This document shows positions 1-64,000 of a DNA stretch of 64,000 nt, in pieces. The stretch covers positions 496,001-560,000 of the forward strand of contig NZ_CP059557.1 of NCBI RefSeq assembly GCF_022828475.1, read 5' to 3'. The stretch's first letter is position 1. Every line of letters begins with the position of its first letter. The translations under genes were made by a program, and so were the position numbers. The notes below the pieces were generated by a model that saw nothing but the letters and a program-made list of their open reading frames with translations, was not told the DNA's origin and ran no database searches. The stretch comes from Saccharopolyspora gloriosae (GTDB lineage Bacteria > Actinomycetota > Actinomycetes > Mycobacteriales > Pseudonocardiaceae).

Positions 1-3000
1 TTCCAAGCGTTGATCGAGCAGAACGACACCGACATCGCCGCCCCGTACCGCATCGCGGCGAGCAACCTGGAAAGTCGGCTCGGGAGCCTGCGGGAGTCGG
101 TCGACGCGACGCAGTACCCGCCGGAAGGCGTGCTGCGCACCTACAGCCAGAGCATCGACGCGCTGCTCGACCTCGGTCAGCAGAGCGTCAGCAACATCGG
201 TGACTCGAACCTGCTGCGGCTGACGCTGGCGACGAACGCCGTCGCGGACGCGCAGGAGGCCGCTTCGGTCCGGGCCGCGCTGCTCAACGACGCGATCCGG
301 GCGGGCCAGTTCCGCACCGACCAGAACCGCGAGCTGCTCGCGGCCGAGGCGCAGCTGCAGACCGCGATCAGCGACTTCAACGCCGTCGCCACGGAACAGC
401 AGCAGCAGCTGTACCGGGACACCGTCACCGGCGCCGAGGTCGACCGCGCGAACAGCATGTCGCAGAGCGCGCTGGCCTTCGACAGCTCCGAGCAGTCGCT
501 GAGCGCGCTGAACGCGCAGGAGTGGGACGCGGTCTCGAACCGCGGCGTGGACCTGATCGACCAGGTCGGCGGCCAGCTGCACGAGCGCTTGGAGGAAGCG
601 GCCAACGACGCGGCCTCCGGGGCGCAGCAGCGCACCATCGCGGTCAGCGTCGCCACGCTGCTCGCTCTGGTGGTGGCGCTCGCGGTCGCCTTGATCGTGG
701 CGCGCTCGCTGCTCGGTTCACTGCGCACCTTGCGCCGTTCGGCGCTGGACGTGGCGGACCGGGGCCTGCCGGAGGCGGTCCGTTCGATTCTGAACGAGTC
801 CGGTCCGGGCTCGGGTTCGCTCACGCACATCGAGCCGATCCCGGTCTACAGCCGGGAGGAGATCGGCAAGGTCGCCCGCTCGTTCGACGCGGTGCACTCG
901 CAGGCGCTGCGCCTGGCTTCCGAGCAGGCGCTGCTGCGGAACAACGTCAACGACCTGTTCGTGAACCTGGCCCGCCGCAGTCAGACCCTGGTGCAGCGTC
1001 AGCTGTCCCTGATCGACCGGCTGGAGCAGGACGAGCAGGACCCGGACCAGCTGTCGAGCCTGTTCGAGCTGGACCACCTGGCGACCCGCATGCGCCGGAA
1101 CAACGAGAACCTCCTGATTCTCGGTGGCACCGACCTGACCCGGCGGATGATGCAGCCGGTCCCGCTGACCGAGGTCGTGGGCGCGGCGGTGTCCGAAGTG
1201 GAGCAGTACACCCGCGTTTCGGTCGCCGACTCCCCGGAACTGGGCATCCAGGGCCGCGTGGTCAACGACTTCGTGCACCTGGTGGCGGAGCTGCTGGAGA
1301 ACGCCACGGTGTTCTCCAACCCGGACACCGAGGTCACCGTCCGCACCGCCTACCGCAGGCAGGAACTGGTGCTGGAGATCCGGGACCGCGGCGTGGGCAT
1401 CGACGCCGCCGAGCTCGGCGAGATCAACGAGCGCCTCACGCGGCCGCCGGAGATCGACGTCGCGGTGTCCCGCCGGATGGGTCTGTACGTGGTCGGGCAG
1501 CTGGCCCGCCGCCACGACATCCGGGTGGACCTGCGCAACAACGGTGACCTCGAAGGCGGCGTGACCGCCAGCGTGCGGCTCTCCGGCGAGTTCGTCGTGC
1601 AGCTCACCCCGGACGGTCCGCGCCCGATGCCCGACGTGCAGCGGGTTTCCGCGGACGACCGGGACGCGTCCGACACCGGTACGCACCTGGGGCTGGCCGC
1701 CGCGTTCGGCGGTGCCGCGGCCACGAACGGCCGCGGCACGGACTCGTCCTCGCAGCTGCCGCCGGTGGAGCCGATGCAGGAGCTCTCCGGCTCCGACCCG
1801 GAGTCCTCCCGCGCCACGCAGGTGCCGGTGAGCAGCAACGGGCACGGCGGGATCGAGAAGACGCACATCTCCCCGGTGTGGATCACCGAGGACGACGAGG
1901 CGGAGCACGCGCTCGAACCGCAGGGCGAGCAGGACGGCCCCGAACCGGCCGCGGAAGCGCAGCAGCCGGAGGTCGAGCGCCAGGACGCCCAGTGGCAGGA
2001 CGCCGACGAAGAGCCCGCCGACGCACCCGGGGACTACTCGTTCCGCGTCGCATCGGGTGACTCGTTCGGCGTGACCGACGTGCCGCGTTGGCACACCGCG
2101 GAACAGGCCGCCATCCGGCCGGACACCGAGCCGCCCGTCGAACCCGAGGTCCCGGAGCGGAGCTCCGAAGTGTGGCCCGAGGAGCCCGCCCCGGCGGACT
2201 TCGACGGCCAGTGCGGAGCCCCCCCAGGATTGGACGCGCCGCAGTTGGGTGAGGACGTCACGACCACGCTGGGCCGCGTCCAGGGTGAACCGCAGGACTT
2301 GTTCCACAGCCCGTACGAGGCGGAGAAGACGCAGCAGATCACGCGTCCGCCGAACGGCTTCGACTGGGACGCCGGCCTCCCCGAGGAGTCCCCGGCGGAG
2401 CCTCAGCCCGAGGCCGCACCGTCGCCGCCGCCACTGGGGTACGCGCACCAGGCACGCCGCGAGGGCGACGACGCTCCGACGGAGCGGTTGCCGATCTACG
2501 AGGCCGTGCTGTCGCAGTGGTTCCGCGAGGGCAGCGACGAGCCGACGCCGGAGGCGACCGCGCCCAGCGCGGGTTCGCTCAGCTTGGATTCGTCCGGATC
2601 GGAAGCGCGATCCGCCGAGTCCTCGTCCGACGCTCGCAAGTCGTCCGGTGCCGCGGCGGACTCCGGTGCGAGCACCGGCCGCCGGGCTCGCCGCGAGGCC
2701 ATGGAGCAGAACGATCCCGAGCCGATCACCGGCTCGGATGCGCTCGACGCGACCAGCGGGTTCAGCTCCGTCGGCGGGGAGACCCCCGCAGCCGGTGGTG
2801 CGGACACGTCGACGCCGGGCCGTTCGGACAGCGGCGGGCACATCCTTGCCACGCCGCCCGATCCGGGCTGGGGTTCGGCGGATGTGGGCTGGCAGGCCGC
2901 CGAAGCTTTGGTGGCGCAAACCCGCCAAACCCAGGAGACCACCGCGGCGGGGCTGCCCAAGCGGGTTCCGAAATCGAACCTGGTACCGGGCTCCGCAGCA

Positions 3001-3177
3001 CCGCGAACGCAGTCTCCGATGCCTGCGAAACCTGCCGCACCGCGTTCGGCCGATGCCGTTCGTGGACGGATGTCCAACTTCCAGAGCGGCGTCCGGCGTG
3101 GTAGGCACGCAAAGGCAGAACCAGTCTCGACCGAACCGCCCCGCTCGACCCCGAGCCGTCCCGAGGAGCAGGAGTGA
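1..3177 (+). CDS. Nitrate/nitrite-sensing type sensor histidine kinase, CvnA-like (5' partial)
   Basis: Membrane sensor kinase heading a conservon (cvnA-cvnD) operon. The reading frame is open to the first base, so the N-terminus and first membrane helix lie outside the window. The visible part has a helical extracytoplasmic sensor region, a membrane helix at about nt 640-715, a HAMP-like linker, and a GHKL ATPase: N-box ELLENATVFSNPD near nt 1290, G1 motif IRDRGVGID near 1380, and GLYVVGQLARRH near 1480. From about nt 1620 a long Pro/Glu/Ser-rich tail follows, probably disordered. The segment where the phospho-acceptor helix should lie (RRSQTLVQRQLSLIDRLE) shows no histidine, as I recall is common in this family, so phosphorelay is not assured. 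The stop overlaps the next gene. Confidence 0.9.
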   Translation, partial: FQALIEQNDTDIAAPYRIAASNLESRLGSLRESVDATQYPPEGVLRTYSQSIDALLDLGQQSVSNIGDSNLLRLTLATNAVADAQEAASVRAALLNDAIRAGQFRTDQNRELLAAEAQLQTAISDFNAVATEQQQQLYRDTVTGAEVDRANSMSQSALAFDSSEQSLSALNAQEWDAVSNRGVDLIDQVGGQLHERLEEAANDAASGAQQRTIAVSVATLLALVVALAVALIVARSLLGSLRTLRRSALDVADRGLPEAVRSILNESGPGSGSLTHIEPIPVYSREEIGKVARSFDAVHSQALRLASEQALLRNNVNDLFVNLARRSQTLVQRQLSLIDRLEQDEQDPDQLSSLFELDHLATRMRRNNENLLILGGTDLTRRMMQPVPLTEVVGAAVSEVEQYTRVSVADSPELGIQGRVVNDFVHLVAELLENATVFSNPDTEVTVRTAYRRQELVLEIRDRGVGIDAAELGEINERLTRPPEIDVAVSRRMGLYVVGQLARRHDIRVDLRNNGDLEGGVTASVRLSGEFVVQLTPDGPRPMPDVQRVSADDRDASDTGTHLGLAAAFGGAAATNGRGTDSSSQLPPVEPMQELSGSDPESSRATQVPVSSNGHGGIEKTHISPVWITEDDEAEHALEPQGEQDGPEPAAEAQQPEVERQDAQWQDADEEPADAPGDYSFRVASGDSFGVTDVPRWHTAEQAAIRPDTEPPVEPEVPERSSEVWPEEPAPADFDGQCGAPPGLDAPQLGEDVTTTLGRVQGEPQDLFHSPYEAEKTQQITRPPNGFDWDAGLPEESPAEPQPEAAPSPPPLGYAHQARREGDDAPTERLPIYEAVLSQWFREGSDEPTPEATAPSAGSLSLDSSGSEARSAESSSDARKSSGAAADSGASTGRRARREAMEQNDPEPITGSDALDATSGFSSVGGETPAAGGADTSTPGRSDSGGHILATPPDPGWGSADVGWQAAEALVAQTRQTQETTAAGLPKRVPKSNLVPGSAAPRTQSPMPAKPAAPRSADAVRGRMSNFQSGVRRGRHAKAEPVSTEPPRSTPSRPEEQE

Positions 3178-3605
3178 CCGGGTCCGTCCAGCAACCCATG
3201 AGCCAGAACAGCTTCAGTTGGCTGATCACCGATTTCGTGCGCCGGGTTCCCGGCGTCGCGCACTCCGTCGTGGTCTCCGCGGACGGCCTCCTGCTGGCAG
3301 GTTCGCAGGGCCTGCCGCGGGATCGCGCCGAGCAGTTGTCCGCGGTCGCCTCCGGGCTCGTCAGCCTCACGCAGGGCGCAGCGCGCTGCTTCGAGGCGGG
3401 CGACGTCACGCAGACCGTCGTCGAGATGGAGCAGGGCTACCTGTTCCTGATGTCCATCAGCGACGGGTCGTGCTTGGCGGTGTTGGCGGCTCCGAACGCC
3501 GACATCGGCCTGGTGGCCTACGAGATGACCTTGCTCGTGGAGCGGGTCGGCAAGCAGCTCACGCCCGAACTGCGCGCGCAATTGCAGGGCATGGTCCGGC
3601 GATGA
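3174..3605 (+). CDS. Roadblock/LC7 domain protein, CvnB-like
   Basis: Small roadblock/LC7 protein of 143 aa. In conservons it associates with the CvnD GTPase and the sensor kinase at the membrane, probably as a GTPase regulator. The whole chain after a short N-terminal tail is one roadblock fold (SWLITDFVRRVPG, VVVSADGLLLAGS, LFLMSISDGSCLAVLA). The GTG start overlaps the kinase stop (GTGA) and follows a GAGGAG ribosome site, so translation is coupled; ATG at 3198 is an alternative. Family assignment is firm; the regulatory role is inferred from characterised conservons. Confidence 0.92.
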   Translation: MTGSVQQPMSQNSFSWLITDFVRRVPGVAHSVVVSADGLLLAGSQGLPRDRAEQLSAVASGLVSLTQGAARCFEAGDVTQTVVEMEQGYLFLMSISDGSCLAVLAAPNADIGLVAYEMTLLVERVGKQLTPELRAQLQGMVRR

Positions 3606-3651
3606 TTCTTGCCGTGCCGTTCGAATCGGCGACGTGTGAGGGGGATTCGTC

Positions 3652-4532
3652 ATGAACTCCGGTCCCGATCCGAACTGGGACGGCGACCTGTTCCGGATGT
3701 ACAACCGCAGTGGCGGAGCCGACTCGTGGCAGGACGACTTCGTCGACGATCCACGCGGGGGACAGCCGGACTCGTGGCCCGGTTCGTCGGGCGGTTCTGA
3801 CTACAGTCGCGCGCTGTTCGGCGGCCCCGGAGCGGACCTGTTCGGTTCCGGGATGTCGTCGTCCTCGATGCCGTCGGTCTCGTCCGGTTCGGTTCCGGGG
3901 CCTTCGAACCCGTCTCCGCCGGATCAGCCTTCGCCGCTGGATCTGCCCTACGGCCACAGCTCGCCCGGTACGGGCGCGCACGGCAGGCAATCGTCCGGCT
4001 GGGATTCGCGGGGCTGGGATTCGCAGGCGGGCACCGGTTCCCGTGGGCAAGGTCGGCATGACAGCGGTCCGCCGTCGGGTTCCATGCCGTCCCTGTCGCA
4101 GTCCTTGCCGCCCGTGTCGCAGTCGTTGCCGTCGATCTCCGGGTCGATGCCCGCGATCCCCGGCGGGCCGGTGGATCACGGAGAAATGCAGGACACGGGC
4201 TCGCTGGTGCGACCCTATGCCCGAACGAGGGGCCGCACCCGCACCGATTATGATCTTGCTATCGAGACGCTGGTCTCCACTAGCGAACGTGGCCGGGGCA
4301 AAGCAACCCGGCGACGCCGGAGCACCGCTCCATCTGCGGTCTCTGCATGGAGGCCCGGTCGGTCGCCGAGGTCGCGGCCCACTTGCGGCTGCCTCTGGGT
4401 GTGGTGCGGGTGTTGATCGGTGACATGGCCGGACTCGGCTTGGTCCTCATCCACGAGAACGGAATGGTCGTGGGAGACGGACCGTCGATGGAATTCTTGG
4501 AGAGGGTGCTCAGTGGCCTCCGGAAGCTCTGA
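3652..4532 (+). CDS. DUF742 protein, CvnC-like (frameshifted by one base)
   Basis: Third conservon gene. The first frame (from ATG 3652) encodes a long Ser/Gly/Pro-rich N-terminus and then the start of the DUF742 domain (SLVRPYARTRGRTRTDYDL). The remainder (HRSICGLCMEARSVAEVAAHLRLP, split here across nt 4320-4390, then VVRVLIGDMAGLGLV) lies in the -1 frame and ends at 4532. Adding one G to the GGGG run at 4295-4298 restores a 293-aa protein. The second half is a winged-helix-like fold. The unrepaired frame runs only to 4416 in unrelated sequence. I treat this as one gene with a probable sequencing error rather than a true pseudogene, because the downstream GTPase is intact and coupled to the repaired stop. 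Confidence 0.85.
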
Positions 4533-5145
4533 TCCCCGGGCGATCATGGACAATCAAAGCAGCGGCAAGACCTCGACCAAGATCGTCGTCGCCGGCGGTT
4601 TCGGGGTCGGCAAGACGACCTTCGTCGGCTCGGTCTCCGAGATCATGCCGCTGACGACCGAGGCGGTGATGACCGAGGCGAGCGTGGGGGTCGATGACCT
4701 GAGCGCGACGCCCGGCAAGGTCACCACCACGGTCGCGATGGACTTCGGCCGGGTTTCGCTCGACTCTGACCTGATCCTGTACCTGTTCGGCACGCCCGGG
4801 CAGCACCGGTTCTGGTTCATGTGGGACGACCTGGTCAAGGGCGCCATCGGCGCCATCGTGCTGGTCGACACCCGCCGCTTGGCGGACGCGTTCGCGTCGA
4901 TCGACTTCTTCGACGACCGGCAGTTGCCGTACGTCGTCGCGGTGAACACGTTCGACGGCATGTTGCACCACAACATGGAGGACGTGCGCGAGGCGCTGAC
5001 GATCGACAAGTCGGTGCCGATGATCTCCTGCGACGCCCGGAACCGGGAGTCCACCAAGACGGCGCTGATCACGCTGGTCGAGCACGCGATGCGCCGCCGC
5101 TTGGCCGCGCCCGCTTCGTCTTCGAAGTCCCAGGCGAAGAGCTGA
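4513..5145 (+). CDS. Conservon GTPase, CvnD-like (MglA/Ras-type ATP/GTP-binding protein)
   Basis: Small GTPase of 210 aa closing the conservon. P-loop GGFGVGKTT lies at residues 28-36. The switch II region reads FGTPGQHRF, and the NKxD position reads NTFD, typical of this family. It probably cycles between membrane and cytosol with the roadblock and DUF742 partners downstream of the sensor kinase. GTG 4513 overlaps the end of the DUF742 gene and is the likely coupled start; ATG 4546 is an alternative. No cytochrome P450 (CvnE) follows: the next gene is convergent. Confidence 0.92.
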   Translation: MASGSSDPRAIMDNQSSGKTSTKIVVAGGFGVGKTTFVGSVSEIMPLTTEAVMTEASVGVDDLSATPGKVTTTVAMDFGRVSLDSDLILYLFGTPGQHRFWFMWDDLVKGAIGAIVLVDTRRLADAFASIDFFDDRQLPYVVAVNTFDGMLHHNMEDVREALTIDKSVPMISCDARNRESTKTALITLVEHAMRRRLAAPASSSKSQAKS

Positions 5146-5190
5146 CAGGCCGGAACGCGGTCCACGGGGAGACCGCGTTCCCGGCTCGGC

Positions 5191-5394
5191 TCAGCCGTCC
5201 AGCGCGCCGCTCTTGAGCGCGCCGAGAAAACCCGCCCACTGCGCGGAATTCGCCGTCAAGTACCCGGCTTCCGGGGCTTTGCTGTCCCGAATCGCCGCAG
5301 CGGAACCGGCGAGCGCGACCTCGACGCAGTTGTCGGCGCCCTGCGATCTGGTTGCCTTGCGCCAAGTCCTGCCGCTGAGGTCTGCCATGGTCAC
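5191..5394 (-). CDS. DUF397 domain protein
   Basis: Small DUF397 protein of 67 aa (TWRKATRSQGADNCVEVA, then AIRDSK and WAGFLGALKSG). These proteins are usually encoded just downstream of an XRE/DUF5753 regulator, as here, where the start overlaps the stop of the regulator gene by 4 nt. In Streptomyces such pairs behave like regulator/antagonist modules controlling development. The role here is inferred only. A second, diverged DUF397 gene sits at 37553. Confidence 0.9.
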   Translation of the reverse strand: MTMADLSGRTWRKATRSQGADNCVEVALAGSAAAIRDSKAPEAGYLTANSAQWAGFLGALKSGALDG

Positions 5395-6239
5395 TCCGTC
5401 GCTTGCTTCAACTCCTTGACCCGCTGATCCAGCATGCGGGCCGTCTGCCGGTCCGAAGCCGCCACCATGCGCAGGTTGTCGAACGCTTTCGCGTGCGCTT
5501 CGGTGTGCACAGGCTTGTCCATGTATTCAGCTCCGGTCAAGCCTTCGGAGTACACGAACGTCGCAGGCGGCTCGTCCAGCGTGATCAGCCGGAACGAACT
5601 GCCCAGAGCGACGTGCTCACCAGTCGAGAACGGCAAGATCTGCACGGTGACGTTCGATTTCGCCGCGGACTTCCGAAGATGCTGGAGCTGCTCCCGCAGT
5701 ACCGCTGATCCACCGACCAAGCGGTGCAGCACAGCTTCGCCGAGCACGACCCACACCGTCGGCCCATCCGCTGCCAGCAGGCGTGCTGACCTGGATTTCC
5801 GTTCCGCCACAGCGGGTTCCGGATCGACCGTCTCGTCGAGCGGGTTGGACAGCACTGCCCGCGCATAGTCCTCGGTCTGCAAGACCGTTGGGATCAGTTC
5901 GGTGTCGTAGACCTTCAACTCCGCCGCAGCGCCTTCCAACGCCACGTAAGTGGAGGCCCAGTCCGGCACTCGCGCCGGTTGATCACGTCGTCGTGCTTCC
6001 TTGGCCAGTGCGCGAAGTCGGGTGGTGTCCTCGCTCTCGGTGACGCCGAACATGCCGAGCAGCACGTCGACCTCGGCCGCCGACACGGTGAGATCGCCGC
6101 GTTCGACCTTCGTCAGTTTGCTCGGGTACCAGTCGAGCCGTTCGGCGATCTCCTTCGGTTTCACCCCGGATTCGCGCCGCAGGTTCCGCAGGATCAGGCC
6201 GACCTGCACGCGGCGGACGGCGGGCCAGGAGTTGTTCAT
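5391..6239 (-). CDS. XRE-family transcriptional regulator with DUF5753 domain
   Basis: Cytoplasmic DNA-binding regulator of 282 aa from the chosen start. An N-terminal helix-turn-helix spans about residues 14-48 (LILRNLRRESGVKPKEI, then WYPSKLTKVERGD). The DUF5753 ligand/sensor domain follows, with the typical IPTVLQTEDYAR and VQILPFSTGEH segments. I chose ATG 6239 (MNNSWPAV) because homologous starts lie close to the helix-turn-helix; ATG 6275 would add 12 residues but overlaps the palindrome region. It forms an operon with the DUF397 gene and is divergent from the small gene at 6488. Confidence 0.9.
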   Translation of the reverse strand: MNNSWPAVRRVQVGLILRNLRRESGVKPKEIAERLDWYPSKLTKVERGDLTVSAAEVDVLLGMFGVTESEDTTRLRALAKEARRRDQPARVPDWASTYVALEGAAAELKVYDTELIPTVLQTEDYARAVLSNPLDETVDPEPAVAERKSRSARLLAADGPTVWVVLGEAVLHRLVGGSAVLREQLQHLRKSAAKSNVTVQILPFSTGEHVALGSSFRLITLDEPPATFVYSEGLTGAEYMDKPVHTEAHAKAFDNLRMVAASDRQTARMLDQRVKELKQATE

Positions 6240-6276
6240 GCCCGCGGATCTTGCCACGAAACGTTCCCGGAACATG

Positions 6277-6328
6277 ATCGCTCGATCGAGCGATTGCCGA
6301 ATGAAATTTCAAACCGATACGTTTCGGT
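6277..6328. promoter_or_regulatory. Candidate operator: perfect 18-bp palindrome plus a second dyad
   Basis: ATCGCTCGATCGAGCGAT at 6277-6294 is a perfect palindrome. A second dyad, ACCGA-N6-TCGGT, lies at 6313-6328. Both sit between the XRE regulator and the divergent small gene, where an autoregulatory operator would be expected. Binding by the XRE protein is inference. Confidence 0.45.
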
Positions 6329-6487
6329 CATGGTCAAAACCTGGTCGAGATGGCGGGCTCGGCAGCGCTCCCGCCGCTACTGGCGGGAGCTGCACCGGCG
6401 TCGGAGCCGCGTCCTGCTCGGGTGATCCCGAGCCATCGATCCGAGTTCGAGCGAGCCGAGAAAGCATTGCGGACAAAGGAGTTTCGC

Positions 6488-6745
6488 GTGACCGTGCGAG
6501 ATTTCGGCTGGATGGCCGCCGCTTACGAGTCGCACTGGCACCGCATCATCGGCGTCACCGGCAGCGGTTCGGCGATCGGCGAATGCGGCCACTTCGTGCG
6601 CGGCCCGGTGCACCGCAGACTCGACGTCCCGCGCGACCTCCCCAGTGGCCGAGAGCTCTGCACGGCCTGCCTGACCCTCGGCCCTTGCCCCACTGAAGAG
6701 TCCGCCGGGCAGGTCGCCGACTCGGCTCCGACTTGGCCGACCTGA
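6488..6745 (+). CDS. Small Cys/His-containing protein of the XRE/DUF397 locus
   Basis: Protein of 85 aa with a possible metal-binding pattern: CGH near residue 34 and CTAC near residue 57. The start is GTG 6488 behind AAAGGAG. It is divergent from the XRE regulator. Two small proteins at the second XRE/DUF397 locus (38696 and 39044) share the layout CG...CxxC, so this looks like a conserved part of the module. Function unknown; zinc binding is a guess from the cysteine spacing. Confidence 0.7.
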   Translation: MTVRDFGWMAAAYESHWHRIIGVTGSGSAIGECGHFVRGPVHRRLDVPRDLPSGRELCTACLTLGPCPTEESAGQVADSAPTWPT

Positions 6746-6869
6746 CCCCCTCTGATCCGGTCCGATGCCGCCTCCCCTCTTCCCCGACCGGCATCGGACC
6801 GTTCGCCCGGTCCTCGCGTTCCCCGGCGCGAGGGCCGGGCTCCCCACCCACACCACAAGAGGAGCCCGC

Positions 6870-6980
6870 ATGGCAGCCCCTGGCGACCCCGCTCCCATCG
6901 GCCCGCCCATCCCGTCCCGCGTGGACACCGACGTCCTCGGCAGCGGTGTCGGTCCGGATACCGATCCCGAATCGTCGTGA
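6870..6980 (+). CDS. Possible 36-aa peptide
   Basis: Short ORF (MAAPGDPAPIGPPIPSR...) starting at ATG 6870 with a good AGAGGAG site 7 nt upstream. It is Pro/Asp-rich with no recognised domain. It follows the Cys-containing gene in the same direction and sits where 39044 sits in the second XRE/DUF397 locus, though it lacks cysteines. The coding assignment rests only on the start context. Confidence 0.35.
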   Translation: MAAPGDPAPIGPPIPSRVDTDVLGSGVGPDTDPESS

Positions 6981-7135
6981 CGGCTCGAATCGCAAGCGGC
7001 AGCGGCGAAGCTGATTCACACCACGGTGGAAGTGATCCGCTGGGCTGATCAGGTGAGGACCCGGGAGTGCCGTGAATCGCCTGGTACGAGCGATATCGTG
7101 CGCGAAACGCGCCGACAGGGGAGGGAGACGCGTTC

Positions 7136-7504
7136 GTGGTCTATGGCGACCGGCACGTGATGCGGGAACACGAGCAGGCTGCACCGGCGGTCTTCCGAGC
7201 CGAGCACATCGAATCCGAGGAACAAGTACCGGAAACGGTCTACCTGCCGTCCCAGCGGGCCACCCGGCAGGACGAGGAAGTGACGCTGGAACTGCGCGAC
7301 ACGGCGCAAGGCGACCGTGCGTTGCTCGCGTTCACCTCACTGCGAGAACTCGTGGACGGCTGCGGCGACGGACAAGCCTGGGTCGCGGTGCGCGGGCATC
7401 AGATCGATGATCTTCGCGCTCGTTCGGGAGCGGACGTGATCCTCTGGGATGCGGCGCTGCCGGTGGACGAGCTCCGCACCCGCTACCAGGAGGGGGCGCG
7501 ATGA
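7136..7504 (+). CDS. SAV_915-like small protein
   Basis: Protein of 122 aa resembling the SAV_915/SseB-like small proteins often found beside type VII secretion substrates. The pattern is VYLPSQRATRQDEEVTLELR, then DRALLAFTSLRELVDGCG and WVAVRGHQIDDLRA. GTG 7136 follows a GGGAGGGAGA ribosome site. The stop overlaps the next ATG (ATGA), so it heads a coupled cluster. No catalytic motif is visible; a chaperone or adaptor role is only a guess from context. Confidence 0.65.
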   Translation: MVYGDRHVMREHEQAAPAVFRAEHIESEEQVPETVYLPSQRATRQDEEVTLELRDTAQGDRALLAFTSLRELVDGCGDGQAWVAVRGHQIDDLRARSGADVILWDAALPVDELRTRYQEGAR

Positions 7505-7797
7505 GCGGGCTGCACGCCGACCCGGCGCTGCTGGCCGGGCTGGCCTCGAAGCTGCGCGGTGCGAGTGCGGATCTTGAAGGCGGAGCTTCCGAACCACCTG
7601 AGACGCAGGCAGGCTCAGTGACCGGTGCTGTCGATGGCGCGATCGCCGTGCTGGCTGAGGCGTTGGGCAATGTCGTCGTCGACGTGGGCGCATTGGGCGA
7701 TGCCGTGGCGGAGAGTCGCACCGTCTACGCCGAGACCGATTACGAGCAGGCGGCAGCGTTCAAAGCGCAGCAGCTGCAAGCCGAGCAGCCGCGTTAG
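7501..7797 (+). CDS. ESX/EspC-like type VII secretion target
   Basis: Helical, Ala-rich protein of 98 aa resembling the EspC-type ESX secretion-associated family: MSGLHADPALLAGLASKLR start, with two predicted helices separated by a short Gly/Pro/Ser linker. It overlaps the preceding gene by 4 nt and is followed 14 nt later by the larger helical protein, as in substrate-partner pairs of type VII systems. No ESX core gene (EccB/C/D) is in the window, so export would rely on machinery elsewhere. Confidence 0.65.
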   Translation: MSGLHADPALLAGLASKLRGASADLEGGASEPPETQAGSVTGAVDGAIAVLAEALGNVVVDVGALGDAVAESRTVYAETDYEQAAAFKAQQLQAEQPR

Positions 7798-7811
7798 CGC
7801 AGGGGGAGACC

Positions 7812-8950
7812 GTGGGACTCGACACCGAAGTAAAGGAGACCCTGACAGCCTGACCGCGACCTGCGGCTGGCTGCGCGGACAGGCCGAGCACGCCGACACC
7901 ACCGGCGACGAGATTCACGGGGTGCGCGGCGATTCCGAGGCCGGTTGGCACGAGCAGGCGGGGGACTCGTTCCGAGCCGTGCTCGACCAGGCGGGGAAGA
8001 TCGTCGAAAACCTGGCCGGATCGTTGACCGACACCTGCGGCGCGCTGGAAACGCACGCTGACGACTTGCACACCGTCCGAGCTCAAATGCAGCGCGCCCG
8101 TGACGTCGCCACCGGAGGCGGCTTGGAGATCAAGGGCTACGAGATCCAGGAGCCCGGCCCAGCGCCGGCGACACCCGAGGTGCTGCCCTCCGACCGCCCT
8201 GCCACGCCACAGCAGAAGCAGGACCACGCGGCGGCGACGCAGGCGGCCGCGGCCTTCGAGAAGAAGGCGCAGGCCTACGCGCAGGCGAGCCAGATCGTGA
8301 AGGAAGCCAAGAAGAAGGAGAGCGATTCCCAGCACGTGCTGGTGCGTTTCCTGTCCGGCACCTTCGACCCGGCGAAACTGGCACTGACCCTCACCGACAT
8401 GACCAGCGGCGCCACCGCCGCAGTAGCGGTGCGGACCAGCAAGTTCAAAGAGTTCGCCGAAGTGGCGATGGACAAGGCCGCACGGGCGTCGAAGCTCGCG
8501 GCGAGCACCGACCTCAGCTTCGCCAACCGGTCCAAGGCCATCGCCATCCAGGTCACCAACGAGGTGAACGCCAAAGCCGCACTGGACGACGCAGCGGCAA
8601 CTCGCGCGGCCAGGGTGATCGACCGCTTCCCGGACCGGGTGAAGGCGGGGATCAGGGCGATCGATACAAAGATCGTGCCCAAGCCGGTGAAGACGGGAAG
8701 CCCCATTCTCAAAGGCGCCACCAAAGTCGGCTCGAAGCTGCCGATCGTCGGAGGCCTGATCACAGGCTTCGGTGTCTGGTACGACGTTGAGTCCGGGAAA
8801 GATCCAGGCCAGGCCATTGCAGGTGGCGGCGCCTCATTCGCGTCCGGCGCGATCGTCGGTGCTGTGGTCGGTGGTCCGGTCGGAGTTGTGGTCGGAGGTC
8901 TCGTCGGGGTAGGGGTCGGGTTCGCAGTTGACGAGTTCTGGCCGGACTGA
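7812..8950 (+). CDS. Putative type VII secretion effector with glycine-zipper C-terminus (frameshifted near the start)
   Basis: GTG 7812 starts VGLDTEVK behind a GGGGGAGA site, but the frame stops at 7851. The -1 frame continues as GDPDSLTATCGWLRGQAEH, a typical WXG-like N-terminal helix. One extra G in the GG at 7835-7836 restores 379 aa. The N-terminal ~100 residues form a helical hairpin (SEAGWHEQAGDSFRAVLDQ). A charged Ala/Lys-rich helical middle follows, and the C-terminus is a glycine-zipper membrane segment (GAIVGAVVGGPVGVVVGGLV) ending in DEFWPD. Such tails occur in pore-forming or membrane-inserting proteins. The next gene encodes a membrane protein that could be its immunity partner. 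Toxin activity is inference. Confidence 0.65.
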
Positions 8951-8988
8951 CCAGTCTTAGTGCTCGATTCCAGGAAGGCTGATCAGAG

Positions 8989-9582
8989 TTGCCTGAAGTG
9001 TCTCCGAAACCGAACCCGCAGACCGGTGACCCGCGTCCATTGAGAGCGCCGGTCGCCGGTGATTACGGAGGCGACCGCAGGAATCCGTCGAAGGCGAAGT
9101 ACCCGGCAGCGCCCGAGGAGCACGGTCCCGTGCTCGAATGGCACCAGGGCTCGGTGACCAACTCGGTCATCGGAGGATTCTTCGTCTCCATCCTCGTCTT
9201 CGCGTTCGGTTGTCTGCGGGACTGGGGGTTCAGCTGGATGTGGACGATGCCCACACTGTGGATTTTCGTCGCCGCGCCACCGGTGCTCTGGTACTTCCTG
9301 GGCCGTAGGACCGGAATCTCCGCCGGTGCCGACTGGTTCGCGGTGAAGGGCGGGCATGTCGACGTCTACGAGCTGACGAAGGTTCAGGTCGTCGGGACCA
9401 GCGGCGGCCTGTCGTGGGATCTGGAGCTCGCGGACCGGAAGGGCACCGAGCTCTCCATCAACCTGCGGGAGATCCAGGCGAACCGGGACCTGTGGGACCT
9501 CGTCTACAACGGCATCGCCCACTCGGTGAACCGGGGCGCGAAGACCAACCCGAAGGCCCTCGACAAGCTCAAGTTGCGGTGA
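8989..9582 (+). CDS. Membrane protein, possible immunity partner
   Basis: Protein of 197 aa starting at TTG 8989 after an AGGAAGG site. The cytosolic N-terminus is polar, two adjacent membrane helices lie at about residues 58-102 (SVIGGFFVSILVFAFG and TLWIFVAAPPVLWYFLG), and a soluble C-terminal domain follows. No family recognised. It begins 38 nt after the putative effector and is codirectional. That arrangement suits an immunity protein, but nothing in the sequence proves it. Confidence 0.6.
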   Translation: MPEVSPKPNPQTGDPRPLRAPVAGDYGGDRRNPSKAKYPAAPEEHGPVLEWHQGSVTNSVIGGFFVSILVFAFGCLRDWGFSWMWTMPTLWIFVAAPPVLWYFLGRRTGISAGADWFAVKGGHVDVYELTKVQVVGTSGGLSWDLELADRKGTELSINLREIQANRDLWDLVYNGIAHSVNRGAKTNPKALDKLKLR

Positions 9583-11841
9583 TCAGTCCTCGACGACCGC
9601 TACGGATGTGATGCGGTGCAGGGGGAATCGGCCCGGTTCGCCGCTGCCGCGATCCACTCCTTGGAGGACTCCGCCGCCGACGCTGACGGGTTGGACGACG
9701 ACCTGGCTGGACACGCCGTTGGAGTTGACGAAGCCGAGCCACACGCTGCGCTGCTGGACGGCGGCGTCGCGCAGCAGCCGCAACGTCGCCTCGGCGCTGG
9801 GCCTGCCGCGTTCGGGGCTCATGGCGCTGCCCCTGCGGACCGAGCCCGCGCGGTCGCCGGAGCGCATCTGCGCGATGAGCTCCGCTAGTTGCTCCTCGCC
9901 GGGCGGGGCGGGCAGCGTCGCCTGCTGTGTCGTCTTGGCGCGGCCGCGCACCCGGTGGCCGTCCGAACGCAGGTCCAGGATCTGGCCGTCGGGGCCTTCG
10001 GCGGCGGGGGCGAAACCGGCGGCGCGCAAGCCGTCCAGCACCTCCACCAGCGGCAGCGGGCTCACCAGGACGGTCGGGGCGATGCGGCGCAGTTCCAGCT
10101 CGCCGATGCGTGGGCTCGCCAGCACTTCCGCCAGCAGCACCGAATCGTCGCAGCGCAAGAAGGCCGATGCGGTGCCCGCCCGGAGCCTGCCGTGCCTGCG
10201 GGCCACATCGTCGATCAAGTACGTCAAGCCCTGCGGGATGGGCGTGCGGGACCGGTCGCGGAACAGGGCGTGCAGCTCGTCGGCACTGCGGCCCGCGTCC
10301 AGCGCGCGGCGCACGCTGCTCTCGCTCACCCGGTAGACGGTGGCGCTGCCCGCGGACTCCACGTCGGCGACGAGGTTCATGTCCGCCGCCAGATCCGGTT
10401 CCAGCCTGCCGGGCGCGACGACCGTCAGATCCGCCTGCACCAGCACGTGATCCAGCGGTTCCGGCAGCGCCGAGGTGAGCACCTGCGCCGCGGCACCGGC
10501 ATCGTCGAACAGCACCGCGCGCCCGGCACCGGACAACGCGCCGAGCGCGACGATGCCCAGCGCCGTCGCCTCCCGCAGCGTCCAGCGCACCAGGTCGTCG
10601 CGCAGCCGTCCGCCGCGACGCGGGGCACGCCAGGCCAGCACGGCCGCCACGTCGTCGGCGCCGCGCACGCCGTGGCCGCCGGGAAGTTCGTCGAGCAGGC
10701 CCAGGATCCGGTGCCGGTCGCGGGGCGCCAGCGGGCGGCGCAATTCCTCGGACAGCGGTCCCAGCAGGCGGTCCTTCTCGTCCCGCGCCCCGATCAGGCC
10801 CGGTAGCCGGGGCAGCTCCACCCAGCTCTTCGCCAGCGGAGCCCACCGCTGCTCCGGGCCGGACGCCAGCCACGTGTCGGCGCCGTAGGTGAGCGTCCAC
10901 TGCGGTTCGGAGCCGTCGGTGGCGGCGATCAGGTTCGCGGCCACCGCCAGCTCCACCAGCAGCGACACCCGAGCCTCGTCGACTTCGAGTTCCTTCGCGG
11001 CGCGGCGGACGTCGCGCACCCCGATGCCGCCGGAACGCAGCACGTCCGGCGGGTCCTCGCTCCACAGGTGCAGCATCGACTCCAAGTGCCGCAGCAGCTC
11101 CAGCACCTCGCCCGCGGCGGTGGAATCCACCGTGGACCGGTCGTGTTCGACGAGGTCGAGCAGCGGTTCCTCCGGCTCCACCAGGCCCATCGGGTTGTCG
11201 CCGCGGACCGCGAACGCGAGCTGCCGGGGCAACTCCACGGTCTCGGTGTCGCGACGCAGCAGCAGGCCCTTCGCGAGCAGCCGCTGCACCGGGGTCGCCG
11301 CCTCGTCCGCGGTGATTCCGCGCCCGGCGTCCTTGGTGCGCCCGATCGGGCGGGGACCGGCGAGTTTCGTGACGAGGTCGCGTTCCTGCTCGTCCAGTTC
11401 GGCGAGCGCGGCGTGGGCGGCTTCCGGGTCGAGATCGTCGGCCGGGCGGCCCAGGCCTGCCGGGAAGGCGGGCAGCGCCTCCCTTGCGGTGGGCACGACG
11501 GCGATCTCGGAGTCCTCACCCCAGGCCAGCGCGCGATGGCGCAGGTCCTGCACCGTTCGCCGAGTCCGCTGCGGAGTCACCTCGGCGCCCAGCAGCTCGG
11601 CCACCGCCTCCAGCGTGACCGGCGCGGAGTCCGCGTCCAGCAGCACGAGCGCTTCCAAGGTGGACAGGGCGAACGAGTCCAGGTCCTCGCAGGCGCGCGC
11701 CACCGAGGAGCGCACCCCCGCGCGGGTCGCCAGCACGGACGTGTCCGCGGGCGGGGGCGTGGCCAGGTCGGGCCGCATGCGCAGCAACGCCATGAGGTCC
11801 TCGTCGCCGCGTGCGCGCAGGGAGTCCGCGAGTGAAGCCAT
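9583..11841 (-). CDS. Helicase-associated / WYL-like C-terminal domain protein
   Basis: Protein of 752 aa, cytoplasmic, resembling the actinobacterial helicase C-terminal domain-3 proteins encoded next to the XPB helicase (Rv0862c-like). The N-terminus (MASLADSLRARGDEDLMALL) and mid-region carry repeated winged-helix-like segments. The centre (VQADLTVVAPGRLEPDLA) matches the XPB-associated domain. The last ~75 residues (LLRDAAVQQRSVWLGFVNS, then FPLHRITSVAVVED) are WYL-like. There is no Walker motif, so it is not itself a helicase. I chose ATG 11841; further upstream the frame is low-quality sequence that overlaps the neighbouring gene's promoter. Confidence 0.88.
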   Translation of the reverse strand: MASLADSLRARGDEDLMALLRMRPDLATPPPADTSVLATRAGVRSSVARACEDLDSFALSTLEALVLLDADSAPVTLEAVAELLGAEVTPQRTRRTVQDLRHRALAWGEDSEIAVVPTAREALPAFPAGLGRPADDLDPEAAHAALAELDEQERDLVTKLAGPRPIGRTKDAGRGITADEAATPVQRLLAKGLLLRRDTETVELPRQLAFAVRGDNPMGLVEPEEPLLDLVEHDRSTVDSTAAGEVLELLRHLESMLHLWSEDPPDVLRSGGIGVRDVRRAAKELEVDEARVSLLVELAVAANLIAATDGSEPQWTLTYGADTWLASGPEQRWAPLAKSWVELPRLPGLIGARDEKDRLLGPLSEELRRPLAPRDRHRILGLLDELPGGHGVRGADDVAAVLAWRAPRRGGRLRDDLVRWTLREATALGIVALGALSGAGRAVLFDDAGAAAQVLTSALPEPLDHVLVQADLTVVAPGRLEPDLAADMNLVADVESAGSATVYRVSESSVRRALDAGRSADELHALFRDRSRTPIPQGLTYLIDDVARRHGRLRAGTASAFLRCDDSVLLAEVLASPRIGELELRRIAPTVLVSPLPLVEVLDGLRAAGFAPAAEGPDGQILDLRSDGHRVRGRAKTTQQATLPAPPGEEQLAELIAQMRSGDRAGSVRRGSAMSPERGRPSAEATLRLLRDAAVQQRSVWLGFVNSNGVSSQVVVQPVSVGGGVLQGVDRGSGEPGRFPLHRITSVAVVED

Positions 11842-12027
11842 CCCCGCCACGATACCGAGTCGGCCCTGCACACCTGCTCGGATCGTGAGCGATCCGGCAC
11901 GGCGAGCATCCGGCGGCGCGACGCAGCCGGTGATCCGCGTCGTATCGGGCAGGGCGGGGTTCGATCGCGGCGCCCGATCGGGCAAACTGGTGGTCGTACG
12001 CCCACGACGACTTTCCGGAGGATCACC

Positions 12028-12216
12028 GTGGCCGGTGGCAACGCGAAGAAGGACCGCATCGACCCGACGTGGCCGCACGTGGGCGACGGGGAGCACCCGG
12101 TCAGCGAGCTGGTCGCCGACAAGCAGGGCGCGCTGTCGCCGTTCGGCGACGTCACGTTCCCCTTCGACGAGGGCACGTTCCCGTACGAGCACCCCGTCAC
12201 CAAGATCAACAAGTGA
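12028..12216 (+). CDS. Small conserved actinobacterial protein
   Basis: Protein of 62 aa with no known domain; features are WPHVGDGEHPVSELVADKQG and FPFDEGTFPYEHPVTKINK. GTG 12028 follows a GGAGG site 5 nt upstream. Its position between the helicase-associated gene and moaC matches Rv0863 of M. tuberculosis (from memory). A strong terminator follows directly. Function unknown. Confidence 0.75.
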   Translation: MAGGNAKKDRIDPTWPHVGDGEHPVSELVADKQGALSPFGDVTFPFDEGTFPYEHPVTKINK

Positions 12217-12246
12217 CTTCGTAGCGGCCTCGGCCGCGCACGCCTC

Positions 12247-12280
12247 CGGCCCCGGATCTCGCTCGGCGGATCCGGGGCCG
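12247..12280 (+). terminator. Hairpin terminator after the small conserved gene
   Basis: Arms CGGCCCCGGATC and GATCCGGGGCCG pair perfectly over 12 bp with a 10-nt loop. The hairpin starts 30 nt after the stop and is followed by TTGTG. Confidence 0.75.
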
Positions 12281-12346
12281 TTGTGCGTCCAGGGGCTCCC
12301 TGTCAAGACCGACTCGTCGGTAACCGTGCCGGACGTCGATCACACT

Positions 12347-12371
12347 TGAGAAAGTTCTAGTCTTTTTCTCA
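12347..12371. promoter_or_regulatory. Inverted repeat TGAGAAA-N11-TTTCTCA upstream of malic enzyme
   Basis: This dyad lies in the AT-richer stretch about 110 nt before the malic enzyme start. A repressor or activator site is plausible; no known regulator consensus was recognised. Confidence 0.3.
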
Positions 12372-12483
12372 GCCGGGTGAAGTTCAATGGCTTTGGTGGG
12401 CGCTGGATCTTGCCGTAGCCGCGAGTGGTGTGCTTCAGGCCCGGTGTTCAAGCTGAAACTTCACGCGCGACAGGGGTGTGGCC

Positions 12484-13938
<1,455 letters not shown>

Positions 13939-13972
13939 CCTGTCCTGGTCGTTCCGCTCTGGTGGCCGGGTA

Positions 13973-14070
13973 GCGGAACCTCAGCGCTCTTCTCGCTGCG
14001 GGAGCGATCTTCGAGTGGCTCCGCCACGCGCAACATTGCTGTGCTCGCGGGAAGAACGCTGAGAACTCGC
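13973..14070 (+). repeat. Dispersed hairpin element, copy A
   Basis: Arms CTCAGCGCTCTTCTCGC (13980-13996) and GCGGGAAGAACGCTGAG (14047-14063) pair at 15 of 17 positions plus one wobble, with a 50-nt loop. The outer flanks are GCGGAAC and AACTCGC. It lies between malic enzyme and moaC. One of seven related copies. Confidence 0.85.
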
Positions 14071-14205
14071 TGGTGGCCGACTTGCCCTGGTGGTCGCTGC
14101 CGAGCGGTTTCGCCGCTGACAGGACAAGGGTCGCGCCTCGCCGGGGCGGTACGTGGTGTGAGCCCTGTGCGGATGGGGGCGGGGCGGGCTCTTAAGGTTT
14201 GCGGT

Positions 14206-14685
14206 ATGGCGCAGGACGAGCTCACGCACGTGGACGAGTCGGGGGCGGCTCGCATGGTCGACGTCTCCGAGAAGGAGGCGACCGCGCGCACCGCCGTGGC
14301 CACCGGGATCGTGCGCACCACGGCCGAAGTCCTCGCGCTGGTGCGGCGGGACGGGCTGCCCAAGGGCGATGCGCTGGCGACCGCGCGGATCGCCGGGATC
14401 ATGGCGGCGAAGCGCACTCCCGACCTCGTCCCGCTGTGCCATCCGATCGCGCTGTCCGGCGTCAAGGTGCAGCTGGACCTCGGGGACGCGGAGGTCCGGA
14501 TCACGGCGACGGTGCGCACCACCGACCGGACCGGTGTCGAGATGGAGGCGCTGACCGCCGTCACCGGTGCCGGGCTCGCGCTGCACGACATGATCAAAGC
14601 GGTCGATCCGGCCGCGGTGCTCGACGCCGTCCGCGTCGAACGCAAAGAAGGCGGCAAAACGGGCACCTGGGTTCGCGAGGACTGA
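14206..14685 (+). CDS. moaC: Cyclic pyranopterin monophosphate synthase MoaC
   Basis: Second step of molybdenum cofactor synthesis: converts the MoaA product to cyclic pyranopterin monophosphate. Length 159 aa, normal for the family. Conserved motifs seen are KRTPDLVPLCHPI and the C-terminal HDMIKAVDPA with the catalytic Lys/Asp region. ATG 14206 has no ribosome site, but a TAAGGT -10-like hexamer ends 7 nt upstream, so the mRNA may be leaderless. It is followed by the mog-moaE fusion in the same direction. Confidence 0.96.
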   Translation: MAQDELTHVDESGAARMVDVSEKEATARTAVATGIVRTTAEVLALVRRDGLPKGDALATARIAGIMAAKRTPDLVPLCHPIALSGVKVQLDLGDAEVRITATVRTTDRTGVEMEALTAVTGAGLALHDMIKAVDPAAVLDAVRVERKEGGKTGTWVRED

Positions 14686-14778
14686 TCAATCGGCCGTCGG
14701 CGGCGGCTCGTAGGCTGGACCTAGTGCAGCGACGTCCGCTCCGTCGCGCCTGCCCGGCGATCGCAAGGAGTTCCGCCC

Positions 14779-15744
14779 ATGTCAGCACGCACCGCTCGTG
14801 TCGTGGCCGCGTCGAACCGTGCCGCGGCAGGCGTCTACACCGACCGCACCGGACCGGTCATCGTCGAATGGCTGCGGGAGCGCGGCTTCGAGGTCGGCGA
14901 CCCGCTGGTCGTGCCGGACGGTGAGCCGGTGGGGCGAGCGCTGCGGGAGGCCGTGGACGCCGAGGTCACCGTGGTGATCACCACCGGCGGCACCGGGATC
15001 AACCCGACCGACCGCACTCCCGAGGTCACCGGCGAAGTGCTGGACTACGAGGTTCCGGGCTTGGCCGACGCGGTGCGTTCGGCCGGTCTGCCGCAGGTGC
15101 CGACGGCGGTGCTCTCCCGCGGGACGGCCGGGGTGAGCGGGCGGACACTGATCGTGAACCTGCCGGGATCTCGCGGCGGCGTCGCCGACGGGCTCGGCGT
15201 GCTCGACGGAGTGCTCGATCACGCCGTGGACCAGCTCCGCGGCGGTGATCACGCGCCCGGCGGCGGGGTCGAACCGGGCGCCTCGGACTCTCACGAGCAC
15301 TCGGCCGCCGGGTCGGGCGCGGCCGCCGTGCTGCTGGCCGAGGTCGCCGACCGCCCGCTGCGAGTCGCGGACTTGGAGCGGCTGGTGGAGGACCGGGCCG
15401 CGGGCGCGGTCGTCACCTTCGGCGGCGTGGTGCGGGATCACGATGGCGGGCGCGGCGTGACCGAGCTCGAATACGTCGGGCATCCCAGCGCCGACGAGGT
15501 GATCCGCGAGGTCGCCACCGAGCTGGCCGGCCGCTACGACGGAGTCCGAGCCTTGGCGGTCGCGCACCGCGTGGGCCTGCTGGGGATCGGCGACGTCGCC
15601 TTGGCCTGCGCCGTAGCCGCCGAACACCGCAAGGAGGCGTTCGCGGTGTGCGCCGAACTCGTCGACGAGGTGAAGCGCCGCCTCCCGATCTGGAAGCGCC
15701 AGGTCTTCACGGACGCATCGGAAGAATGGGTCAACTGCCCCTGA
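14779..15744 (+). CDS. MogA/MoaB-MoaE fusion protein
   Basis: Bifunctional molybdenum cofactor protein of 321 aa. Residues ~5-150 form a MoaB/Mog domain that adenylylates molybdopterin (TTGGTGINPTDRTPE and NLPGSRGG motifs). After a Gly/His/Ser-rich linker, residues ~185-320 form MoaE, the large subunit of molybdopterin synthase (GAVVTFGGVVRDHDGG, HRVGLLGIGD, RRLPIWKRQ with the active lysines). M. tuberculosis has these as separate adjacent genes. AAGGAG lies 8 nt before the ATG. MoaE needs MoaD (17932, opposite strand). Confidence 0.93.
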   Translation: MSARTARVVAASNRAAAGVYTDRTGPVIVEWLRERGFEVGDPLVVPDGEPVGRALREAVDAEVTVVITTGGTGINPTDRTPEVTGEVLDYEVPGLADAVRSAGLPQVPTAVLSRGTAGVSGRTLIVNLPGSRGGVADGLGVLDGVLDHAVDQLRGGDHAPGGGVEPGASDSHEHSAAGSGAAAVLLAEVADRPLRVADLERLVEDRAAGAVVTFGGVVRDHDGGRGVTELEYVGHPSADEVIREVATELAGRYDGVRALAVAHRVGLLGIGDVALACAVAAEHRKEAFAVCAELVDEVKRRLPIWKRQVFTDASEEWVNCP

Positions 15745-15993
15745 GATCGTCTCTGCGCAGTCCGCGGCGGCGCCCAGCAGGGGAACCCCGGTTCCGCTTT
15801 CGATCTCGCTGACGACGTTCCTTGAGCGTTTCAGCCCCATCCAGGTCTCAACGAGGCAACGATCGAGGCTCACTTCACCCGCCCCGGAGCCTCACCCCCA
15901 CCGAGAACCTCAAGATCCCGCCTCCCGCCCTTTCACGGCGAGCGCCGAACCCCAAGCCTCAAAGCCACCACCGAACCCGAATCCTGACGACGA

Positions 15994-16230
15994 GCCGTGC
16001 TTTCGGCGGCGAAGCCCCCAAAAGGCCGAGCAAAGCCCCGCTTGCCTTGCGGCCGAGGGCCGTGCCGTGCGGCGTAGCCGTGCTTGTGGCGGCGAAGTCC
16101 GCGAAGGGCGGGCGAAGCCCCGCTTGCCTTGCGGCCGAGGGCCGTGCCTTGCGGCGTAGCCGTGCTTTTGGCGGCGAAGTCCGCGAAGGGCGGGCGAAGC
16201 CCCGCCTGCCTTGCGGCCGAAGGCCGTGCC
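15994..16230. repeat. GC-rich 82-bp tandem repeat array
   Basis: Two nearly identical 82-bp units start at 16059 and 16141. A shortened 65-bp unit precedes them (15994) and a partial unit begins at 16223. Each unit is built of small palindromes of the type GGCNNCGCC or CGGCCNTCGGCCG. The block continues into hairpin copy B. The 250 bases before it (15745-15993) hold no gene I can support. Confidence 0.8.
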
Positions 16231-16274
16231 TGTATGTGCGAAGCACATAGCCCACGTCAAAAAGCCGCTCACCC

Positions 16275-16373
16275 GCGGGTTCTCAGTGAGCCTCTCGCGA
16301 GGACAGCTTTTTCCCTCGTGGCGGAGCCACTTGGGAAAAAGATCCCGCAGCGAGAGGCTCACTGAGGTTCCGC
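16275..16373 (-). repeat. Dispersed hairpin element, copy B
   Basis: Arms CTCAGTGAGCCTCTCGC (16282-16298) and GCGAGAGGCTCACTGAG (16350-16366) pair perfectly over 17 bp. A nested stem in the loop pairs TTTTTCCC with GGGAAAAA and GTGGC with GCCAC. The order of the flanks (GCGGGTT first, GTTCCGC last) shows it is inverted relative to copy A. Confidence 0.85.
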
Positions 16374-16424
16374 CACCCGACCACCAAAGCAAAAAGAGCC
16401 GTGCACCCCCCAAAAAAGTGAAAC

Positions 16425-16458
16425 GGGACCCTGCCGCTGGGGGTGGCGGCAGGGTCCC
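16425..16458 (-). terminator. Intrinsic terminator of the rpf gene
   Basis: GGGACCCTGCCG and CGGCAGGGTCCC form a perfect 12-bp stem. On the minus strand a TTTTTT run follows about 8 nt later (16412-16417), which suits termination of the rpf transcript. Confidence 0.8.
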
Positions 16459-16544
16459 GGGTTGTGGAGGGGCCGGGCCGGCCCGCACGGGGGGACGGGC
16501 CGGGCTTCCGACTCCTCGCCAGGTTCATGGACCTGGCCGGGTGA

Positions 16545-17174
16545 TCACTTGATGTCGAGCTGCTGACCCGGGAAAATCATGTTCGGGTCGTTGAGCACGC
16601 TGCTGTTCTTCTCGAAGATGTCCTGGTAGTCGACGCCGTACTGGCTGGCGATCTTGCCCAGGGTGTCACCGGTCTGCACCGTGTAGTCGGCACCGTTGGA
16701 CTTCACGGTGGACTTCTTGGTGGACTTCTTGGAGCTCGAGCTCTCGCTCTTCTTCGACGAGGAGCTCTTCTCCGAGGAACCGCTCGACTTGTTGCTGGTG
16801 CTGCCGCTGGTCCAGCTGGTCTTCGAGGTGCAGCCGGGCCATGCGCCCGAGCCCTGCGAGGCGAGGACCTTCTCGGCGACCGCGATCTGCTCTTCGCGGC
16901 TGGCGTCCTTGGCGTTCGACGCGTACTGGGTGCCGCCGTACGCGGCCCAGGTGGACGGGGTGAACTGGAGACCGCCGGAGAAGCCGTTTCCGGTGTTGGC
17001 GTTCCAGTTCCCGCTGCTCTCGCACTGCGCGAGCTTGTCCCAGTCAGCGGCGTTGGCGGGTGCTGCGACCGCGATCGGGGCGGCGACCACGGCACCTGCG
17101 ATGGCCAGCCGTGCGGCGTTGCGGGCGATGCCGGCGGTGGAAGGTTTGCGGTGCTTGCCTTCGTAGCGAGTCAT
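16545..17174 (-). CDS. Resuscitation-promoting factor-like transglycosylase with LysM domain
   Basis: Secreted peptidoglycan-cleaving enzyme of 209 aa. A Sec signal peptide spans residues 1 to ~42 (LAIAGAVVAAPIAVAAPANA). The Rpf domain follows, with catalytic Glu 52 in QCESSGNW and GGLQFTPSTWAAYGG. A Ser/Lys-rich low-complexity linker spans about 125-160. A C-terminal LysM domain (YTVQTGDTLGKIASQYGV to PGQQLDIK) binds peptidoglycan. Start ATG 17174 follows GGAGAGGG. The long leader carries a c-di-AMP riboswitch, so expression is probably tied to cell-wall and turgor signalling. The position matches rpfA of mycobacteria. Confidence 0.94.
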   Translation of the reverse strand: MTRYEGKHRKPSTAGIARNAARLAIAGAVVAAPIAVAAPANAADWDKLAQCESSGNWNANTGNGFSGGLQFTPSTWAAYGGTQYASNAKDASREEQIAVAEKVLASQGSGAWPGCTSKTSWTSGSTSNKSSGSSEKSSSSKKSESSSSKKSTKKSTVKSNGADYTVQTGDTLGKIASQYGVDYQDIFEKNSSVLNDPNMIFPGQQLDIK

Positions 17175-17181
17175 TTCCCTC

Positions 17182-17347
17182 TCCTGCCGCGCTTGCGAGG
17201 TGAGCCGTCGGGTTCGGGCTGAAGCAGCCCGGCCGGCTCGGGAGCCGGCTTCACCCGCCGGGCGTTCGGGGCGCCCAGTGGTGGTTCCCTCGCCCCTGTC
17301 CGGTGGGTTCTTTCGGGGGTGGGAAGCCCGCCGGACAGGGTTCGGCG
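17182..17347 (-). promoter_or_regulatory. c-di-AMP riboswitch (ydaO/yuaA leader) upstream of rpf
   Basis: Read on the minus strand, the leader contains the conserved actinobacterial ydaO blocks in order: CGCCGAACCCTGTCCGG, then GACAGGGGCGAGGGAACCAC, then GGGTGAAGCCG, then GCTGCTTCAGCCCGAACCCG and GACGGCTCACCTCGCAAGCG. It ends just before the rpf ribosome site. Riboswitches of this class sit upstream of rpf genes in actinobacteria and turn expression off when c-di-AMP binds. Boundaries are approximate. Confidence 0.85.
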
Positions 17348-17931
17348 CTGCGGGCTTCCGTGGTCCTTGCTGATCGGTTCGGGGCCGACCGGAGAGCGAC
17401 ACTACGTAACCGATCGGCGAAGCGGAAATCTGAACATATGTGACGGTCGTCACAGTAACGATGGCTCGGGGGTGTCCGATCTCGATCGTTTGTCCTGATC
17501 AGAGCGTCGTTATCAAGTCGTTTCCGGGCCGAGATCGATCACCGTCAGTGAGGCGTGGCTCACCTCTTCGGCGCCCCTGAAACCTGCTCGTTGAGTGCTC
17601 GTCACTTTGCGAGCCGCCTGAATCGAGTCCGGAACACGCGTGGATCCGCGGGATTTTGTGATCACGCACTGATCAATCGAAGTGACGCTGAGTCATTGTG
17701 GACCTCGGTCGAGTGATCGAGTCGGCGAGATCGCGAACGGCGTCGCGGGATCGGTTCGAAGATCAAGAGACGGTCGCCGGAACGGCCGCAGAACAGCGGT
17801 GCGCATCCACTCGATCGCACACCGAAATGTCACCCGGAGGAGTGTGTCAGACACGCCGGGGAGTGTTGTATCCGCGCACGCGCGCCTGCGCGGGCGGATC
17901 AATAAGGAGAAGACTCGATCGCCGCAGTCGT
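17348..17931. other. Long intergenic region, promoter side of rpf
   Basis: About 580 bases lie between the riboswitch and the moaD stop. The part near 17400-17700 is AT-richer than its surroundings and should hold the rpf promoter on the minus strand. No ORF here has a supported start or domain. Confidence 0.5.
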
Positions 17932-18228
17932 TCAGCCACCCGCGAACGGCGGCAGCACGTCCAGCTCATCGCCCTCGCCCACCGGGGTCGAGCGGTCGCG
18001 CACCGCGACTCCGTTGAGCAGGAAGCTGCAGGCGGGCACGACGCTCGCCAACCGCTCGTCGTGCGCGGCCAGCACCGCGTCGATCACGTCGTCGGCCCGC
18101 ACCGGACCCGGCGAGCCCGCGGAGACCGTCAGCGTTTCCTCGGCCACACCTGCCGCGGCCCTGGCTCCGGCGAAGTACCGCACCCGTACCGCCAGCGCCG
18201 TCGGCGCACCTTCGAACTGCACCGTCAT
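17932..18228 (-). CDS. moaD: MoaD/ThiS-family molybdopterin synthase small subunit
   Basis: Ubiquitin-like sulfur carrier of 98 aa, partner of MoaE in converting precursor Z to molybdopterin. The beta-grasp core (VRVRYFAGARAAAGV, SFLLNGVAVRDRSTPVGEGDELDVLPPFAGG) ends in the obligatory Gly-Gly that is thiocarboxylated. It is followed by no other gene on this strand and lies 6 nt after the moaA stop, so both are cotranscribed. Confidence 0.94.
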   Translation of the reverse strand: MTVQFEGAPTALAVRVRYFAGARAAAGVAEETLTVSAGSPGPVRADDVIDAVLAAHDERLASVVPACSFLLNGVAVRDRSTPVGEGDELDVLPPFAGG

Positions 18229-18234
18229 GGCTGG

Positions 18235-19293
18235 TCAGCCTCCGATCGCGCTCATCGGGCGGGACGGCTGGGCGAACCCGTCATCGTCCATCCCGTGTCC
18301 GGCCTTCTTGGCCCACATCGTCTCCTGCCACAGCCGAGCCAGTTCGTCGTCCCCGGCGCCGTCGCGCAGCGGGGCGCGCAGATCGGTCTCGGTGGTGGAG
18401 AACAGGCAGGACCGCAGCTGCCCGTCGGCGGTGAGCCGGGTGCGGTCGCAGTCCGCGCAGAACGGCCGCGTCACCGAGCCGATCACGCCGACCGTGCCCG
18501 GGCCGCCGTCGACGAGCCAGCGCTCGGCGGGTGCCGAGCCGCGCTCGGCGACGTGCGGGGTGAGGGTGAACTCCTCGCTCAGCCGCTCCAAGATCTCGTC
18601 CGCGGTGATCATCTGGTCGCGGTCCCAGCCGTGCTGCGGGTCCAGTGGCATCTGCTCGATGAACCGCAGCTGGTACCCCTGCTCCAGGCAGAACCGCAGC
18701 AGGTCACCGGCTTCGTCGTCGTTCACGCCGCGCAGCAGCACCGCGTTCACCTTGACCGGTTCCAGGCCGGTCGCCTTCGCCGCGGCGAGTCCGTCGAGCA
18801 CGTCGTCGAAACGGTCCCGGCGGGTCAGCTGGTGGAAGGTGTCGGCGCGCAGCGTGTCCAGCGAGACGTTGACCCGGTCCAGTCCGGCCTCGACCAGCGC
18901 GTCGGCGTGCCTGCGCAGGTTGATTCCGTTGGTGGTCAACGAAGTTCTCGGATTCCCGGTCAGTGCGCTGGTGGCGCCGATGACGTCCACCAGGTCCTGG
19001 CGCAGCAGCGGTTCGCCGCCGGTGAACCGCACGTTGGTGACTCCGAGGGTCTCCACGGCGATCCGGATCAGCCGGTTCATTTCCTCGGTGTTGAGCATTT
19101 CCTGGCGTTTCAGCCACGGCAGGCCCTCTGCGGGCATGCAGTAGGTGCAGCGCAGATTGCACTTGTCGATCAACGAAACGCGAAGGTCGGTGGCCACACG
19201 GCCGAATCGGTCGACCAGTGCCGGGGTGTCCGGACGAGTCGATGTGTCGGTCGTGGGGCGCACGGCCGGGATGCCCAGGTCCACTGCGGTCAC
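18235..19293 (-). CDS. moaA: GTP 3',8-cyclase MoaA
   Basis: Radical SAM enzyme for the first step of molybdenum cofactor synthesis. Length 352 aa. The N-terminal 4Fe-4S site is KCNLRCTYC (CxxxCxxC), followed by RFTGGEPLLR for SAM binding. The second cluster is formed by CADCDRTRL and the later SCLF cysteine. The C-terminus ends in Gly-Gly (MSAIGG), needed for activity in this family. It heads the moaA-moaD unit and is divergent from the mop-type regulator at 19465, with shared control likely. Confidence 0.96.
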   Translation of the reverse strand: MTAVDLGIPAVRPTTDTSTRPDTPALVDRFGRVATDLRVSLIDKCNLRCTYCMPAEGLPWLKRQEMLNTEEMNRLIRIAVETLGVTNVRFTGGEPLLRQDLVDVIGATSALTGNPRTSLTTNGINLRRHADALVEAGLDRVNVSLDTLRADTFHQLTRRDRFDDVLDGLAAAKATGLEPVKVNAVLLRGVNDDEAGDLLRFCLEQGYQLRFIEQMPLDPQHGWDRDQMITADEILERLSEEFTLTPHVAERGSAPAERWLVDGGPGTVGVIGSVTRPFCADCDRTRLTADGQLRSCLFSTTETDLRAPLRDGAGDDELARLWQETMWAKKAGHGMDDDGFAQPSRPMSAIGG

Positions 19294-19394
19294 TCTTCGA
19301 GCGTAACCCCGCCCGGAGGGGTATTTCGATCGTCGTGCGGGCTTTATCGTGCTGCCGCGGCGGATTCCTCACCAGCGGAAATCCACAGCGGACG

Positions 19395-19437
19395 GGACTC
19401 GAGTCCGCATCCGCGTGTTCGATGACACTGTCTCATC
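19395..19437. promoter_or_regulatory. Candidate molybdate-responsive operators between moaA and the mop regulator
   Basis: GGACTCGAGTCC (19395-19406) is a perfect 12-bp palindrome. GATGACACTGTCTCATC (19421-19437) is a second dyad, overlapping the position expected for the -35 element of the downstream gene, whose -10 is probably TAATCT (19452-19457). Binding by the Mop regulator is inference. Confidence 0.4.
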
Positions 19438-19464
19438 CGCAGTTGCGGCAGTAATCTCTCGGCT

Positions 19465-19863
19465 GTGCCGCATTATCGGATTTCCGAAGCCGCCGGGCTG
19501 CTCGGCGTCAGCGACGACACCGTTCGCCGCTGGGCCGACGGCGGGCAGCTCCCCACCGAGCGCGACGGTTCCGGTCGCCTCGTGATCGACGGTGCCGACC
19601 TGGCCGAGTTCGCCCGTGAACAGGCGCGTGCCGTGCCCGATCCCTCCGGCGTGGGCCGCTCGGCCCGCAACCGGCTCGTCGGGCTGGTCACCGAGGTCGT
19701 CTCGGACCGGGTGATGTCCCAAGTGGAGTTGCAGTGCGGTCCGCACCGGGTGGTGTCGCTGATGAGCACCGAGGCCGTGCGGGAGCTGGGGCTGGAACCG
19801 GGAGTGCTGGCGGTGGCGGTGGTCAAGTCGACCGCCGTGGTGGTGGAAACGCCGGGAGGCTGA
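19465..19863 (+). CDS. MerR-type HTH plus TOBE/Mop domain molybdate-binding regulator
   Basis: Protein of 132 aa: an excisionase/MerR-like DNA-binding domain (residues ~3-50, YRISEAAGLLGVSDDTVRRW) joined to a TOBE (Mop) molybdate-binding domain (~66-128, RNRLVGLVTEVVSDRVMSQV to VVKSTAVVVE). It probably senses intracellular molybdate and controls the modABC genes it precedes. GTG 19465 lacks a ribosome site but lies 7 nt after a TAATCT -10 hexamer, so a leaderless mRNA is likely. It is separated from modA by 1 nt. Confidence 0.9.
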   Translation: MPHYRISEAAGLLGVSDDTVRRWADGGQLPTERDGSGRLVIDGADLAEFAREQARAVPDPSGVGRSARNRLVGLVTEVVSDRVMSQVELQCGPHRVVSLMSTEAVRELGLEPGVLAVAVVKSTAVVVETPGG

Positions 19864-19864
19864 C

Positions 19865-20629
19865 GTGATCGGATCCAGAGTTGTCGTGGCATTGGCCGGA
19901 TTCGCGCTGTTACTGGCCGGGTGCTCGGCCGGCGGCTCCGAGCAGGCGCAGGGCGAGCGGACGGTCACGGTGCTCGCCGCGGCCTCGCTCACGGAGTCCT
20001 TCGACGAGCTCGCAGGCCGATTCGAGGCGGAGAACCCGGGGGTGCGGGTGCAGCTGGACTACGCGGGCTCGTCCACGCTGGTCGAGCAGCTGACGCAGGG
20101 GCGCCGCGCCGACGTGTTCGCCTCGGCGGACACCAAGAACATGGACAAGGCGAGCAAGGCGGGCGTGACGGGCGCCGAGCCGCAGGTCTTCGCGACGAAC
20201 GAGCTGACGATCGCGGTGCCGAAGGGCAACCCGGACCACATCGCCTCGCTGGCCGACCTCAACGCGCCGGGCAGGCTCGTCGTGCAATGCGCGCCGCAGG
20301 TCCCGTGCGGTTCGGCGGCGCAGACCGTGGAACAGGCGGCGGGCCTGCGGATCAACGCGGCCAGCGAGGAGAACGACGTGAAGTCGGTGCTGCGCAAGGT
20401 GACCGCGGGCGAGGCCGACGCGGGCCTCGTCTACGTGACGGACGCGAAGGCCGCCGCCGACCAGGTGCAGAGCGTGGAGTTCCCGGAGTCCCAGCGGGCG
20501 ATCAACGACTATCCGATCGTGTCGCTCAAGGACGCCCCGGAACCGGAGCTGGGCGCGCGGTTCCTGGACTACGTGCGCGGCCCGGTCGGGAAGGAAGTGC
20601 TCACGGCGCACGGTTTCGGCGCCGAATGA
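19865..20629 (+). CDS. modA: Molybdate ABC transporter substrate-binding lipoprotein ModA
   Basis: Captures molybdate (or tungstate) outside the membrane and delivers it to ModBC. Length 254 aa. A lipoprotein signal ends in LLAGC (residues ~16-20). The mature protein follows the family pattern: VTVLAAASLTESFDEL, YAGSSTLVEQ, GRRADVFASAD, and SEENDVKSVLRKVTAGEADAGLVYVTDA. The stop overlaps the modB start (ATGA). Confidence 0.96.
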   Translation: MIGSRVVVALAGFALLLAGCSAGGSEQAQGERTVTVLAAASLTESFDELAGRFEAENPGVRVQLDYAGSSTLVEQLTQGRRADVFASADTKNMDKASKAGVTGAEPQVFATNELTIAVPKGNPDHIASLADLNAPGRLVVQCAPQVPCGSAAQTVEQAAGLRINAASEENDVKSVLRKVTAGEADAGLVYVTDAKAAADQVQSVEFPESQRAINDYPIVSLKDAPEPELGARFLDYVRGPVGKEVLTAHGFGAE

Positions 20630-21435
20630 GGCCGAACCGGATGCGGCGCGCGCCCTCGGTGGGCATGCCGGGTGTGCTGTGGGTGCCCGCGGCGCTCGCA
20701 CTGGCGTTGATCGTGCTGCCGGTGCTGGGCCTGCTCACCCGCGTCGATCCGGCGCGGCTGCCCGCGTTGCTGACGAGTTCGGCGGCCGTGGACGCGCTGG
20801 ACCTGTCGGTGCGCACCTCGCTGGTGGCGACCGTGTTGTCGTTGGTGTTCGGCGGGCCGCTGGCGGTGGTGCTGGCGCGGGCGCGGCTGCGCGGAGTGCG
20901 GGTGCTGCGGGCGGTGGTGCTGCTGCCGCTGGTGCTGCCGCCGGTCGTGGGCGGGCTGGCGTTGCTGTACCTGCTGGGCCGGACCGGTCCGCTGGGTGGG
21001 CTGTTGGACGACGCCGGGCTCCGGCTGCCTTACACGACGGCGGCGGTGGTGCTGGCGCAGACGTTCGTGGCGATGCCGTTCCTGGTGGTGGGGCTGGAGG
21101 GCGCGCTGCGTTCGGCCGACGCCCGTTACGAGCAGGTGGCGGCGACGCTCGGTGCCGGGCCGTGGTTGACGTTCCGGCGGGTCACGTTGCCGATGCTGCT
21201 GCCCGCGCTGGGCTCGAGCGTGGTGCTCACTTTCGCCCGCGCGCTGGGCGAGTTCGGCGCGACGATCACGTTCGCGGGCAGCCTGCAGGGCACCACGCGC
21301 ACGTTGCCGTTGGCCATCTACACCACCGCTCAGTCCGACGTGGACGCCGCGGTGGCGATGTCGTTGCTGCTGGTGGTGCTGGCTCTGCTGGTGATCGGCT
21401 TGGCGGGCACGAAGGCAGTGGAGGGACGCGCGTGA
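20626..21435 (+). CDS. modB: Molybdate ABC transporter permease ModB
   Basis: Inner-membrane permease of 269 aa with five or six hydrophobic helices. The EAA loop binding the ATPase is visible as VAATLGAGPWLTFRRVTLP. It starts at ATG 20626, overlapping the modA stop by 4 nt, and its stop overlaps the modC GTG, so the three transporter genes are translationally coupled. Confidence 0.95.
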   Translation: MRPNRMRRAPSVGMPGVLWVPAALALALIVLPVLGLLTRVDPARLPALLTSSAAVDALDLSVRTSLVATVLSLVFGGPLAVVLARARLRGVRVLRAVVLLPLVLPPVVGGLALLYLLGRTGPLGGLLDDAGLRLPYTTAAVVLAQTFVAMPFLVVGLEGALRSADARYEQVAATLGAGPWLTFRRVTLPMLLPALGSSVVLTFARALGEFGATITFAGSLQGTTRTLPLAIYTTAQSDVDAAVAMSLLLVVLALLVIGLAGTKAVEGRA

Positions 21436-22529
21436 CCGGTCTGCACGCCCGAATCGAGTTCGCCCGCCCCGAGTTCACCCTTCGCGCCGAGCTGGCCGTG
21501 GCGCCGGGGGAGGTGCTGGCGGTGCTCGGCCCCAACGGGGCGGGCAAGTCGACGCTGCTGTCGGTGCTGTCGGGGCTGCTCGTTCCGGATCGCGGCCGGG
21601 TGGCTCTGGGCGAGCACGTCTGGTGCGACGCGGAGCGTGCGCGGCAGGTGCCGACGCACCGGCGGGGTGTCGGCCTGCTGGCGCAGAGCGCGTTGTTGTT
21701 CCCCCGCATGTCGGTGCTGGAGAACGTGGCTTTCGGCCCCCGGGCCGCCGGTGTCGGCAAGTCCGAGGCGCGGGAGACGGCTCGGCGCTGGCTGGCCGAA
21801 GTGGACGCCGCCGAGTTCACCGACCGCCGCCCGGCGCAGCTGTCCGGCGGCCAGGCGCAGCGCGTCGCGCTCGCTCGCGCGCTGGCGGCCTCCCCGAGCC
21901 TGCTGCTGCTGGACGAACCGCTGGCCGCGCTGGACGTGGACTCCGCGCCCGCCGTCCGCGGCCTGCTGCACCGGGTGCTCAAGCAGCAGCGGCAGCCGAC
22001 GGTGCTGGTCACCCACGACGTGCTTGATGCCGTGGTGCTGGCCGATCGGGTCGCGGTGCTGGTGGACGGGCGGATCATCGAGCAGGGACCGACGCGACGG
22101 GTGCTGACCCGGCCGGAGGCGGCGTTCACGGCCCGCATCGCCGGGCTCAACCTGCTCACCGGTGCCGCCGCCGACGGCGGGCTCGTGTTCGGCGACATCC
22201 CGGTCACCGGCCGCGCCGAGGAAGATTCGGAACCGGGGGAGCAGGCCGCGGCGGTGTTCTCGCCGTCGGCGGTCGCGGTGCACCGGGAACGTCCGCACGC
22301 CAGCCCGCGCAACGCCGTGCCGGTGCGGATCAACGCGCTGGAGCCGCGTGGTGACGTGGTGCGGTTGCGCGCTGAGACGCGCTCGCCGGAGGCGGTGGTG
22401 CTGGCGGCCGACGTGACCCCGGCGGCCGTCGCCGACCTGGGGTTGAGCGTCGGTGACGACGTATTTTTCGTGGTTAAGGCCGCCGAAGTAGCCATTCACC
22501 CGGTGTCGGGAGGATCATCTGGGGCGTGA
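21432..22529 (+). CDS. modC: Molybdate ABC transporter ATP-binding protein ModC
   Basis: ATPase of 365 aa driving molybdate import. Walker A GPNGAGKST, signature LSGGQAQRVALARAL, Walker B LLLLDEPLAALD and H-loop THD are all present. The C-terminal ~100 residues are a TOBE-type molybdate-binding domain (NAVPVRINALEPRGDVVRL onwards), as is normal for ModC. The GTG start overlaps modB, and the HAD gene begins within its last codons (GTGA at 22526). Confidence 0.96.
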   Translation: MTGLHARIEFARPEFTLRAELAVAPGEVLAVLGPNGAGKSTLLSVLSGLLVPDRGRVALGEHVWCDAERARQVPTHRRGVGLLAQSALLFPRMSVLENVAFGPRAAGVGKSEARETARRWLAEVDAAEFTDRRPAQLSGGQAQRVALARALAASPSLLLLDEPLAALDVDSAPAVRGLLHRVLKQQRQPTVLVTHDVLDAVVLADRVAVLVDGRIIEQGPTRRVLTRPEAAFTARIAGLNLLTGAAADGGLVFGDIPVTGRAEEDSEPGEQAAAVFSPSAVAVHRERPHASPRNAVPVRINALEPRGDVVRLRAETRSPEAVVLAADVTPAAVADLGLSVGDDVFFVVKAAEVAIHPVSGGSSGA

Positions 22530-23319
22530 CTGAGGAAGCGCCCTGGACGTACTTGATGGACATGGACGGCGTGCTGGTGCACGAGGAGCACATGGTGCCC
22601 GGAGCCGATCGGTTCCTGGCCGAGCTCCGCGAGCACGGGCTGCCGTTCATGGTGTTCACGAACAACTCGATCTTCACCCGCGTGACCTGCGGGCGCGGTT
22701 GCTGCGCACCGGCCTGGACATCCCGGAGTCGGCGATCTGGACCTCCGCGCTGGCGACGGCCCAGTTCCTGGAGAAGCAGCGTCCCGGAGGCAGTGCGCAC
22801 GTCGTCGGCGAATCCGGTTTGACGACCGCGCTGCACAACATCGGCTACGTGCTCACCGACCGCGACCCGGACTACGTGATCCTGGGCGAGACCCGCACGT
22901 ACAGCTTCGAGGCGATCACCAAGGCGATCCGGCTCGTGGAGGGCGGTGCGCGGTTCATAGCCACCAACCCGGATGAGAAGGGGCCGAGCCGGGAGGGCAC
23001 GTTGCCCGCGACGGGCGCGGTCGCCGCGCTGATCGAGCGGGTGACCGGCCGGGCGCCGTACTACGTGGGCAAGCCGAATCCGCTGATGATGCGGTCGGCG
23101 CTGCGGGCGCTGGGGTCGCATTCGGAGAACACGCTGATGATCGGCGACCGGATGGACACCGACGTGCGCTCCGGCCTGGAGTCCGGCATGCAGACGATCC
23201 TGGTGCTCACCGGGATCTCGGATGTGAACACCGCGGAGCTGTTCCCGTACCGCCCCACCAAGGTGATCAACTCCATCGCCGATCTGGTCGACCACACCGC
23301 CGACCCCTTCGGCGCCTGA
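22526..23319 (+). CDS. HAD-IIA family sugar phosphatase, NagD-like (frameshifted)
   Basis: The first frame gives motif I DMDGVLV and motif II FTNNS, then breaks at CCC 22677-22679. Adding one C restores FTPRDLRARLLRTGLDIPES and an uninterrupted 264-aa protein ending at 23319, with motif III/IV YYVGKPNPLMM and MIGDRMDTDV. HAD-IIA enzymes hydrolyse small phosphates such as p-nitrophenyl phosphate or sugar phosphates; the true substrate is unknown. The GTG start overlaps the modC stop, though a function in molybdate uptake is not obvious. The break is most likely a sequencing error. Confidence 0.88.
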
Positions 23320-23338
23320 GCACCGCACCGGAGTCAAC

Positions 23339-23531
23339 GGACCGTTCGTCCAGTGGGATTGGGCCGAACGGTCCGTTGGCTCGGGTGGGTTTGTGGGGTG
23401 AGCGGACCGTTTGTCCAGTGGGATTGGGCGAACGGTCCGTTGGCTCGGGTGGGTTTGTGGGGTGAGCGGACCGTTTGTCCAGTGGGATTGGGCGAACGGT
23501 CCGTTGGCTCGGGAGGGCCTGTGAAGCGAGC
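23339..23531. repeat. Three tandem 64-65 bp units, each carrying a hairpin
   Basis: Units start at 23339, 23404 and 23468. Each holds GGACCGTT...TCCAGTGGGATTGGG...AACGGTCC, which folds into a stem-loop, followed by a spacer TTGGCTCGGGTGGGTTTGTGG (altered in the last unit). A related single hairpin with the same loop theme is at 37484-37536. Confidence 0.85.
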
Positions 23532-23563
23532 GGCCCCTCCGCCCGGTCTCGGGCGAAGGGGCC
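23532..23563. terminator. Hairpin between the HAD and YccF genes
   Basis: GGCCCCT-C-CGCCCG and CGGGCG-A-AGGGGCC pair over 13 bp around the loop GTCT. It sits between two convergent genes and can serve both. Confidence 0.7.
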
Positions 23564-23572
23564 GCTGGTCGG

Positions 23573-23968
23573 TCAGCCTCGGGTGGGGAGGCGGTCGTCG
23601 GAGTCGATGATCGCCTTGCCCATCGGGAACAGCGACACGGGGATCAGCTTGAAGTTGGCGATGCCCAGCGGGATCCCGATGATCGTGATGCATTGCGTGA
23701 TGCCGGTGACGATGTGCCCGATCGCGAGCCACCAACCGGCCAGCAGCAGCCACAGCACGTTCCCGATCGCGGAGAACGAACCGGCCCCCGGCTCGTCGAC
23801 GAGCCGACGCCCGAACGGCCACAGCGCGAAGTTCGCCATCCGGAACGAGGCGATCCCGAACGGGATGCCGATGATCGTGATGCTCAGGACGATGCCGGCC
23901 ACGGCGTAGCCCAGGGCCAGCCACAGCCCGCCGAAGATCAACCAGATGACGTTCAGCAGCAATTGCAT
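23573..23968 (-). CDS. YccF domain membrane protein
   Basis: Inner-membrane protein of 131 aa made of two YccF repeats (LLLNVIWLIFGGLWLALGYA and NVLWLLLAGWWLAIGHIV), each followed by a short ITIIGIP(F/L)GIA helix. Four or more membrane segments are predicted. The molecular role of YccF proteins is not established. Its position after moaA/moaD genes matches Rv0870c. Confidence 0.9.
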   Translation of the reverse strand: MQLLLNVIWLIFGGLWLALGYAVAGIVLSITIIGIPFGIASFRMANFALWPFGRRLVDEPGAGSFSAIGNVLWLLLAGWWLAIGHIVTGITQCITIIGIPLGIANFKLIPVSLFPMGKAIIDSDDRLPTRG

Positions 23969-23987
23969 GCCCCGAGCTTGCCATGAT

Positions 23988-24058
23988 CATCCGGCGGGTT
24001 GTTCAGGTGCCGCCCCTGAGCTCTCCCCCAGGCGCCCCTGAGGGCTTCGCGCCGGATG
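23988..24058. terminator. Inverted repeat between YccF and PhzF genes
   Basis: CATCCGGCG (23988-23996) and CGCCGGATG (24050-24058) can close a stem directly after the phzF-like stop. The loop holds the near-duplicate segments CAGGTGCCGCCCCTGAG and CAGGCGCCCCTGAGGG. It is probably a terminator of the minus-strand PhzF gene. Confidence 0.45.
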
Positions 24059-24059
24059 T

Positions 24060-24839
24060 TCAGACGCGGAGGTCGCCTTCGAGGATGGTGACGGCCCGGC
24101 CGCGCAGTCCGACCCGCTCACCGCGCGGGGTCGCGCGGACGAGCCCGCCGCGTGCCGAGACCTGTTCGCCGACGAGTTCCGCACCGGACTCCCGCCCCAG
24201 CTCAGCCGCCCAGTACGGGGCCAGCTTGCAGTGCGCGGAGCCGGTCACCGGGTCCTCCGGGATGCCGGAGGCGGGCGCGAAGAACCTGCTCACGAAGTCC
24301 ACCCCGTCCCGATCGCCTTCGGCGGTGACGATCACGCCCCGCCGGTCCCAGCGGCCGATGAGCTCCAGGTCCGGTTCGAGCTCGCGCACTTCGGCGGCGG
24401 TGGCGACTCGCACGAGCAGGTCGTCCGAGGTCGTCAGCACCGCTTCGACGGTCACGCCGGGCAGTGCCGCCGCCAGGTCGGCGGGGGCCTCCGCCGGGCT
24501 GGGCGTGTTCGCCGGGAAGTCCATCCCGATCCAGCCGTCCCCGGCGTCGGTGCAGGTCAGCTCGCCGCTTCGGGTGCTGAACCGCTGGTCGCCGCCGAGC
24601 GCGTGCGCGGTCGCGAGCGTGGCGTGCCCGCACAGGTCGACTTCGGTGGTGGGGGTGAACCAGCGCAGCGGTTTCGGTTCGGTGCCGTCGAGGACCACGA
24701 ACGCCGTTTCGGCGTGCTTCATCTCGGCGGCCACCGATCGCATCCACGCCTCGGAGGCGGGGGCGTCGAGCAGCACGACGCCTGCCGGGTTGCCGCTGAA
24801 GGGGGTTTCGGTGAAGGAATCCACGACGAAGATGCGCAC
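24060..24839 (-). CDS. PhzF-family isomerase/epimerase-like protein
   Basis: Protein of 259 aa of the PhzF fold (two diaminopimelate-epimerase-like halves). Signature segments are FVVDSFTETPFSGNPAGVVL, MKHAETAFVV, WFTPTTEVDLCGHATLATAHAL and VTGSAHCKLAPYWA. The conserved Glu in MKHAETAF is the usual acid/base. No phenazine genes are near, so this is a stand-alone family member with unknown substrate. Start codon is GTG 24839. Confidence 0.9.
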   Translation of the reverse strand: MRIFVVDSFTETPFSGNPAGVVLLDAPASEAWMRSVAAEMKHAETAFVVLDGTEPKPLRWFTPTTEVDLCGHATLATAHALGGDQRFSTRSGELTCTDAGDGWIGMDFPANTPSPAEAPADLAAALPGVTVEAVLTTSDDLLVRVATAAEVRELEPDLELIGRWDRRGVIVTAEGDRDGVDFVSRFFAPASGIPEDPVTGSAHCKLAPYWAAELGRESGAELVGEQVSARGGLVRATPRGERVGLRGRAVTILEGDLRV

Positions 24840-24905
24840 CCGGGCAGCCTACGGCGGCTCAGGGCAGGGCGAGGAGGCTGACTGACGATCGCCGTCCCGA
24901 CTCCG

Positions 24906-25163
24906 GTGGAGATCCGGCGCCGGCGGCCGGAACCCGGCGAGGAGTACCCCAGCCACCCCCATCAGGCCGGAGTCGTGGAGACGATCAGTGTCATCTCGGG
25001 GCGGCTGGTCCTGGTCGTCGACGGCACCGAGCACGTCGTCGAGGCCGGAGGGACCGCTAGCTTCGCCGGGGACGCCGCGCACGCTTACCGCGGTTCCGGC
25101 CAGGAGATCCGCGAGCTGATCATGACCGTGCAGCTGCCGCCGGGCGGCCCCGCCGCCGGCTGA
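24906..25163 (+). CDS. Stand-alone cupin domain protein (resembles the C-terminal half of XRE-cupin regulators)
   Basis: Protein of 85 aa forming a single cupin: EIRRRRPEPGEEYPSHPHQAG, VVETISVISGRLVLVVDG and AGDAAHAYRG. The sequence matches the ligand-binding half of XRE-cupin regulators, but no helix-turn-helix precedes it: the frame is closed by TGA at 24879. The start is GTG 24906 without a clear ribosome site. It may be a decayed regulator remnant or a genuine mini-cupin. Confidence 0.6.
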   Translation: MEIRRRRPEPGEEYPSHPHQAGVVETISVISGRLVLVVDGTEHVVEAGGTASFAGDAAHAYRGSGQEIRELIMTVQLPPGGPAAG

Positions 25164-25269
25164 CCCGAGCGACCCCGCGGCGTCTCGCCAGGTCGGCTCG
25201 ATCCCTCGATTTTCCGCCGTTCGTGGGTGAGCATGAGTGACCTGCACCATGCGGATCGGGGAGGTCACT

Positions 25270-26909
25270 GTGGACACCACCGGAACAGCGGAACCCAGCT
25301 ACGACTCCGGCATCTCCGAAGTGCCGCTGCTCGGCGACACCATCGGCGGCAACCTGGACCGCACCGCCGCCCGGGTGCCCGGGCGCGATGCGCTGGTCGA
25401 GCACACGAGCGGCCGCCGCTGGACCTACGCCGAGTTCGTCGCCGACGTGGACGCGCTGGCCATCGGTCTGCTCGAAGGGGGCATCGGCAAGGGCGACCGG
25501 GTGGGCGTGTGGTCGCCGAACCGCGCGGAGTGGACGCTCACCCAGTACGCGACGGCGAAGATCGGCGCGATCCTGGTCAACATCAACCCGTCCTACCGGC
25601 TGCACGAGCTGGAGTTCGTGCTCAATCAGGCCGGGGTGCGGATGTTGGTGTCGGCGCAGCGGTTCAAGACCTCCGAGTACACCGCGATGATCGAACAGGT
25701 GCGGCCGAGCTGTCCCGGCCTGGAGCAGGTCGTGTTGTTCGACGACTCCACCTGGGACTCGTTGTTCGAGCGGGGCCGGGCGGGTGATCCGGCGCGGCTG
25801 GCGACGGCGGGGGCCGAGCTCGGCGCCGACGATCCGATCAACATCCAGTACACCTCGGGCACCACCGGGTTCCCGAAGGGCGCGACGCTGTCGCACCACA
25901 ACATCCTCAACAACGGGTTCTTCGTCGGCGAGCTCTGCGGCTACTCGGAAGTCGATCGGGTCGCCGTCGTGCCGCCCTTCTACCACTGCTTCGGGATGGT
26001 GATGGGCAACTTGGCCTGCACCAGCCACGGCGCGGCGATGATCATTCCGTCCGAGGGGTTCGACGCCGGAACGGCCTTGGCGGCGGTCGCGGCCGAGCGC
26101 TGCACCTCGCTGTACGGGGTGCCGACGATGTTCATCGCCGAACTCGACCACCCGGACTTCGCGAGCTTCGACCTGAGTTCGCTGCGCACCGGCATCATGG
26201 CCGGTTCACCCTGCCCCGCCGAGGTGATGAAGCAGGTCATCGACCGGATGGGCATGAGCGAGGTGTCCATCTGCTACGGCATGACCGAGACCAGCCCCGT
26301 GTCGACCCAGACCCGCGCGGACGACTCCCTGGACCGCCGCGTCTCCACCGTCGGACGGGTCGGCCCGCACCTGGAGGTGAAGGTCATCGACCCGGTCACC
26401 GGGCTCACGGTGCCGCGCGGGGAGGCGGGGGAGCTGTGCACGCGCGGGTATTCGGTGATGCTGGGCTACTGGGAGCAGGCGGACAAGACCGCCGAGGTCA
26501 TCGACAGCGCCCGCTGGATGCACACGGGCGATCTGGCGGTGATGGACTCCGCCGGGTACGTCAGCATCACCGGGCGCATCAAGGACATGGTGATCCGCGG
26601 CGGTGAGAACGTGTATCCGCGGGAGATCGAGGAGTTCCTCTACACCCATCCCGACATCGTGGACGCCCAGGTCATCGGCGTCCCCGACAAGCGCTTCGGG
26701 AGGAGCTGATGGTGTGGGCGCGGCTGCGCGCCGGAGCCCCGGAACTCACCGCCGAAGCACTGCGCGAGTTCTGCACCGGCAAGCTCGCGCACTACAAGAT
26801 TCCGCGCTACGTCCACGTCGTCGACGACTTCCCGATGACCGTCACCGGCAAGATCCGCAAGGTCGAAATGCGCCAACAGGCAAAGACCCTGCTCGATCTG
26901 GACGACTGA
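25270..26909 (+). CDS. Acyl-CoA synthetase (AMP-dependent, fatty-acid--CoA ligase; frameshifted)
   Basis: Activates a carboxylic acid, probably a fatty acid, to its CoA ester through an acyl-adenylate. Visible motifs: P-loop [26 protein letters not shown], and [19 protein letters not shown]. The frame breaks at GGG 26698-26700 after [10 protein letters not shown]; one extra G restores [12 protein letters not shown] and the end [15 protein letters not shown] with the catalytic Lys. The repaired length is 546 aa, normal for the family. GTG 25270 is preferred because GGGGAGG lies 6 nt upstream. Likely a sequencing error, not decay. Confidence 0.9.
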
Positions 26910-27060
26910 ACCCGTGTGGACGATCTGTCCCCACCCTTGACCGCACCCCGTTCAGGTGTGGAGCGCCCACGCGATTCCGCGAGAGATCGCACGGAGCGAT
27001 TCGCCGTCGAGTCGGCATCATCGCTGCTCGGCAAGGGTTTTAGCGGCTGTGGACAAGTTC

Positions 27061-27096
27061 GTGGCCCTGCAATCTCGCGAGAGATTGCAGGGCCAC
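27061..27096. terminator. Bidirectional terminator between acyl-CoA ligase and R2lox
   Basis: GTGGCCCTGCAATCTC and GAGATTGCAGGGCCAC form a perfect 16-bp stem with the loop GCGA. It lies between two convergent genes, 16 nt from the R2lox stop. Confidence 0.85.
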
Positions 27097-27112
27097 GGGT
27101 GGCTCGTTCGGG

Positions 27113-28075
27113 TCAGGCCTTGGCGAGTTCGGCTTCGTCCTCCTTGCCGAACTGGTCTTCCAGCTGCTCGGGCGAGGCGTCCACATCGATCTGGGCGAGG
27201 GGGGTGCCGCGGGCGGAGGAGATCGCGCCGAGGCGGCGGCCCGCCCGGTCCGTGGCGTAGGTGAGCAGTTCGTCGGTGTCGAGTTCGAACGGCCGCACCT
27301 CGGGCGCGTCGGCGGGCTGCCACTGGATGAGCTCCATCGCGTGCGGCAGCAACTCCTGCATCATTTCGTCGACGTAGTCCCAGTTCTTCTCGTCGGCGGC
27401 GACGTGGCGCCTGCAGGTGAACGTGCCCCACGCCATGTGCCTGCGCTCGTCGTCGCCGATGCGGCCGATGAGCTTCTGCATGCCGGGGAACAGCCCGCGG
27501 CTGCGGCAGATCTTGTTCCAGGCGAAGTACCCGGTCAGCGCGAGCGAGCCCTCGACGACGTGGTTGTAGGTGACCGACGCCCGGATCTGGTTGCGCGGCC
27601 CCGGGTCGGTGTCCAGCGCGTGCAGCACGGTCGGCAGCACGTCGTAGAAGATCGTGCGGTAGCCGGGGTTGTCGTCGACGTATTCGTTGAGGTTCTCGTG
27701 CAGCCCGACGGCGTCCATCCACAGCCGGAAGGCCTGGGTGTGCTTGGCCTCTTCGTACATGAACTGGGTCAGGTACATCTCGTCGCCGAACCGGCCTTCG
27801 GCGGCCATCGCGGACAGGAATGGGCGCAGGTCCTGGGTGACGGCTTCCTCGCCGGCGATGAATTCGGCGCAGAGCCCGGCGACGCTGCGCCGTTCGTCGA
27901 CGGTGAGCCCCGCCATGTCCCTGGCGTCCTGCTCGAAGTCGAGGTCGGCCGGATTCCAGAACTTGGCGTTGCCCTTGGAGAACAACCGCAGCGGCAGGGA
28001 CTCCCAGTTGAGGCCGCCGGGGCGCAGGGAGTGGAAGTCGTCGCGGTGCTTGCTGCTGTGCGTGGTGGTCGTCAT
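27113..28075 (-). CDS. R2-like ligand-binding oxidase (R2lox)
   Basis: Ferritin-like Mn/Fe oxidase related to ribonucleotide reductase R2 but unable to support it. Length 320 aa. Metal ligands fit the R2lox spacing: Glu 76 in GEEAV, Glu 109 and His 112 in EEAKHTQ, Glu 175 in YNHVVEG, Glu 210 and His 213 in [10 protein letters not shown]. Val 79 and Tyr 170 occupy the positions of the Val-Tyr ether crosslink known for M. tuberculosis R2lox. It binds a long-chain fatty acid-like ligand in known structures, which fits the acyl-CoA ligase next door. Start ATG 28075 follows GGAG; ATG 28111 is a less likely alternative. Confidence 0.92.
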
Positions 28076-28191
28076 TGGCCTGCTCCAGCTCGCCCGAGAT
28101 GTGTGAGTCACGTTACAGGCTGATTTTCGATACCCAAGAGTTCCGCGTCAAGGGAGGTCAGGCCATCGGGTTCCCCCGTTAGCCTGCACTC

Positions 28192-28803
28192 GTGACTCCT
28201 GCGACCGTCGGATTCGACCTCGACCTGACCCTCATCGACCCCCGCCCGGGCATGGTCGCCGTGTTCGACCGCCTCCGCGACGAGTTCGGGGTGCCGGTGG
28301 ACGGCGAGCACTTCGCCGCCAACCTCGGCCCGCCGCTGCCCGACGTGCTGCGCACCTACGGTTTCGACGAGCCGCTCGTGCACCGCCTCGTGACCCGATT
28401 CCGGGAGCTGTACCCGGACGTCGTGATCCCCGTGACCCGGCCGATGCCCGGCGCCCACGAAGCCCTGGCGGCGGTGCGCGCGCACGGCGGACGTGCGCTC
28501 GTGGTCACCGGGAAGTTCGAGCGCAACGCGGAACTGCACCTGAAAGCCCTCGACTGGCAGGTGGATCGGCTCGCCGGCGACGTGTTCGCCGCCGCCAAAG
28601 GCGACGTGCTGCTCGCGGAAGGCGCGGCCGTCTACGTCGGCGACCACATCGGCGACATCGTCGGAGCGAAAACCGCCGGAGCCGTCGCCGTCGGTGTCGC
28701 GACCGGGCCTTACCGGGCGGACGAACTCGTCGAAGCCGGTGCCGACGTGGTGTTCGAGGACCTCACCGAGTTCCCGGACTGGCTGGCCGCGCGCGACCGC
28801 TGA
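28192..28803 (+). CDS. HAD-family hydrolase (phosphoglycolate phosphatase-like)
   Basis: Protein of 203 aa. Motif I FDLDLTLIDPRPG has the nucleophile and acid Asp, motif II lies in VVTGKFERN, the catalytic Lys in AAAKGDVL, and motif IV in YVGDHIGDIVGAK. The substrate is unknown. The GTG start follows a TAGCCT -10-like hexamer by 6 nt with no ribosome site, so a leaderless transcript is likely. It is divergent from R2lox. Confidence 0.88.
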   Translation: MTPATVGFDLDLTLIDPRPGMVAVFDRLRDEFGVPVDGEHFAANLGPPLPDVLRTYGFDEPLVHRLVTRFRELYPDVVIPVTRPMPGAHEALAAVRAHGGRALVVTGKFERNAELHLKALDWQVDRLAGDVFAAAKGDVLLAEGAAVYVGDHIGDIVGAKTAGAVAVGVATGPYRADELVEAGADVVFEDLTEFPDWLAARDR

Positions 28804-29010
28804 TCAGCGGCGGCGGGTGCGGACCACGGACCCGACGACACCGACGATCAGCCCGAGCGGAGCCAGCAACGTCGCCAGGTTCAGCCACAACGGCAGGTCC
28901 GCGATGCCCACGGCGTAAAGCCCGAACACCACGATCACCGCGAGTACGCCCGCGGCGAACAGGCCCACCGCGAGCGGAAGCAGGATCGGTCGGGAAGACG
29001 CGGCGCTCAT
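28804..29010 (-). CDS. Small two-helix membrane protein
   Basis: Protein of 68 aa with two hydrophobic helices (PLAVGLFAAGVLAVIVVFGL and LATLLAPLGLIVGVVGSVV) and an Arg-rich end. It is convergent with, and directly abuts, the HAD gene stop. No family recognised. Confidence 0.65.
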   Translation of the reverse strand: MSAASSRPILLPLAVGLFAAGVLAVIVVFGLYAVGIADLPLWLNLATLLAPLGLIVGVVGSVVRTRRR

Positions 29011-29212
29011 GCGGCTCAGCGTAAGCGCTGCGAACGCGGCCCCGGCGCGGGTGTGGGCGGAACCTCGCCCGGCGCGGACTCCGCTCGGGCCTGCCAGGTG
29101 GCGCTCGGCTGCCCGCGGCCCGCGAACGACCGAAAACGCCTGCGCACGGCGTTGTGAGCCGGTGCTGGGCGAAAGGGGCGGTGGTGTCGTTGTTCGGGCG
29201 GGTACCCTTAAA

Positions 29213-29260
29213 CTGACGCGTCCTGGGAACGCTTGGCAGTTCGGTGTTCCGGGGCGTTTT
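29213..29260 (+). terminator. Hairpin with U-tract in the cold-shock gene leader
   Basis: The region GCGTCCTGGGAAC...GTTCCGGGGCG can fold into an imperfect stem and is followed directly by TTTTTGTTG. It lies about 140 nt before the cold-shock start, just after a possible -10 (TACCCT, 29203-29208). It could be an attenuator in the leader of that gene or a terminator for a short transcript. Confidence 0.45.
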
Positions 29261-29397
29261 TGTTGTGCCAGGGCCGGAACGCGGTTTTCGCACGACGAAC
29301 GATGACGACCAGAGGGACCCGCTCGCTTCCGGCTCGCCCACTTCGGGCTCCGGGACGGGGCGCGCGGGCAGGGCATCGACAGGGAACGGTGAGGACA

Positions 29398-29790
29398 GTG
29401 CCGACCGGCAGGGTCAAGTGGTACGACGCGGACAAGGGCTTCGGCTTCGTGACCCAGGACGGTGGGGAGGACGTGTACGTGCGGGCCTCCGCGTTGCCGT
29501 CCGACGTTGAATCGCTCAAGTCCGGTCAACGCGTCGACTTCGACATGGCGCAAGGCCGCCGCGGTCCGCAGGCGCTTCGGATCCAGCTGCTGGACCCGCC
29601 CCCATCGGTCGTCGAAGCTCGCCGCCGCCCCGCCGACGAGCTGCACGGCATGGTCGACGACATGATCAAACTGCTGGAGCTGAAGGTCCTTCCCGACCTG
29701 CGCCACGGCAAGTACCCGGACCGCAAGGTCTCCAAGCGCATCGGTGAGGTCGTCCGCGCGGTTGCTCGGGAACTCGATCCGGGGGCCTGA
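29398..29790 (+). CDS. Cold-shock domain protein with C-terminal extension
   Basis: RNA-binding cold-shock protein of 130 aa. The N-terminal CSD (residues 1 to ~65) has [20 protein letters not shown] with RNP-1 and [10 protein letters not shown] with RNP-2. A helical C-terminal extension follows ([20 protein letters not shown] to [12 protein letters not shown]), as in mycobacterial CspB. GTG 29398 fits the usual family start; GTG 29389 would add three residues. The leader is long and includes a hairpin/U-tract. Confidence 0.9.
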
Positions 29791-29972
29791 TCACGGGCGG
29801 GTTTTAGAACCTTCCCTGGCTTGGCGTGTGGGCGAGGGTTTTGGAGTCTCGTTCGGCTTGGCGTGCGGCGGGCTTTAGGGCCTTCCCCGGCTTGGTGTGT
29901 GGTTGGTGTGGTGCGTGGGAGGTTGGTTTTAGTGATTACTTCCAGGGCTCTTGTTGCTGGGGTGTCCGGGTA

Positions 29973-30084
29973 GCGGAACCTCGGCGGCCTTCTCGCTGCG
30001 GGATCCATTTCTGGTGTATGTCCGATACACGGCGAAATCTGGGTCCGGGCTGCTGTCCTCGCGAGAAGGCCGCTGCGAACCCGC
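29973..30084 (+). repeat. Dispersed hairpin element, copy C
   Basis: Arms CTCGGCGGCCTTCTCGC (29980-29996) and GCGAGAAGGCCGCTGCG (30061-30077) pair at 15 of 17 positions around a 64-nt loop. Outer flanks are GCGGAAC and AACCCGC. It is followed directly by a GC-rich array in the same relative order as copy B. Confidence 0.82.
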
Positions 30085-30117
30085 CGGTGGTCGTTTTGCG
30101 TGGGTGGGCTTTGCGCT

Positions 30118-30330
30118 GACGCGCATCCAGGCACGGCCTTCGGCCGCGAGGCGCGGGTTCGCCGTAAGGCACGGCTGCGCCGCCAGGCACGGCTGCGCCG
30201 CAGCACGGCCTTTGGCCGCGAGGCAGGCTTGCTTCGCTTTGCCCTTGGCGGGCTTCGCCGCCGACTGCACGGCTATCGCCGCAAGGCACGGCTTCGCTGC
30301 GAGGGACGGCCTTCGGCTGCGAGGTAGGCG
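30118..30330. repeat. Second GC-rich array of GCACGGC/CTTCGGCCGC units
   Basis: Irregular tandem series of short palindromic units such as GGCACGGCCTTCGGCCGCGA and AGGCACGGCTGCGCCGC. It is related to, but more diverged than, the array at 15994-16230 and lies on the opposite strand. With copy C it fills the gap 29791-30358; no gene is supported there. Confidence 0.75.
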
Positions 30331-30358
30331 GGGTTTTCCTGTGCGGCGAGTGAATCTG

Positions 30359-30838
30359 TCAGCGGGGGTCGAGAACCCAGGTGCCGGAGATGCCGAAGTC
30401 GACTCCGCCGCCGTCGCCCGCGGTGAGGACGGCGGAGTACTGCTGCACTTCGACGTGTTCCAGGCGGGTGCCGTCCGGCGGGACGCGCAGGGTGTAGGTG
30501 CGCCGGGAGTCGGGGGTGAACACCGGAGTGCGGCCGTCGATCTCCTCGCCGTTGGCGCCTCGGTAGATGTAGGCCACCTGCCACGGCGTGCCGGACACCT
30601 CGCCGGGCACCGAGATCTGCAGCGGGGCCTTCTCCGGAACGGTCAATCGGCCCACCGGTTCGGCGGGCGGCGGGGAGCACTGCTCGCCGTTCGCGTCGCA
30701 GAACCGGGCGGGGGCGACCTCGGCCGCTTCGCCATGCGAGTAGAAGGTGACCTGCGGGTCGGCCGGCGCGGAGCATCCGGCCAGCGCGGCGATGCCCAGC
30801 GGAGCCGCGAGCAGCAGCGACTTCAGTCCACGATGCAC
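30359..30838 (-). CDS. DUF2771 lipoprotein
   Basis: Exported lipoprotein of 159 aa with lipobox LAGC (Cys 22) after a short hydrophobic signal (LLLAAPLGIAALAG). The mature part is an Ig-like beta domain (LQISVPGEVSGTPWQVAYIY, DSRRTYTLRVPPDGTRLEHVEVQQYS). Function unknown. It lies 9 nt downstream of the MFS gene and is probably cotranscribed, matching the Rv0875c-Rv0876c pair. Confidence 0.88.
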   Translation of the reverse strand: MHRGLKSLLLAAPLGIAALAGCSAPADPQVTFYSHGEAAEVAPARFCDANGEQCSPPPAEPVGRLTVPEKAPLQISVPGEVSGTPWQVAYIYRGANGEEIDGRTPVFTPDSRRTYTLRVPPDGTRLEHVEVQQYSAVLTAGDGGGVDFGISGTWVLDPR

Positions 30839-30847
30839 ACCGTGAGC

Positions 30848-32515
30848 CTACGGCCCGGCCGGAACCCGTTCGGTGCCCGGTCGGGGGGCGCGGCCGCGGC
30901 GCAGTCGCGGAACGAGACTGCCGCCGCGTCCCACGATGATCGTCTGGGTGAGCACGAGCGCGAGGATCACGGCGGTCACGGTGAACCCGATCCACCACAC
31001 CGGCGGCAGCAGCACGCCGAGCGCACCGCCGAACACCCAGCTCAGCTGCAGGATCGTCTCGGAGCGCCCGAAGGCGGAGGCCCGCGCCCGCTCGGTCACG
31101 TCGCGCTGCACCACCGCGTCCAGGCACACCTTGGCCAGCGCGCTCGCCGTCGCGCCGACGAGACCGACCGCGACCGCGATCGGCACGCCCGCCAGCACCG
31201 CCGCGCACACCGTGATCACCAGCGCGGCGCCGAGGCAGCTCACGATCAGCCGGTCCGGGGCGCCGAACCGCATCCGCGCCCCGGCCGCGTTGCCGATGAA
31301 GCTGCCCAGCCCGGCCGCGCCGCCGACCGCCCCGAGCAGCACCACCTGCATGAACGGGTCTTGCCGCGTCCCTTCCTTGATCACGAACGCGGCGAACAGG
31401 GTGAGGAATCCCGTCAGCACCCGGATGCCGCCGTTGCCCCACAGCGCGATGATCACGTGCGGGCTCAGCGCGGTGCGCCGCCGTCTCCCGGCCACGTCCC
31501 GCTCGCCCGGTGAGCTCTCCACCCGGGACGTGACGCGCAGGCACAGCCAGGAGCCGAGGGCGGCGAGCGCGGCCATGAACCACAGCGCGCCCGGCGACCC
31601 CAGCAGCCACGCGAACCCGGAGGCCACGGCGCCGAACCCACCGCCCGCGGCGAGTCCGAAGATGGTGAGCCGCGAGTTCGCGGTGGCGAGGTTGATCGCT
31701 CGCGGCAGCACTCGCGGCGTCATGGCGGCCTTGAGCACGCCGAACGATTTGGACAGCACCATGCAGCCCAGTGCCGCCGGGTACAGCAGCCAGCTGTCGA
31801 AGTTCAGCGCCATCACGGTGGCCAGCAGCACGCGGACGCCGAAGGAGACGGCGAGCGCGGTGCGCCTGCCTTGCCGCAGCCGGTCCAGCGCCGGGCCGAT
31901 GACGGGTGCGATCACCGCGAACGGGGCCACGGTGATCAGCAGGTACAGCGCCACCTTGTCCCTGCTTTCACCGGTGGCGGCGGAGAAGAACAGCGTGTTG
32001 GCGAGCGCCACCGCCATCGCGGCGTCGACCGCGTAGTTGAGCATCACGGCGTAGGTGAAGCGGGCGAGTCCGGATTCGGCGGCGCCGTCGGCGTGCGCGG
32101 CGGAGAAGAACAGCCGCATCGCTCGCCGGGTCAGTTCGCGGCCGCGCCAGGCGGCGACTCGCGTGAGGGTGAGTTTGCGCGGCGGGTCGGGGGCGTCCCA
32201 CCGGCCGCGGCGGGTGCCGGTGTCCTCGGGCGGGGAGTCCTCGGATCGCCGTTCGCGGGGCGGGGCCTCGGGCGCCGGGTGTTCGGCGCCGCCGGAGCGT
32301 TCGGTGGCCTCGGTATCGGCGGCGTCCGGAGGTTCGGAGGTACCGGTACCCGCGTCGATGTGCTCGGCGGGGGTGCGCCGGTCCGACCGATCGTGGTGCC
32401 GTGGCCGGTCGCCGAAGTCGTGCGGGATGCGGGCGCGCTTGCCGCGACGACCGGCTCCCCAGCCGGGCTGTCCGGTCGGTTCCTCGTCGGAGTGCCCGTT
32501 GCGTCGGAGCCCCAT
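30848..32515 (-). CDS. MFS transporter with long hydrophilic N-terminus
   Basis: Integral membrane transporter of 555 aa, Rv0876c-like. Residues 1 to ~115 are Pro/Glu/Arg-rich and probably disordered. About 12 helices follow (for example VALYLLITVAPFAVIAPVIG and VLTGFLTLFAAFVIKEGTRQ). The substrate cannot be inferred. It leads an apparent two-gene operon with the DUF2771 lipoprotein. Confidence 0.88.
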   Translation of the reverse strand: MGLRRNGHSDEEPTGQPGWGAGRRGKRARIPHDFGDRPRHHDRSDRRTPAEHIDAGTGTSEPPDAADTEATERSGGAEHPAPEAPPRERRSEDSPPEDTGTRRGRWDAPDPPRKLTLTRVAAWRGRELTRRAMRLFFSAAHADGAAESGLARFTYAVMLNYAVDAAMAVALANTLFFSAATGESRDKVALYLLITVAPFAVIAPVIGPALDRLRQGRRTALAVSFGVRVLLATVMALNFDSWLLYPAALGCMVLSKSFGVLKAAMTPRVLPRAINLATANSRLTIFGLAAGGGFGAVASGFAWLLGSPGALWFMAALAALGSWLCLRVTSRVESSPGERDVAGRRRRTALSPHVIIALWGNGGIRVLTGFLTLFAAFVIKEGTRQDPFMQVVLLGAVGGAAGLGSFIGNAAGARMRFGAPDRLIVSCLGAALVITVCAAVLAGVPIAVAVGLVGATASALAKVCLDAVVQRDVTERARASAFGRSETILQLSWVFGGALGVLLPPVWWIGFTVTAVILALVLTQTIIVGRGGSLVPRLRRGRAPRPGTERVPAGP

Positions 32516-32589
32516 GCGCTCATCCTGCCCTAGGCGAAACCTCGATCGCGTCCGTTGCGCCGCTGCTCAGTCCACCGGTGGGGCGGGAG

Positions 32590-32681
32590 TTGTCCACAGC
32601 GAATGCAGGCTTTGTGGACAACTTCAGCGAGCCCCTGAGTTCTCCACAGCCGCAGTGCCACCGGGCCGGGCCTGTGGAGAA
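32590..32681. promoter_or_regulatory. Cluster of four DnaA-box-like 9-mers in two inverted pairs
   Basis: TTGTCCACA (32590-32598) faces TGTGGACAA (32613-32621), then TTCTCCACA (32640-32648) faces TGTGGAGAA (32673-32681). The first pair matches the actinobacterial DnaA box exactly; the second differs at one base. They lie between the MFS gene start and the cyclotransferase stop. DnaA binding is inference. Confidence 0.5.
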
Positions 32682-32704
32682 CTTCGCGTGCCGGTGTGGA
32701 CGGA

Positions 32705-33577
32705 TCACTCGGGTTCGAAGCGCACCCGGTACAGGTGCGGCCACAACTTGCCGGTGAGCAGGAATTCGTCGGTTCCGGGCACGGCGGCGATCCCGTTGAG
32801 CACGTCGGTCCCGGACCGCTCGGTCCACGGCAGCAGTCCCGAGGCGTCGACCACCATGTTGACCTGGCCGGACGCCGGATCGATCCGCACGAGCTGCTCG
32901 CTGCCCCACACGTTCGCCCACACCTGCCCGCCGACGCATTCGAGCTCGTTGAGTTCCGGCACCGGCCGTCCTTCGAGCGTGACGTCGACCGAGCCGGTCG
33001 GCGCGAACGTCGCCGGGTCGCGGAACGTGAGCCGCGCGCTGCCATCGCTCATGACCAGCCGGGACCCGTCGTGGCAGAGCCCCCAGCCTTCGCCGTCGTA
33101 GTCCACCCGGCGCAGTTCCCGCAGGCTCTCCCGATCACGTTCCAGCGCAACCCCTTCCTGCCAGGTGATCTGCCAGATACGGTCTCCGACGACGGTGATG
33201 CCTTCGCCGAAGAGCGCCGAGGGGAGACGTTCCTCCCCGAGCACGTGGCCGGTGTCCGGGTCCAGCGCCCGGAGCACGGAACGCCCGTACTGCCCGGTGC
33301 CCTCGTAGAGGGTTCCGCCGGACAGTTCGAGGCCCTGGGTGAACGAGGAGCGGTCGTGCGGGAGCACGCGGGTCACCATCGCTCGAAGGTGTGGCACGCT
33401 GCCCGCGTGTCCAATGCTCTGATCGGTGTGCTCGCGATCGTCCTGATCTTCGTACTGCGCTGGTACGTGCGCCGAGCACGCAGCCAACCCCAGGCCGCCC
33501 AGCAGGCTCATGATGATCACACCTGTGGACAGACGGTTGCCCAGCGCAGTTCTCCTGGGGAGATCTCCGGTTCGCAC
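32705..33577 (-). CDS. Glutaminyl-peptide cyclotransferase (glutamine cyclotransferase family) lipoprotein
   Basis: Secreted enzyme of 290 aa that converts N-terminal Gln of peptides to pyroglutamate. A signal with lipobox-like LGLAAC precedes a five-bladed propeller: PHDRSSFTQGLELSGGTLYEG, GDRIWQITWQEGVAL, GWGLCHDGSRLVMSDGSARL, LNELECVGGQVWANVWGSE and VLNGIAAVPGTDEFLLTGK. GTG 33577 is chosen to include the signal. It is divergent from the DUF3027 gene with 57 nt between. Confidence 0.9.
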   Translation of the reverse strand: MRTGDLPRRTALGNRLSTGVIIMSLLGGLGLAACSAHVPAQYEDQDDREHTDQSIGHAGSVPHLRAMVTRVLPHDRSSFTQGLELSGGTLYEGTGQYGRSVLRALDPDTGHVLGEERLPSALFGEGITVVGDRIWQITWQEGVALERDRESLRELRRVDYDGEGWGLCHDGSRLVMSDGSARLTFRDPATFAPTGSVDVTLEGRPVPELNELECVGGQVWANVWGSEQLVRIDPASGQVNMVVDASGLLPWTERSGTDVLNGIAAVPGTDEFLLTGKLWPHLYRVRFEPE

Positions 33578-33634
33578 CCCGAAAGCCTGACACGGGCGGC
33601 GACCGCACCGACCCCGTACGGCACAATCGAGCAC

Positions 33635-34510
33635 GTGACGCCTATGCCTGCTCCGACCACTGACCCGGACGCTCCGCTCGGAGTTCCTGGGGAGCCGAGC
33701 GGCGAGTCCACGGGGACCCAGCCTGAACCGGCCCGGCTCGACCCGACGTTGGCCGCGGCCGTCGACACGGCCCGCGCCGCCGCCGAGAAGGAGGCCGGTC
33801 CCGCGACCGATCCGACCGGTTCACCGATGGTGACGGTGGATTCCGGCGACGCCCCGGTGGGGTCGCACGCCGGTGTGGAACCGGAAGGCCCGGACGCGGC
33901 CACCCACTACTTCGAATCGAACTACCCCGGCTACGTCGGCTGGCGCTGGGCGGTGACCGTCGCGATCGCCGGGCCGGGCGAGCCGGTCACGGTCAGCGAG
34001 GTCGTGCTGCTGCCCGGCCAGGACGCGTTGACGGCTCCCGCTTGGGTGCCGTGGAACGAGCGGGTGCGCGCGGGAGACCTCGGCGCGGGTGATCTGCTGC
34101 CCAGCGCCCCGGACGACCCGCGCCTGGCGCCCGGTTACCTCTCCGACGACCCGACCGTGGAGTCGGTGGCGTACGAGGTCGGCCTGGGCCGCAATCGGGT
34201 GCTCAGCTTCGAGGGCCGGGTCGCCGCCGCGGAGCGTTGGCACGACGGCGAGTTCGGCCCGGGCAGCGACATCGCGAAGCTGGCTCCCGGCGCGTGCGGC
34301 ACGTGCGGTTTCTTCCTGCCGCTGGCGGGTTCGATGCAGGCCGCGTTCGGCGTGTGCGGCAACGAGGTCGCCCCGGCGGACGGCCGGGTGGTGCACGTGG
34401 AGTTCGGCTGCGGCGCGCATTCGGAGGCCGAGGTCGACACCTCGTCGACGGTGCCGATCGCCGAGGTCGTCTACGACGACACCACCCTGGACTTCGAGTC
34501 GCGCGGGTGA
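33635..34510 (+). CDS. DUF3027 protein
   Basis: Protein of 291 aa, Rv0877-like. Residues 1-85 are low-complexity. The DUF3027 core follows: AATHYFESNYPGYVGWRWAV, WVPWNERVRAGDLGAGDLLP, the Cys pair GACGTCGFFLPL and VEFGCGAHSE. The cysteines suggest a metal site. Function unknown. GTG 33635 has no ribosome site but a CACAAT -10-like hexamer ends 6 nt upstream. It overlaps the ATPase gene that follows by 4 nt. Confidence 0.88.
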   Translation: MTPMPAPTTDPDAPLGVPGEPSGESTGTQPEPARLDPTLAAAVDTARAAAEKEAGPATDPTGSPMVTVDSGDAPVGSHAGVEPEGPDAATHYFESNYPGYVGWRWAVTVAIAGPGEPVTVSEVVLLPGQDALTAPAWVPWNERVRAGDLGAGDLLPSAPDDPRLAPGYLSDDPTVESVAYEVGLGRNRVLSFEGRVAAAERWHDGEFGPGSDIAKLAPGACGTCGFFLPLAGSMQAAFGVCGNEVAPADGRVVHVEFGCGAHSEAEVDTSSTVPIAEVVYDDTTLDFESRG

Positions 34511-37482
34511 CCGCGAACGACGTGTTCGGGACGGCCGAGCTGCGGCGGGTCGTACTTCAGTCCTGGGAGTCCTCTCCGACGAGGTTCCGGGAGGACGCGA
34601 ACGCCGAGGAGGATCTGCGCCTCGGCGGCTACCGCGACCGGTTGCTGGTGGAGCTCGCGCAGAACGCCGCGGACGCCGCCGGTTCGGACGGCGTGCTGCG
34701 GGTCGGGTTCGCCGACGGTGAGCTGCGGCTCGCGAACACCGGTGCACCGCTGACGGCGGAGGGCGTGGAGGCGTTGGCCTCGCTGCGTGCTTCGGCGAAG
34801 CGCGATGGCGCGACGGTGGGCCGGTTCGGCGTGGGGTTCGCCGCGGTGCTGGCGGTCACCGACCGGCCGCGCGTGGTGTCGACCTCGGGTGCCGTGGAGT
34901 TCTCCGCGGAGCGCACCCGCACGGAGGTCGCCGCGCTTCCCGGCCCGTCGAAGGAGATCGAGTCCCGCGAGGGCGGCGTCCCGGTGCTGCGCTTGGCGTG
35001 GCCCACCGACGAGCAGCCGCCGGAGGGTTTCAGCACCGAGATCCGGCTCCCCGTTCGGTCCGATGTGGATGGTGACGCGCTGCTGGCGGGTTTCGCCGAG
35101 CACGCGTCGGATCTGCTGCTGGCGCTGCCCGCGCTGCGCGAGATCCGGGTGGGCGCCCAGTCGTGGCGCCGGGAGGATCAGGGCGCTTCGCGGTCCCTCG
35201 TGCACGGCCCGCACCGCAGCGATCGCTGGTTGCTGCACCGGGTTTCGGGCCGCTTGGGCGAGTTCGCCTTGGAGGGTTTGGGATCCGAGGCGCGGCAGGG
35301 CACCGAGTGGTGGGCGTGCTGGGCGGTGCCGCTTGATCCGGACGACGTGCCGATCCCGCTGGCCGAGGACATCCTGCACGCCCCGACTCCCACCGAGGAG
35401 CGGTTGTCGCTGCCCGCGCGCTTGCTGGCGGGTCTGCCCGTGGAGGCGGATCGCCGCCGCGTGACGACTTCGCCCGCGGTGGATTCGGTGTTGACGTTCG
35501 CCGCGGAGAGCTACCCGGATCTGGTCGCGAAAGTTCAGGCGGAGCATCGCCCCGCGTTGGTCCCGCTGCCCGGCTTCCCGTTGTCCGATGTGGACGGGAA
35601 GCTGCGGCAGGGCGTGCTGGACCGGTTGCGGGTGACGGAGTGGCTGCCCGGTGGCGCGGGCGGCTCGGTCGCTCCGCACGGCGCGGCGGTGCTGGACCAC
35701 TACTCGCCGGAGTTGGTGTCGCTGCTGGCGGACGTCGTGCCTGGTCTGCTGGCCGCGGACCTCTCGGACGCCCGGCAGCGGCGCGCGTTGAGCACGCTGG
35801 AAGTGCGGCGGCTCGGCGCGGCGGACCTGGTGCAGGCCGTGTCCGGGCTGGAGCGCCCGGCGTCGTGGTGGCACCGGTTGTACGACGCACTGGCGCCGAT
35901 CCAGCGCACCGATCTGCGGGCGCGCGAGGAGTTCACGGCGCTGCCGGTGCCGCTGGCCGACGGCCGCACGATCACCGGTGTCCGGGACGTGCTGCTCGCC
36001 GACGGCGACGACTCCGGCCCCGCCGCAGTGCTGTCCACACTGGACATTTCGGGGCTGCGCATCGCGCACCCGGAGGCGGCGCACCCGTTGCTGGAACAGT
36101 TGGGCGCGCACCGCGCGGGACCGGCGGAACTGCTGGATTCCCCGCCGCTGGTGGAAGCGGTGCGCGGCAGCGTCGCCGATGCGCAGGCCGGCGCGGACGT
36201 GCTGCCGCTGACCGAGTCGGTGCTGGGCCTGGTGCGCGATTCCCACGCGCACGACTGGTTGAGCGCGCTCGCGCTGCCGGACCGCGACGGCGAGCTGCGC
36301 CGCGCCGACGAGCTGCTGCTGCCGGATGCCGCACTGCTGACGGTGCTCGACCCGGACGAGATCGGCCCTGACGCCTCGCTGGGCGTGCTCGACGAGGCGT
36401 TCGCGGCCCGTTGGCCGCGTGATCTGCTCCGGTCGATCGGAGTGCTCGACGGTTTCGCCCTGCACGTCGAGGACGACCCGATCGACCCCGACGACCGGTT
36501 CGCCGACAGCGAGCAGTGGTGGCGTGAGCAGGAACTCGCCGCCGACGGTGCCTGGCCGCCCGCCCGCTTCACCGCGGTGCGAGACCTGGACCTGGTCGCC
36601 GACGAGGCGTGGCCGGCGGCGATCCGCCTGCTCAGCGCCTCCACCGACATCGCGTTGGTCCTGGACGATCCGCGCAGCCACCCCGCGTGGTGGCTGTCGC
36701 GTTTCGCCCTGCTCGCAGGGCGTTCGCCCCGGTTCTGGCGGCTTCCGCAGGCGGAGGAGATCGCCGGGATCTACGACCCGGTGCCCGACGTCGGCTTGAG
36801 CGACCCGCAGTTGCGGCTCGCGGGAGTGCGCGGCCGGCTGCGCATCGACGACGCCGACGACGCGGCGGATCTGGTCTCGAGGCTCGGAGATCCGGACCGC
36901 GCCATCCGCGCGGGCACGGCGCTGCGAGCCCACCGGGAACTGGCGAACGCCGTCGTCGACGGAGTGATCAGCGCCGGATTCACCGGCCCGCCGGAGTCGG
37001 TGCGGTCGATCTCCGGTGCCGTGGTCAGCGCCGAACGGGCCGTGGTGCTCGACGAACCGTGGATGCTCGGCGTCCTCGAAGCGCCCTTGGTGGTCGCGGG
37101 CGGCGGCCCCGACCAGTTCGACGCCGAAGCACTGGCGGAACTGCTCGACCTCCCGCTGGCGTCCGAGGAGGGCACCATGCGGGTGTTGGGGGAGGGCCGC
37201 GCCCAGAAGTGGGCCGAAGTCGGCCGCGTCCCCGGATCCTGCGAGCTGCTGGGAATCGCCGTGCCGCACGGCGAAATCACCCTGCACGACGGACTCCGCG
37301 TCAGCACCCGCACCGGAGAGCAGCGCGTGCACTGGTGGGTCGACGCCGCAGGAGCGGTGCACGCCGAACGCACCCCCGACGGTCTCGCCCGAGCCCTCGC
37401 CTGGGCCGCCGACACCTGGGACACCCGCTTCGCCCTCGCGGCGCTGCTGGCGGACCCGGAAGCGGTCACGCTGCTGCGTTGA
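34507..37482 (+). CDS. Sacsin-N-terminal-like GHKL ATPase protein
   Basis: Large protein of 991 aa with an N-terminal HSP90/sacsin-type ATPase domain: N-box RLLVELAQNAADAAG near residue 45 and G2 box GRFGVGFAAVLAVTD near residue 107. The remaining ~800 residues are helical and unassigned. Sacsin-like ATPases occur in chaperone-like and anti-phage contexts, but nothing else here points to defence. GTG 34507 overlaps the DUF3027 stop, so the two genes are translationally coupled and may work together. A perfect hairpin follows 1 nt after the stop. Confidence 0.85.
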   Translation: MTANDVFGTAELRRVVLQSWESSPTRFREDANAEEDLRLGGYRDRLLVELAQNAADAAGSDGVLRVGFADGELRLANTGAPLTAEGVEALASLRASAKRDGATVGRFGVGFAAVLAVTDRPRVVSTSGAVEFSAERTRTEVAALPGPSKEIESREGGVPVLRLAWPTDEQPPEGFSTEIRLPVRSDVDGDALLAGFAEHASDLLLALPALREIRVGAQSWRREDQGASRSLVHGPHRSDRWLLHRVSGRLGEFALEGLGSEARQGTEWWACWAVPLDPDDVPIPLAEDILHAPTPTEERLSLPARLLAGLPVEADRRRVTTSPAVDSVLTFAAESYPDLVAKVQAEHRPALVPLPGFPLSDVDGKLRQGVLDRLRVTEWLPGGAGGSVAPHGAAVLDHYSPELVSLLADVVPGLLAADLSDARQRRALSTLEVRRLGAADLVQAVSGLERPASWWHRLYDALAPIQRTDLRAREEFTALPVPLADGRTITGVRDVLLADGDDSGPAAVLSTLDISGLRIAHPEAAHPLLEQLGAHRAGPAELLDSPPLVEAVRGSVADAQAGADVLPLTESVLGLVRDSHAHDWLSALALPDRDGELRRADELLLPDAALLTVLDPDEIGPDASLGVLDEAFAARWPRDLLRSIGVLDGFALHVEDDPIDPDDRFADSEQWWREQELAADGAWPPARFTAVRDLDLVADEAWPAAIRLLSASTDIALVLDDPRSHPAWWLSRFALLAGRSPRFWRLPQAEEIAGIYDPVPDVGLSDPQLRLAGVRGRLRIDDADDAADLVSRLGDPDRAIRAGTALRAHRELANAVVDGVISAGFTGPPESVRSISGAVVSAERAVVLDEPWMLGVLEAPLVVAGGGPDQFDAEALAELLDLPLASEEGTMRVLGEGRAQKWAEVGRVPGSCELLGIAVPHGEITLHDGLRVSTRTGEQRVHWWVDAAGAVHAERTPDGLARALAWAADTWDTRFALAALLADPEAVTLLR

Positions 37483-37483
37483 C

Positions 37484-37536
37484 GAAGTGAACGGACCGTT
37501 CGTCCAACGGGATTGGACGAACGGTCCGTTCACTTC
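37484..37536. terminator. Perfect 23-bp hairpin terminator
   Basis: The arms at 37484-37506 and 37514-37536 are exact reverse complements (core ACGGACCGTTCGTCC) around the loop ACGGGAT. It begins right after the ATPase stop and ends 17 nt before the convergent DUF397 stop. It belongs to the same family as the tandem hairpins at 23339-23531. Confidence 0.88.
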
Positions 37537-37552
37537 AGTCGAACCGGCGCAG

Positions 37553-37738
37553 CTAGGACTTCAGCGTTCGCAGGAAGCTGTGCCAGGCCTGCTGGCCGAA
37601 CAGTAAAGTGCCGCCGTCGCGGTCCTTCGTGTCCCGGATCCCGACGACCTCCGGGGAGTGGCCGACCTCGACGCAGTTCTGAGCGCCGCCGTGGCTTCGA
37701 CTGGACTTCCGCCATGTCATCTCTGGCATTGTGCTCAC
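37553..37738 (-). CDS. DUF397 domain protein (second locus)
   Basis: Protein of 61 aa with the DUF397 pattern (TWRKSSRSHGGAQNCVEV, VVGIRDTKDRDG, WHSFLRTLKS). Its start overlaps the stop of the XRE regulator by 4 nt, exactly as at 5191-5394. It is diverged in sequence from that paralogue, which suggests two specific, non-interchangeable pairs. Confidence 0.9.
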   Translation of the reverse strand: MSTMPEMTWRKSSRSHGGAQNCVEVGHSPEVVGIRDTKDRDGGTLLFGQQAWHSFLRTLKS

Positions 37739-38580
37739 TCCTTGCCGAGTTCTTGGATATGGCGATCGATCAACCGCAGCGTTTCCCGATCGCTCATCGC
37801 CGCCACGCGTAGCCGATCGAAAACCAGGTTATAAGCGCGCACGTGCTGCGCTCCAGAGAAGTAGTCGGAGCTCGTTAGGTTCTCGATGTAGGCGATGGTC
37901 GCGTCAGCGGCGTCGATGTGGAGCAACGTGAACATGAGCCCCATACCCGGATGCGTACCCATCGAGGTGGGGATCAGCTGCACTGTGACGTGGTCCAACT
38001 CGGCGAGTTGGCGAATGCGCTCCAACTGCCCTCGATGGACTTCAGGGCTCCCAACTCGGCGTTGGATGGCTTCTTCGCCCATCACGGCCCAGACCTGGGG
38101 CGGATCCGAGCTGAACAACTTGGCCGAGCGCTTCTCCCGTGCGGAGGCAATCTCGTCCACTTCGACGGACGAGACCATGACCGATGCGGTCAGGCATTCG
38201 CGGGCGTAGTCGAAGGTCTGGAGCACACCTGGGATCACGTCCGGGAAGAACATCTTGATCTCGGATGCACTGTCCTCCAGGCTCACGTACTTCTTCGCCC
38301 AGTCGGTGACTCGTGCGGCCGGAAGCTTGCGCCGAGCTTCGGTGGCCAGGCGACGAACCTGATCCCCGGAGCGTTCGTGTGCCCCGTAAAGGTCCAGCAG
38401 GGACTGGATGTCCTTATCGGACAGTTTGCCCTCGCCTGTCTCGATCTTGCTGACTTTGCTCCGGTACCAGCCGAAGTGGGTGGCGACGTCGTCGGATGTC
38501 AGTCCGGCGGCTTCGCGTAGATCTTTCAGCTCCGCGCCGAGCACGAGTCGCTGCACGAGCGGACCAGGGTCTTTGGTCAT
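37735..38580 (-). CDS. XRE-family regulator with DUF5753 domain (second locus)
   Basis: DNA-binding regulator of 281 aa. The N-terminal helix-turn-helix spans about residues 14-50 (GAELKDLREAAGLTSDDVA, then WYRSKVSKIETGEGKLS). DUF5753 follows with IPGVLQTFDYARECL and VQLIPTSMGTHPG. It forms a coupled pair with the downstream DUF397 gene and is divergent from two small Cys-containing genes. Codon use and overlaps match the paralogous locus at 5191-6239. Confidence 0.9.
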   Translation of the reverse strand: MTKDPGPLVQRLVLGAELKDLREAAGLTSDDVATHFGWYRSKVSKIETGEGKLSDKDIQSLLDLYGAHERSGDQVRRLATEARRKLPAARVTDWAKKYVSLEDSASEIKMFFPDVIPGVLQTFDYARECLTASVMVSSVEVDEIASAREKRSAKLFSSDPPQVWAVMGEEAIQRRVGSPEVHRGQLERIRQLAELDHVTVQLIPTSMGTHPGMGLMFTLLHIDAADATIAYIENLTSSDYFSGAQHVRAYNLVFDRLRVAAMSDRETLRLIDRHIQELGKE

Positions 38581-38638
38581 GAACGCCAGTCTGCCTTTCC
38601 ACGATCTGACGAAGATCTCCGCATTAGCTGGAGTTCCG

Positions 38639-38653
38639 ACTAGGAATCCTAGT
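38639..38653. promoter_or_regulatory. Candidate operator of the second XRE locus
   Basis: ACTAGGA-A-TCCTAGT is a perfect 7-1-7 palindrome in the 115-nt divergent promoter region. It differs in sequence from the palindrome at 6277, as expected if each regulator has its own site. Binding is inference. Confidence 0.45.
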
Positions 38654-38695
38654 AGCTTTCCGTGTTGAGGCGATCACGCATCGAGAGGAGCGGGC

Positions 38696-38920
38696 ATGTT
38701 GGCGAACGGGGCGAAGGTGGGGTTGTGGCAGCCGGTGGGCAGTGGTCGGCACGCCTTCGACCTGGTCGAGCGCAGTTCCGAGCCGGGTGAGCTCGTGAAG
38801 GCGTTGTGCGGCGTCGTGGTGAGCACCGACGAGTTGCAGCGCATCGCCGACGAGCTCGCGTGGATCCAGGAAGCGACCTGCATGGACTGCTGGCGGGTGC
38901 TCGCGAACCGTCCGCGCTGA
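38696..38920 (+). CDS. Small Cys-containing protein of the XRE/DUF397 locus
   Basis: Protein of 74 aa (WQPVGSGRHAFDLV, LVKALCGVVVSTDE, ATCMDCWRVL). A cysteine in ALCG and the pair CMDC, with the His of GRHAF, could bind zinc. ATG 38696 follows GAGAGGAGC. Same layout as 6488 and 39044. Function unknown. Confidence 0.75.
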   Translation: MLANGAKVGLWQPVGSGRHAFDLVERSSEPGELVKALCGVVVSTDELQRIADELAWIQEATCMDCWRVLANRPR

Positions 38921-39043
38921 TCGCGGACCGATGACCCGGACCGGTCGTGGTGACCCCCGACCCCACACCGGTTCGTTCGGGTGGCCGGGCGGGTCCACCT
39001 CCCCTCCCGCTCGGCCACCCTCCCAACTCGAGGAGATCTCCGA

Positions 39044-39268
39044 ATGGCAGAACAGATCGAACAGCCGCCGCCGGAAGGGTGCTGGGCGTCCTTCGGCTAC
39101 CAGAACCACGTGATCCCGGTCGGCATGGTCCAAGCCGTCGGCTTGTGCGGAGTCATGGCCGACCCGGCCGACATCGCGCCCCGCGACGAGCGCCCGACCT
39201 GCTCGGTCTGCTCCGTCGAAGCCCGCAGTGGTGATCACCGCATCGTCCCGTTTCCGGGCAACGAATGA
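39044..39268 (+). CDS. Second small Cys/His protein of the XRE/DUF397 locus
   Basis: Protein of 74 aa (WASFGYQNHVIPVGMVQAVG, LCGVMADPAD, PTCSVCSVEA). The NH, LCG and CSVC positions align with the neighbouring 38696 product and suggest a small zinc ribbon-like fold. AGGAGA lies 7 nt before ATG 39044. Likely cotranscribed with 38696. Confidence 0.75.
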   Translation: MAEQIEQPPPEGCWASFGYQNHVIPVGMVQAVGLCGVMADPADIAPRDERPTCSVCSVEARSGDHRIVPFPGNE

Positions 39269-39391
39269 TTGCTAATTACGAACGGCCGCAATGCGGACTT
39301 GCCCGCGAAATCGGGCATTCGACCTCGGTGCGGCGGCGCCGCGTGCTGTGCTGATCGACGATCACCACCTCGGAGAATCGGATACCGCGAG

Positions 39392-40720
39392 ATGACACCG
39401 CCCTACCCGCCGAACGGGAACCGGCCGCAACCCGGCCGGCCGCCGCAGAACGGATGGCCGCCACCCGGCCACCAACCGCCGCCGAACTGGCAGCAGCAGA
39501 ACTGGCAGCAGCAGCCCCCGCCCTTCGCGCAACAACCCCGCCGCACGAGCAAAGCACCACTGATCATCTCGCTCTCCGTGGGCGCGGTCTTCGTGCTGCT
39601 GCTCGGAGTTGGCCTGTTCGCCTTACGCGGTGCAGGCGGAGGCACGGCAGCAGCAGGGGAGGAGCGGGGTTCGGAACGATTCCTCCAGATGACTCCAGGC
39701 GGGCCTGCGGTGCAGTACGGGGCGACGGCCGCGTACGACGCGTGTGCGGTGCTGCCTCCTGACGCTCTTGAGCAGGCAGGGTTGAAGCTCTCGCTGAACC
39801 GGCAGCTCGAACACTCCTACGCCAAGGAGAACGAGCCCGCCGATCGCGCGTTCGAGGGCAACGAGATGAGCGGCTGCGACTACCTGGTCGAGTCGACCGT
39901 CAGCCCGGCGGACGTGGTGTCGCTGAAGGTCAACCAGCAGCCGCGCTCCGGGTACGAGTTGGAATACGTCGCCGAACGTGCCGAGCGCGTGGACGTTCCA
40001 GTCAACACCGGCACCGACCGGGGATTCCAAGTCAACTTCTGGCACGACCCGGAACTGGGCAGCTGGCAGGCGACCATCGCGCGACCCGGCGTGGCCGTGG
40101 ACGTGCTGATCAGCTTGAGCGATCCGGAGTACAACGGCCGGTCGGCAGAGCAGGTGGTCGGGGAACTGACGACTCGCATCGTGGACGGACTCGCGGCAGG
40201 GCCGGCCGCCCTCAACATCGGATACGGCGGGCGCTACGCGGACACACCGAATCCGTGCGACTTGTTGAACGGAGCGGCGTTCGAAGCGTCCTTCCCGGCC
40301 CAGGCGAGCGGGTGGGTGCGCGACTACTACCTGCCCGGAGAACTCCACATGGCGGAAGCCGACGGCTATCGAGTGGACACCGGGTGCACCCGCGCCGCCG
40401 CCGTCGAAGACGACATCTACGGCCCGGACCCCGACACCGTCAGCGCTGACTTCATGCACTGGGAGACCGCCGAAACCGGTCAGAAGTACGTCGCGGGCCA
40501 ATGCGACCACGCCATCCTCGGAAAACCGCCGGTCCCGTCCGAAATCCAGATCGGTGACGGCCCGACCTGCCTGACCGACCTCTTGGACGACTGGCAGCTG
40601 GAGTTCCAGGCAGGGAAGACAACGGTCACCTTGAGGGGCTCGAATCCGTCGAAGGATCCGCAGGAAGTGGCGCGGCTGCTGGAACCCGCCGCGCAGCAAG
40701 TCATCAGCAACCTGCGCTGA
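39392..40720 (+). CDS. Proline-rich single-pass membrane protein with exported Cys-containing domain
   Basis: Protein of 442 aa. The cytosolic N-terminus (~54 aa) is Pro/Gln/Asn-rich with repeats of NWQQQ. One membrane helix spans about residues 55-78 (APLIISLSVGAVFVLLLGVG). The large extracytoplasmic part has two similar halves, each opening with a cysteine motif (YDACAVLPPDALEQAGL and NPCDLLNGAAFEASF) reminiscent of DUF3558 proteins such as 42093. It lies beside the ESX/EspG cluster, so a surface or secretion-linked role is possible. Confidence 0.7.
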   Translation: MTPPYPPNGNRPQPGRPPQNGWPPPGHQPPPNWQQQNWQQQPPPFAQQPRRTSKAPLIISLSVGAVFVLLLGVGLFALRGAGGGTAAAGEERGSERFLQMTPGGPAVQYGATAAYDACAVLPPDALEQAGLKLSLNRQLEHSYAKENEPADRAFEGNEMSGCDYLVESTVSPADVVSLKVNQQPRSGYELEYVAERAERVDVPVNTGTDRGFQVNFWHDPELGSWQATIARPGVAVDVLISLSDPEYNGRSAEQVVGELTTRIVDGLAAGPAALNIGYGGRYADTPNPCDLLNGAAFEASFPAQASGWVRDYYLPGELHMAEADGYRVDTGCTRAAAVEDDIYGPDPDTVSADFMHWETAETGQKYVAGQCDHAILGKPPVPSEIQIGDGPTCLTDLLDDWQLEFQAGKTTVTLRGSNPSKDPQEVARLLEPAAQQVISNLR

Positions 40721-40734
40721 ACGCCGGAAATGAA

Positions 40735-40767
40735 TCGGCCGCGCACCGGAAACCGGTGCGCGGCCGA
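40735..40767. terminator. Bidirectional terminator
   Basis: TCGGCCGCGCACCGG and CCGGTGCGCGGCCGA pair perfectly over 15 bp with loop AAA. It separates the convergent membrane-protein and PPE-like genes. Confidence 0.85.
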
Positions 40768-40791
40768 CCTTTCAGCTCACTGCCGCCGTGC

Positions 40792-42051
40792 TCACTCCCC
40801 GAAGACCGGGGGAGCGGTTCGCGGCATGTCGTTGAGCCAGACGTCGTCCTGCTCTTCGAGCCAGCTCGGGTGCTCGTGCTCGTCGTCCTCGCCGCCCTGA
40901 GCACCGCGACCGGCACCCATGCCACCGCCCATGCCGCCACGGCCGCCGGCCCCGGCGCCCTTCGCACTCGCGCCGCCTGCACCGGCACCCGCACCGCCCA
41001 TGCCGCCACCCGGCGTACCGACGCCCGAACGACCACCGGCACCAGGCTGATTCGCCGCGCCCGCACCGGCTCCGGCACGACCGGCACCCATGCCGCCCGC
41101 ACCGGCGCGACCACCAGCGCCCGCGCCACCGGCACCACCAGCGCCCATGCCGCCCGGCATCATCCCGAGCCCGGCGCCGCCACCGGCACCGCCGCCGCCC
41201 GTTCCGACGGGGCCAGGCCCCGCAGCTGGCAACGGCGAAACAGAACCAGGACTAGGAGCCCACGACGAACCACTGCCAGCAGGAGTGTCCGGAACGCTCG
41301 AACCACCAGACCCGATCCCAGAACCACCGCCAACGCCACCGATCCCACCGGAGCTACCACCGGCACCGGGGCTACCGCCCGATCCGACACCCATCGGCGA
41401 GTTGATCGCCCCACCGCGATCGAAGGAACCCTGGCCCTGATCACCGCTCTGGCCCGGCGGAGGGTCGAACCGCGGCGGGTTTTGAACCTCGGGGCGAATG
41501 GTGTTGTCGTAGGTCGAGTAGGTCTGTTTCGCAGCCTCGGCTGCTTCGGTGGCTTCGCGTTCCTGCTGTTGCAGGTCCGTTTCACCGCCGACGAGCCAGG
41601 CTCCCCCCTTTTCGGCCAGGCTGTCGGTGGCGTCGACCTTCTTCGGCTCCGGCATCGAGTTCCGGACCGTGAGGAAGCCGTCCACCTGCCGGTCGACCGA
41701 GTCACCGGCGGCCTGAGATGTGGATTGCGCGTTGGTCAGGAAGCTCGTCATTGGCTTCGTCGAGTTGCCGAACTGCTCGGCGGCTTGACCCTCCCAAGCG
41801 ACGTTCGCATCGCGGTTCGCAGTGTCGAGCAGCTCTTGCGCTTTCCCGAAGTGGGTCTTGATCGCCCCTTTCAGCTCCTCGGCAGCCTTGGTCATCTCGT
41901 CATGGCCAGCACCTTCGTGGATCTGCTTGTACTTCTCAGGGTGGTTGAAACCCACTTGCTTCATGATGTCGTCAAGGCTGCCGCGGTCCGACGGACCGAG
42001 CAGCGCACCGCCGACGACGACCGCGCCGGCGGCTATGACTGGAACGGGCAT
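40792..42051 (-). CDS. PPE-like/WXG type VII secretion substrate with glycine-rich region
   Basis: Protein of 419 aa. Residues ~25-190 form an extended helical domain with a WXG-type turn (VAWEGQAAEQF). Residues ~200-385 are Gly/Ala/Pro-rich, resembling PPE or PE_PGRS tails. The C-terminus ends DDVWLNDMPRTAPPVFGE, a tail shared by many actinobacterial ESX-exported proteins. It shares an operon direction with a DUF3558 lipoprotein, an ESX-like protein and EspG (its likely chaperone). The very biased composition is confined to the Gly region. Confidence 0.8.
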   Translation of the reverse strand: MPVPVIAAGAVVVGGALLGPSDRGSLDDIMKQVGFNHPEKYKQIHEGAGHDEMTKAAEELKGAIKTHFGKAQELLDTANRDANVAWEGQAAEQFGNSTKPMTSFLTNAQSTSQAAGDSVDRQVDGFLTVRNSMPEPKKVDATDSLAEKGGAWLVGGETDLQQQEREATEAAEAAKQTYSTYDNTIRPEVQNPPRFDPPPGQSGDQGQGSFDRGGAINSPMGVGSGGSPGAGGSSGGIGGVGGGSGIGSGGSSVPDTPAGSGSSWAPSPGSVSPLPAAGPGPVGTGGGGAGGGAGLGMMPGGMGAGGAGGAGAGGRAGAGGMGAGRAGAGAGAANQPGAGGRSGVGTPGGGMGGAGAGAGGASAKGAGAGGRGGMGGGMGAGRGAQGGEDDEHEHPSWLEEQDDVWLNDMPRTAPPVFGE

Positions 42052-42092
42052 TGAAGTCTCCCCAGGAGTTGATGGTCAACCGGCGCAGGAGA

Positions 42093-42665
42093 TCATGCGC
42101 TCGGGATGTTCTTGATCACTTCAGCGGTGATCTTCTTGGCATATCCGCAAGCGTCGTCCATTTCGGGCGTGCCGCCTGCGTTCTTCGCGTAGAAAACTTC
42201 GATTGATTGGTCATCGGCGATACCGGCGGCCACTGTGCACACGCTGCTGTCAGCGTTGATCTGAGCGGCGGGGTAGCCGGCGACTTCAGTCGGGGCAAAG
42301 TTGTCGAAGTTGTCCCGTCGCGCGTTAGCTGCCGTCATTCCGCCGTTCTTCGTGTTGATGTCAACGGTGATGTCGAAGGCGTCATTGGAAATGTTGCACG
42401 TGGGCTCTTTGTATTGATCGTTGATGGAGGGCTTCGGTTCGGAACCGCTTGCGCCGAGTGCGGAAAGTTGCTCGGCGGTGAGCAATTGGCAGGAGTCGGA
42501 GACGCCAGCAAGATTCTTGGGGCTCTCCACCTTCAGCGCGGGGTCGACCGCGTCCGACGCGGGCGGGGCAGGTTGCTGTCCACCGCCGCTTTCCCCGACG
42601 GAGCATGCGGAGGCTGCGGTGAGCGCGAGGAGGGATGCGGTGATCACGCTGGCGCGTCGTAGCAC
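42093..42665 (-). CDS. DUF3558 lipoprotein
   Basis: Exported lipoprotein of 190 aa. The signal (ITASLLALTAASACS) ends at a lipobox-like Cys, then Gly/Gln/Pro-rich sequence and the DUF3558 domain (SCQLLTAEQLSALGASGSEP, ITVDINTKNGGMTAANARRD, DDACGYAKKITAEVIKNI) with paired cysteines. These proteins are common beside ESX substrates in Pseudonocardiaceae; the role is unknown. Confidence 0.88.
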   Translation of the reverse strand: MLRRASVITASLLALTAASACSVGESGGGQQPAPPASDAVDPALKVESPKNLAGVSDSCQLLTAEQLSALGASGSEPKPSINDQYKEPTCNISNDAFDITVDINTKNGGMTAANARRDNFDNFAPTEVAGYPAAQINADSSVCTVAAGIADDQSIEVFYAKNAGGTPEMDDACGYAKKITAEVIKNIPSA

Positions 42666-42676
42666 AGAAATATTCC

Positions 42677-43030
42677 TTACGATTGAGTCGGCGTAGCCGC
42701 TTCGTCGGCAGATTGATAGTCCTTCTGAGCAGCCTTCAGCTGATTGATCTGCTCCTGAAGGTGTTCCCTGGCGTCGGTGACGACTTTGGTGATCCCCTGG
42801 TCGCTTCCTCCCATGAGATCGCCAATTGCTTTGGCCGCGGCCTTGCTGACCTCGTCGTTTCCAGGCGGCTTGAGCATCCCCGAACGCCTCGTCAAGTTGA
42901 GGATTTCCCCCAGCTGCTCCCGGGCGTCCTCGTACTTGGCGATCATTCCCGGGATCGCGTCCGTGTCAACGGAGAATGATGCCCCCGAGCTGACGCCCCC
43001 GTTGTTCACAGTCGTGTTGATGGTGGCCAT
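42677..43030 (-). CDS. ESX-like helical protein
   Basis: Protein of 117 aa with a helical-hairpin pattern (IPGMIAKYEDAREQLGEILN and ITKVVTDAREHLQEQINQLK). No WXG motif is obvious. By position between EspG and the PPE-like protein it may be the partner secreted with that substrate. Confidence 0.65.
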   Translation of the reverse strand: MATINTTVNNGGVSSGASFSVDTDAIPGMIAKYEDAREQLGEILNLTRRSGMLKPPGNDEVSKAAAKAIGDLMGGSDQGITKVVTDAREHLQEQINQLKAAQKDYQSADEAATPTQS

Positions 43031-43178
43031 GCGGTCTTACCCCCTAGTGTCACGTTGATCCGTGATCGAGCCTCAGCTTGCCAGATCACGCCTGTGCAGT
43101 GCACCGATACGACGTCACAACGCCATATCTCGTTCCCGGTTCGCGCCGCCGATCACACGTTCGGAGCAGCACGGAATG

Positions 43179-43970
43179 TCACCAGACGGACCGGCGTTGC
43201 GCGGCGGTGGTGAGGTCGCCGAGGACGCGGCGGAAGGTGCCGATGTCGGCTCCGGCGACCATGCGCTGATTGCCGGAGTTGTAGATGGACACCCGGCCGC
43301 CTTCCACGTCGACGACCTGCACGGTGTGGTCGCCGCGGAACTCCTTGCGCTGCGCGTTCCACACGGTGACGCCGATCTGGCCCGCGCCGAGCTTCGTGCC
43401 GTCGAGCAGTTCGGTGGCTTTGCGGAAGCCGGTCACGTCGATGCCGCGGCTGCGCAATCCCTGCTCGATGGCGCGCGGGTCGGTGAGGCCCTTCTTCTCC
43501 ACGTCGGCCATCACGGAACGCATCTCGGTGAGGTCGACGTTGACCGGCTTCATCTTCAGCGGAGGGTGCTCCGGCAGCACCGAGACCAGCGCGGGCACGG
43601 CGTCTTCAGCGCGAACGCGTTCCAGGACGTAGCGGTCGCCGTTCATGACGGTGCGAACGGCGACCTGCCCAGATTGCGATACCGCGGCCCGCAGTTCGGT
43701 TCCCTTCTGTGCGGAGAATCGCAGGTCGTATTCGATGGCGGTGCTGGGGTAGATCGCGAGCAGGTCCCATACCTCGTCGCTGACCTGGTTCGTGCGGTTG
43801 ACCAGCCCCCGCTGGCGGCATCGCGCGTCGGCTGCTTCCAGTTCGTTGTCCATGTCCTGGACGGGCGTCCCGTAATGGCTGTATTGGACGACCGGCGGTA
43901 ACCGCTTCAAACCTGCCCATCCCGCGAGGATGACGAATTCCAGGCGGTCGACATCAAGCTTCGACGACAC
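43179..43970 (-). CDS. ESX secretion-associated protein EspG
   Basis: Cytosolic chaperone family of 263 aa that binds PE/PPE-type substrates and keeps them soluble before type VII export. Recognised by LDVDRLEFVILAGWAGLKRLPPV in the first 40 residues (quoted here in part), the RGLVNRTNQVSDEVWDLLAI segment and a C-terminal basic stretch (DIGTFRRVLGDLTTAAQRRS). It heads the four-gene ESX accessory unit. No ESX core gene is present in the window. Confidence 0.85.
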   Translation of the reverse strand: MSSKLDVDRLEFVILAGWAGLKRLPPVVQYSHYGTPVQDMDNELEAADARCRQRGLVNRTNQVSDEVWDLLAIYPSTAIEYDLRFSAQKGTELRAAVSQSGQVAVRTVMNGDRYVLERVRAEDAVPALVSVLPEHPPLKMKPVNVDLTEMRSVMADVEKKGLTDPRAIEQGLRSRGIDVTGFRKATELLDGTKLGAGQIGVTVWNAQRKEFRGDHTVQVVDVEGGRVSIYNSGNQRMVAGADIGTFRRVLGDLTTAAQRRSVW

Positions 43971-44055
43971 GGCGTGTACTCCCCCAGTTGTAGGTACTTC
44001 GCGAGCAGCAGACTAGCGAACGGCCCAGCGTCGGAGGAGGGGTTTCCCTTGCGAA

Positions 44056-44361
44056 CTACCCGTCCAGACCGGACAAACCCTTCCACGCCCCGCGGGATCC
44101 GCGGCGCGATGCGTTGCGTTGCCAGCGGAAGACTCCGTAGCCGGTCAGCCCCAGGATGAACCCGGCTACGCAGGTCCAGAATTCGAAGCCGCCGGGGGCG
44201 ATCACCGCGAACAGCACGAGGCCGACCAGCCACAGGCCCGTCCCCGCCAGCACCACCGGCGTCGGCTGCGCCAGCCGGTGTGGCAGCGCGGGCACGGTGC
44301 GTGGCGCCTCGGCGGTCGTCGTCGCTGGTGAGGCGGGGGTGCGTGCGCTGTCTTCGGCCAC
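44056..44361 (-). CDS. DUF2530 small membrane protein
   Basis: Protein of 101 aa, Rv0879c-like. A disordered N-terminus is followed by two membrane helices (VVLAGTGLWLVGLVLFAVIA and FWTCVAGFILGLTGYGVF) and a basic tail. GTG 44361 is chosen; the gene is divergent from the permease at 44406, with only 44 nt between. Function unknown. Confidence 0.8.
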   Translation of the reverse strand: MAEDSARTPASPATTTAEAPRTVPALPHRLAQPTPVVLAGTGLWLVGLVLFAVIAPGGFEFWTCVAGFILGLTGYGVFRWQRNASRRGSRGAWKGLSGLDG

Positions 44362-44405
44362 GTCCGGCAGGCTACCCCGGTAGTCGTGAGCAGGGTGAGG
44401 TAGTG

Positions 44406-46037
44406 ATGGCGGACAGGAATCCGGACGATCCGCGCACCGGGGCGGGCGAAGGCTCGGGGGAACCGGTGGAAAGTTCTGGTAAATCCGGCGCGGAGCCGGT
44501 TGCGGGATCGGATCGCGGTCTTGAAGATCCACTCATGACGGGTGGGAACGAATCGGGGTCGGGCGCCTCGGAATCGGTGGCCGCGAAAACCGGATCGAGC
44601 GTGCTGGACCGGTATTTCAAGATCACCGAGCGTGGTTCCACGCTGAGCCGGGAACTGCGCGGCGGGCTCGTCACGTTCGTCACCGTCGCCTACATCATCG
44701 TGCTCAACCCGCTGATCCTCGGCAGCTACTCGGCGGACTCGCCGACGGCGAAGCGCGACGTGCTCGGGCAGATCCTCACCGTGCCGCAGGTCGCGGCGAG
44801 CACCGCGCTCGTCGCCGGTGTCATGACGCTGCTGTTCGGCCTCATCGCGAACTATCCGTTCGCCATCGCCGCCGGGCTCGGCATCAACACCCTGCTGGCC
44901 GTCACCATCGCCCAGCAGGTCAGTTGGCCGGAGGCGATGGGCCTCGTGGTCGTCGACGGCATCGTGATCCTGATCCTCGTCGCCACCGGGTTCCGCACCG
45001 CCGTGTTCAACGCCGTGCCACCTGAGCTGAAGGCGGCCATCGCCGTCGGCATCGGCTTGTTCATCAGCTTCGTCGGCCTCGTCGACGCCGGATTCGTGCG
45101 CCGGTTGCCCGACTCCGCGAACACCACCGTGCCGGTCGGACTCGGCATCGACGGCTCCATCGCGTCCTGGCCCACCGCCGTGTTCGCGTTCGGCCTGGTG
45201 CTCACCGCGATCCTGGTGGCGCGCAAGGTGCGCGGCGGCATCCTGATCGCCATCGTGATCAACACCGTGGTCGCGATCGCCGTGGAGGCCCTGGTGCAGG
45301 CGGGGCCGTCCGAGGGCACCGACCCGAAGGGCTGGAACCTCGGCTACCCGGCGCCGCCGGAGCAGATCTTCGGCTTTCCGGACCTGTCGCTGGTCGGCGA
45401 GATCTCGTTCGGCGCGTGGACGCGGCTGCCCGCGCTGGCCGCGGCGATGCTGGTGTTCACCCTGGTGCTGGCGAACTTCTTCGACGCCATGGGCACCATG
45501 ACCGGCCTCGGCAAGGAAGCGGGGCTCGCCGACCGCAAGGGCAACCTGCCCGGCATCGGCAAAGCGCTCGCCGTCGAAGGCGTCGGCGCCGTCGCGGGCG
45601 GCGTCGGTTCGGCCAGCTCCAACACGGTGTTCGTGGAATCGGCCTCCGGCATCGCCGAAGGCGCCCGCACCGGGCTCGCCAACGTGGTCACCGGACTGCT
45701 GTTCCTCGCGGCCATGTTCCTGACCCCGCTCTACAGCGTGATCCCCGTCGAAGCGGCCGCGCCGGCGCTGGTCGTGGTGGGCGCGATGATGCTGGCCCAG
45801 ATCCGCGACATCGACCTGTCCGACTTCACCATCGCGCTGCCCGCGTTCCTGACGATCGTCGTCATGCCGTTCACCTACTCCATCGCCAACGGCATCGGAG
45901 TCGGCTTCATCAGCTACGTGCTGATCCAGTCGGCCACCGGCAAGGTGCGGACCGTGCACCCGCTGATGTGGGTGGTGTCGGCCGCGTTCGTGCTGTACTT
46001 CGTCGCCGACCCGGTCTCCGCGCTGTTCGCCGGGTGA
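44406..46037 (+). CDS. NCS2-family purine permease (AzgA-like)
   Basis: Nucleobase importer of 543 aa with about 12 helices after a 70-aa hydrophilic N-terminus. Family signatures are ELRGGLVTFVTVAYIIVLNP, AAGLGINTLLAV, FFDAMGTMTGLGKEAGL and SASSNTVFVESASGIAEGART. The AzgA-like subgroup transports hypoxanthine, adenine and guanine; the exact substrate is not fixed by sequence. ATG 44406 follows GGTGAGG. Confidence 0.92.
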   Translation: MADRNPDDPRTGAGEGSGEPVESSGKSGAEPVAGSDRGLEDPLMTGGNESGSGASESVAAKTGSSVLDRYFKITERGSTLSRELRGGLVTFVTVAYIIVLNPLILGSYSADSPTAKRDVLGQILTVPQVAASTALVAGVMTLLFGLIANYPFAIAAGLGINTLLAVTIAQQVSWPEAMGLVVVDGIVILILVATGFRTAVFNAVPPELKAAIAVGIGLFISFVGLVDAGFVRRLPDSANTTVPVGLGIDGSIASWPTAVFAFGLVLTAILVARKVRGGILIAIVINTVVAIAVEALVQAGPSEGTDPKGWNLGYPAPPEQIFGFPDLSLVGEISFGAWTRLPALAAAMLVFTLVLANFFDAMGTMTGLGKEAGLADRKGNLPGIGKALAVEGVGAVAGGVGSASSNTVFVESASGIAEGARTGLANVVTGLLFLAAMFLTPLYSVIPVEAAAPALVVVGAMMLAQIRDIDLSDFTIALPAFLTIVVMPFTYSIANGIGVGFISYVLIQSATGKVRTVHPLMWVVSAAFVLYFVADPVSALFAG

Positions 46038-46040
46038 CGA

Positions 46041-46133
46041 TCGGGTACAGATCGGGTACGAGATCGGGCGCCGCGAGTGGTCACCGGGCGTCGACGGTTC
46101 GACATCGCTCGCCGTCGTCGCGGCGCCCGATCT
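46041..46133. terminator. Direct repeats and long inverted repeat after the permease gene
   Basis: Three copies of GATCGGG(TAC) lie at 46039-46068. The arms AGATCGGGCGCCGCGA (46061-46076) and TCGCGGCGCCCGATCT (46118-46133) pair perfectly over 16 bp, with a further inner pairing CGACGG/CCGTCG. The structure probably terminates the permease transcript. Confidence 0.6.
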
Positions 46134-46261
46134 CCTGACGATCGGGCACGAATTCGCCACCTCGGGTGATCGCGGAGCCTCGGGTCCCCTAAGCTCCGCG
46201 CATCGCCCGACCATGGGTCGATCGTCCGATTTGTCGTCAAATAGTTTGGTAGACTAACGAC

Positions 46262-46696
46262 GTGTCCGAGATCGCTGAACGTGAGCGCACGCTGGCCACT
46301 CGGCTGCGGATGGCCTCCGTCCGACTCAACCGCAGGTTGCGGGCGCAGAGCACCGACTCCGTCGTCACGCTCTCCCAGTTGTCCGCGCTGTCCTGCCTGC
46401 ACAAGGCGGGAGCCATGACGCCGGGCGTGCTCGCCGCGAAAGAAGGCGTGCAGCCGCCCTCGATGACCAGGGTCATCGCCGCTCTCGAAGGCCTCGGCCT
46501 GGTGGTGCGCACCCCGCATCCCACCGATGGGCGGCAAGCCGTCGTCGACCTCACCGACGCCGGCCGGGACCGCATCAACGAAGAGATCTCCGCTCGGGAG
46601 CGCTGGCTCGACATTCAGCTCGCCGAGCTGACCAAGGACGAACGCGCGGCCCTGAGCCGCGCCGCCGAGATCATGGAACGCATCTCGGAGCGCTAG
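46262..46696 (+). CDS. MarR-family transcriptional regulator
   Basis: Winged-helix regulator of 144 aa, Rv0880-like. Features are LSQLSALSCLHKAGAMTPGV, the recognition helix region KEGVQPPSMTRVIAALEGLG and wing RTPHPTDGRQAVVDLT. A dyad TAGT...ACTA (46242-46256) overlaps a likely -10 (TAGACT), and GTG 46262 directly follows, so the mRNA may be leaderless and autorepressed. It lies 22 nt before an MFS exporter gene, a typical regulator-pump pair. Confidence 0.93.
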   Translation: MSEIAERERTLATRLRMASVRLNRRLRAQSTDSVVTLSQLSALSCLHKAGAMTPGVLAAKEGVQPPSMTRVIAALEGLGLVVRTPHPTDGRQAVVDLTDAGRDRINEEISARERWLDIQLAELTKDERAALSRAAEIMERISER

Positions 46697-46718
46697 AGGG
46701 GAGCTGAGCACGTCGGCG

Positions 46719-48056
46719 GTGTCAGGTGAATCGCTGCACCCGTCAGGACCCGGTCCGGACGGTGCGGACCGCGCATCCACCACCGGCGAGCTCGGTGCAC
46801 CACCGGGCCGGAAGTCCGGTGGCGGGATGTTCGGGTCGCTTCGGGTCCGCAACTACCGCTACTACGCCTCCGGTCAGGTCATCTCGCTCACCGGCACCTG
46901 GATGCAGCGGGCCGCGCAGGACTGGCTGGTGCTGGAACTCTCCGGCGGCAGCGCCGGAGCCCTCGGTGTCGCGGTGGCGCTGCAGTTCCTGCCGACGCTG
47001 CTGCTCACGCTGTGGGCGGGCACCGCGGCCGACCGGTTCGACAAGCGGCGCCTGCTGATCGGGACGCAGATCGCGCTGGGAGTCTGCGGGCTGCTGCTCG
47101 GCCTGCTCGACGTCTCCGGGATCGTGCGGCTCTGGCACGTGTACGCGTTCTGCGCGGTGCTCGGCGCGTTCGCGGCGATCGACGCGCCGGTGCGGCAATC
47201 GTTCGTGGTGGAGATGGTCGGACCCGCGCAGCTCACCAACGCCGTCGCGCTGAACTCGATGATCTTCAACCTGGCGCGGATCGTCGGCCCCGCCCTCGCG
47301 GGACTGCTCATCACCGCCGTCGGTACCGGCTGGGTGTTCCTCGTCAACGGCATCAGCTCCGCCGGCGTGGTGGGCGGGCTGCTGCTGATGAACGTGGCGT
47401 TGCTGCACCGCCCCGACCGGGTGCCGAAGGAACGCGGCCAGCTGCTCGCCGGGCTGCACTACGTGCGGCGGCGGCCCGATCTGGTCGCGGTGATGGTGCT
47501 GGTGTTCTGCGTCAGCACGTTCGGGATGAACTTCGAGAGCACCTTCGCGGTCATCGCCCGCAACGTCTTCGGCCGGGACGCCGACGGCTACGGGCTGCTG
47601 ATCACGATGCTCGCCGTCGGCACCCTCTCCGGCGCCACGCTCGCCGCACGCCGCAGTGCCCGGGCGGGATCGAGACTGCGGCTGATGGTGCTCGGCGCCG
47701 CAGCGTTCGGGCTGCTGGAGGCGGTGGGCGCGCTGATGCCGGACTACTGGTCGTTCGCGGTGATGCTGATTCCGGTCGGGATCGCGGTGATGACGTTCAC
47801 GACCAGCGCGAACTCGACCGTGCAGCTGAGCGTCGACCCGTCGATGCGCGGGCGCGTGATGGGGCTGTACATGCTGCTGTTCCTCGGCGGGAAACCGCTG
47901 GGCGGGCTGGCCTCGGGCTGGCTCGCCGAAGTGCTGGGGCCGCGATCGCCGGTACTGCTGGGCGGAGTCGCCTCGCTGCTGGCCGCTGCGGGGTGCGGAC
48001 TGCTGCTGTGGCGGTCGCGCAGATCGGGGGTTGCAGGGACTGGGAGGTTAGGCTAA
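46719..48056 (+). CDS. MFS drug-type exporter
   Basis: Membrane transporter of 445 aa with 12 predicted helices after a 40-aa hydrophilic N-terminus. Signature segments include GTAADRFDKRRLLIGTQIAL (motif A) and SMIFNLARIVGPALAGLLIT. Cotranscription with the MarR gene suggests it exports a compound that induces the operon. The stop codon TAA lies inside an iron-box-like palindrome (48043-48061). Confidence 0.9.
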   Translation: MSGESLHPSGPGPDGADRASTTGELGAPPGRKSGGGMFGSLRVRNYRYYASGQVISLTGTWMQRAAQDWLVLELSGGSAGALGVAVALQFLPTLLLTLWAGTAADRFDKRRLLIGTQIALGVCGLLLGLLDVSGIVRLWHVYAFCAVLGAFAAIDAPVRQSFVVEMVGPAQLTNAVALNSMIFNLARIVGPALAGLLITAVGTGWVFLVNGISSAGVVGGLLLMNVALLHRPDRVPKERGQLLAGLHYVRRRPDLVAVMVLVFCVSTFGMNFESTFAVIARNVFGRDADGYGLLITMLAVGTLSGATLAARRSARAGSRLRLMVLGAAAFGLLEAVGALMPDYWSFAVMLIPVGIAVMTFTTSANSTVQLSVDPSMRGRVMGLYMLLFLGGKPLGGLASGWLAEVLGPRSPVLLGGVASLLAAAGCGLLLWRSRRSGVAGTGRLG

Positions 48057-48061
48057 CCTAA
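48043..48061. promoter_or_regulatory. IdeR/DtxR-type iron box
   Basis: AGGTTAGGCTAACCTAA at 48045-48061 matches 17 of the 19 positions of the consensus TTAGGTTAGGCTAACCTAA. It overlaps the MFS stop codon. No gene start lies properly downstream on either strand, so its target is unclear. Confidence 0.7.
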
Positions 48062-48109
48062 TACATGTCCGCTTCGTGGTGGGAGCGGCAGTCAGTTCGG
48101 GAACAGAGC

Positions 48110-48139
48110 GAACCCCGCTTCCCCCGGGAGGCGGGGTTC
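48110..48139. terminator. GC-rich hairpin after the MFS gene
   Basis: GAACCCCGC-T-TCCC and GGGA-G-GCGGGGTTC pair over 14 positions with one T/G wobble. It would end the MFS transcript or any short RNA started at the iron box. Confidence 0.6.
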
Positions 48140-48232
48140 GTTCGCGTGCGGACCCGGCCCGCCGGAGCGCTACGCGCGGCGCTCCGACATCGCCGTGAGC
48201 GCCTCGCCGCGGGCTCATCGCCCCCGGAAAGC

Positions 48233-48267
48233 ACTTCGGGGCCTTCCCGGCGGGAAGGCCCCGAAGT
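48233..48267. terminator. Terminator between MFS and superoxide dismutase genes
   Basis: ACTTCGGGGCCTTCCC and GGGAAGGCCCCGAAGT form a perfect 16-bp stem with loop GGC, 60 nt beyond the sod stop on the minus strand. Confidence 0.82.
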
Positions 48268-48328
48268 GGTCGGCAGCTTCGCTTGTCGGAGCATCCACTG
48301 CCGAGCCGGTGGTCCGCGCGGGGGCGGA

Positions 48329-48958
48329 TCAGGCGGTGGGCAGGCGCAGACCGTTGTAGCCGGCGCGGGCGTCGGCGAAGCGCTTGCCGACCTCGTCCCA
48401 GTTCACGACGTTCCACAACTGCTTGACGTAGTCCGCCTTCACGTTCTTGTACTGCAGGTAGTACGCGTGCTCCCAGATGTCGAACACCAGCAGCGGCGTC
48501 GTGGCGATCGACAGGTTCGAGTGGTGATCACGCAACTGCTGCGTGATCAACCGCTGACCCACCGGGTCCCACGCCAGCACGCCCCAGCCGTTGCCCTGGA
48601 TCGTGGTGGACACCGCCTCCAGCTGAGCCCGGAACTTGTCGAACGACCCGAAGTCCTGATCGATCGCCGCCGCCAGCTCACCCGTCGGCTTGTCGCCCCC
48701 GTTCGGCGACAGGATCTTCCACCACACCAAGTGCAGCGAGTGCCCCGCCAAGTTGAACGCCAGGGTCGTCTCCAACCCCACGATCGAACCGAAGTCACCC
48801 TTGTCCCGCGCCTCCGCGATCTTCTCGATCGTGTCGTTGGCGCCCTTCACATAAGTCGCGTGGTGCTTGCTGTGGTGCAGCTCGTTGATCTCACCCGAGA
48901 TCGCGGGCTCCAGCGCCGCGTAGTCGTAATCCAACTCGGGCAGCACGTACTGAGCCAT
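48329..48958 (-). CDS. Superoxide dismutase, Fe/Mn family
   Basis: Converts superoxide to peroxide and oxygen. Length 209 aa. Metal ligands are in [20 protein letters not shown] and [11 protein letters not shown] (Asp and His). The sequence does not settle whether Fe or Mn is used; the group is usually Mn-dependent in actinobacteria. Start ATG 48958. Upstream, the GCAATTGC palindrome in CTAGCAATTGCAATCTAG marks a possible promoter or operator. Confidence 0.95.
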
Positions 48959-49085
48959 TGAGCGTCTCCCTGTGCGCGTATCGCTATCGACAGTGTCTAG
49001 CAATTGCAATCTAGTAGCAACTGTCCGCGTCGCGCAGTCCGGGCGGGGATTGATCTCAGTCACCGGGATCGGTGGGCGCGGGGAT

Positions 49086-50582
49086 TCACTCCAGCGGCCA
49101 GGCGTGCACCGGCTCGGCGGAGTCGGTGAGCTCCACGTAGCGCCGCAGCATCGTCGCCAGCGCCGACGGCCGGTCGTGACCGCGCTGTTCCAGCCGCGCC
49201 ACCACGTCGCGCTGCCAGGACGATCCGGTCTGCTTGCGCAGGCAGCGCGCCTCGATGACGCCCAGCGTGTGCTCCCGCGCCGCGTCGGACACTCCGCACA
49301 GCCGGAGTCCCTCGTGCGCCATCGGCAGCAGGCGGCGCAGCACCAGCTCATCGGGGGTGACCCAGCCCGCGCCCGGCCAGTACAGGTGCGCGTCCATGCC
49401 GTGCCGGGCGCCGGTGTAGAAGTTCTCCTCGGCCGCGGCGAACGACATTTGAGTCCATAGTGGACGATCCTGCTCGGTCAGCGCCCGCTGCACGCCGTAG
49501 AAGAACGCGGCGTTGGCCATCACGTCCGGCACGCTCGGCCCCGACGGCAGCACCCGGTTCTCCACCCGCAGGTGCGGAACGCCGTCCACCAGGTCGTAGA
49601 CCGGGCGGTTCCAGCGCCAGATGGTGCCGTTGTGCAGCCGCAGTTCCGCGAGCGTCGGCGCGCGGCCCGCTTGCAGTGCGGCGACCGGGTCTTCTTCCTC
49701 CGGTTCCGGCAGCAGGGCCGGGAAGTAGCGGACGTTCTCCTCGAACAGGTCGAAGATCGACGTGATCCAGCGTTCCCCGAACCACACCCGCGGCCGCACG
49801 CCCTGGTTCTTCAACTCCTGCGGCCGGGTGTCGGTGGCCTGCTGGAACAGCGGCACCCGCGTCTCGTGCCACAGTGCTTTGCCCAGCAGGAAAGGCGAAT
49901 TCGCGCCGATCGCGAGCTGCACCCCGGCCAGGCACTGTGCGGCGTTCCAGTGCGCGGCGAAATCTTCCGGTGAGACTTGCAGGTGCAGTTGCACCGAAGT
50001 GCACGCCGATTCGGGAACGATGGAGTCCGCGTAGCACCGAAGCCGCTCCGGGCCGCCGTCACCGAGCGGGGCGCCCTCCATGTCCAGCAGCATCTCCTCG
50101 CCCTTGGCGGTGAAGATCTGCTCGTTGAGCTGCGAATACCGCGGATTGTGCGAGAGCCAGGACGGATCGAAGTGCCCGCGCCGCAACGTGGGCAGCGTGC
50201 CGATCAGCACCAGCTTCGTGTTCGCGTCCTGCGCCTTGCGGTCCGCGCGCAGCAACGCCTTGCGCAGCTCGTGCTCCAGCTCCAGAGCGCCGTCCCCGGC
50301 CAGCGCCCGGGGCAGCACGTTGAGCTCGATGTTGTGCTGGCCCAGCTCGGTGGTGAACGAGGGATCGTTGATCTTCTCCAGCACCACCGAGTTCGACATC
50401 GACGGATCCATCCGCTCGTCGACGAGGCTCAGCTCCATCTCCAGCCCCATCTGCTGATGCGGGAAGGAGAAGTCGCCCCCGGCCAGCATCCGCGCTAACG
50501 CGTCGAGGCCGCGCTGCATCTTGTCTCGATAGCGTTGCCGGTCCACAGGAGTGAAAGCCCGACTGGTCACGTGCTTCCCCAT
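49086..50582 (-). CDS. Glutamate-cysteine ligase family 2 (GCS2) protein
   Basis: ATP-grasp-like carboxylate-amine ligase of 498 aa, GCS2/YbdK type. Seen: [59 protein letters not shown] and [20 protein letters not shown]. The family can join Glu to Cys but members vary, and this organism likely uses mycothiol as its main thiol, so the true product is uncertain. Start ATG 50582. Confidence 0.88.
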
Positions 50583-50731
50583 GCCGTCTCCCCGCTCGGT
50601 CGGCCAGCACGCCGGCTAGGTGGACACCAACGGTGACACATCGGTACCCGGCGGACCAGCGTCCAAAACGGTGTTCGAGCGAGCACCCGAATACCGCATT
50701 TGACCAGCGGGAAAAGGCGACTTTCCGGACC

Positions 50732-51667
50732 TCAGGCAGAGGCCGTGGTGAGCCGCTCCAGCTCCGCTTCGGTCAGCTCCAGCTCGGCCGCTACCAGCAG
50801 TGCCGTCAGCTGATCGGTGTTGCGGGCACTGGCGATCGGGGCCGCGATCGACGGGCGGCCGCGCAGCCAGGCCAGCGCCACCGACGCCTCCGGGACTCCA
50901 CGCAGCGTTGCGACCTCCTCCAATGCGGTGAGGATCTTGACGCCTCGTTCGTCCAGGTAACTACGCGCGGCATCCGCGCGCGGGCTGTCCGAGAACGTGT
51001 CGCCCGGCCGGTACTTGCCGGTGAGGAAACCCTTCGCCAGCGCGAAATACGGCAGCACCGGCAGCCCCTCCCGCTCCACGAGGCCGGCCAGGTCGGTCTC
51101 GTAATCGGCGCGCTCGACGAGGTTGTAGTGCGGCTGGATCGCCTGATAGCGGGCGAGCCCCTCGCGGTCGGAGACCGCCAGCGCCGAAGCCAGCCGCTCA
51201 CCGGTGAAGTTGGAGGCGGCGAGGTGGCGCACCTTGCCCTCGCGCACCAGGCCGTCGAACGCGGCCATCGTCTCCGCCTGCGGCACCGACTCGTCGTCCT
51301 CGTGCGCGTAGTACAGGTCGATGTGGTCCACGCCGAGGCGGCGCAGCGAATCCTCGGCGCCCGCGCGGATGTTGTCCGCCGACAAGCCGCGGCGGCCCGG
51401 CAGCTTCGCGACCTTGGTGGCGACGACGACCTGGTCGCGGTTGCCGCGAGCCCGCAACCACTCGCCGATGATCGTTTCGGACTCGCCGCCGGAATTGCCG
51501 GGAACGGTGGCCATGTACAGGTCGGCGGTGTCGATGAAGTTGCCGCCCGCTGCGGCGTAGGCGTCGAGCACGGCGAACGAGTCGGCGCGATCGGCCGTCC
51601 AGCCGAAGACGTTGCCGCCCAGGCAGATCGGGTGGACGTCGAGATCGGTGCTGCCCAGTGGGGCCAT
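50732..51667 (-). CDS. Aldo/keto reductase
   Basis: NADPH-dependent oxidoreductase of 311 aa. The catalytic tetrad is visible as Asp 46 and Tyr 51 in FIDTADLY, Lys 85 in VVVATKVAK and His 122 in LYYAHEDD. The carbonyl substrate is unknown. It is monocistronic or read with its neighbours on the minus strand. Confidence 0.92.
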   Translation of the reverse strand: MAPLGSTDLDVHPICLGGNVFGWTADRADSFAVLDAYAAAGGNFIDTADLYMATVPGNSGGESETIIGEWLRARGNRDQVVVATKVAKLPGRRGLSADNIRAGAEDSLRRLGVDHIDLYYAHEDDESVPQAETMAAFDGLVREGKVRHLAASNFTGERLASALAVSDREGLARYQAIQPHYNLVERADYETDLAGLVEREGLPVLPYFALAKGFLTGKYRPGDTFSDSPRADAARSYLDERGVKILTALEEVATLRGVPEASVALAWLRGRPSIAAPIASARNTDQLTALLVAAELELTEAELERLTTASA

Positions 51668-51878
51668 GGAAACCTGCCTTCGGTCGTCGGTGGCGTTGCC
51701 GGGCGTGCCCGGCGATGCCCCGGCCCCGGAGCTCTCGTGCGGGGCGGAGGTGATCAGGGGAGTGGTCGGGGCTCTGCGGTGGACGCCGCTTGATGATCAC
51801 GGCTGCGAACCGCACGATATTTCCCCACCCGCGCGCGTTGTCCACCCGCTTGTGGTCGATGACGCGCGCGGGCGACGG

Positions 51879-53189
51879 TCAGCGCGCGGCCGGATCGACC
51901 CGCGTCGCACTCGCCTGCGCGTCCTCGTGCACCTCGGCGGAGCTGGCGATGACCTCCGGGCGCTTGAGCCCGCGCCGTCCCAGCGTCAGGAACATGACCG
52001 CGGCGGCCACCACAACGCCGAACATCACCATCGCCATCGGCACCGCGGAGCCGGTACCGCCCAGCCCGACCAGCGGTGCGGCGAGCGCGCCGACGAGGAA
52101 CTGGCACACGCCCAGCAGCGCCGAAGCGCTCCCGGAGACCTCGCGGTTGTCGGCCAGCGCCAGCATCGTCGTGTTCGGCATGACGAAGCCCAGCGCCGAG
52201 ATCATCACGAACAACGCGCCCAGCAGGAACGGCAACGGCAGGTTCAGCAGCGCCGCCGACAGCAGCACCGCGCCCGCCACCGTGGACGTCAGCAGCGCGC
52301 CCACCAGCAGCTGCGCCTCCGTGGCCACCCGGCCGACCAGGCGCGCGTTCACCTGCCCCGCCAGCACGAGTCCGATCGCGTTCGCGCCGAACGCGATGCT
52401 GTAGGTCTGCGGCGACATGCCGTAGATGTTCTGCAGCACGAACGACGAACCGGAGATGTAGGCGAACATCGCCGCCATGCCCAGCCCGCCGGTCAGCGCG
52501 TTGCCCAGGAACGACGGCGCCGACAGCAGCGAACCGAACGTCCGGAACGTGCTGCCCAGGTGCGCGGGCTGCCGCCACTGCTTCGGCTTCGTCTCCGGCA
52601 GCAGGAACGCCGCCACCAGCAACAGCACCGTGCCGAACGTGGTCAGCACCACGAACACGCCGCGCCACGTGGTGTGCGCGAGGACCTGCCCGCCCAGGAC
52701 CGGCGCCAAGATCGGCGCCAGCCCGGTCACCAGCATCAGCGAGGAGAAGAAGCGAGCGGCCTCCACCCCGGAGTACAGGTCGCGGACGGCCGCGCGGGCG
52801 ATCACCATGCCCGCCGCGGCGCCGGCCCCCTGCAGCAGGCGCAACCCGGCCAGCGCGTAGATCGAACCGGACAGCGCGCACAGCACGGACGCGGCGATGT
52901 AGACGACGAGCCCGATCAGCAGCGGACGCCGCCTGCCGACGGCGTCGCTGATCGGCCCGGCGATCAACTGGCCCAGCGCGAGCCCCAGCAGAACCGCGGT
53001 CAGCGTCAGCTGCGCCTGCGACTCGGAAGCGCCCAGCTCCGTGGTCAGCTGCGGCAGCGCGGGCAGGTACATGTCGATGGACAGCGGCCCGAAGGCCGTC
53101 AAGCCACCGAGGATGAGGGCGAATCTGGTCTTGCTCCCCAACCGGCGTTGGGCGGCCTCGTCGATCGCGGCCTCCGCGGCGGTGGACAT
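51879..53189 (-). CDS. Bcr/CflA-type multidrug MFS transporter
   Basis: Inner-membrane exporter of 436 aa with 12 helices. Family signatures: LTAFGPLSIDMYLPALPQLT in helix 1, [17 protein letters not shown] (motif A) and RLLQGAGAAAGMVIARAAVRD. Start ATG 53189 is supported by GAGGAG just upstream; ATG 53201 is the alternative. The drug range is not predictable. Confidence 0.92.
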   Translation of the reverse strand: MSTAAEAAIDEAAQRRLGSKTRFALILGGLTAFGPLSIDMYLPALPQLTTELGASESQAQLTLTAVLLGLALGQLIAGPISDAVGRRRPLLIGLVVYIAASVLCALSGSIYALAGLRLLQGAGAAAGMVIARAAVRDLYSGVEAARFFSSLMLVTGLAPILAPVLGGQVLAHTTWRGVFVVLTTFGTVLLLVAAFLLPETKPKQWRQPAHLGSTFRTFGSLLSAPSFLGNALTGGLGMAAMFAYISGSSFVLQNIYGMSPQTYSIAFGANAIGLVLAGQVNARLVGRVATEAQLLVGALLTSTVAGAVLLSAALLNLPLPFLLGALFVMISALGFVMPNTTMLALADNREVSGSASALLGVCQFLVGALAAPLVGLGGTGSAVPMAMVMFGVVVAAAVMFLTLGRRGLKRPEVIASSAEVHEDAQASATRVDPAAR

Positions 53190-53532
53190 ACGTCTCCTCA
53201 TTCGGTTCGCCGCCGGAAGTGCTCGGATCCGGCGGTGTCGGTGTGAGTGCGGCCGCTGATGCCCCCTGGCACGCCACCTGCGGACCGCCTCGTCGTTTCG
53301 CGACCACTGCTCGCGCGGGCGAGCCGGACACCCGGGTCGGCAGTGACCGAGCCACGGGCTCAGGGGTGTGGTGGACAACGACAACAGCTTGCTCTCTGCA
53401 ACTAACGTCCCGGAAGCCCCCGTTATGCCCAGCGGGCGCACCCGTTCACTGTGAGCTCGATCATCACGGCCCACTCCGGCGAGATCGCGACACCGTTCCG
53501 GTCAAGATGACGCCGAATGCGAAAATGCACGC
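53190..53532. other. Divergent intergenic region
   Basis: 343 bases between the Bcr/CflA gene and the methyltransferase gene. It should hold both promoters. I see no gene, hairpin or repeat of note. Confidence 0.6.
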
Positions 53533-54339
53533 GTGGCACGCGTGCACGAGGTGACCGACGTCGACGACCCGAGGGTCGACGACTTCCGGGATCTCGCCAC
53601 CGCCGACCGCCGCCCGGACCGCCCCGGCGGCCGCGGCCTGGTCATCGCCGAAGGCACCGTCGTCGTCGAACGACTGCTCGCCTCCCCGTACCCGGTGCGC
53701 GCGCTGCTCGGCGTCCGCAAACGCATCGACGCGCTCGCCGATGCCCTCACCGGCGTGGACGTGCCCGCGTACGTGGTCTCCGCGGACCTGATGAGCGGCA
53801 TCGTCGGCTTCCACCTCAACCGGGGCGTGCTCGCCGTCGCCGATCGCGCGCACACCGTCGAGGCCGCCGAGCTGATCGGCGGCGCCCGCAGGCTCGCCGT
53901 GCTGGAAGGCGTCGGCGATCACGAGAACCTGGGCGCGTTGTTCCGCAACGCCGCCGCGCTCGGCATCGACGGGGTCCTGCTCGGCGGCGGCTGCGCCGAC
54001 CCGCTGTACCGGCGCAGCATCCGGGTCTCCATGGGCCACGTGCTGCGCGTTCCGTTCGCCCACCTCGACGCCTGGCCCGGCGGGCTGAAACTGCTCACCG
54101 ACCACGGCTTCCGGATCGCCGCGCTGACTCCGCGCGCCACCGCCGCCTCGCTGCGGGACGCCGGGCTCGACCAGGGGCGGGTGGCGGTGCTGCTCGGCTC
54201 GGAAGGACCCGGCCTCGCCGAGGAGACCATCTCGGTGGCGGACCTGCCGGTGCGCATCCCGATGAACCCCGAAGTGGACTCGCTCAACGTCGCCACCGCC
54301 GGTGCGATCGTGTTCCACGCGATGAGCGGACCACGATGA
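53533..54339 (+). CDS. TrmH/SpoU-family RNA 2'-O-methyltransferase
   Basis: SAM-dependent ribose methyltransferase of 268 aa with the SPOUT knot: motif 1 ENLGALFRNAAALGIDGVLL, motif 2 LLGSEGPGLAEE and motif 3 VRIPMNPEVDSLNVATAGAI. An N-terminal substrate-binding domain precedes it. The target (rRNA or tRNA) is unknown. Rv0881-like by synteny. Its stop overlaps the DUF2537 start. Confidence 0.93.
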   Translation: MARVHEVTDVDDPRVDDFRDLATADRRPDRPGGRGLVIAEGTVVVERLLASPYPVRALLGVRKRIDALADALTGVDVPAYVVSADLMSGIVGFHLNRGVLAVADRAHTVEAAELIGGARRLAVLEGVGDHENLGALFRNAAALGIDGVLLGGGCADPLYRRSIRVSMGHVLRVPFAHLDAWPGGLKLLTDHGFRIAALTPRATAASLRDAGLDQGRVAVLLGSEGPGLAEETISVADLPVRIPMNPEVDSLNVATAGAIVFHAMSGPR

Positions 54340-54956
54340 CCGGGGCGGTCCAACCCTCGCGGTGGGAACTGCGAGTGAGCCGGGGACGTGCGGTGCTCGT
54401 CAACCGCGCCGAACGTTCCGGTGCGCAGCGGCACACGGTCCGCGAGTACGACCCGGCCCGGCTCGCGCTGCCCTCGGCGCTGGTCGACGACCTGCACGAG
54501 TGGGCGCACGTGGTGCACACGGTGCCGCCGGACCAGGACATCTCCGGGGAGACCTCGGCGACCCTGATGTCCCGGCGCGGTCGCCAGCTCGCCGCGCGGT
54601 TGGCCGCCGAGACCGGCGGCGAGGTCGGCTACTGGGACCCGTCGCGCGGTCGCATGAGCCGCGTCCGCCGGGCGGCACCGGCCGACGGACCGCCGGAACC
54701 CGCCCCGTGGGCCACCGGGATCACGATCAGCGTGGTGATCGCCGTGATCGTGACGATCTCGCTGGTCGTCGTGAGCCGCGGCCTGGGCGAAGTGAGCCTG
54801 CCGCTGGCGTTGCTGGTCAACGCGGTCGTCGTCGGCGGTTTCGCTCCGTCGATCTGGCTGGGACGGCGCGTCCCGGTGTGGCGCTGGGTCGCCTTCGGCG
54901 CCGCCGGGGGAGTGGCCCTCGCCTGGTTAGCGCTGCTGCTCTCTTTGCTGGGGTGA
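54336..54956 (+). CDS. DUF2537 membrane protein
   Basis: Protein of 206 aa, Rv0882-like: a cytosolic N-terminal DUF2537 part (WELRVSRGRAVLVNRAE to EWAHVVHTV) followed by about three membrane helices (ISVVIAVIVTISLVVVSRG, PLALLVNAVVVGGFAPSIWL, GAAGGVALAWLALLLSLLG). ATG 54336 overlaps the methyltransferase stop (ATGA), so the two are coupled. Function unknown. Confidence 0.88.
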   Translation: MTGAVQPSRWELRVSRGRAVLVNRAERSGAQRHTVREYDPARLALPSALVDDLHEWAHVVHTVPPDQDISGETSATLMSRRGRQLAARLAAETGGEVGYWDPSRGRMSRVRRAAPADGPPEPAPWATGITISVVIAVIVTISLVVVSRGLGEVSLPLALLVNAVVVGGFAPSIWLGRRVPVWRWVAFGAAGGVALAWLALLLSLLG

Positions 54957-54979
54957 CCGGCCTGCTTGGAGGGGCGGGG

Positions 54980-55078
54980 GCGGAACCTCAGCCGTCTTCT
55001 CGCTGCGAGATCTTCTTCCCTAGCGGCTCCGGCCACGAGGGAGAAGCCGTCCGCGCGAGAAGACGGCTGAGAACCCGC
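54980..55078 (+). repeat. Dispersed hairpin element, copy D
   Basis: Arms CTCAGCCGTCTTCTCGC (54987-55003) and GCGAGAAGACGGCTGAG (55055-55071) pair perfectly over 17 bp. Outer flanks GCGGAAC and AACCCGC are intact. The sequence downstream (GGCTTCGCCGCTGACAGG) resembles that after copies A and G. Confidence 0.88.
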
Positions 55079-55178
55079 TGCGGCGCCGGTTGCTGGGGTG
55101 GTCGCCGCTCATCGGCTTCGCCGCTGACAGGAAACAGATCAAAGACCCGTGCCGAATCCGGCTTCAGCGGCGGACCGC

Positions 55179-55640
55179 TCATCGCAGCGGGATGTCCTGG
55201 CCGTGCTCCTCCGCGGGGCGAGGGCCGAACAAGCGGCGCTCGTCCTCGGTGATCCGGACGTCGTTGATGCTGGCTTCGCGGCGGCGCATCAGGCCGGTGT
55301 CGGTGAACTCCCACAGCTCGTTGCCGTAGCTGCGCCACCACTGGCCGTCGTGATCGCGGCACTCGTACTGAAAGCGGACCGCGATGCGATCACCGTGGTA
55401 GCTCCAGAGGCTCTTGCGCAGCGCGTAATCCAGTTCGCGCTCCCACTTGGCGGTCAGGAACTCCACGATCTCCGCGCGGCCGGTGACGAAGGTGTCCCGG
55501 TTGCGCCAGACGGAGTCGGGCGTGTACGCGAGGCTGACCCGGTGCGGGTCGCGGGTGTTCCAGGCGTCTTCGGCGGCCTGGACCTTCCGCAGCGCGGACT
55601 CCTCGTCGAACGGCGGGAACGGCGGGCGAGGTTCGGACAT
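55179..55640 (-). CDS. DUF1348/SnoaL-like (NTF2 fold) protein
   Basis: Small cytosolic protein of 153 aa. Seen: [40 protein letters not shown] and [20 protein letters not shown], typical of DUF1348. The NTF2-like cone often binds a small ligand; no activity is established. It is bounded by hairpin copies D and E. Confidence 0.88.
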
Positions 55641-55685
55641 GGGCTCAGGGCTCCTTGCGGAATGGGCTGCGTGGTGGGTCGCTCA

Positions 55686-55767
55686 GCGGAACTCAGCGAC
55701 TCCCTCGCTGCGGGATCGATTTCTCATGGCCCCCACACGGCGAAATCCTCGCGAGGAAGCCGCTGAG
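55686..55767 (+). repeat. Dispersed hairpin element, copy E
   Basis: Arms CTCAGCGACTCCCTCGC (55692-55708) and GCGAGGAAGCCGCTGAG (55751-55767) pair at 15 of 17 positions with a 42-nt loop. The 3' outer flank AACCCGC is missing, so this copy is partly degraded. It lies close to copy D on the other side of the DUF1348 gene. Confidence 0.78.
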
Positions 55768-55883
55768 AGGTGGTCGGCCTGCTGGGGGTCACTGCGCACC
55801 GGTTCCGCCGTGGGCAAGACGCGGATCAAAGATCATTCTGCGAGGACTCCTTGCTCCAGGGGAGAGCGGCGGTGGACACGCGA

Positions 55884-55909
55884 AAGGCCCCTCCCGCCGA
55901 AGGGGCCTT
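55884..55909 (-). terminator. Terminator after sepH
   Basis: AAGGCCCCT and AGGGGCCTT form a 9-bp stem with an 8-nt loop, 16 nt past the sepH stop. Confidence 0.6.
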
Positions 55910-55924
55910 CCGGATGCGTCGAGG

Positions 55925-56875
55925 TCAGCGGTGGGAACGGACACCCAGCAGGACGTCCTCCCAAGACGGGACCATCGGGTGGTTCTTGCGCCGCCGCGCC
56001 GGTTCGGTCTTGCGCGCGGCCTCGTCCTCGACCGCTTCCATGTCGTCGTCACCGGCCTGTTCGGCCAGCGGCGCCGACTCCTCCGGTTCCGGCTCGGTCG
56101 GCGTGGGAGTCGGCTCCAGATCCAAGGACGGGATCGCCGGGGTGGTCTGCTTCGGCGGGGCGGTCTGCTTCGGCGGAGCGGGCGGCGGCGGGGCGGTGTC
56201 CTCGGTGATCTCCACCGATTCCTCCTCGGCCTCGTCCAGCTCCAGCGCCTCGCGGGCCAGCGCCGTCACCGGCCGGACCGTCCGCAACGGCCGGTTCGGC
56301 GACGGGTCCAGCAGATCCACCGCGTGATCGTCGAGCGGAGCGACGGTGCCGCCGTGCGCGCCGGGGTGGAACACCCAGTGCGCGTGGTTCTCGGAACGCC
56401 CGGCCTGCCAGAGCAGCCGGACGACCCACTTGCCGTCCTCGCCGCGCCACGCGTCCCAGTCGGCGTCGGTGAAGTCGTGCCCCCGCATCCCGAAGGTGTG
56501 CGCGACGACCTCGCCGAGGGTCTGCACGTCGGGACCGTCCTCGCGGACGGGGTGGGCGCGCTGCGAACGCTCCGCGATCTGCGCGCGCTCCAGCAGCACC
56601 GGGTAGGCGTAGCGCTCCACCCGCTGTTCCGGGATTCCGGCGGCGGTGGCGACGTCCTCGACCGAGGCGCCGGCGCGAACGCGCGCCTGGATCTCGCGGG
56701 GGCGCATCTGCGCCTCCATCTCGATCTGCACCTGGCCGAGCCGGGTCAGGTCACCACGCGCGGCGGCACGTAGCCGTTCGTCGGCGGGCACCGAAAAACG
56801 GTCGCCGTTCTCGGGGTCTTCGCAGATGACGGTTTCACCGTCCTCATCCAGCCCGACAACCCGCAGCGCGCGCAT
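55925..56875 (-). CDS. sepH: Septation protein SepH (DUF3071)
   Basis: Actinobacterial cell-division protein of 316 aa that stimulates FtsZ assembly. The N-terminal domain (MRALRVVGLDEDGETVICED to QARVRAGASVEDVATAAGIP, with a helix-turn-helix) is followed by WDAWRGEDGKWVVRLLWQAG and a long acidic/Pro-rich linker. The conserved C-terminal motif is HPMVPSWEDVLLGVR. Rv0883c-like by synteny. Start ATG 56875. Confidence 0.93.
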   Translation of the reverse strand: MRALRVVGLDEDGETVICEDPENGDRFSVPADERLRAAARGDLTRLGQVQIEMEAQMRPREIQARVRAGASVEDVATAAGIPEQRVERYAYPVLLERAQIAERSQRAHPVREDGPDVQTLGEVVAHTFGMRGHDFTDADWDAWRGEDGKWVVRLLWQAGRSENHAHWVFHPGAHGGTVAPLDDHAVDLLDPSPNRPLRTVRPVTALAREALELDEAEEESVEITEDTAPPPPAPPKQTAPPKQTTPAIPSLDLEPTPTPTEPEPEESAPLAEQAGDDDMEAVEDEAARKTEPARRRKNHPMVPSWEDVLLGVRSHR

Positions 56876-56915
56876 ACGCTAGCCTCCCCGGTCGTTGTCA
56901 CCAAGCTGTGACCGT

Positions 56916-56955
56916 AACCCGGCGTGCCCCCTTGACGGGGGAGCCACGCCGGGTT
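56916..56955 (-). terminator. Terminator after serC
   Basis: AACCCGGCGTG and CACGCCGGGTT pair over 11 bp with inner CCCCC/GGGGG pairing. It sits between the serC stop and the sepH start, so it separates the two transcripts. Confidence 0.7.
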
Positions 56956-57139
56956 CGGTGTCGCTTCGTGACCATCCTCTCCCTACCCGATCTTGCCTGA
57001 ATAGCGGTCGACATGCGAACACTTAGCGAAATTCGACCACTATTCCGATCACAGCAAGTGATCAACAGCCAGTTCGGGTGACACGGATGTGCCGGTCGCC
57101 ATGGTGAGGTGACGACCAGGTGAGACAGGCGCGGCGCGC

Positions 57140-58486
<1,347 letters not shown>

Positions 58487-58560
58487 TTACTGCGCGGGAG
58501 GCGCTTTGGCCAGCAACCGGACCTGGCTCTGATCGAATACAGGCCCCGTGACCAGGCATT

Positions 58561-59535
58561 TCAGGAATCGGTACGGCCGGGTGCGCCACAGCACTTCTTG
58601 TACTTGCGCTCGGCTCCGCACCAGCACGGTGCGTTACGTTCCGGCGGCCAGCTCCGCCATTCGCCGCGCAGCAGCAGATCGGTCCGGTACTGCTCCGCGG
58701 AATCCGCATCACCGGTGGACAGCTCGGCCTCGGCGCAGAACGCGGCGTAGCCGTCGGCGGATCCCGTCACAAGGGTCGCGCGCTTGCCGTCGCGGTCCGC
58801 GAGCAGCATCTCGCGCTGCAGCTCCAGCAGGTGCGCGTCGTGGTCCGGAGCGAGCGGCAGCGCGGGTGCGCGGCGGCGCAGCTCGGCGAGGTCCTCGGCA
58901 GGCCAGTGCAACACGACCACGTCGTGCCGATCCGCCATCGCATCAACGAACTTCTCGACGAAGCCCGGCTCGCAGGCGGCCTCCGCGAACGGACCGGCCG
59001 GACCGAAGGCCGCTTCGGAGATCCTGTCCAGCGCGTGGTCGAGCTCGTCCGGTGGCTGGCCGAGATCGGTGCGGATTTCGCGCCGTATTCGCAGCAGCTC
59101 GACACCGTCGTCGTTGACGGCGAGCTCGGTTTCGGGATCGGTCGCGTCGGGAATCAGGCGGGTGATGCCGATGTGGAGCCAGCGCAACGCCGTCGCGGTG
59201 TCCCCGGCGTGCTGGTAGGCGCCGGAAGCGGCGATGTAGGTGTGCTCGCGCGAGTTGAGATCGCCCATGAGCTCGTTGAGCAGCCGGTCGGCTTCGGCGC
59301 GTTCTCCGAGCCGCATGAGCATTTCGGCGTACGTGGCACGCGGGTCGAACAGCGACTCGCCGGTGTCGGCGTCGATCGCGGCCAGCAGCGCGGCGCGTTC
59401 CCGTTCCGGTTCGTGCGCGGTGCGCCAGTAATCGGCCGCTTCGACCAGGTCATCGGTGCGTTCACCGCTGTTCTCGGCATCCGCTTCGAGTGCCTCGGCC
59501 CGTTCGATGGCGGCCCTGCGGCTGTCCCTGCCCAT
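58561..59535 (-). CDS. SEC-C motif protein with TPR-like helical region
   Basis: Protein of 324 aa. The N-terminal two thirds are helical with a TPR-like pattern (AERERAALLAAIDADTGE type, DTATALRWLHIGITRLI). The C-terminus carries a SEC-C zinc motif, NAPCWCGAERKYKKCCG (CxCx8CC). SEC-C motifs occur on many unrelated proteins and in SecA. ATG 59535 is chosen (AGAGTGA upstream); ATG 59565 is 10 codons longer. Function unknown. Confidence 0.8.
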   Translation of the reverse strand: MGRDSRRAAIERAEALEADAENSGERTDDLVEAADYWRTAHEPERERAALLAAIDADTGESLFDPRATYAEMLMRLGERAEADRLLNELMGDLNSREHTYIAASGAYQHAGDTATALRWLHIGITRLIPDATDPETELAVNDDGVELLRIRREIRTDLGQPPDELDHALDRISEAAFGPAGPFAEAACEPGFVEKFVDAMADRHDVVVLHWPAEDLAELRRRAPALPLAPDHDAHLLELQREMLLADRDGKRATLVTGSADGYAAFCAEAELSTGDADSAEQYRTDLLLRGEWRSWPPERNAPCWCGAERKYKKCCGAPGRTDS

Positions 59536-59654
59536 GGCGGTCACTCTACCGAGATCGATACTCATAGTGACAGGAGATCGGCCGCTCATCACGGAGCGTT
59601 CCGAGCAAGCCCCGTCGAAGATCGTCAGCGGTGAGCCGATGAGCCGTGATCACC

Positions 59655-59767
59655 CGCGTTCTCAACGGTCTTCTCGCGAGGGCGGCAACGTCGCTCGCGG
59701 CGGCGCCGCTTGCGAAATCGCCGTCACCTCGGCCAGGGGGGCACGGCGAGAAGACCGCTGAGGTCCG
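59655..59767 (-). repeat. Dispersed hairpin element, copy F
   Basis: Arms CTCAACGGTCTTCTCGC (59660-59676) and GCGAGAAGACCGCTGAG (59745-59761) pair at 16 of 17 positions with a 68-nt loop. The order of the flanks shows inverted orientation, as in copy B. Confidence 0.82.
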
Positions 59768-59785
59768 CGACTCGGCTCGTTGAGA

Positions 59786-60916
59786 TCAGACCGCCACCGG
59801 AAGGGACTTGACCGAGTCCCAGCCGTCGACCTGCTGCGGGGAGCGCGGTTCCGGGCCGACGTACTGCGCGGACGGGCGCACCAGCCGGCCGGTGCGCTTC
59901 TGCTCCAGCACGTGCGCCGACCAGCCCGCGGTGCGGGCGCAGGTGAACATCGCGGGCATCATCTCCGTCGGCACCTGGGCGAAGTCCAGGATCACCGCCG
60001 CCCAGAACTCCACGTTCGTCTCGATCGGCCGGTCCGGGCGCCGCTCCCGCAGCACCGACAGCGCGGCCCGTTCCAGTTCGGCGGCGGCCTCGTAGCGCGG
60101 CGCGGACAGCTGCTCGCAGGTGCTGCGCAGCACCCGAGCCCGCGGGTCCTCCGCCCGGTACACCCGGTGGCCGAAGCCCATCAGCCGGTCCCCGCGGTCC
60201 AAGATGGACTCGACGACCTTGCGGGCGTCGCCGGTGCGCTCGGCCTCGGCCAGCATCGGCAGCACCCGGGCCGGGGCGCCGCCGTGCAACGGGCCGGACA
60301 TGGCGCCGACCGCGCCGGACAGGCTCGCCGCCACATCGGCTCCGGTGGAGGCGATGACGCGGGCGGTGAAGGTGGAGGCGTTGAGGCCGTGCTCGGCGGC
60401 CGACACCCAGTACGCGTCCAACGCCTGCACGTGAGCCGGATCCGGTTCGCCGCGCCACCTGGTCAGGAACGCCTCGGTGAGGGTTTCCGCCTCGGCGACG
60501 CGCTCCGCGGGAACCGGGGGCAGGTCGCCGCGGGCGGACTGGGCCACGTAGGACAGTCCGAGCGTCGTGGTCAGCGCGAGCTGGTCGCGGGCGGCGTCCT
60601 CGGTGATGTCCAGCAGCGGCGCGAACCCGTGGGCGGGTGCGAGCATCGCGATCGCGGCCTGCGCGTCGGCGCGCACGTCGCCGGTGCGCACCGGCAGCTC
60701 GGCGCCTCCAGCGTCCGGCAGGCCCTGGCCGAAGCGGCCGTCGACCAGCAGCTGCCACACATCGCCGAAGGAGACCTTGCCCGCCAGGTCCTCGATGTCG
60801 ACGCCGCGGTAGCGCAGCGCGCCGCCGTCCCGATCCGGTTCGGCGATCTCGGTCTGGAACGCGACGACGCCTTCCAGACCGGGGCGGAAGTCGGAGCCGC
60901 CTGTACTGGTGCCCAT
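59786..60916 (-). CDS. Citrate synthase
   Basis: Condenses acetyl-CoA and oxaloacetate to citrate. Length 376 aa, the short CitA type of actinobacteria. Catalytic regions: GPLHGGAPARVLPML, MGFGHRVYRAEDPRARVL and, near the C-terminus, AVILDFAQVPTEMMPAMFTCAR. It is divergent from pdxH, an arrangement seen in other actinobacteria (citA2/pdxH). Start ATG 60916. Confidence 0.94.
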   Translation of the reverse strand: MGTSTGGSDFRPGLEGVVAFQTEIAEPDRDGGALRYRGVDIEDLAGKVSFGDVWQLLVDGRFGQGLPDAGGAELPVRTGDVRADAQAAIAMLAPAHGFAPLLDITEDAARDQLALTTTLGLSYVAQSARGDLPPVPAERVAEAETLTEAFLTRWRGEPDPAHVQALDAYWVSAAEHGLNASTFTARVIASTGADVAASLSGAVGAMSGPLHGGAPARVLPMLAEAERTGDARKVVESILDRGDRLMGFGHRVYRAEDPRARVLRSTCEQLSAPRYEAAAELERAALSVLRERRPDRPIETNVEFWAAVILDFAQVPTEMMPAMFTCARTAGWSAHVLEQKRTGRLVRPSAQYVGPEPRSPQQVDGWDSVKSLPVAV

Positions 60917-61625
60917 GGTTGCCTCGTCTCCTCGTTGAATCGTTCGGGTGGCCGGGCGCTCGGCAGCGCTCGGCGGGACGTGGCGGGGTGCATGAGCACG
61001 AGCGCGATCGGTCGCAGCCTGTGCTGTGCCGGTAACACTGCACCCGGCGCGTGGGCCGAGGCAATCGGTGCGGACCCTCCCGATGGTGAAGATCACACGG
61101 TTCGGACCGGGAGATGCTTGCGACGATCCCGAAAAATGGTTGTTGACCAGGATCAATTCCGGTGTTGAGCAGGCTTCGCGATCAGGTGATCGTGCTGCAG
61201 AAGTGTTCTGCGCCTTGCCCGCGCGAACGCGACGAGATCCTCGTTCACGTGGCCGCGCGATCGCCACCGACGTCGTCACGGCGGAACGCCGACTCACCCG
61301 CGCGTTGAAACACCACCCGGAAGCAGCAGTGAGCCACCCGGAAGCGTCGGATGAGAACCCGGACGGCGAGCCCGCGGACATCGCCGCTCAACGGAACCGG
61401 ACGAACCGGCCCTGAGCTTGCTGCCATTCGAGTGTGCTCACGGTCACTGCATCGTTTGCGGAATCGATCGTGACCTTTCCGCCGGTTCGGCCTGTGTTCC
61501 GGATCCGTTTACCGTCGTACCGGTGCCCGTGGCGCACCGCGGTTGCCGCGCCGACCGGTTCGGCTCGTATCCTCCGGCGCCGCCGATCAACAGGCACACC
61601 AGTCGGGTCAGGGAGGAAATGACGG
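60917..61625. other. Long divergent intergenic region between citrate synthase and pdxH
   Basis: About 700 bases. A 129-codon frame (61026-61415) is open but has no family, no ribosome site and ordinary composition, so I do not call it. The part near 61130-61170 is AT-richer and may hold the citrate synthase promoter. The last 30 bases carry the pdxH ribosome site GGGAGGA. Confidence 0.5.
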
Positions 61626-62288
61626 ATGTCCGAAAGCACCGTGAGCACCGGCACTTTGTCGTCCATGCGGGTGTCCTACGAGGAGGGCTCCCTGCAAGAG
61701 GGCCTGCTGGCCGAGAACTGGCATGAGCAGCTGCGGATCTGGTTCGACGAGGCCGTGCGAGCGGAGGTGCCGGAGCCGAACGCGATGGTGCTGGCGACGG
61801 CGGACGCCGACGGATTCCCCTCCTCGCGGACCGTGCTGTGCAAGGGATTCGACGAGCGCGGACTGGTCTTCTTCACCAACTACACCTCGTCGAAGAGCCA
61901 CGACCTCACCGCGACCCGCGTTGCCGCCGCGACCTTCCCGTGGCTTTCGCTGCAACGCCAGGTCAACGTGCGCGGCACCGTCGAGAAGGTGCGCACCGAC
62001 GAGACCGCCGAGTACTGGGCGGTGCGCCCGCGCGGTTCGCAGCTCGGCGCGTGGGCCTCGCCGCAGTCCCGGGTGGTGACCGGACGCGAGGCGCTGCAGT
62101 CCTCGCTCAACGGCATCGAACGACGCTTCGCCGATGCCGAGAAGGTTCCGGTGCCGCCGCACTGGGGCGGCTGGCGCATCCTCCCCGAGGCCGTGGAGTT
62201 CTGGCAGGGCCGTCCGGATCGGCTGCACGACCGCCTCCGCTTCCGCCGCAACGACGCCGACTGGGCAGTCGAACGGCTTGCTCCGTAA
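61626..62288 (+). CDS. pdxH: Pyridoxamine 5'-phosphate oxidase PdxH
   Basis: FMN enzyme of 220 aa that makes pyridoxal 5'-phosphate. Family motifs: MRVSYEEGSLQEGLLAENWH, ATADADGFPSSRTVLCKGFD, FFTNYTSSKSHDLTATRVAA, WAVRPRGSQLGAWASPQSRV and the C-terminal EFWQGRPDRLHDRLRFRR. ATG 61626 follows GGGAGGA by 9 nt. Confidence 0.96.
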   Translation: MSESTVSTGTLSSMRVSYEEGSLQEGLLAENWHEQLRIWFDEAVRAEVPEPNAMVLATADADGFPSSRTVLCKGFDERGLVFFTNYTSSKSHDLTATRVAAATFPWLSLQRQVNVRGTVEKVRTDETAEYWAVRPRGSQLGAWASPQSRVVTGREALQSSLNGIERRFADAEKVPVPPHWGGWRILPEAVEFWQGRPDRLHDRLRFRRNDADWAVERLAP

Positions 62289-62397
62289 GGCCCCGCTGCT
62301 CGGGTGTCGAGCGTTCACCTGGATGGCGGCCGGAGGTCGTCGGGTGCGTCACAACGGCAGGTTTCTTTAGCGAGGCTCATGGCTAGGCTGGCCCCTC

Positions 62398-63684
62398 GTG
62401 GACCAGCACACCAGCGCTACGGAAAACCGGCGGTCGTGGCGGAAATTGCTCGGCAAGATCGTGCTCGACACCCGGCCGCTGGGATTCCCGGCGTACCGGC
62501 GGCTGTGGACCTCCAGCATCGTCACGTCGGTCGGTGCCCAGTTCAGTGCCGTCGCCGTGCCCAAGCAGCTCTACGACCTCACCGGGAACTCCGCCTACGT
62601 CGGGCTCGCCGGGATCTTCGGACTGGTGCCGCTGCTGGTGTTCGGGCTCTGGGGCGGTGCCGTCGCCGACACCGTGGACCGCCGGAAGCTGCTGCTGGTC
62701 ACCAACAGCGGCCTCGCCGCGACCGCGACTCTGCTGTGGCTGGTGGCCGCCGGCGGCGTCGGCTCGGTGTGGCTGGTGCTGGTGCTGTTCGCGTTGCAGC
62801 AAACCTGTTTCGCGGTGAACATGCCTGCCCGCAGCGCCGCCATCGCCCGGATCATCCCCGCGCCGCTGCTGCCGTCGGCGCAGGCGCTCAGTTCCACCGT
62901 GTTCCAGCTCGGATCCGTCGTCGGGCCGCTGCTGGCCGGTGTGCTGCTGCCACTGCTCGGACTGTCGGTGCTGTACCTGGTGGACGCGCTCGCGCTCACC
63001 GTCGCGGTGTGGGCGGTGTTCCGGTTGCCCGCGATGCCGCCGCAGGCCGGGGCGCCGACGAAGGCCGGGCTGCGGTCGGTCATCGACGGATTCCGCTACC
63101 TCGCAACGCATCCCGTGCTGCTCGCGTCGTTCCTGATGGACATCATCGCGATGGTGTTCGGCATGCCGCGAGCCCTGTTCCCCGAACTCGCCGAACGGGT
63201 CTACGGCGACCCGGCGGGCGGCGGCGTGGCGCTGGGCCTGCTCTACGCGGCGATCCCGTTGGGCGCCTTCGTGTTCGGCGTGCTGTCCGGCTGGCTGCAC
63301 CGCATCGTGCGCCACGGTGTCGGTGTCACCATCGGCGTCATCGTCTGGGGCGTGGCGATCATCGGTTTCGGGCTGTCGGACTCGTTGTGGCTCGGCGTCG
63401 TGTTCCTCGCCATCGGCGGCGGCGCGGACCTGGTGAGCATGGTCTACCGGAGCTCGATGCTGCAGGCCGCCGCGACCGATGAGATGCGCGGCCGCATCCA
63501 GGGCGTGTTCACCGTCGTCGTCGCGGGCGGACCGCGGCTCGCGGACGTGCTGCACGGCAGCGGTGGCGCCGCGATCGGCGCGCAGACCACGATCGCCGCG
63601 GGCGGAGTGCTCGTCGTGGTGTGCGCAGTGGCAGCCGTCCTGCTGTTCCCGGCGTTCTGGCGCTACCGCGCTCCGACCGCCTAG
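62398..63684 (+). CDS. MFS exporter, EntS-like
   Basis: Membrane transporter of 428 aa with 12 helices. Segments such as FPAYRRLWTSSIVTSVGAQF, GGAVADTVDRRKLLLVTNSG (motif A) and VYRSSMLQAAATDEMRGRIQ resemble the enterobactin exporter family. The substrate is unknown and there is no siderophore cluster here. GTG 62398 follows TAGGCT (62384-62389) with 8 nt between, so it may be leaderless. Codirectional with pdxH but 109 nt away. Confidence 0.9.
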   Translation: MDQHTSATENRRSWRKLLGKIVLDTRPLGFPAYRRLWTSSIVTSVGAQFSAVAVPKQLYDLTGNSAYVGLAGIFGLVPLLVFGLWGGAVADTVDRRKLLLVTNSGLAATATLLWLVAAGGVGSVWLVLVLFALQQTCFAVNMPARSAAIARIIPAPLLPSAQALSSTVFQLGSVVGPLLAGVLLPLLGLSVLYLVDALALTVAVWAVFRLPAMPPQAGAPTKAGLRSVIDGFRYLATHPVLLASFLMDIIAMVFGMPRALFPELAERVYGDPAGGGVALGLLYAAIPLGAFVFGVLSGWLHRIVRHGVGVTIGVIVWGVAIIGFGLSDSLWLGVVFLAIGGGADLVSMVYRSSMLQAAATDEMRGRIQGVFTVVVAGGPRLADVLHGSGGAAIGAQTTIAAGGVLVVVCAVAAVLLFPAFWRYRAPTA

Positions 63685-63711
63685 GGGCGGCCTGCGGAGG
63701 TGTCCGTTTCA

Positions 63712-63795
63712 GCGGGGCGTCAGTGAGCCGCTCGCTGCGGGATCTTTTTCCGAGTGGCTTCGCGAGTCCTCGCGGGAGGCTCACTGAGAACCCGC
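63712..63795 (+). repeat. Dispersed hairpin element, copy G
   Basis: Arms GTCAGTGAGCCGCTCGC (63719-63735) and GCGGGAGGCTCACTGAG (63772-63788) pair at 14 of 17 positions, one of the rest a wobble, with a 36-nt loop. The 3' flank AACCCGC is intact and is followed by GGCTTCGCCGCTGAC. The remaining bases to 64000 hold no gene I can support. Confidence 0.8.
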
Positions 63796-64000
63796 CGGTT
63801 GTTCGCTTGGGCCGGCTTCGCCGCTGACAAGACACGGATCGAAAGATCGGTCTGCAGAGGCTCCCGGCTGTCGCGATCTCACCGGATCGGTGCAGTGATC
63901 GGGCGGTGGTGCGGGAGCCGGTGACGGTCTGGTGTCGATCGGGGGCGGAACTATGCCGATCGGGTTCCGTTCAGGTCACCGCGAGGCGTGAAAAGCGCAG

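Follow-up and report, generated by a model that had tools for sequence, protein, structure and literature searches.

Introduction

According to excerpts of PMC3733652, PMC3686654 and PMC8266576, REP elements are intergenic sequences of high copy number that carry a GT[A/G]G foot, have a conserved stem mismatch in E. coli, and are located behind genes and between convergent or tandem genes. Neither PMC3733652 nor PMC3686654 has the word stem "actinobacteri" in its main text. The hairpin analyzed here, from Saccharopolyspora gloriosae, shares the copy number, the intergenic location, the foot and the stem mismatch with REPs, and its placement is like that described in the excerpt of PMC3733652. 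It differs from them in that its palindrome is 98-100 nt long in intact copies, instead of 20-40 nt, and in that the five genomes richest in matches yield no Y1 transposase. A REPIN consists of two inverted REPs that form one hairpin with GTAG...CTAC ends. Parts of PMC3116915 describe outer sequence that is conserved around a variable yet pairing interior, as in the present hairpin, and report compensatory changes for REPIN hairpins. In contrast to a REPIN, the present hairpin is mostly followed on its 3' side by CGG or GGG, not by the complement of the foot, and has no RAYT that could be found. MITEs are likewise short non-autonomous insertions with inverted arms, whose sites are empty in relatives. 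No clean target duplication is seen here by eye, and no autonomous partner is found in the Y1 and Y2 families searched. Intrinsic terminators, too, are hairpins that follow the stop codon and share the orientation of the gene. They differ from the present hairpin, which is a repeated, apparently mobile sequence, lacks a T-run directly behind the stem, and is accompanied by a separate terminator at 4 of 25 sense copies. The best reading is that the copies are long REP-like mobile hairpins that overwrite one another (probability roughly 0.55).

Results

The hairpin family

The window is the whole 64-kb stretch of DNA analyzed. Seven hairpins of one layout had been predicted in it, and this layout is found at all seven sites, each of which lies between predicted genes. 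The hairpins and associated features are as follows.

13973..14070, + strand: hairpin core of copy A; block CGCTCTT, 3' arm CGTTCTT, one mismatch
16022..16267, - strand: tail on the 3' side of copy B, with small TTCG hairpins and a tandem unit of 82 bp
16275..16373, - strand: hairpin core of copy B; 17/17 pairs, block TGAGCCT
16424..16459, - strand: terminator-like hairpin that belongs to the adjacent gene, distinct from copy B and immediately ahead of it
29973..30084, + strand: hairpin core of copy C; block CGGCCTT, about 12 additional nt inside
30085..30340, + strand: 3' tail of copy C; units of GGCACGGCTTCGCCGC type
54980..55078, + strand: hairpin core of copy D; 17/17 pairs, block CCGTCTT
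55079..55135, + strand: 3' tail of copy D, short form; contains CGGCTTCGCCGCTGACAGGA
55686..55767, + strand: copy E, shortened hairpin without the 3' foot
59655..59768, - strand: copy F, diverged hairpin; the arms pair, the interior is diverged
63712..63795, + strand: copy G, shortened hairpin; block TGAGCCG, 3' arm TGAGCCT

The statement that two copies pair at 17 of 17 positions holds for 16275 and 54980, and the blocks that had been quoted (TGAGCC/GGCTCA, CCGTCT/AGACGG and GGCCTT/AAGGCC) are correct as read from the sequence. At 13973 and at 29973, the 17 pairs include one mismatch and one G-T. Folding z is -3.4 at 13973, -6.8 at 16275, -4.5 at 29973, -5.9 at 54980, -0.9 at 55686, -3.9 at 59655 (where the folded stretch lacks the full 5' arm) and -3.6 at 63712. 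The repeated unit reaches past the hairpin that the original prediction had taken as the element. The whole element would measure very roughly 200 nt, or more where it has a tandem tail, and is probably a non-autonomous REP-like mobile repeat.

As a single strand, the palindrome, which would be the working part of the element, folds from a GCGG/CCGC foot, with GT[A/G] before it, through a loop of unpaired AAC/AAC into a 17-pair helix. Further inward are a bulge, UGC, then a helix of five pairs, two of which are fixed as G-U (42 and 44 of 45 rows), and an inner hairpin that varies. GT[A/G] is present in 62/72, 29/36 and 24/32 copies, and the remainder carry other letters, such as TCA. The 3' foot is followed mostly by CGG or GGG and then mostly by TGG. 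AAC/AAC is retained in 151, 151 and 154 of 154 copies of the pattern-found set, partly by construction, because the search pattern allows few changes there. The middle seven pairs of the 17-pair helix take almost any sequence that pairs, and CTCAG and CTCGC on either side vary far less. Variation had been assigned to arm positions 6 to 11; both arms do vary, but the variable block comprises seven pairs, between CTCAG and CTCGC. The block sequences form a limited set of alleles that recur at many sites, and hybrid copies occur in which the two arms come from different common blocks.

The 5' arm pattern has 98 exact matches genome-wide and the reversed pattern none. The two-arm pattern has 181 matches in this genome and 279 in the relative G001, with none for the reversed control in either. 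These counts are far above chance. Model searches of contiguous DNA detect 30 copies per 464 kb of the S. gloriosae genome and 36 per 500 kb of a relative, which extrapolates to about 450-490 copies per genome. The seven hairpins are members of one REP-like repeat family, with several hundred copies, that occurs in Saccharopolyspora and in some of its relatives. Only these model searches are unbiased as to the fixed letters, and the model itself is derived from pattern-found copies. The 158 copies used for block, pairing and foot counts were collected by a fixed-letter pattern (≤3 changes in 12, ≤1 in 5), some of their loci through exact patterns; the NFXS83 loci were chosen also by letters within the block, which narrows the block variety. 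No Rfam family matches above its gathering score within the 64-kb window, and the plasmid and phage collections searched for carriers contain no match to the hairpin. An apparent strand switch in G001 (a plus-strand run at about 1.3-3.0 Mb) was rejected, because minus-strand copies are also present in that stretch.

Placement behind genes

Overlap with a predicted gene exceeds 20 nt in none of the 66 unbiased copies, whereas copies within genes at the chance rate would have spoken against the original prediction. A gene 3' end lies on the 5' side of 58/66 copies (45-46% for random intergenic placement) and within 35 nt of 47/66 (5-6% for random placement), and none of the 66 lies between divergent genes. 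The distance from stop codon to hairpin is 26-46 nt in 35 of 72 copies in this genome; another 18 of the 72 have no detected upstream frame. The copies had been described as lying in both orientations. This is correct for the DNA strands (16275 and 59655 are on the minus strand), but relative to genes the orientation is biased: 25/30 copies in 464 kb, and 6/7 in the window, have on their 5' side the end of a gene that runs in the same direction. Mobility alone does not explain why the copies keep so strictly to the sense orientation and to this distance from stop codons.

This placement speaks for another explanation, in which the hairpin acts as RNA at mRNA 3' ends (as a transcription end point, a stabiliser or a protein-binding site), with pairing under direct selection in each copy. 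This explanation is rather unlikely, but several results agree with it. The fixed G-U pairs fit the sense strand. Twelve element-less G001 sites, a set that takes in three sites with a gene start on the 5' side and omits one of 49 nt, have a mean folding z of -2.1, and 7/12 are below -2, compared with 27% among 60 element-free 3' ends that were sampled, and with 12% among 60 5' ends. No separate canonical terminator is present within 700 nt of 21/25 sense copies. This absence says little, because such terminators are equally rare behind element-free genes (10/183) and in backward-read regions (14/226). Against this explanation, no T-run is found directly behind the stem, a short one following about 11-13 nt further on in some copies, and 5 of the 66 unbiased copies have an arm too diverged or truncated for the pairing to be scored. 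The terminator pattern scan flags a small alternative stem that lies within the 5' arm and uses the TTTTT of the inner hairpin as its T-run. Terminator use of the hairpins is unproven.

Covariation and turnover

In the alignment, 97.5% of 1481 cells are paired, and 157 cells are altered on both sides, compared with 39 in shuffles. A tree-based test for covariation gives five significant column pairs, all five of them in the stem and none elsewhere. The covariation that had been noticed by eye in seven copies is therefore statistically significant in the wider family. Unpaired cells are G-U in 17, A-C in 13 and other in 17 cases in the unbiased set, and 20, 27 and 30 in the larger selected set, so that neither set has a wobble excess. 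Paired covariation is real, but this result does not distinguish between the two causes proposed for it, arm copying and selection on structure. The lack of a wobble excess argues against a functional RNA at mRNA 3' ends.

At 14 hairpins common to this genome and the relative of which 500 kb were searched, 51 block pairs are changed on both arms, two on one arm and 45 on neither, and no site has an identical block. The copy B site (16275) has block GTGTCTT in G001 and CGTCCTT in G002, and the copy D site (54980) has CGGTTTC in G001. For 23 distinct orthologous pairs, the loop, the block, -12 to 0 and 0 to +16 are no closer than in random copies (fractions 0.25-0.75), whereas the outer windows are closer than random (0 to 0.024 from -60 to -12, and 0.001 to 0.018 from +16 to +75). 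Likeness is thus lost within about -12 to +16. None of the 23 pairs is identical on both arms. Turnover is not extreme everywhere, because in 5/23 pairs the 5' block differs by one letter, two of these being G000/G002 pairs with agreeing 3' arms. The arms change together, with rapid turnover between species. The sequences had been said to drift with the stem kept, but part of the change is not drift in place: other members of the family appear to have been written over the hairpins at the shared sites. That a site does not keep its own hairpin is again unfavorable to selection on a 3'-end RNA. Block sharing among neighbouring copies was rejected, since adjacent copies share blocks at 0.103, as in shuffles (0.103); there is thus no sign of distance-dependent conversion.

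A quite improbable explanation is that pairing arises by mutation alone, when template switching during replication copies one arm onto the other, with neither selection nor present mobility. An excerpt of PMC8794818 describes this mechanism for hairpins, and the multi-pair changes at shared sites and the lack of a wobble excess are consistent with it. It leaves unexplained the low variation of CTCAG and CTCGC compared with the seven-pair block, the recurrence of identical blocks at many sites, and the hybrids of two common blocks. Very improbable is a dedicated enzyme that swaps hairpin cassettes between sites with the seven-pair block as its specificity tag. The borders near -12 and +16, the recurrent alleles and the independence of distance fit it, but no such enzyme is found, and ordinary gene conversion could give the same left border, because likeness among unrelated copies also drops there, from 0.70-0.74 (-12 to 0) to 0.60-0.61 (-28 to -12).

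Probable mobility

No copy is detected, by pattern or model, in 13/28 syntenic G001 intervals. Relatives differ in an insertion-like manner, with fuzzy element ends and no clean target duplication by eye. PF01797, the Y1 transposase, is present in 5/13 element genomes and 6/47 other genomes, but is absent from G000-G003 and G018, the five genomes with most matches, and seven Y1-gene neighbourhoods of 16 kb contain no hairpin copy. A link to RAYT or IS200/IS605 is thus unsupported; a RAYT had been suggested as partner, and none is found near the copies or in the richest genomes. An IS91-type Y2 transposase has no match in 37 genomes, but no control genome matches either, so that this absence is uninformative.

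Discussion

Among the functions and origins that had been proposed for the hairpins, a REP-like mobile family is best supported, by the element-free sites in relatives, the GT[A/G]G foot and the REP-like placement. In a REP-like family of hairpins that overwrite one another, a factor would recognise the folded strand through its shape and fixed bases, and the helix would then be free to change while pairing is kept. Copies would spread into gene ends, and resident hairpins would be overwritten by other members of the family, via ectopic gene conversion or re-insertion, so that both arms would arrive at once. New blocks may arise from paired changes, by arm-to-arm template switching or compensatory substitution. 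The lack of a Y1 enzyme in the richest genomes, of a clean target duplication by eye and of block sharing between neighbours counts against this reading, as do the orthologous pairs whose 5' blocks differ by one letter and the orientation and spacing relative to genes. In a bolder and unlikely form of it, the family is RAYT-less, whole cassettes are swapped between gene ends chromosome-wide with the block as a matched, interchangeable tag, and sister species re-tag the sites that they retain.

The family suggests that actinobacteria have a REP-like system, and the genomes concerned are ones in which a search for the known REP-type transposase finds none. Covariation is normally taken as proof of selection on RNA. 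The turnover of both arms at sites that are kept suggests that a large part of such a signal can come from repeat copies overwriting one another, and the hundreds of replicate hairpins provide a system for measuring the covariation that derives from overwriting.

Extent and anatomy of the hairpin family

The window represents bases 496001-560000 of a single contig of 6,878,695 bp. Its seven hairpin sites were read directly and aligned with further copies (27 rows in total). These sites and other features near them are as follows.

13973, hairpin copy A
16022-16230, 82-bp tandem unit, approximately 2.5 copies, with TTCG mini-hairpins, tail of copy B
16275-16373, minus strand, hairpin copy B
23333-23505 and 37487-37533, another palindromic repeat family, GTGAACGGACCGTTCGTCC ... 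GGACGAACGGTCCGTTCAC, frequently arranged in tandem (the half-site has 177 exact matches genome-wide, against 0 for the reversed control)
29800-30340, intergenic segment of copy C, apparently inverted in the compared genome G001; between the same genes, the compared genome G003 has a hairpin copy in the opposite orientation
29973-30084, plus strand, hairpin copy C
54980, hairpin copy D
55179-55640, small reversed ORF between two same-direction hairpins (54980-55767), absent together with both hairpins in the compared genomes G003 and G004
55686, hairpin copy E
58333-58425, predicted tRNA-Ala (ggc), 93 nt, longer than usual (ARAGORN)
59655, hairpin copy F
63712, hairpin copy G

A covariance model of the hairpin, R1, gives 53 matches in 464 kb of the window genome, of which 30 are distinct sites and the other 23 are palindromes of these sites read again on the opposite strand, and 72 matches, representing 36 sites, in 500 kb of G001. 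The seven hairpins, originally noted for their shared layout, belong to this one family. By extrapolation, the window genome and G001 contain approximately 445 and 490 copies respectively. The exact two-arm pattern is matched 181 times in the window genome and 279 times in G001, and the reversed pattern in neither. In a named genome collection, from which the window genome's own records are possibly hidden, the exact 5'-arm pattern matches only Saccharopolyspora sp. NFXS83 (32 stretches).

In the orientation of the element, a loosely conserved left flank of approximately 28 nt is followed by GT[A/G] and then by the palindrome, in the order GCGGAACCTCAG-N7-CTCGC-TGCGGGATC-inner hairpin-GCTGTCCTC-GCGAG-N7'-CTGAGAACCCGC, where N7 is a variable seven-pair block and N7' is its 3'-arm partner. 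The right flank either ends early at CGGCTTCGCCGCTGACAAGAC or extends into a tail in which CACGGCTTCGCCGC-type units are repeated in tandem. Tails like the TTCG tandem of copy B vary in length among sites and species. Of 158 pattern-found copies, 154 have seven-letter blocks. In these, hardly any variation occurs in the fixed arm pairs, among them the unpaired AAC/AAC (148-154 of 154 copies agree), partly by construction, and two to four Watson-Crick types are seen at each of the seven pairs of N7. In other genera, CTCAG and CTCGC also vary pairwise (CTCAC with GTGAG, CTGGC with GCCAG, CTGAG with CTCAG). In perfect copies the set of blocks is limited: the window genome has nine, all of them occurring two or more times, G001 has fourteen and NFXS83 has four. 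Among the 98 two-arm-pattern matches listed, TTGGTCT occurs 20 times, CTGTCTT and TGAGCCT 14 times each and CGGCCTT 9 times, together with fifteen others, and neighbouring copies are not found to share blocks. Hybrids of two common blocks occur among imperfect copies. In the loci L024 and L029, around 1500, the left flank ACACAACAGGTA is common to two copies; in L029 a putative transposase-like reading frame, read from the sequence letters, ends directly before it, as though an insertion sequence had integrated at the foot of the hairpin.

Covariation of the arms

Covariation was analyzed in a selection of 48 sequences, 45 of them distinct, which represent ten genomes in five genera, using a 33-pair structure derived from the very sequences tested. 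In this structure 97.5% of the cells are paired and both sides change at 17 pairs. Five covariation measures exceed those of slid versions and of shuffles, at most 2 of 500 of which reach them. In a custom test that takes the tree into account, a simplified analogue of R-scape with 40 simulated alignments, five column pairs exceed the threshold and all five are located within the stem, in agreement with the earlier claim, for which a statistical test had been named, that the arms covary. The column pairs 17-86, 18-85, 35-69 and 36-68 are near the threshold (E 0.08 to 0.2), and the remaining inner-helix pairs are not. Non-Watson-Crick cells show no excess of wobble pairs, either in the selected set (G-U 20, A-C 27, other 30) or in the 61 usable of the 66 unbiased copies found by R1 in contiguous DNA (G-U 17, A-C 13, other 17). 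Pairing is perfect over 21 pairs in 42 of these 61 copies.

Turnover at shared sites

A syntenic G001 interval is obtained for 28 of the 30 window-genome copies; it contains a hairpin in 15 cases and none in 13, in which R1 also finds no hairpin. At the 14 comparable shared sites, 45 of the 98 block pairs are unchanged, 51 are changed in both arms and two in one arm. The block is identical at none of these sites (4% is expected for random draws from the two pools), and the hairpin is inverted at two. The loops differ in 78 of 703 aligned letters, with no difference at two sites, including 16275.

Twenty-three distinct orthologous pairs among G000-G003 were also compared with random copies, likeness being expressed as the fraction of random sets that equal or exceed the orthologous pairs in similarity. 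Orthologous hairpins are not more alike than random ones in the loop (0.59), the block (0.75), the 12 nt before (0.25-0.40) or the 16 nt behind (0.59-0.66), while the outer flanks are, both at -60 to -12 (0 to 0.024) and at +16 to +75 (0.001 to 0.018). The conclusion drawn is that, where a site is kept, its hairpin is replaced by members of a pool that spans the genome; ectopic gene conversion or re-insertion would be the route. In 5 of the 23 pairs only a single letter of the 5' block differs, which speaks against overwriting as a total rule.

Placement and 3'-end role

According to a simple custom codon-model gene caller, none of the 66 unbiased copies shares more than 20 nt with a gene; the copies are not inside genes at the chance rate, in line with the original observation that the seven lie between genes. 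None is located between divergent genes (20-26% expected). A gene 3' end lies on the 5' side of the copy in 25 of 30 cases in the window genome and 33 of 36 in G001 (45-46% expected), and within 35 nt in 21 of 30 and 26 of 36 (5-6% expected). This placement is comparable with that of REP elements, which PMC3733652 describes as lying a short distance behind the upstream gene and between convergent genes. At element-less G001 sites, the first 80 nt fold at z < -2 in 7 of 12 cases, often as an unrelated long hairpin, and a separate canonical terminator is present beside the element in 4 of 25 sense copies, including 16275. On these data, a 3'-end role of the hairpin is plausible.

Distribution and relationship to REP elements

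R1 matches 13 of 60 genomes, including the window genome, and none of 24 genomes of other families. Within the Pseudonocardiaceae, which include G002, a relative in the window's genus Saccharopolyspora, it matches 39 of 150 genomes and 13 of 46 genera when up to 24 candidates are scored in each genome, with four to six positive genomes in each of five genera. The plasmid and phage collections contain no match. A link between the hairpins and the RAYT, a REP-type Y1 transposase (PF01797), for which a search had been proposed, is not supported: the Y1 transposase is absent from G000-G003 and G018, and seven Y1-gene neighbourhoods contain no hairpin copy. Among the 13 genomes that carry the element, 5 have a Y1 transposase, as do 6 of the 47 others.

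In the open-access library searched, no title or abstract start among the matches listed describes the hairpin family, whether on repeats, REPs, MITEs, quasipalindromes and concerted evolution or on Saccharopolyspora (including PMC3610266 and PMC3827479). The same library gives no match for actinobacterial REP hairpins, actinobacterial RAYT or Pseudonocardia palindromes. REP proper has a shorter palindrome and a RAYT, whereas the hairpin here is longer and no RAYT is found in G000-G003 or G018, the five genomes richest in hits; membership in REP proper fails for these two reasons. The family is a long, REP-like hairpin family that probably works like REP, and both-arm turnover at kept sites is its unusual feature.
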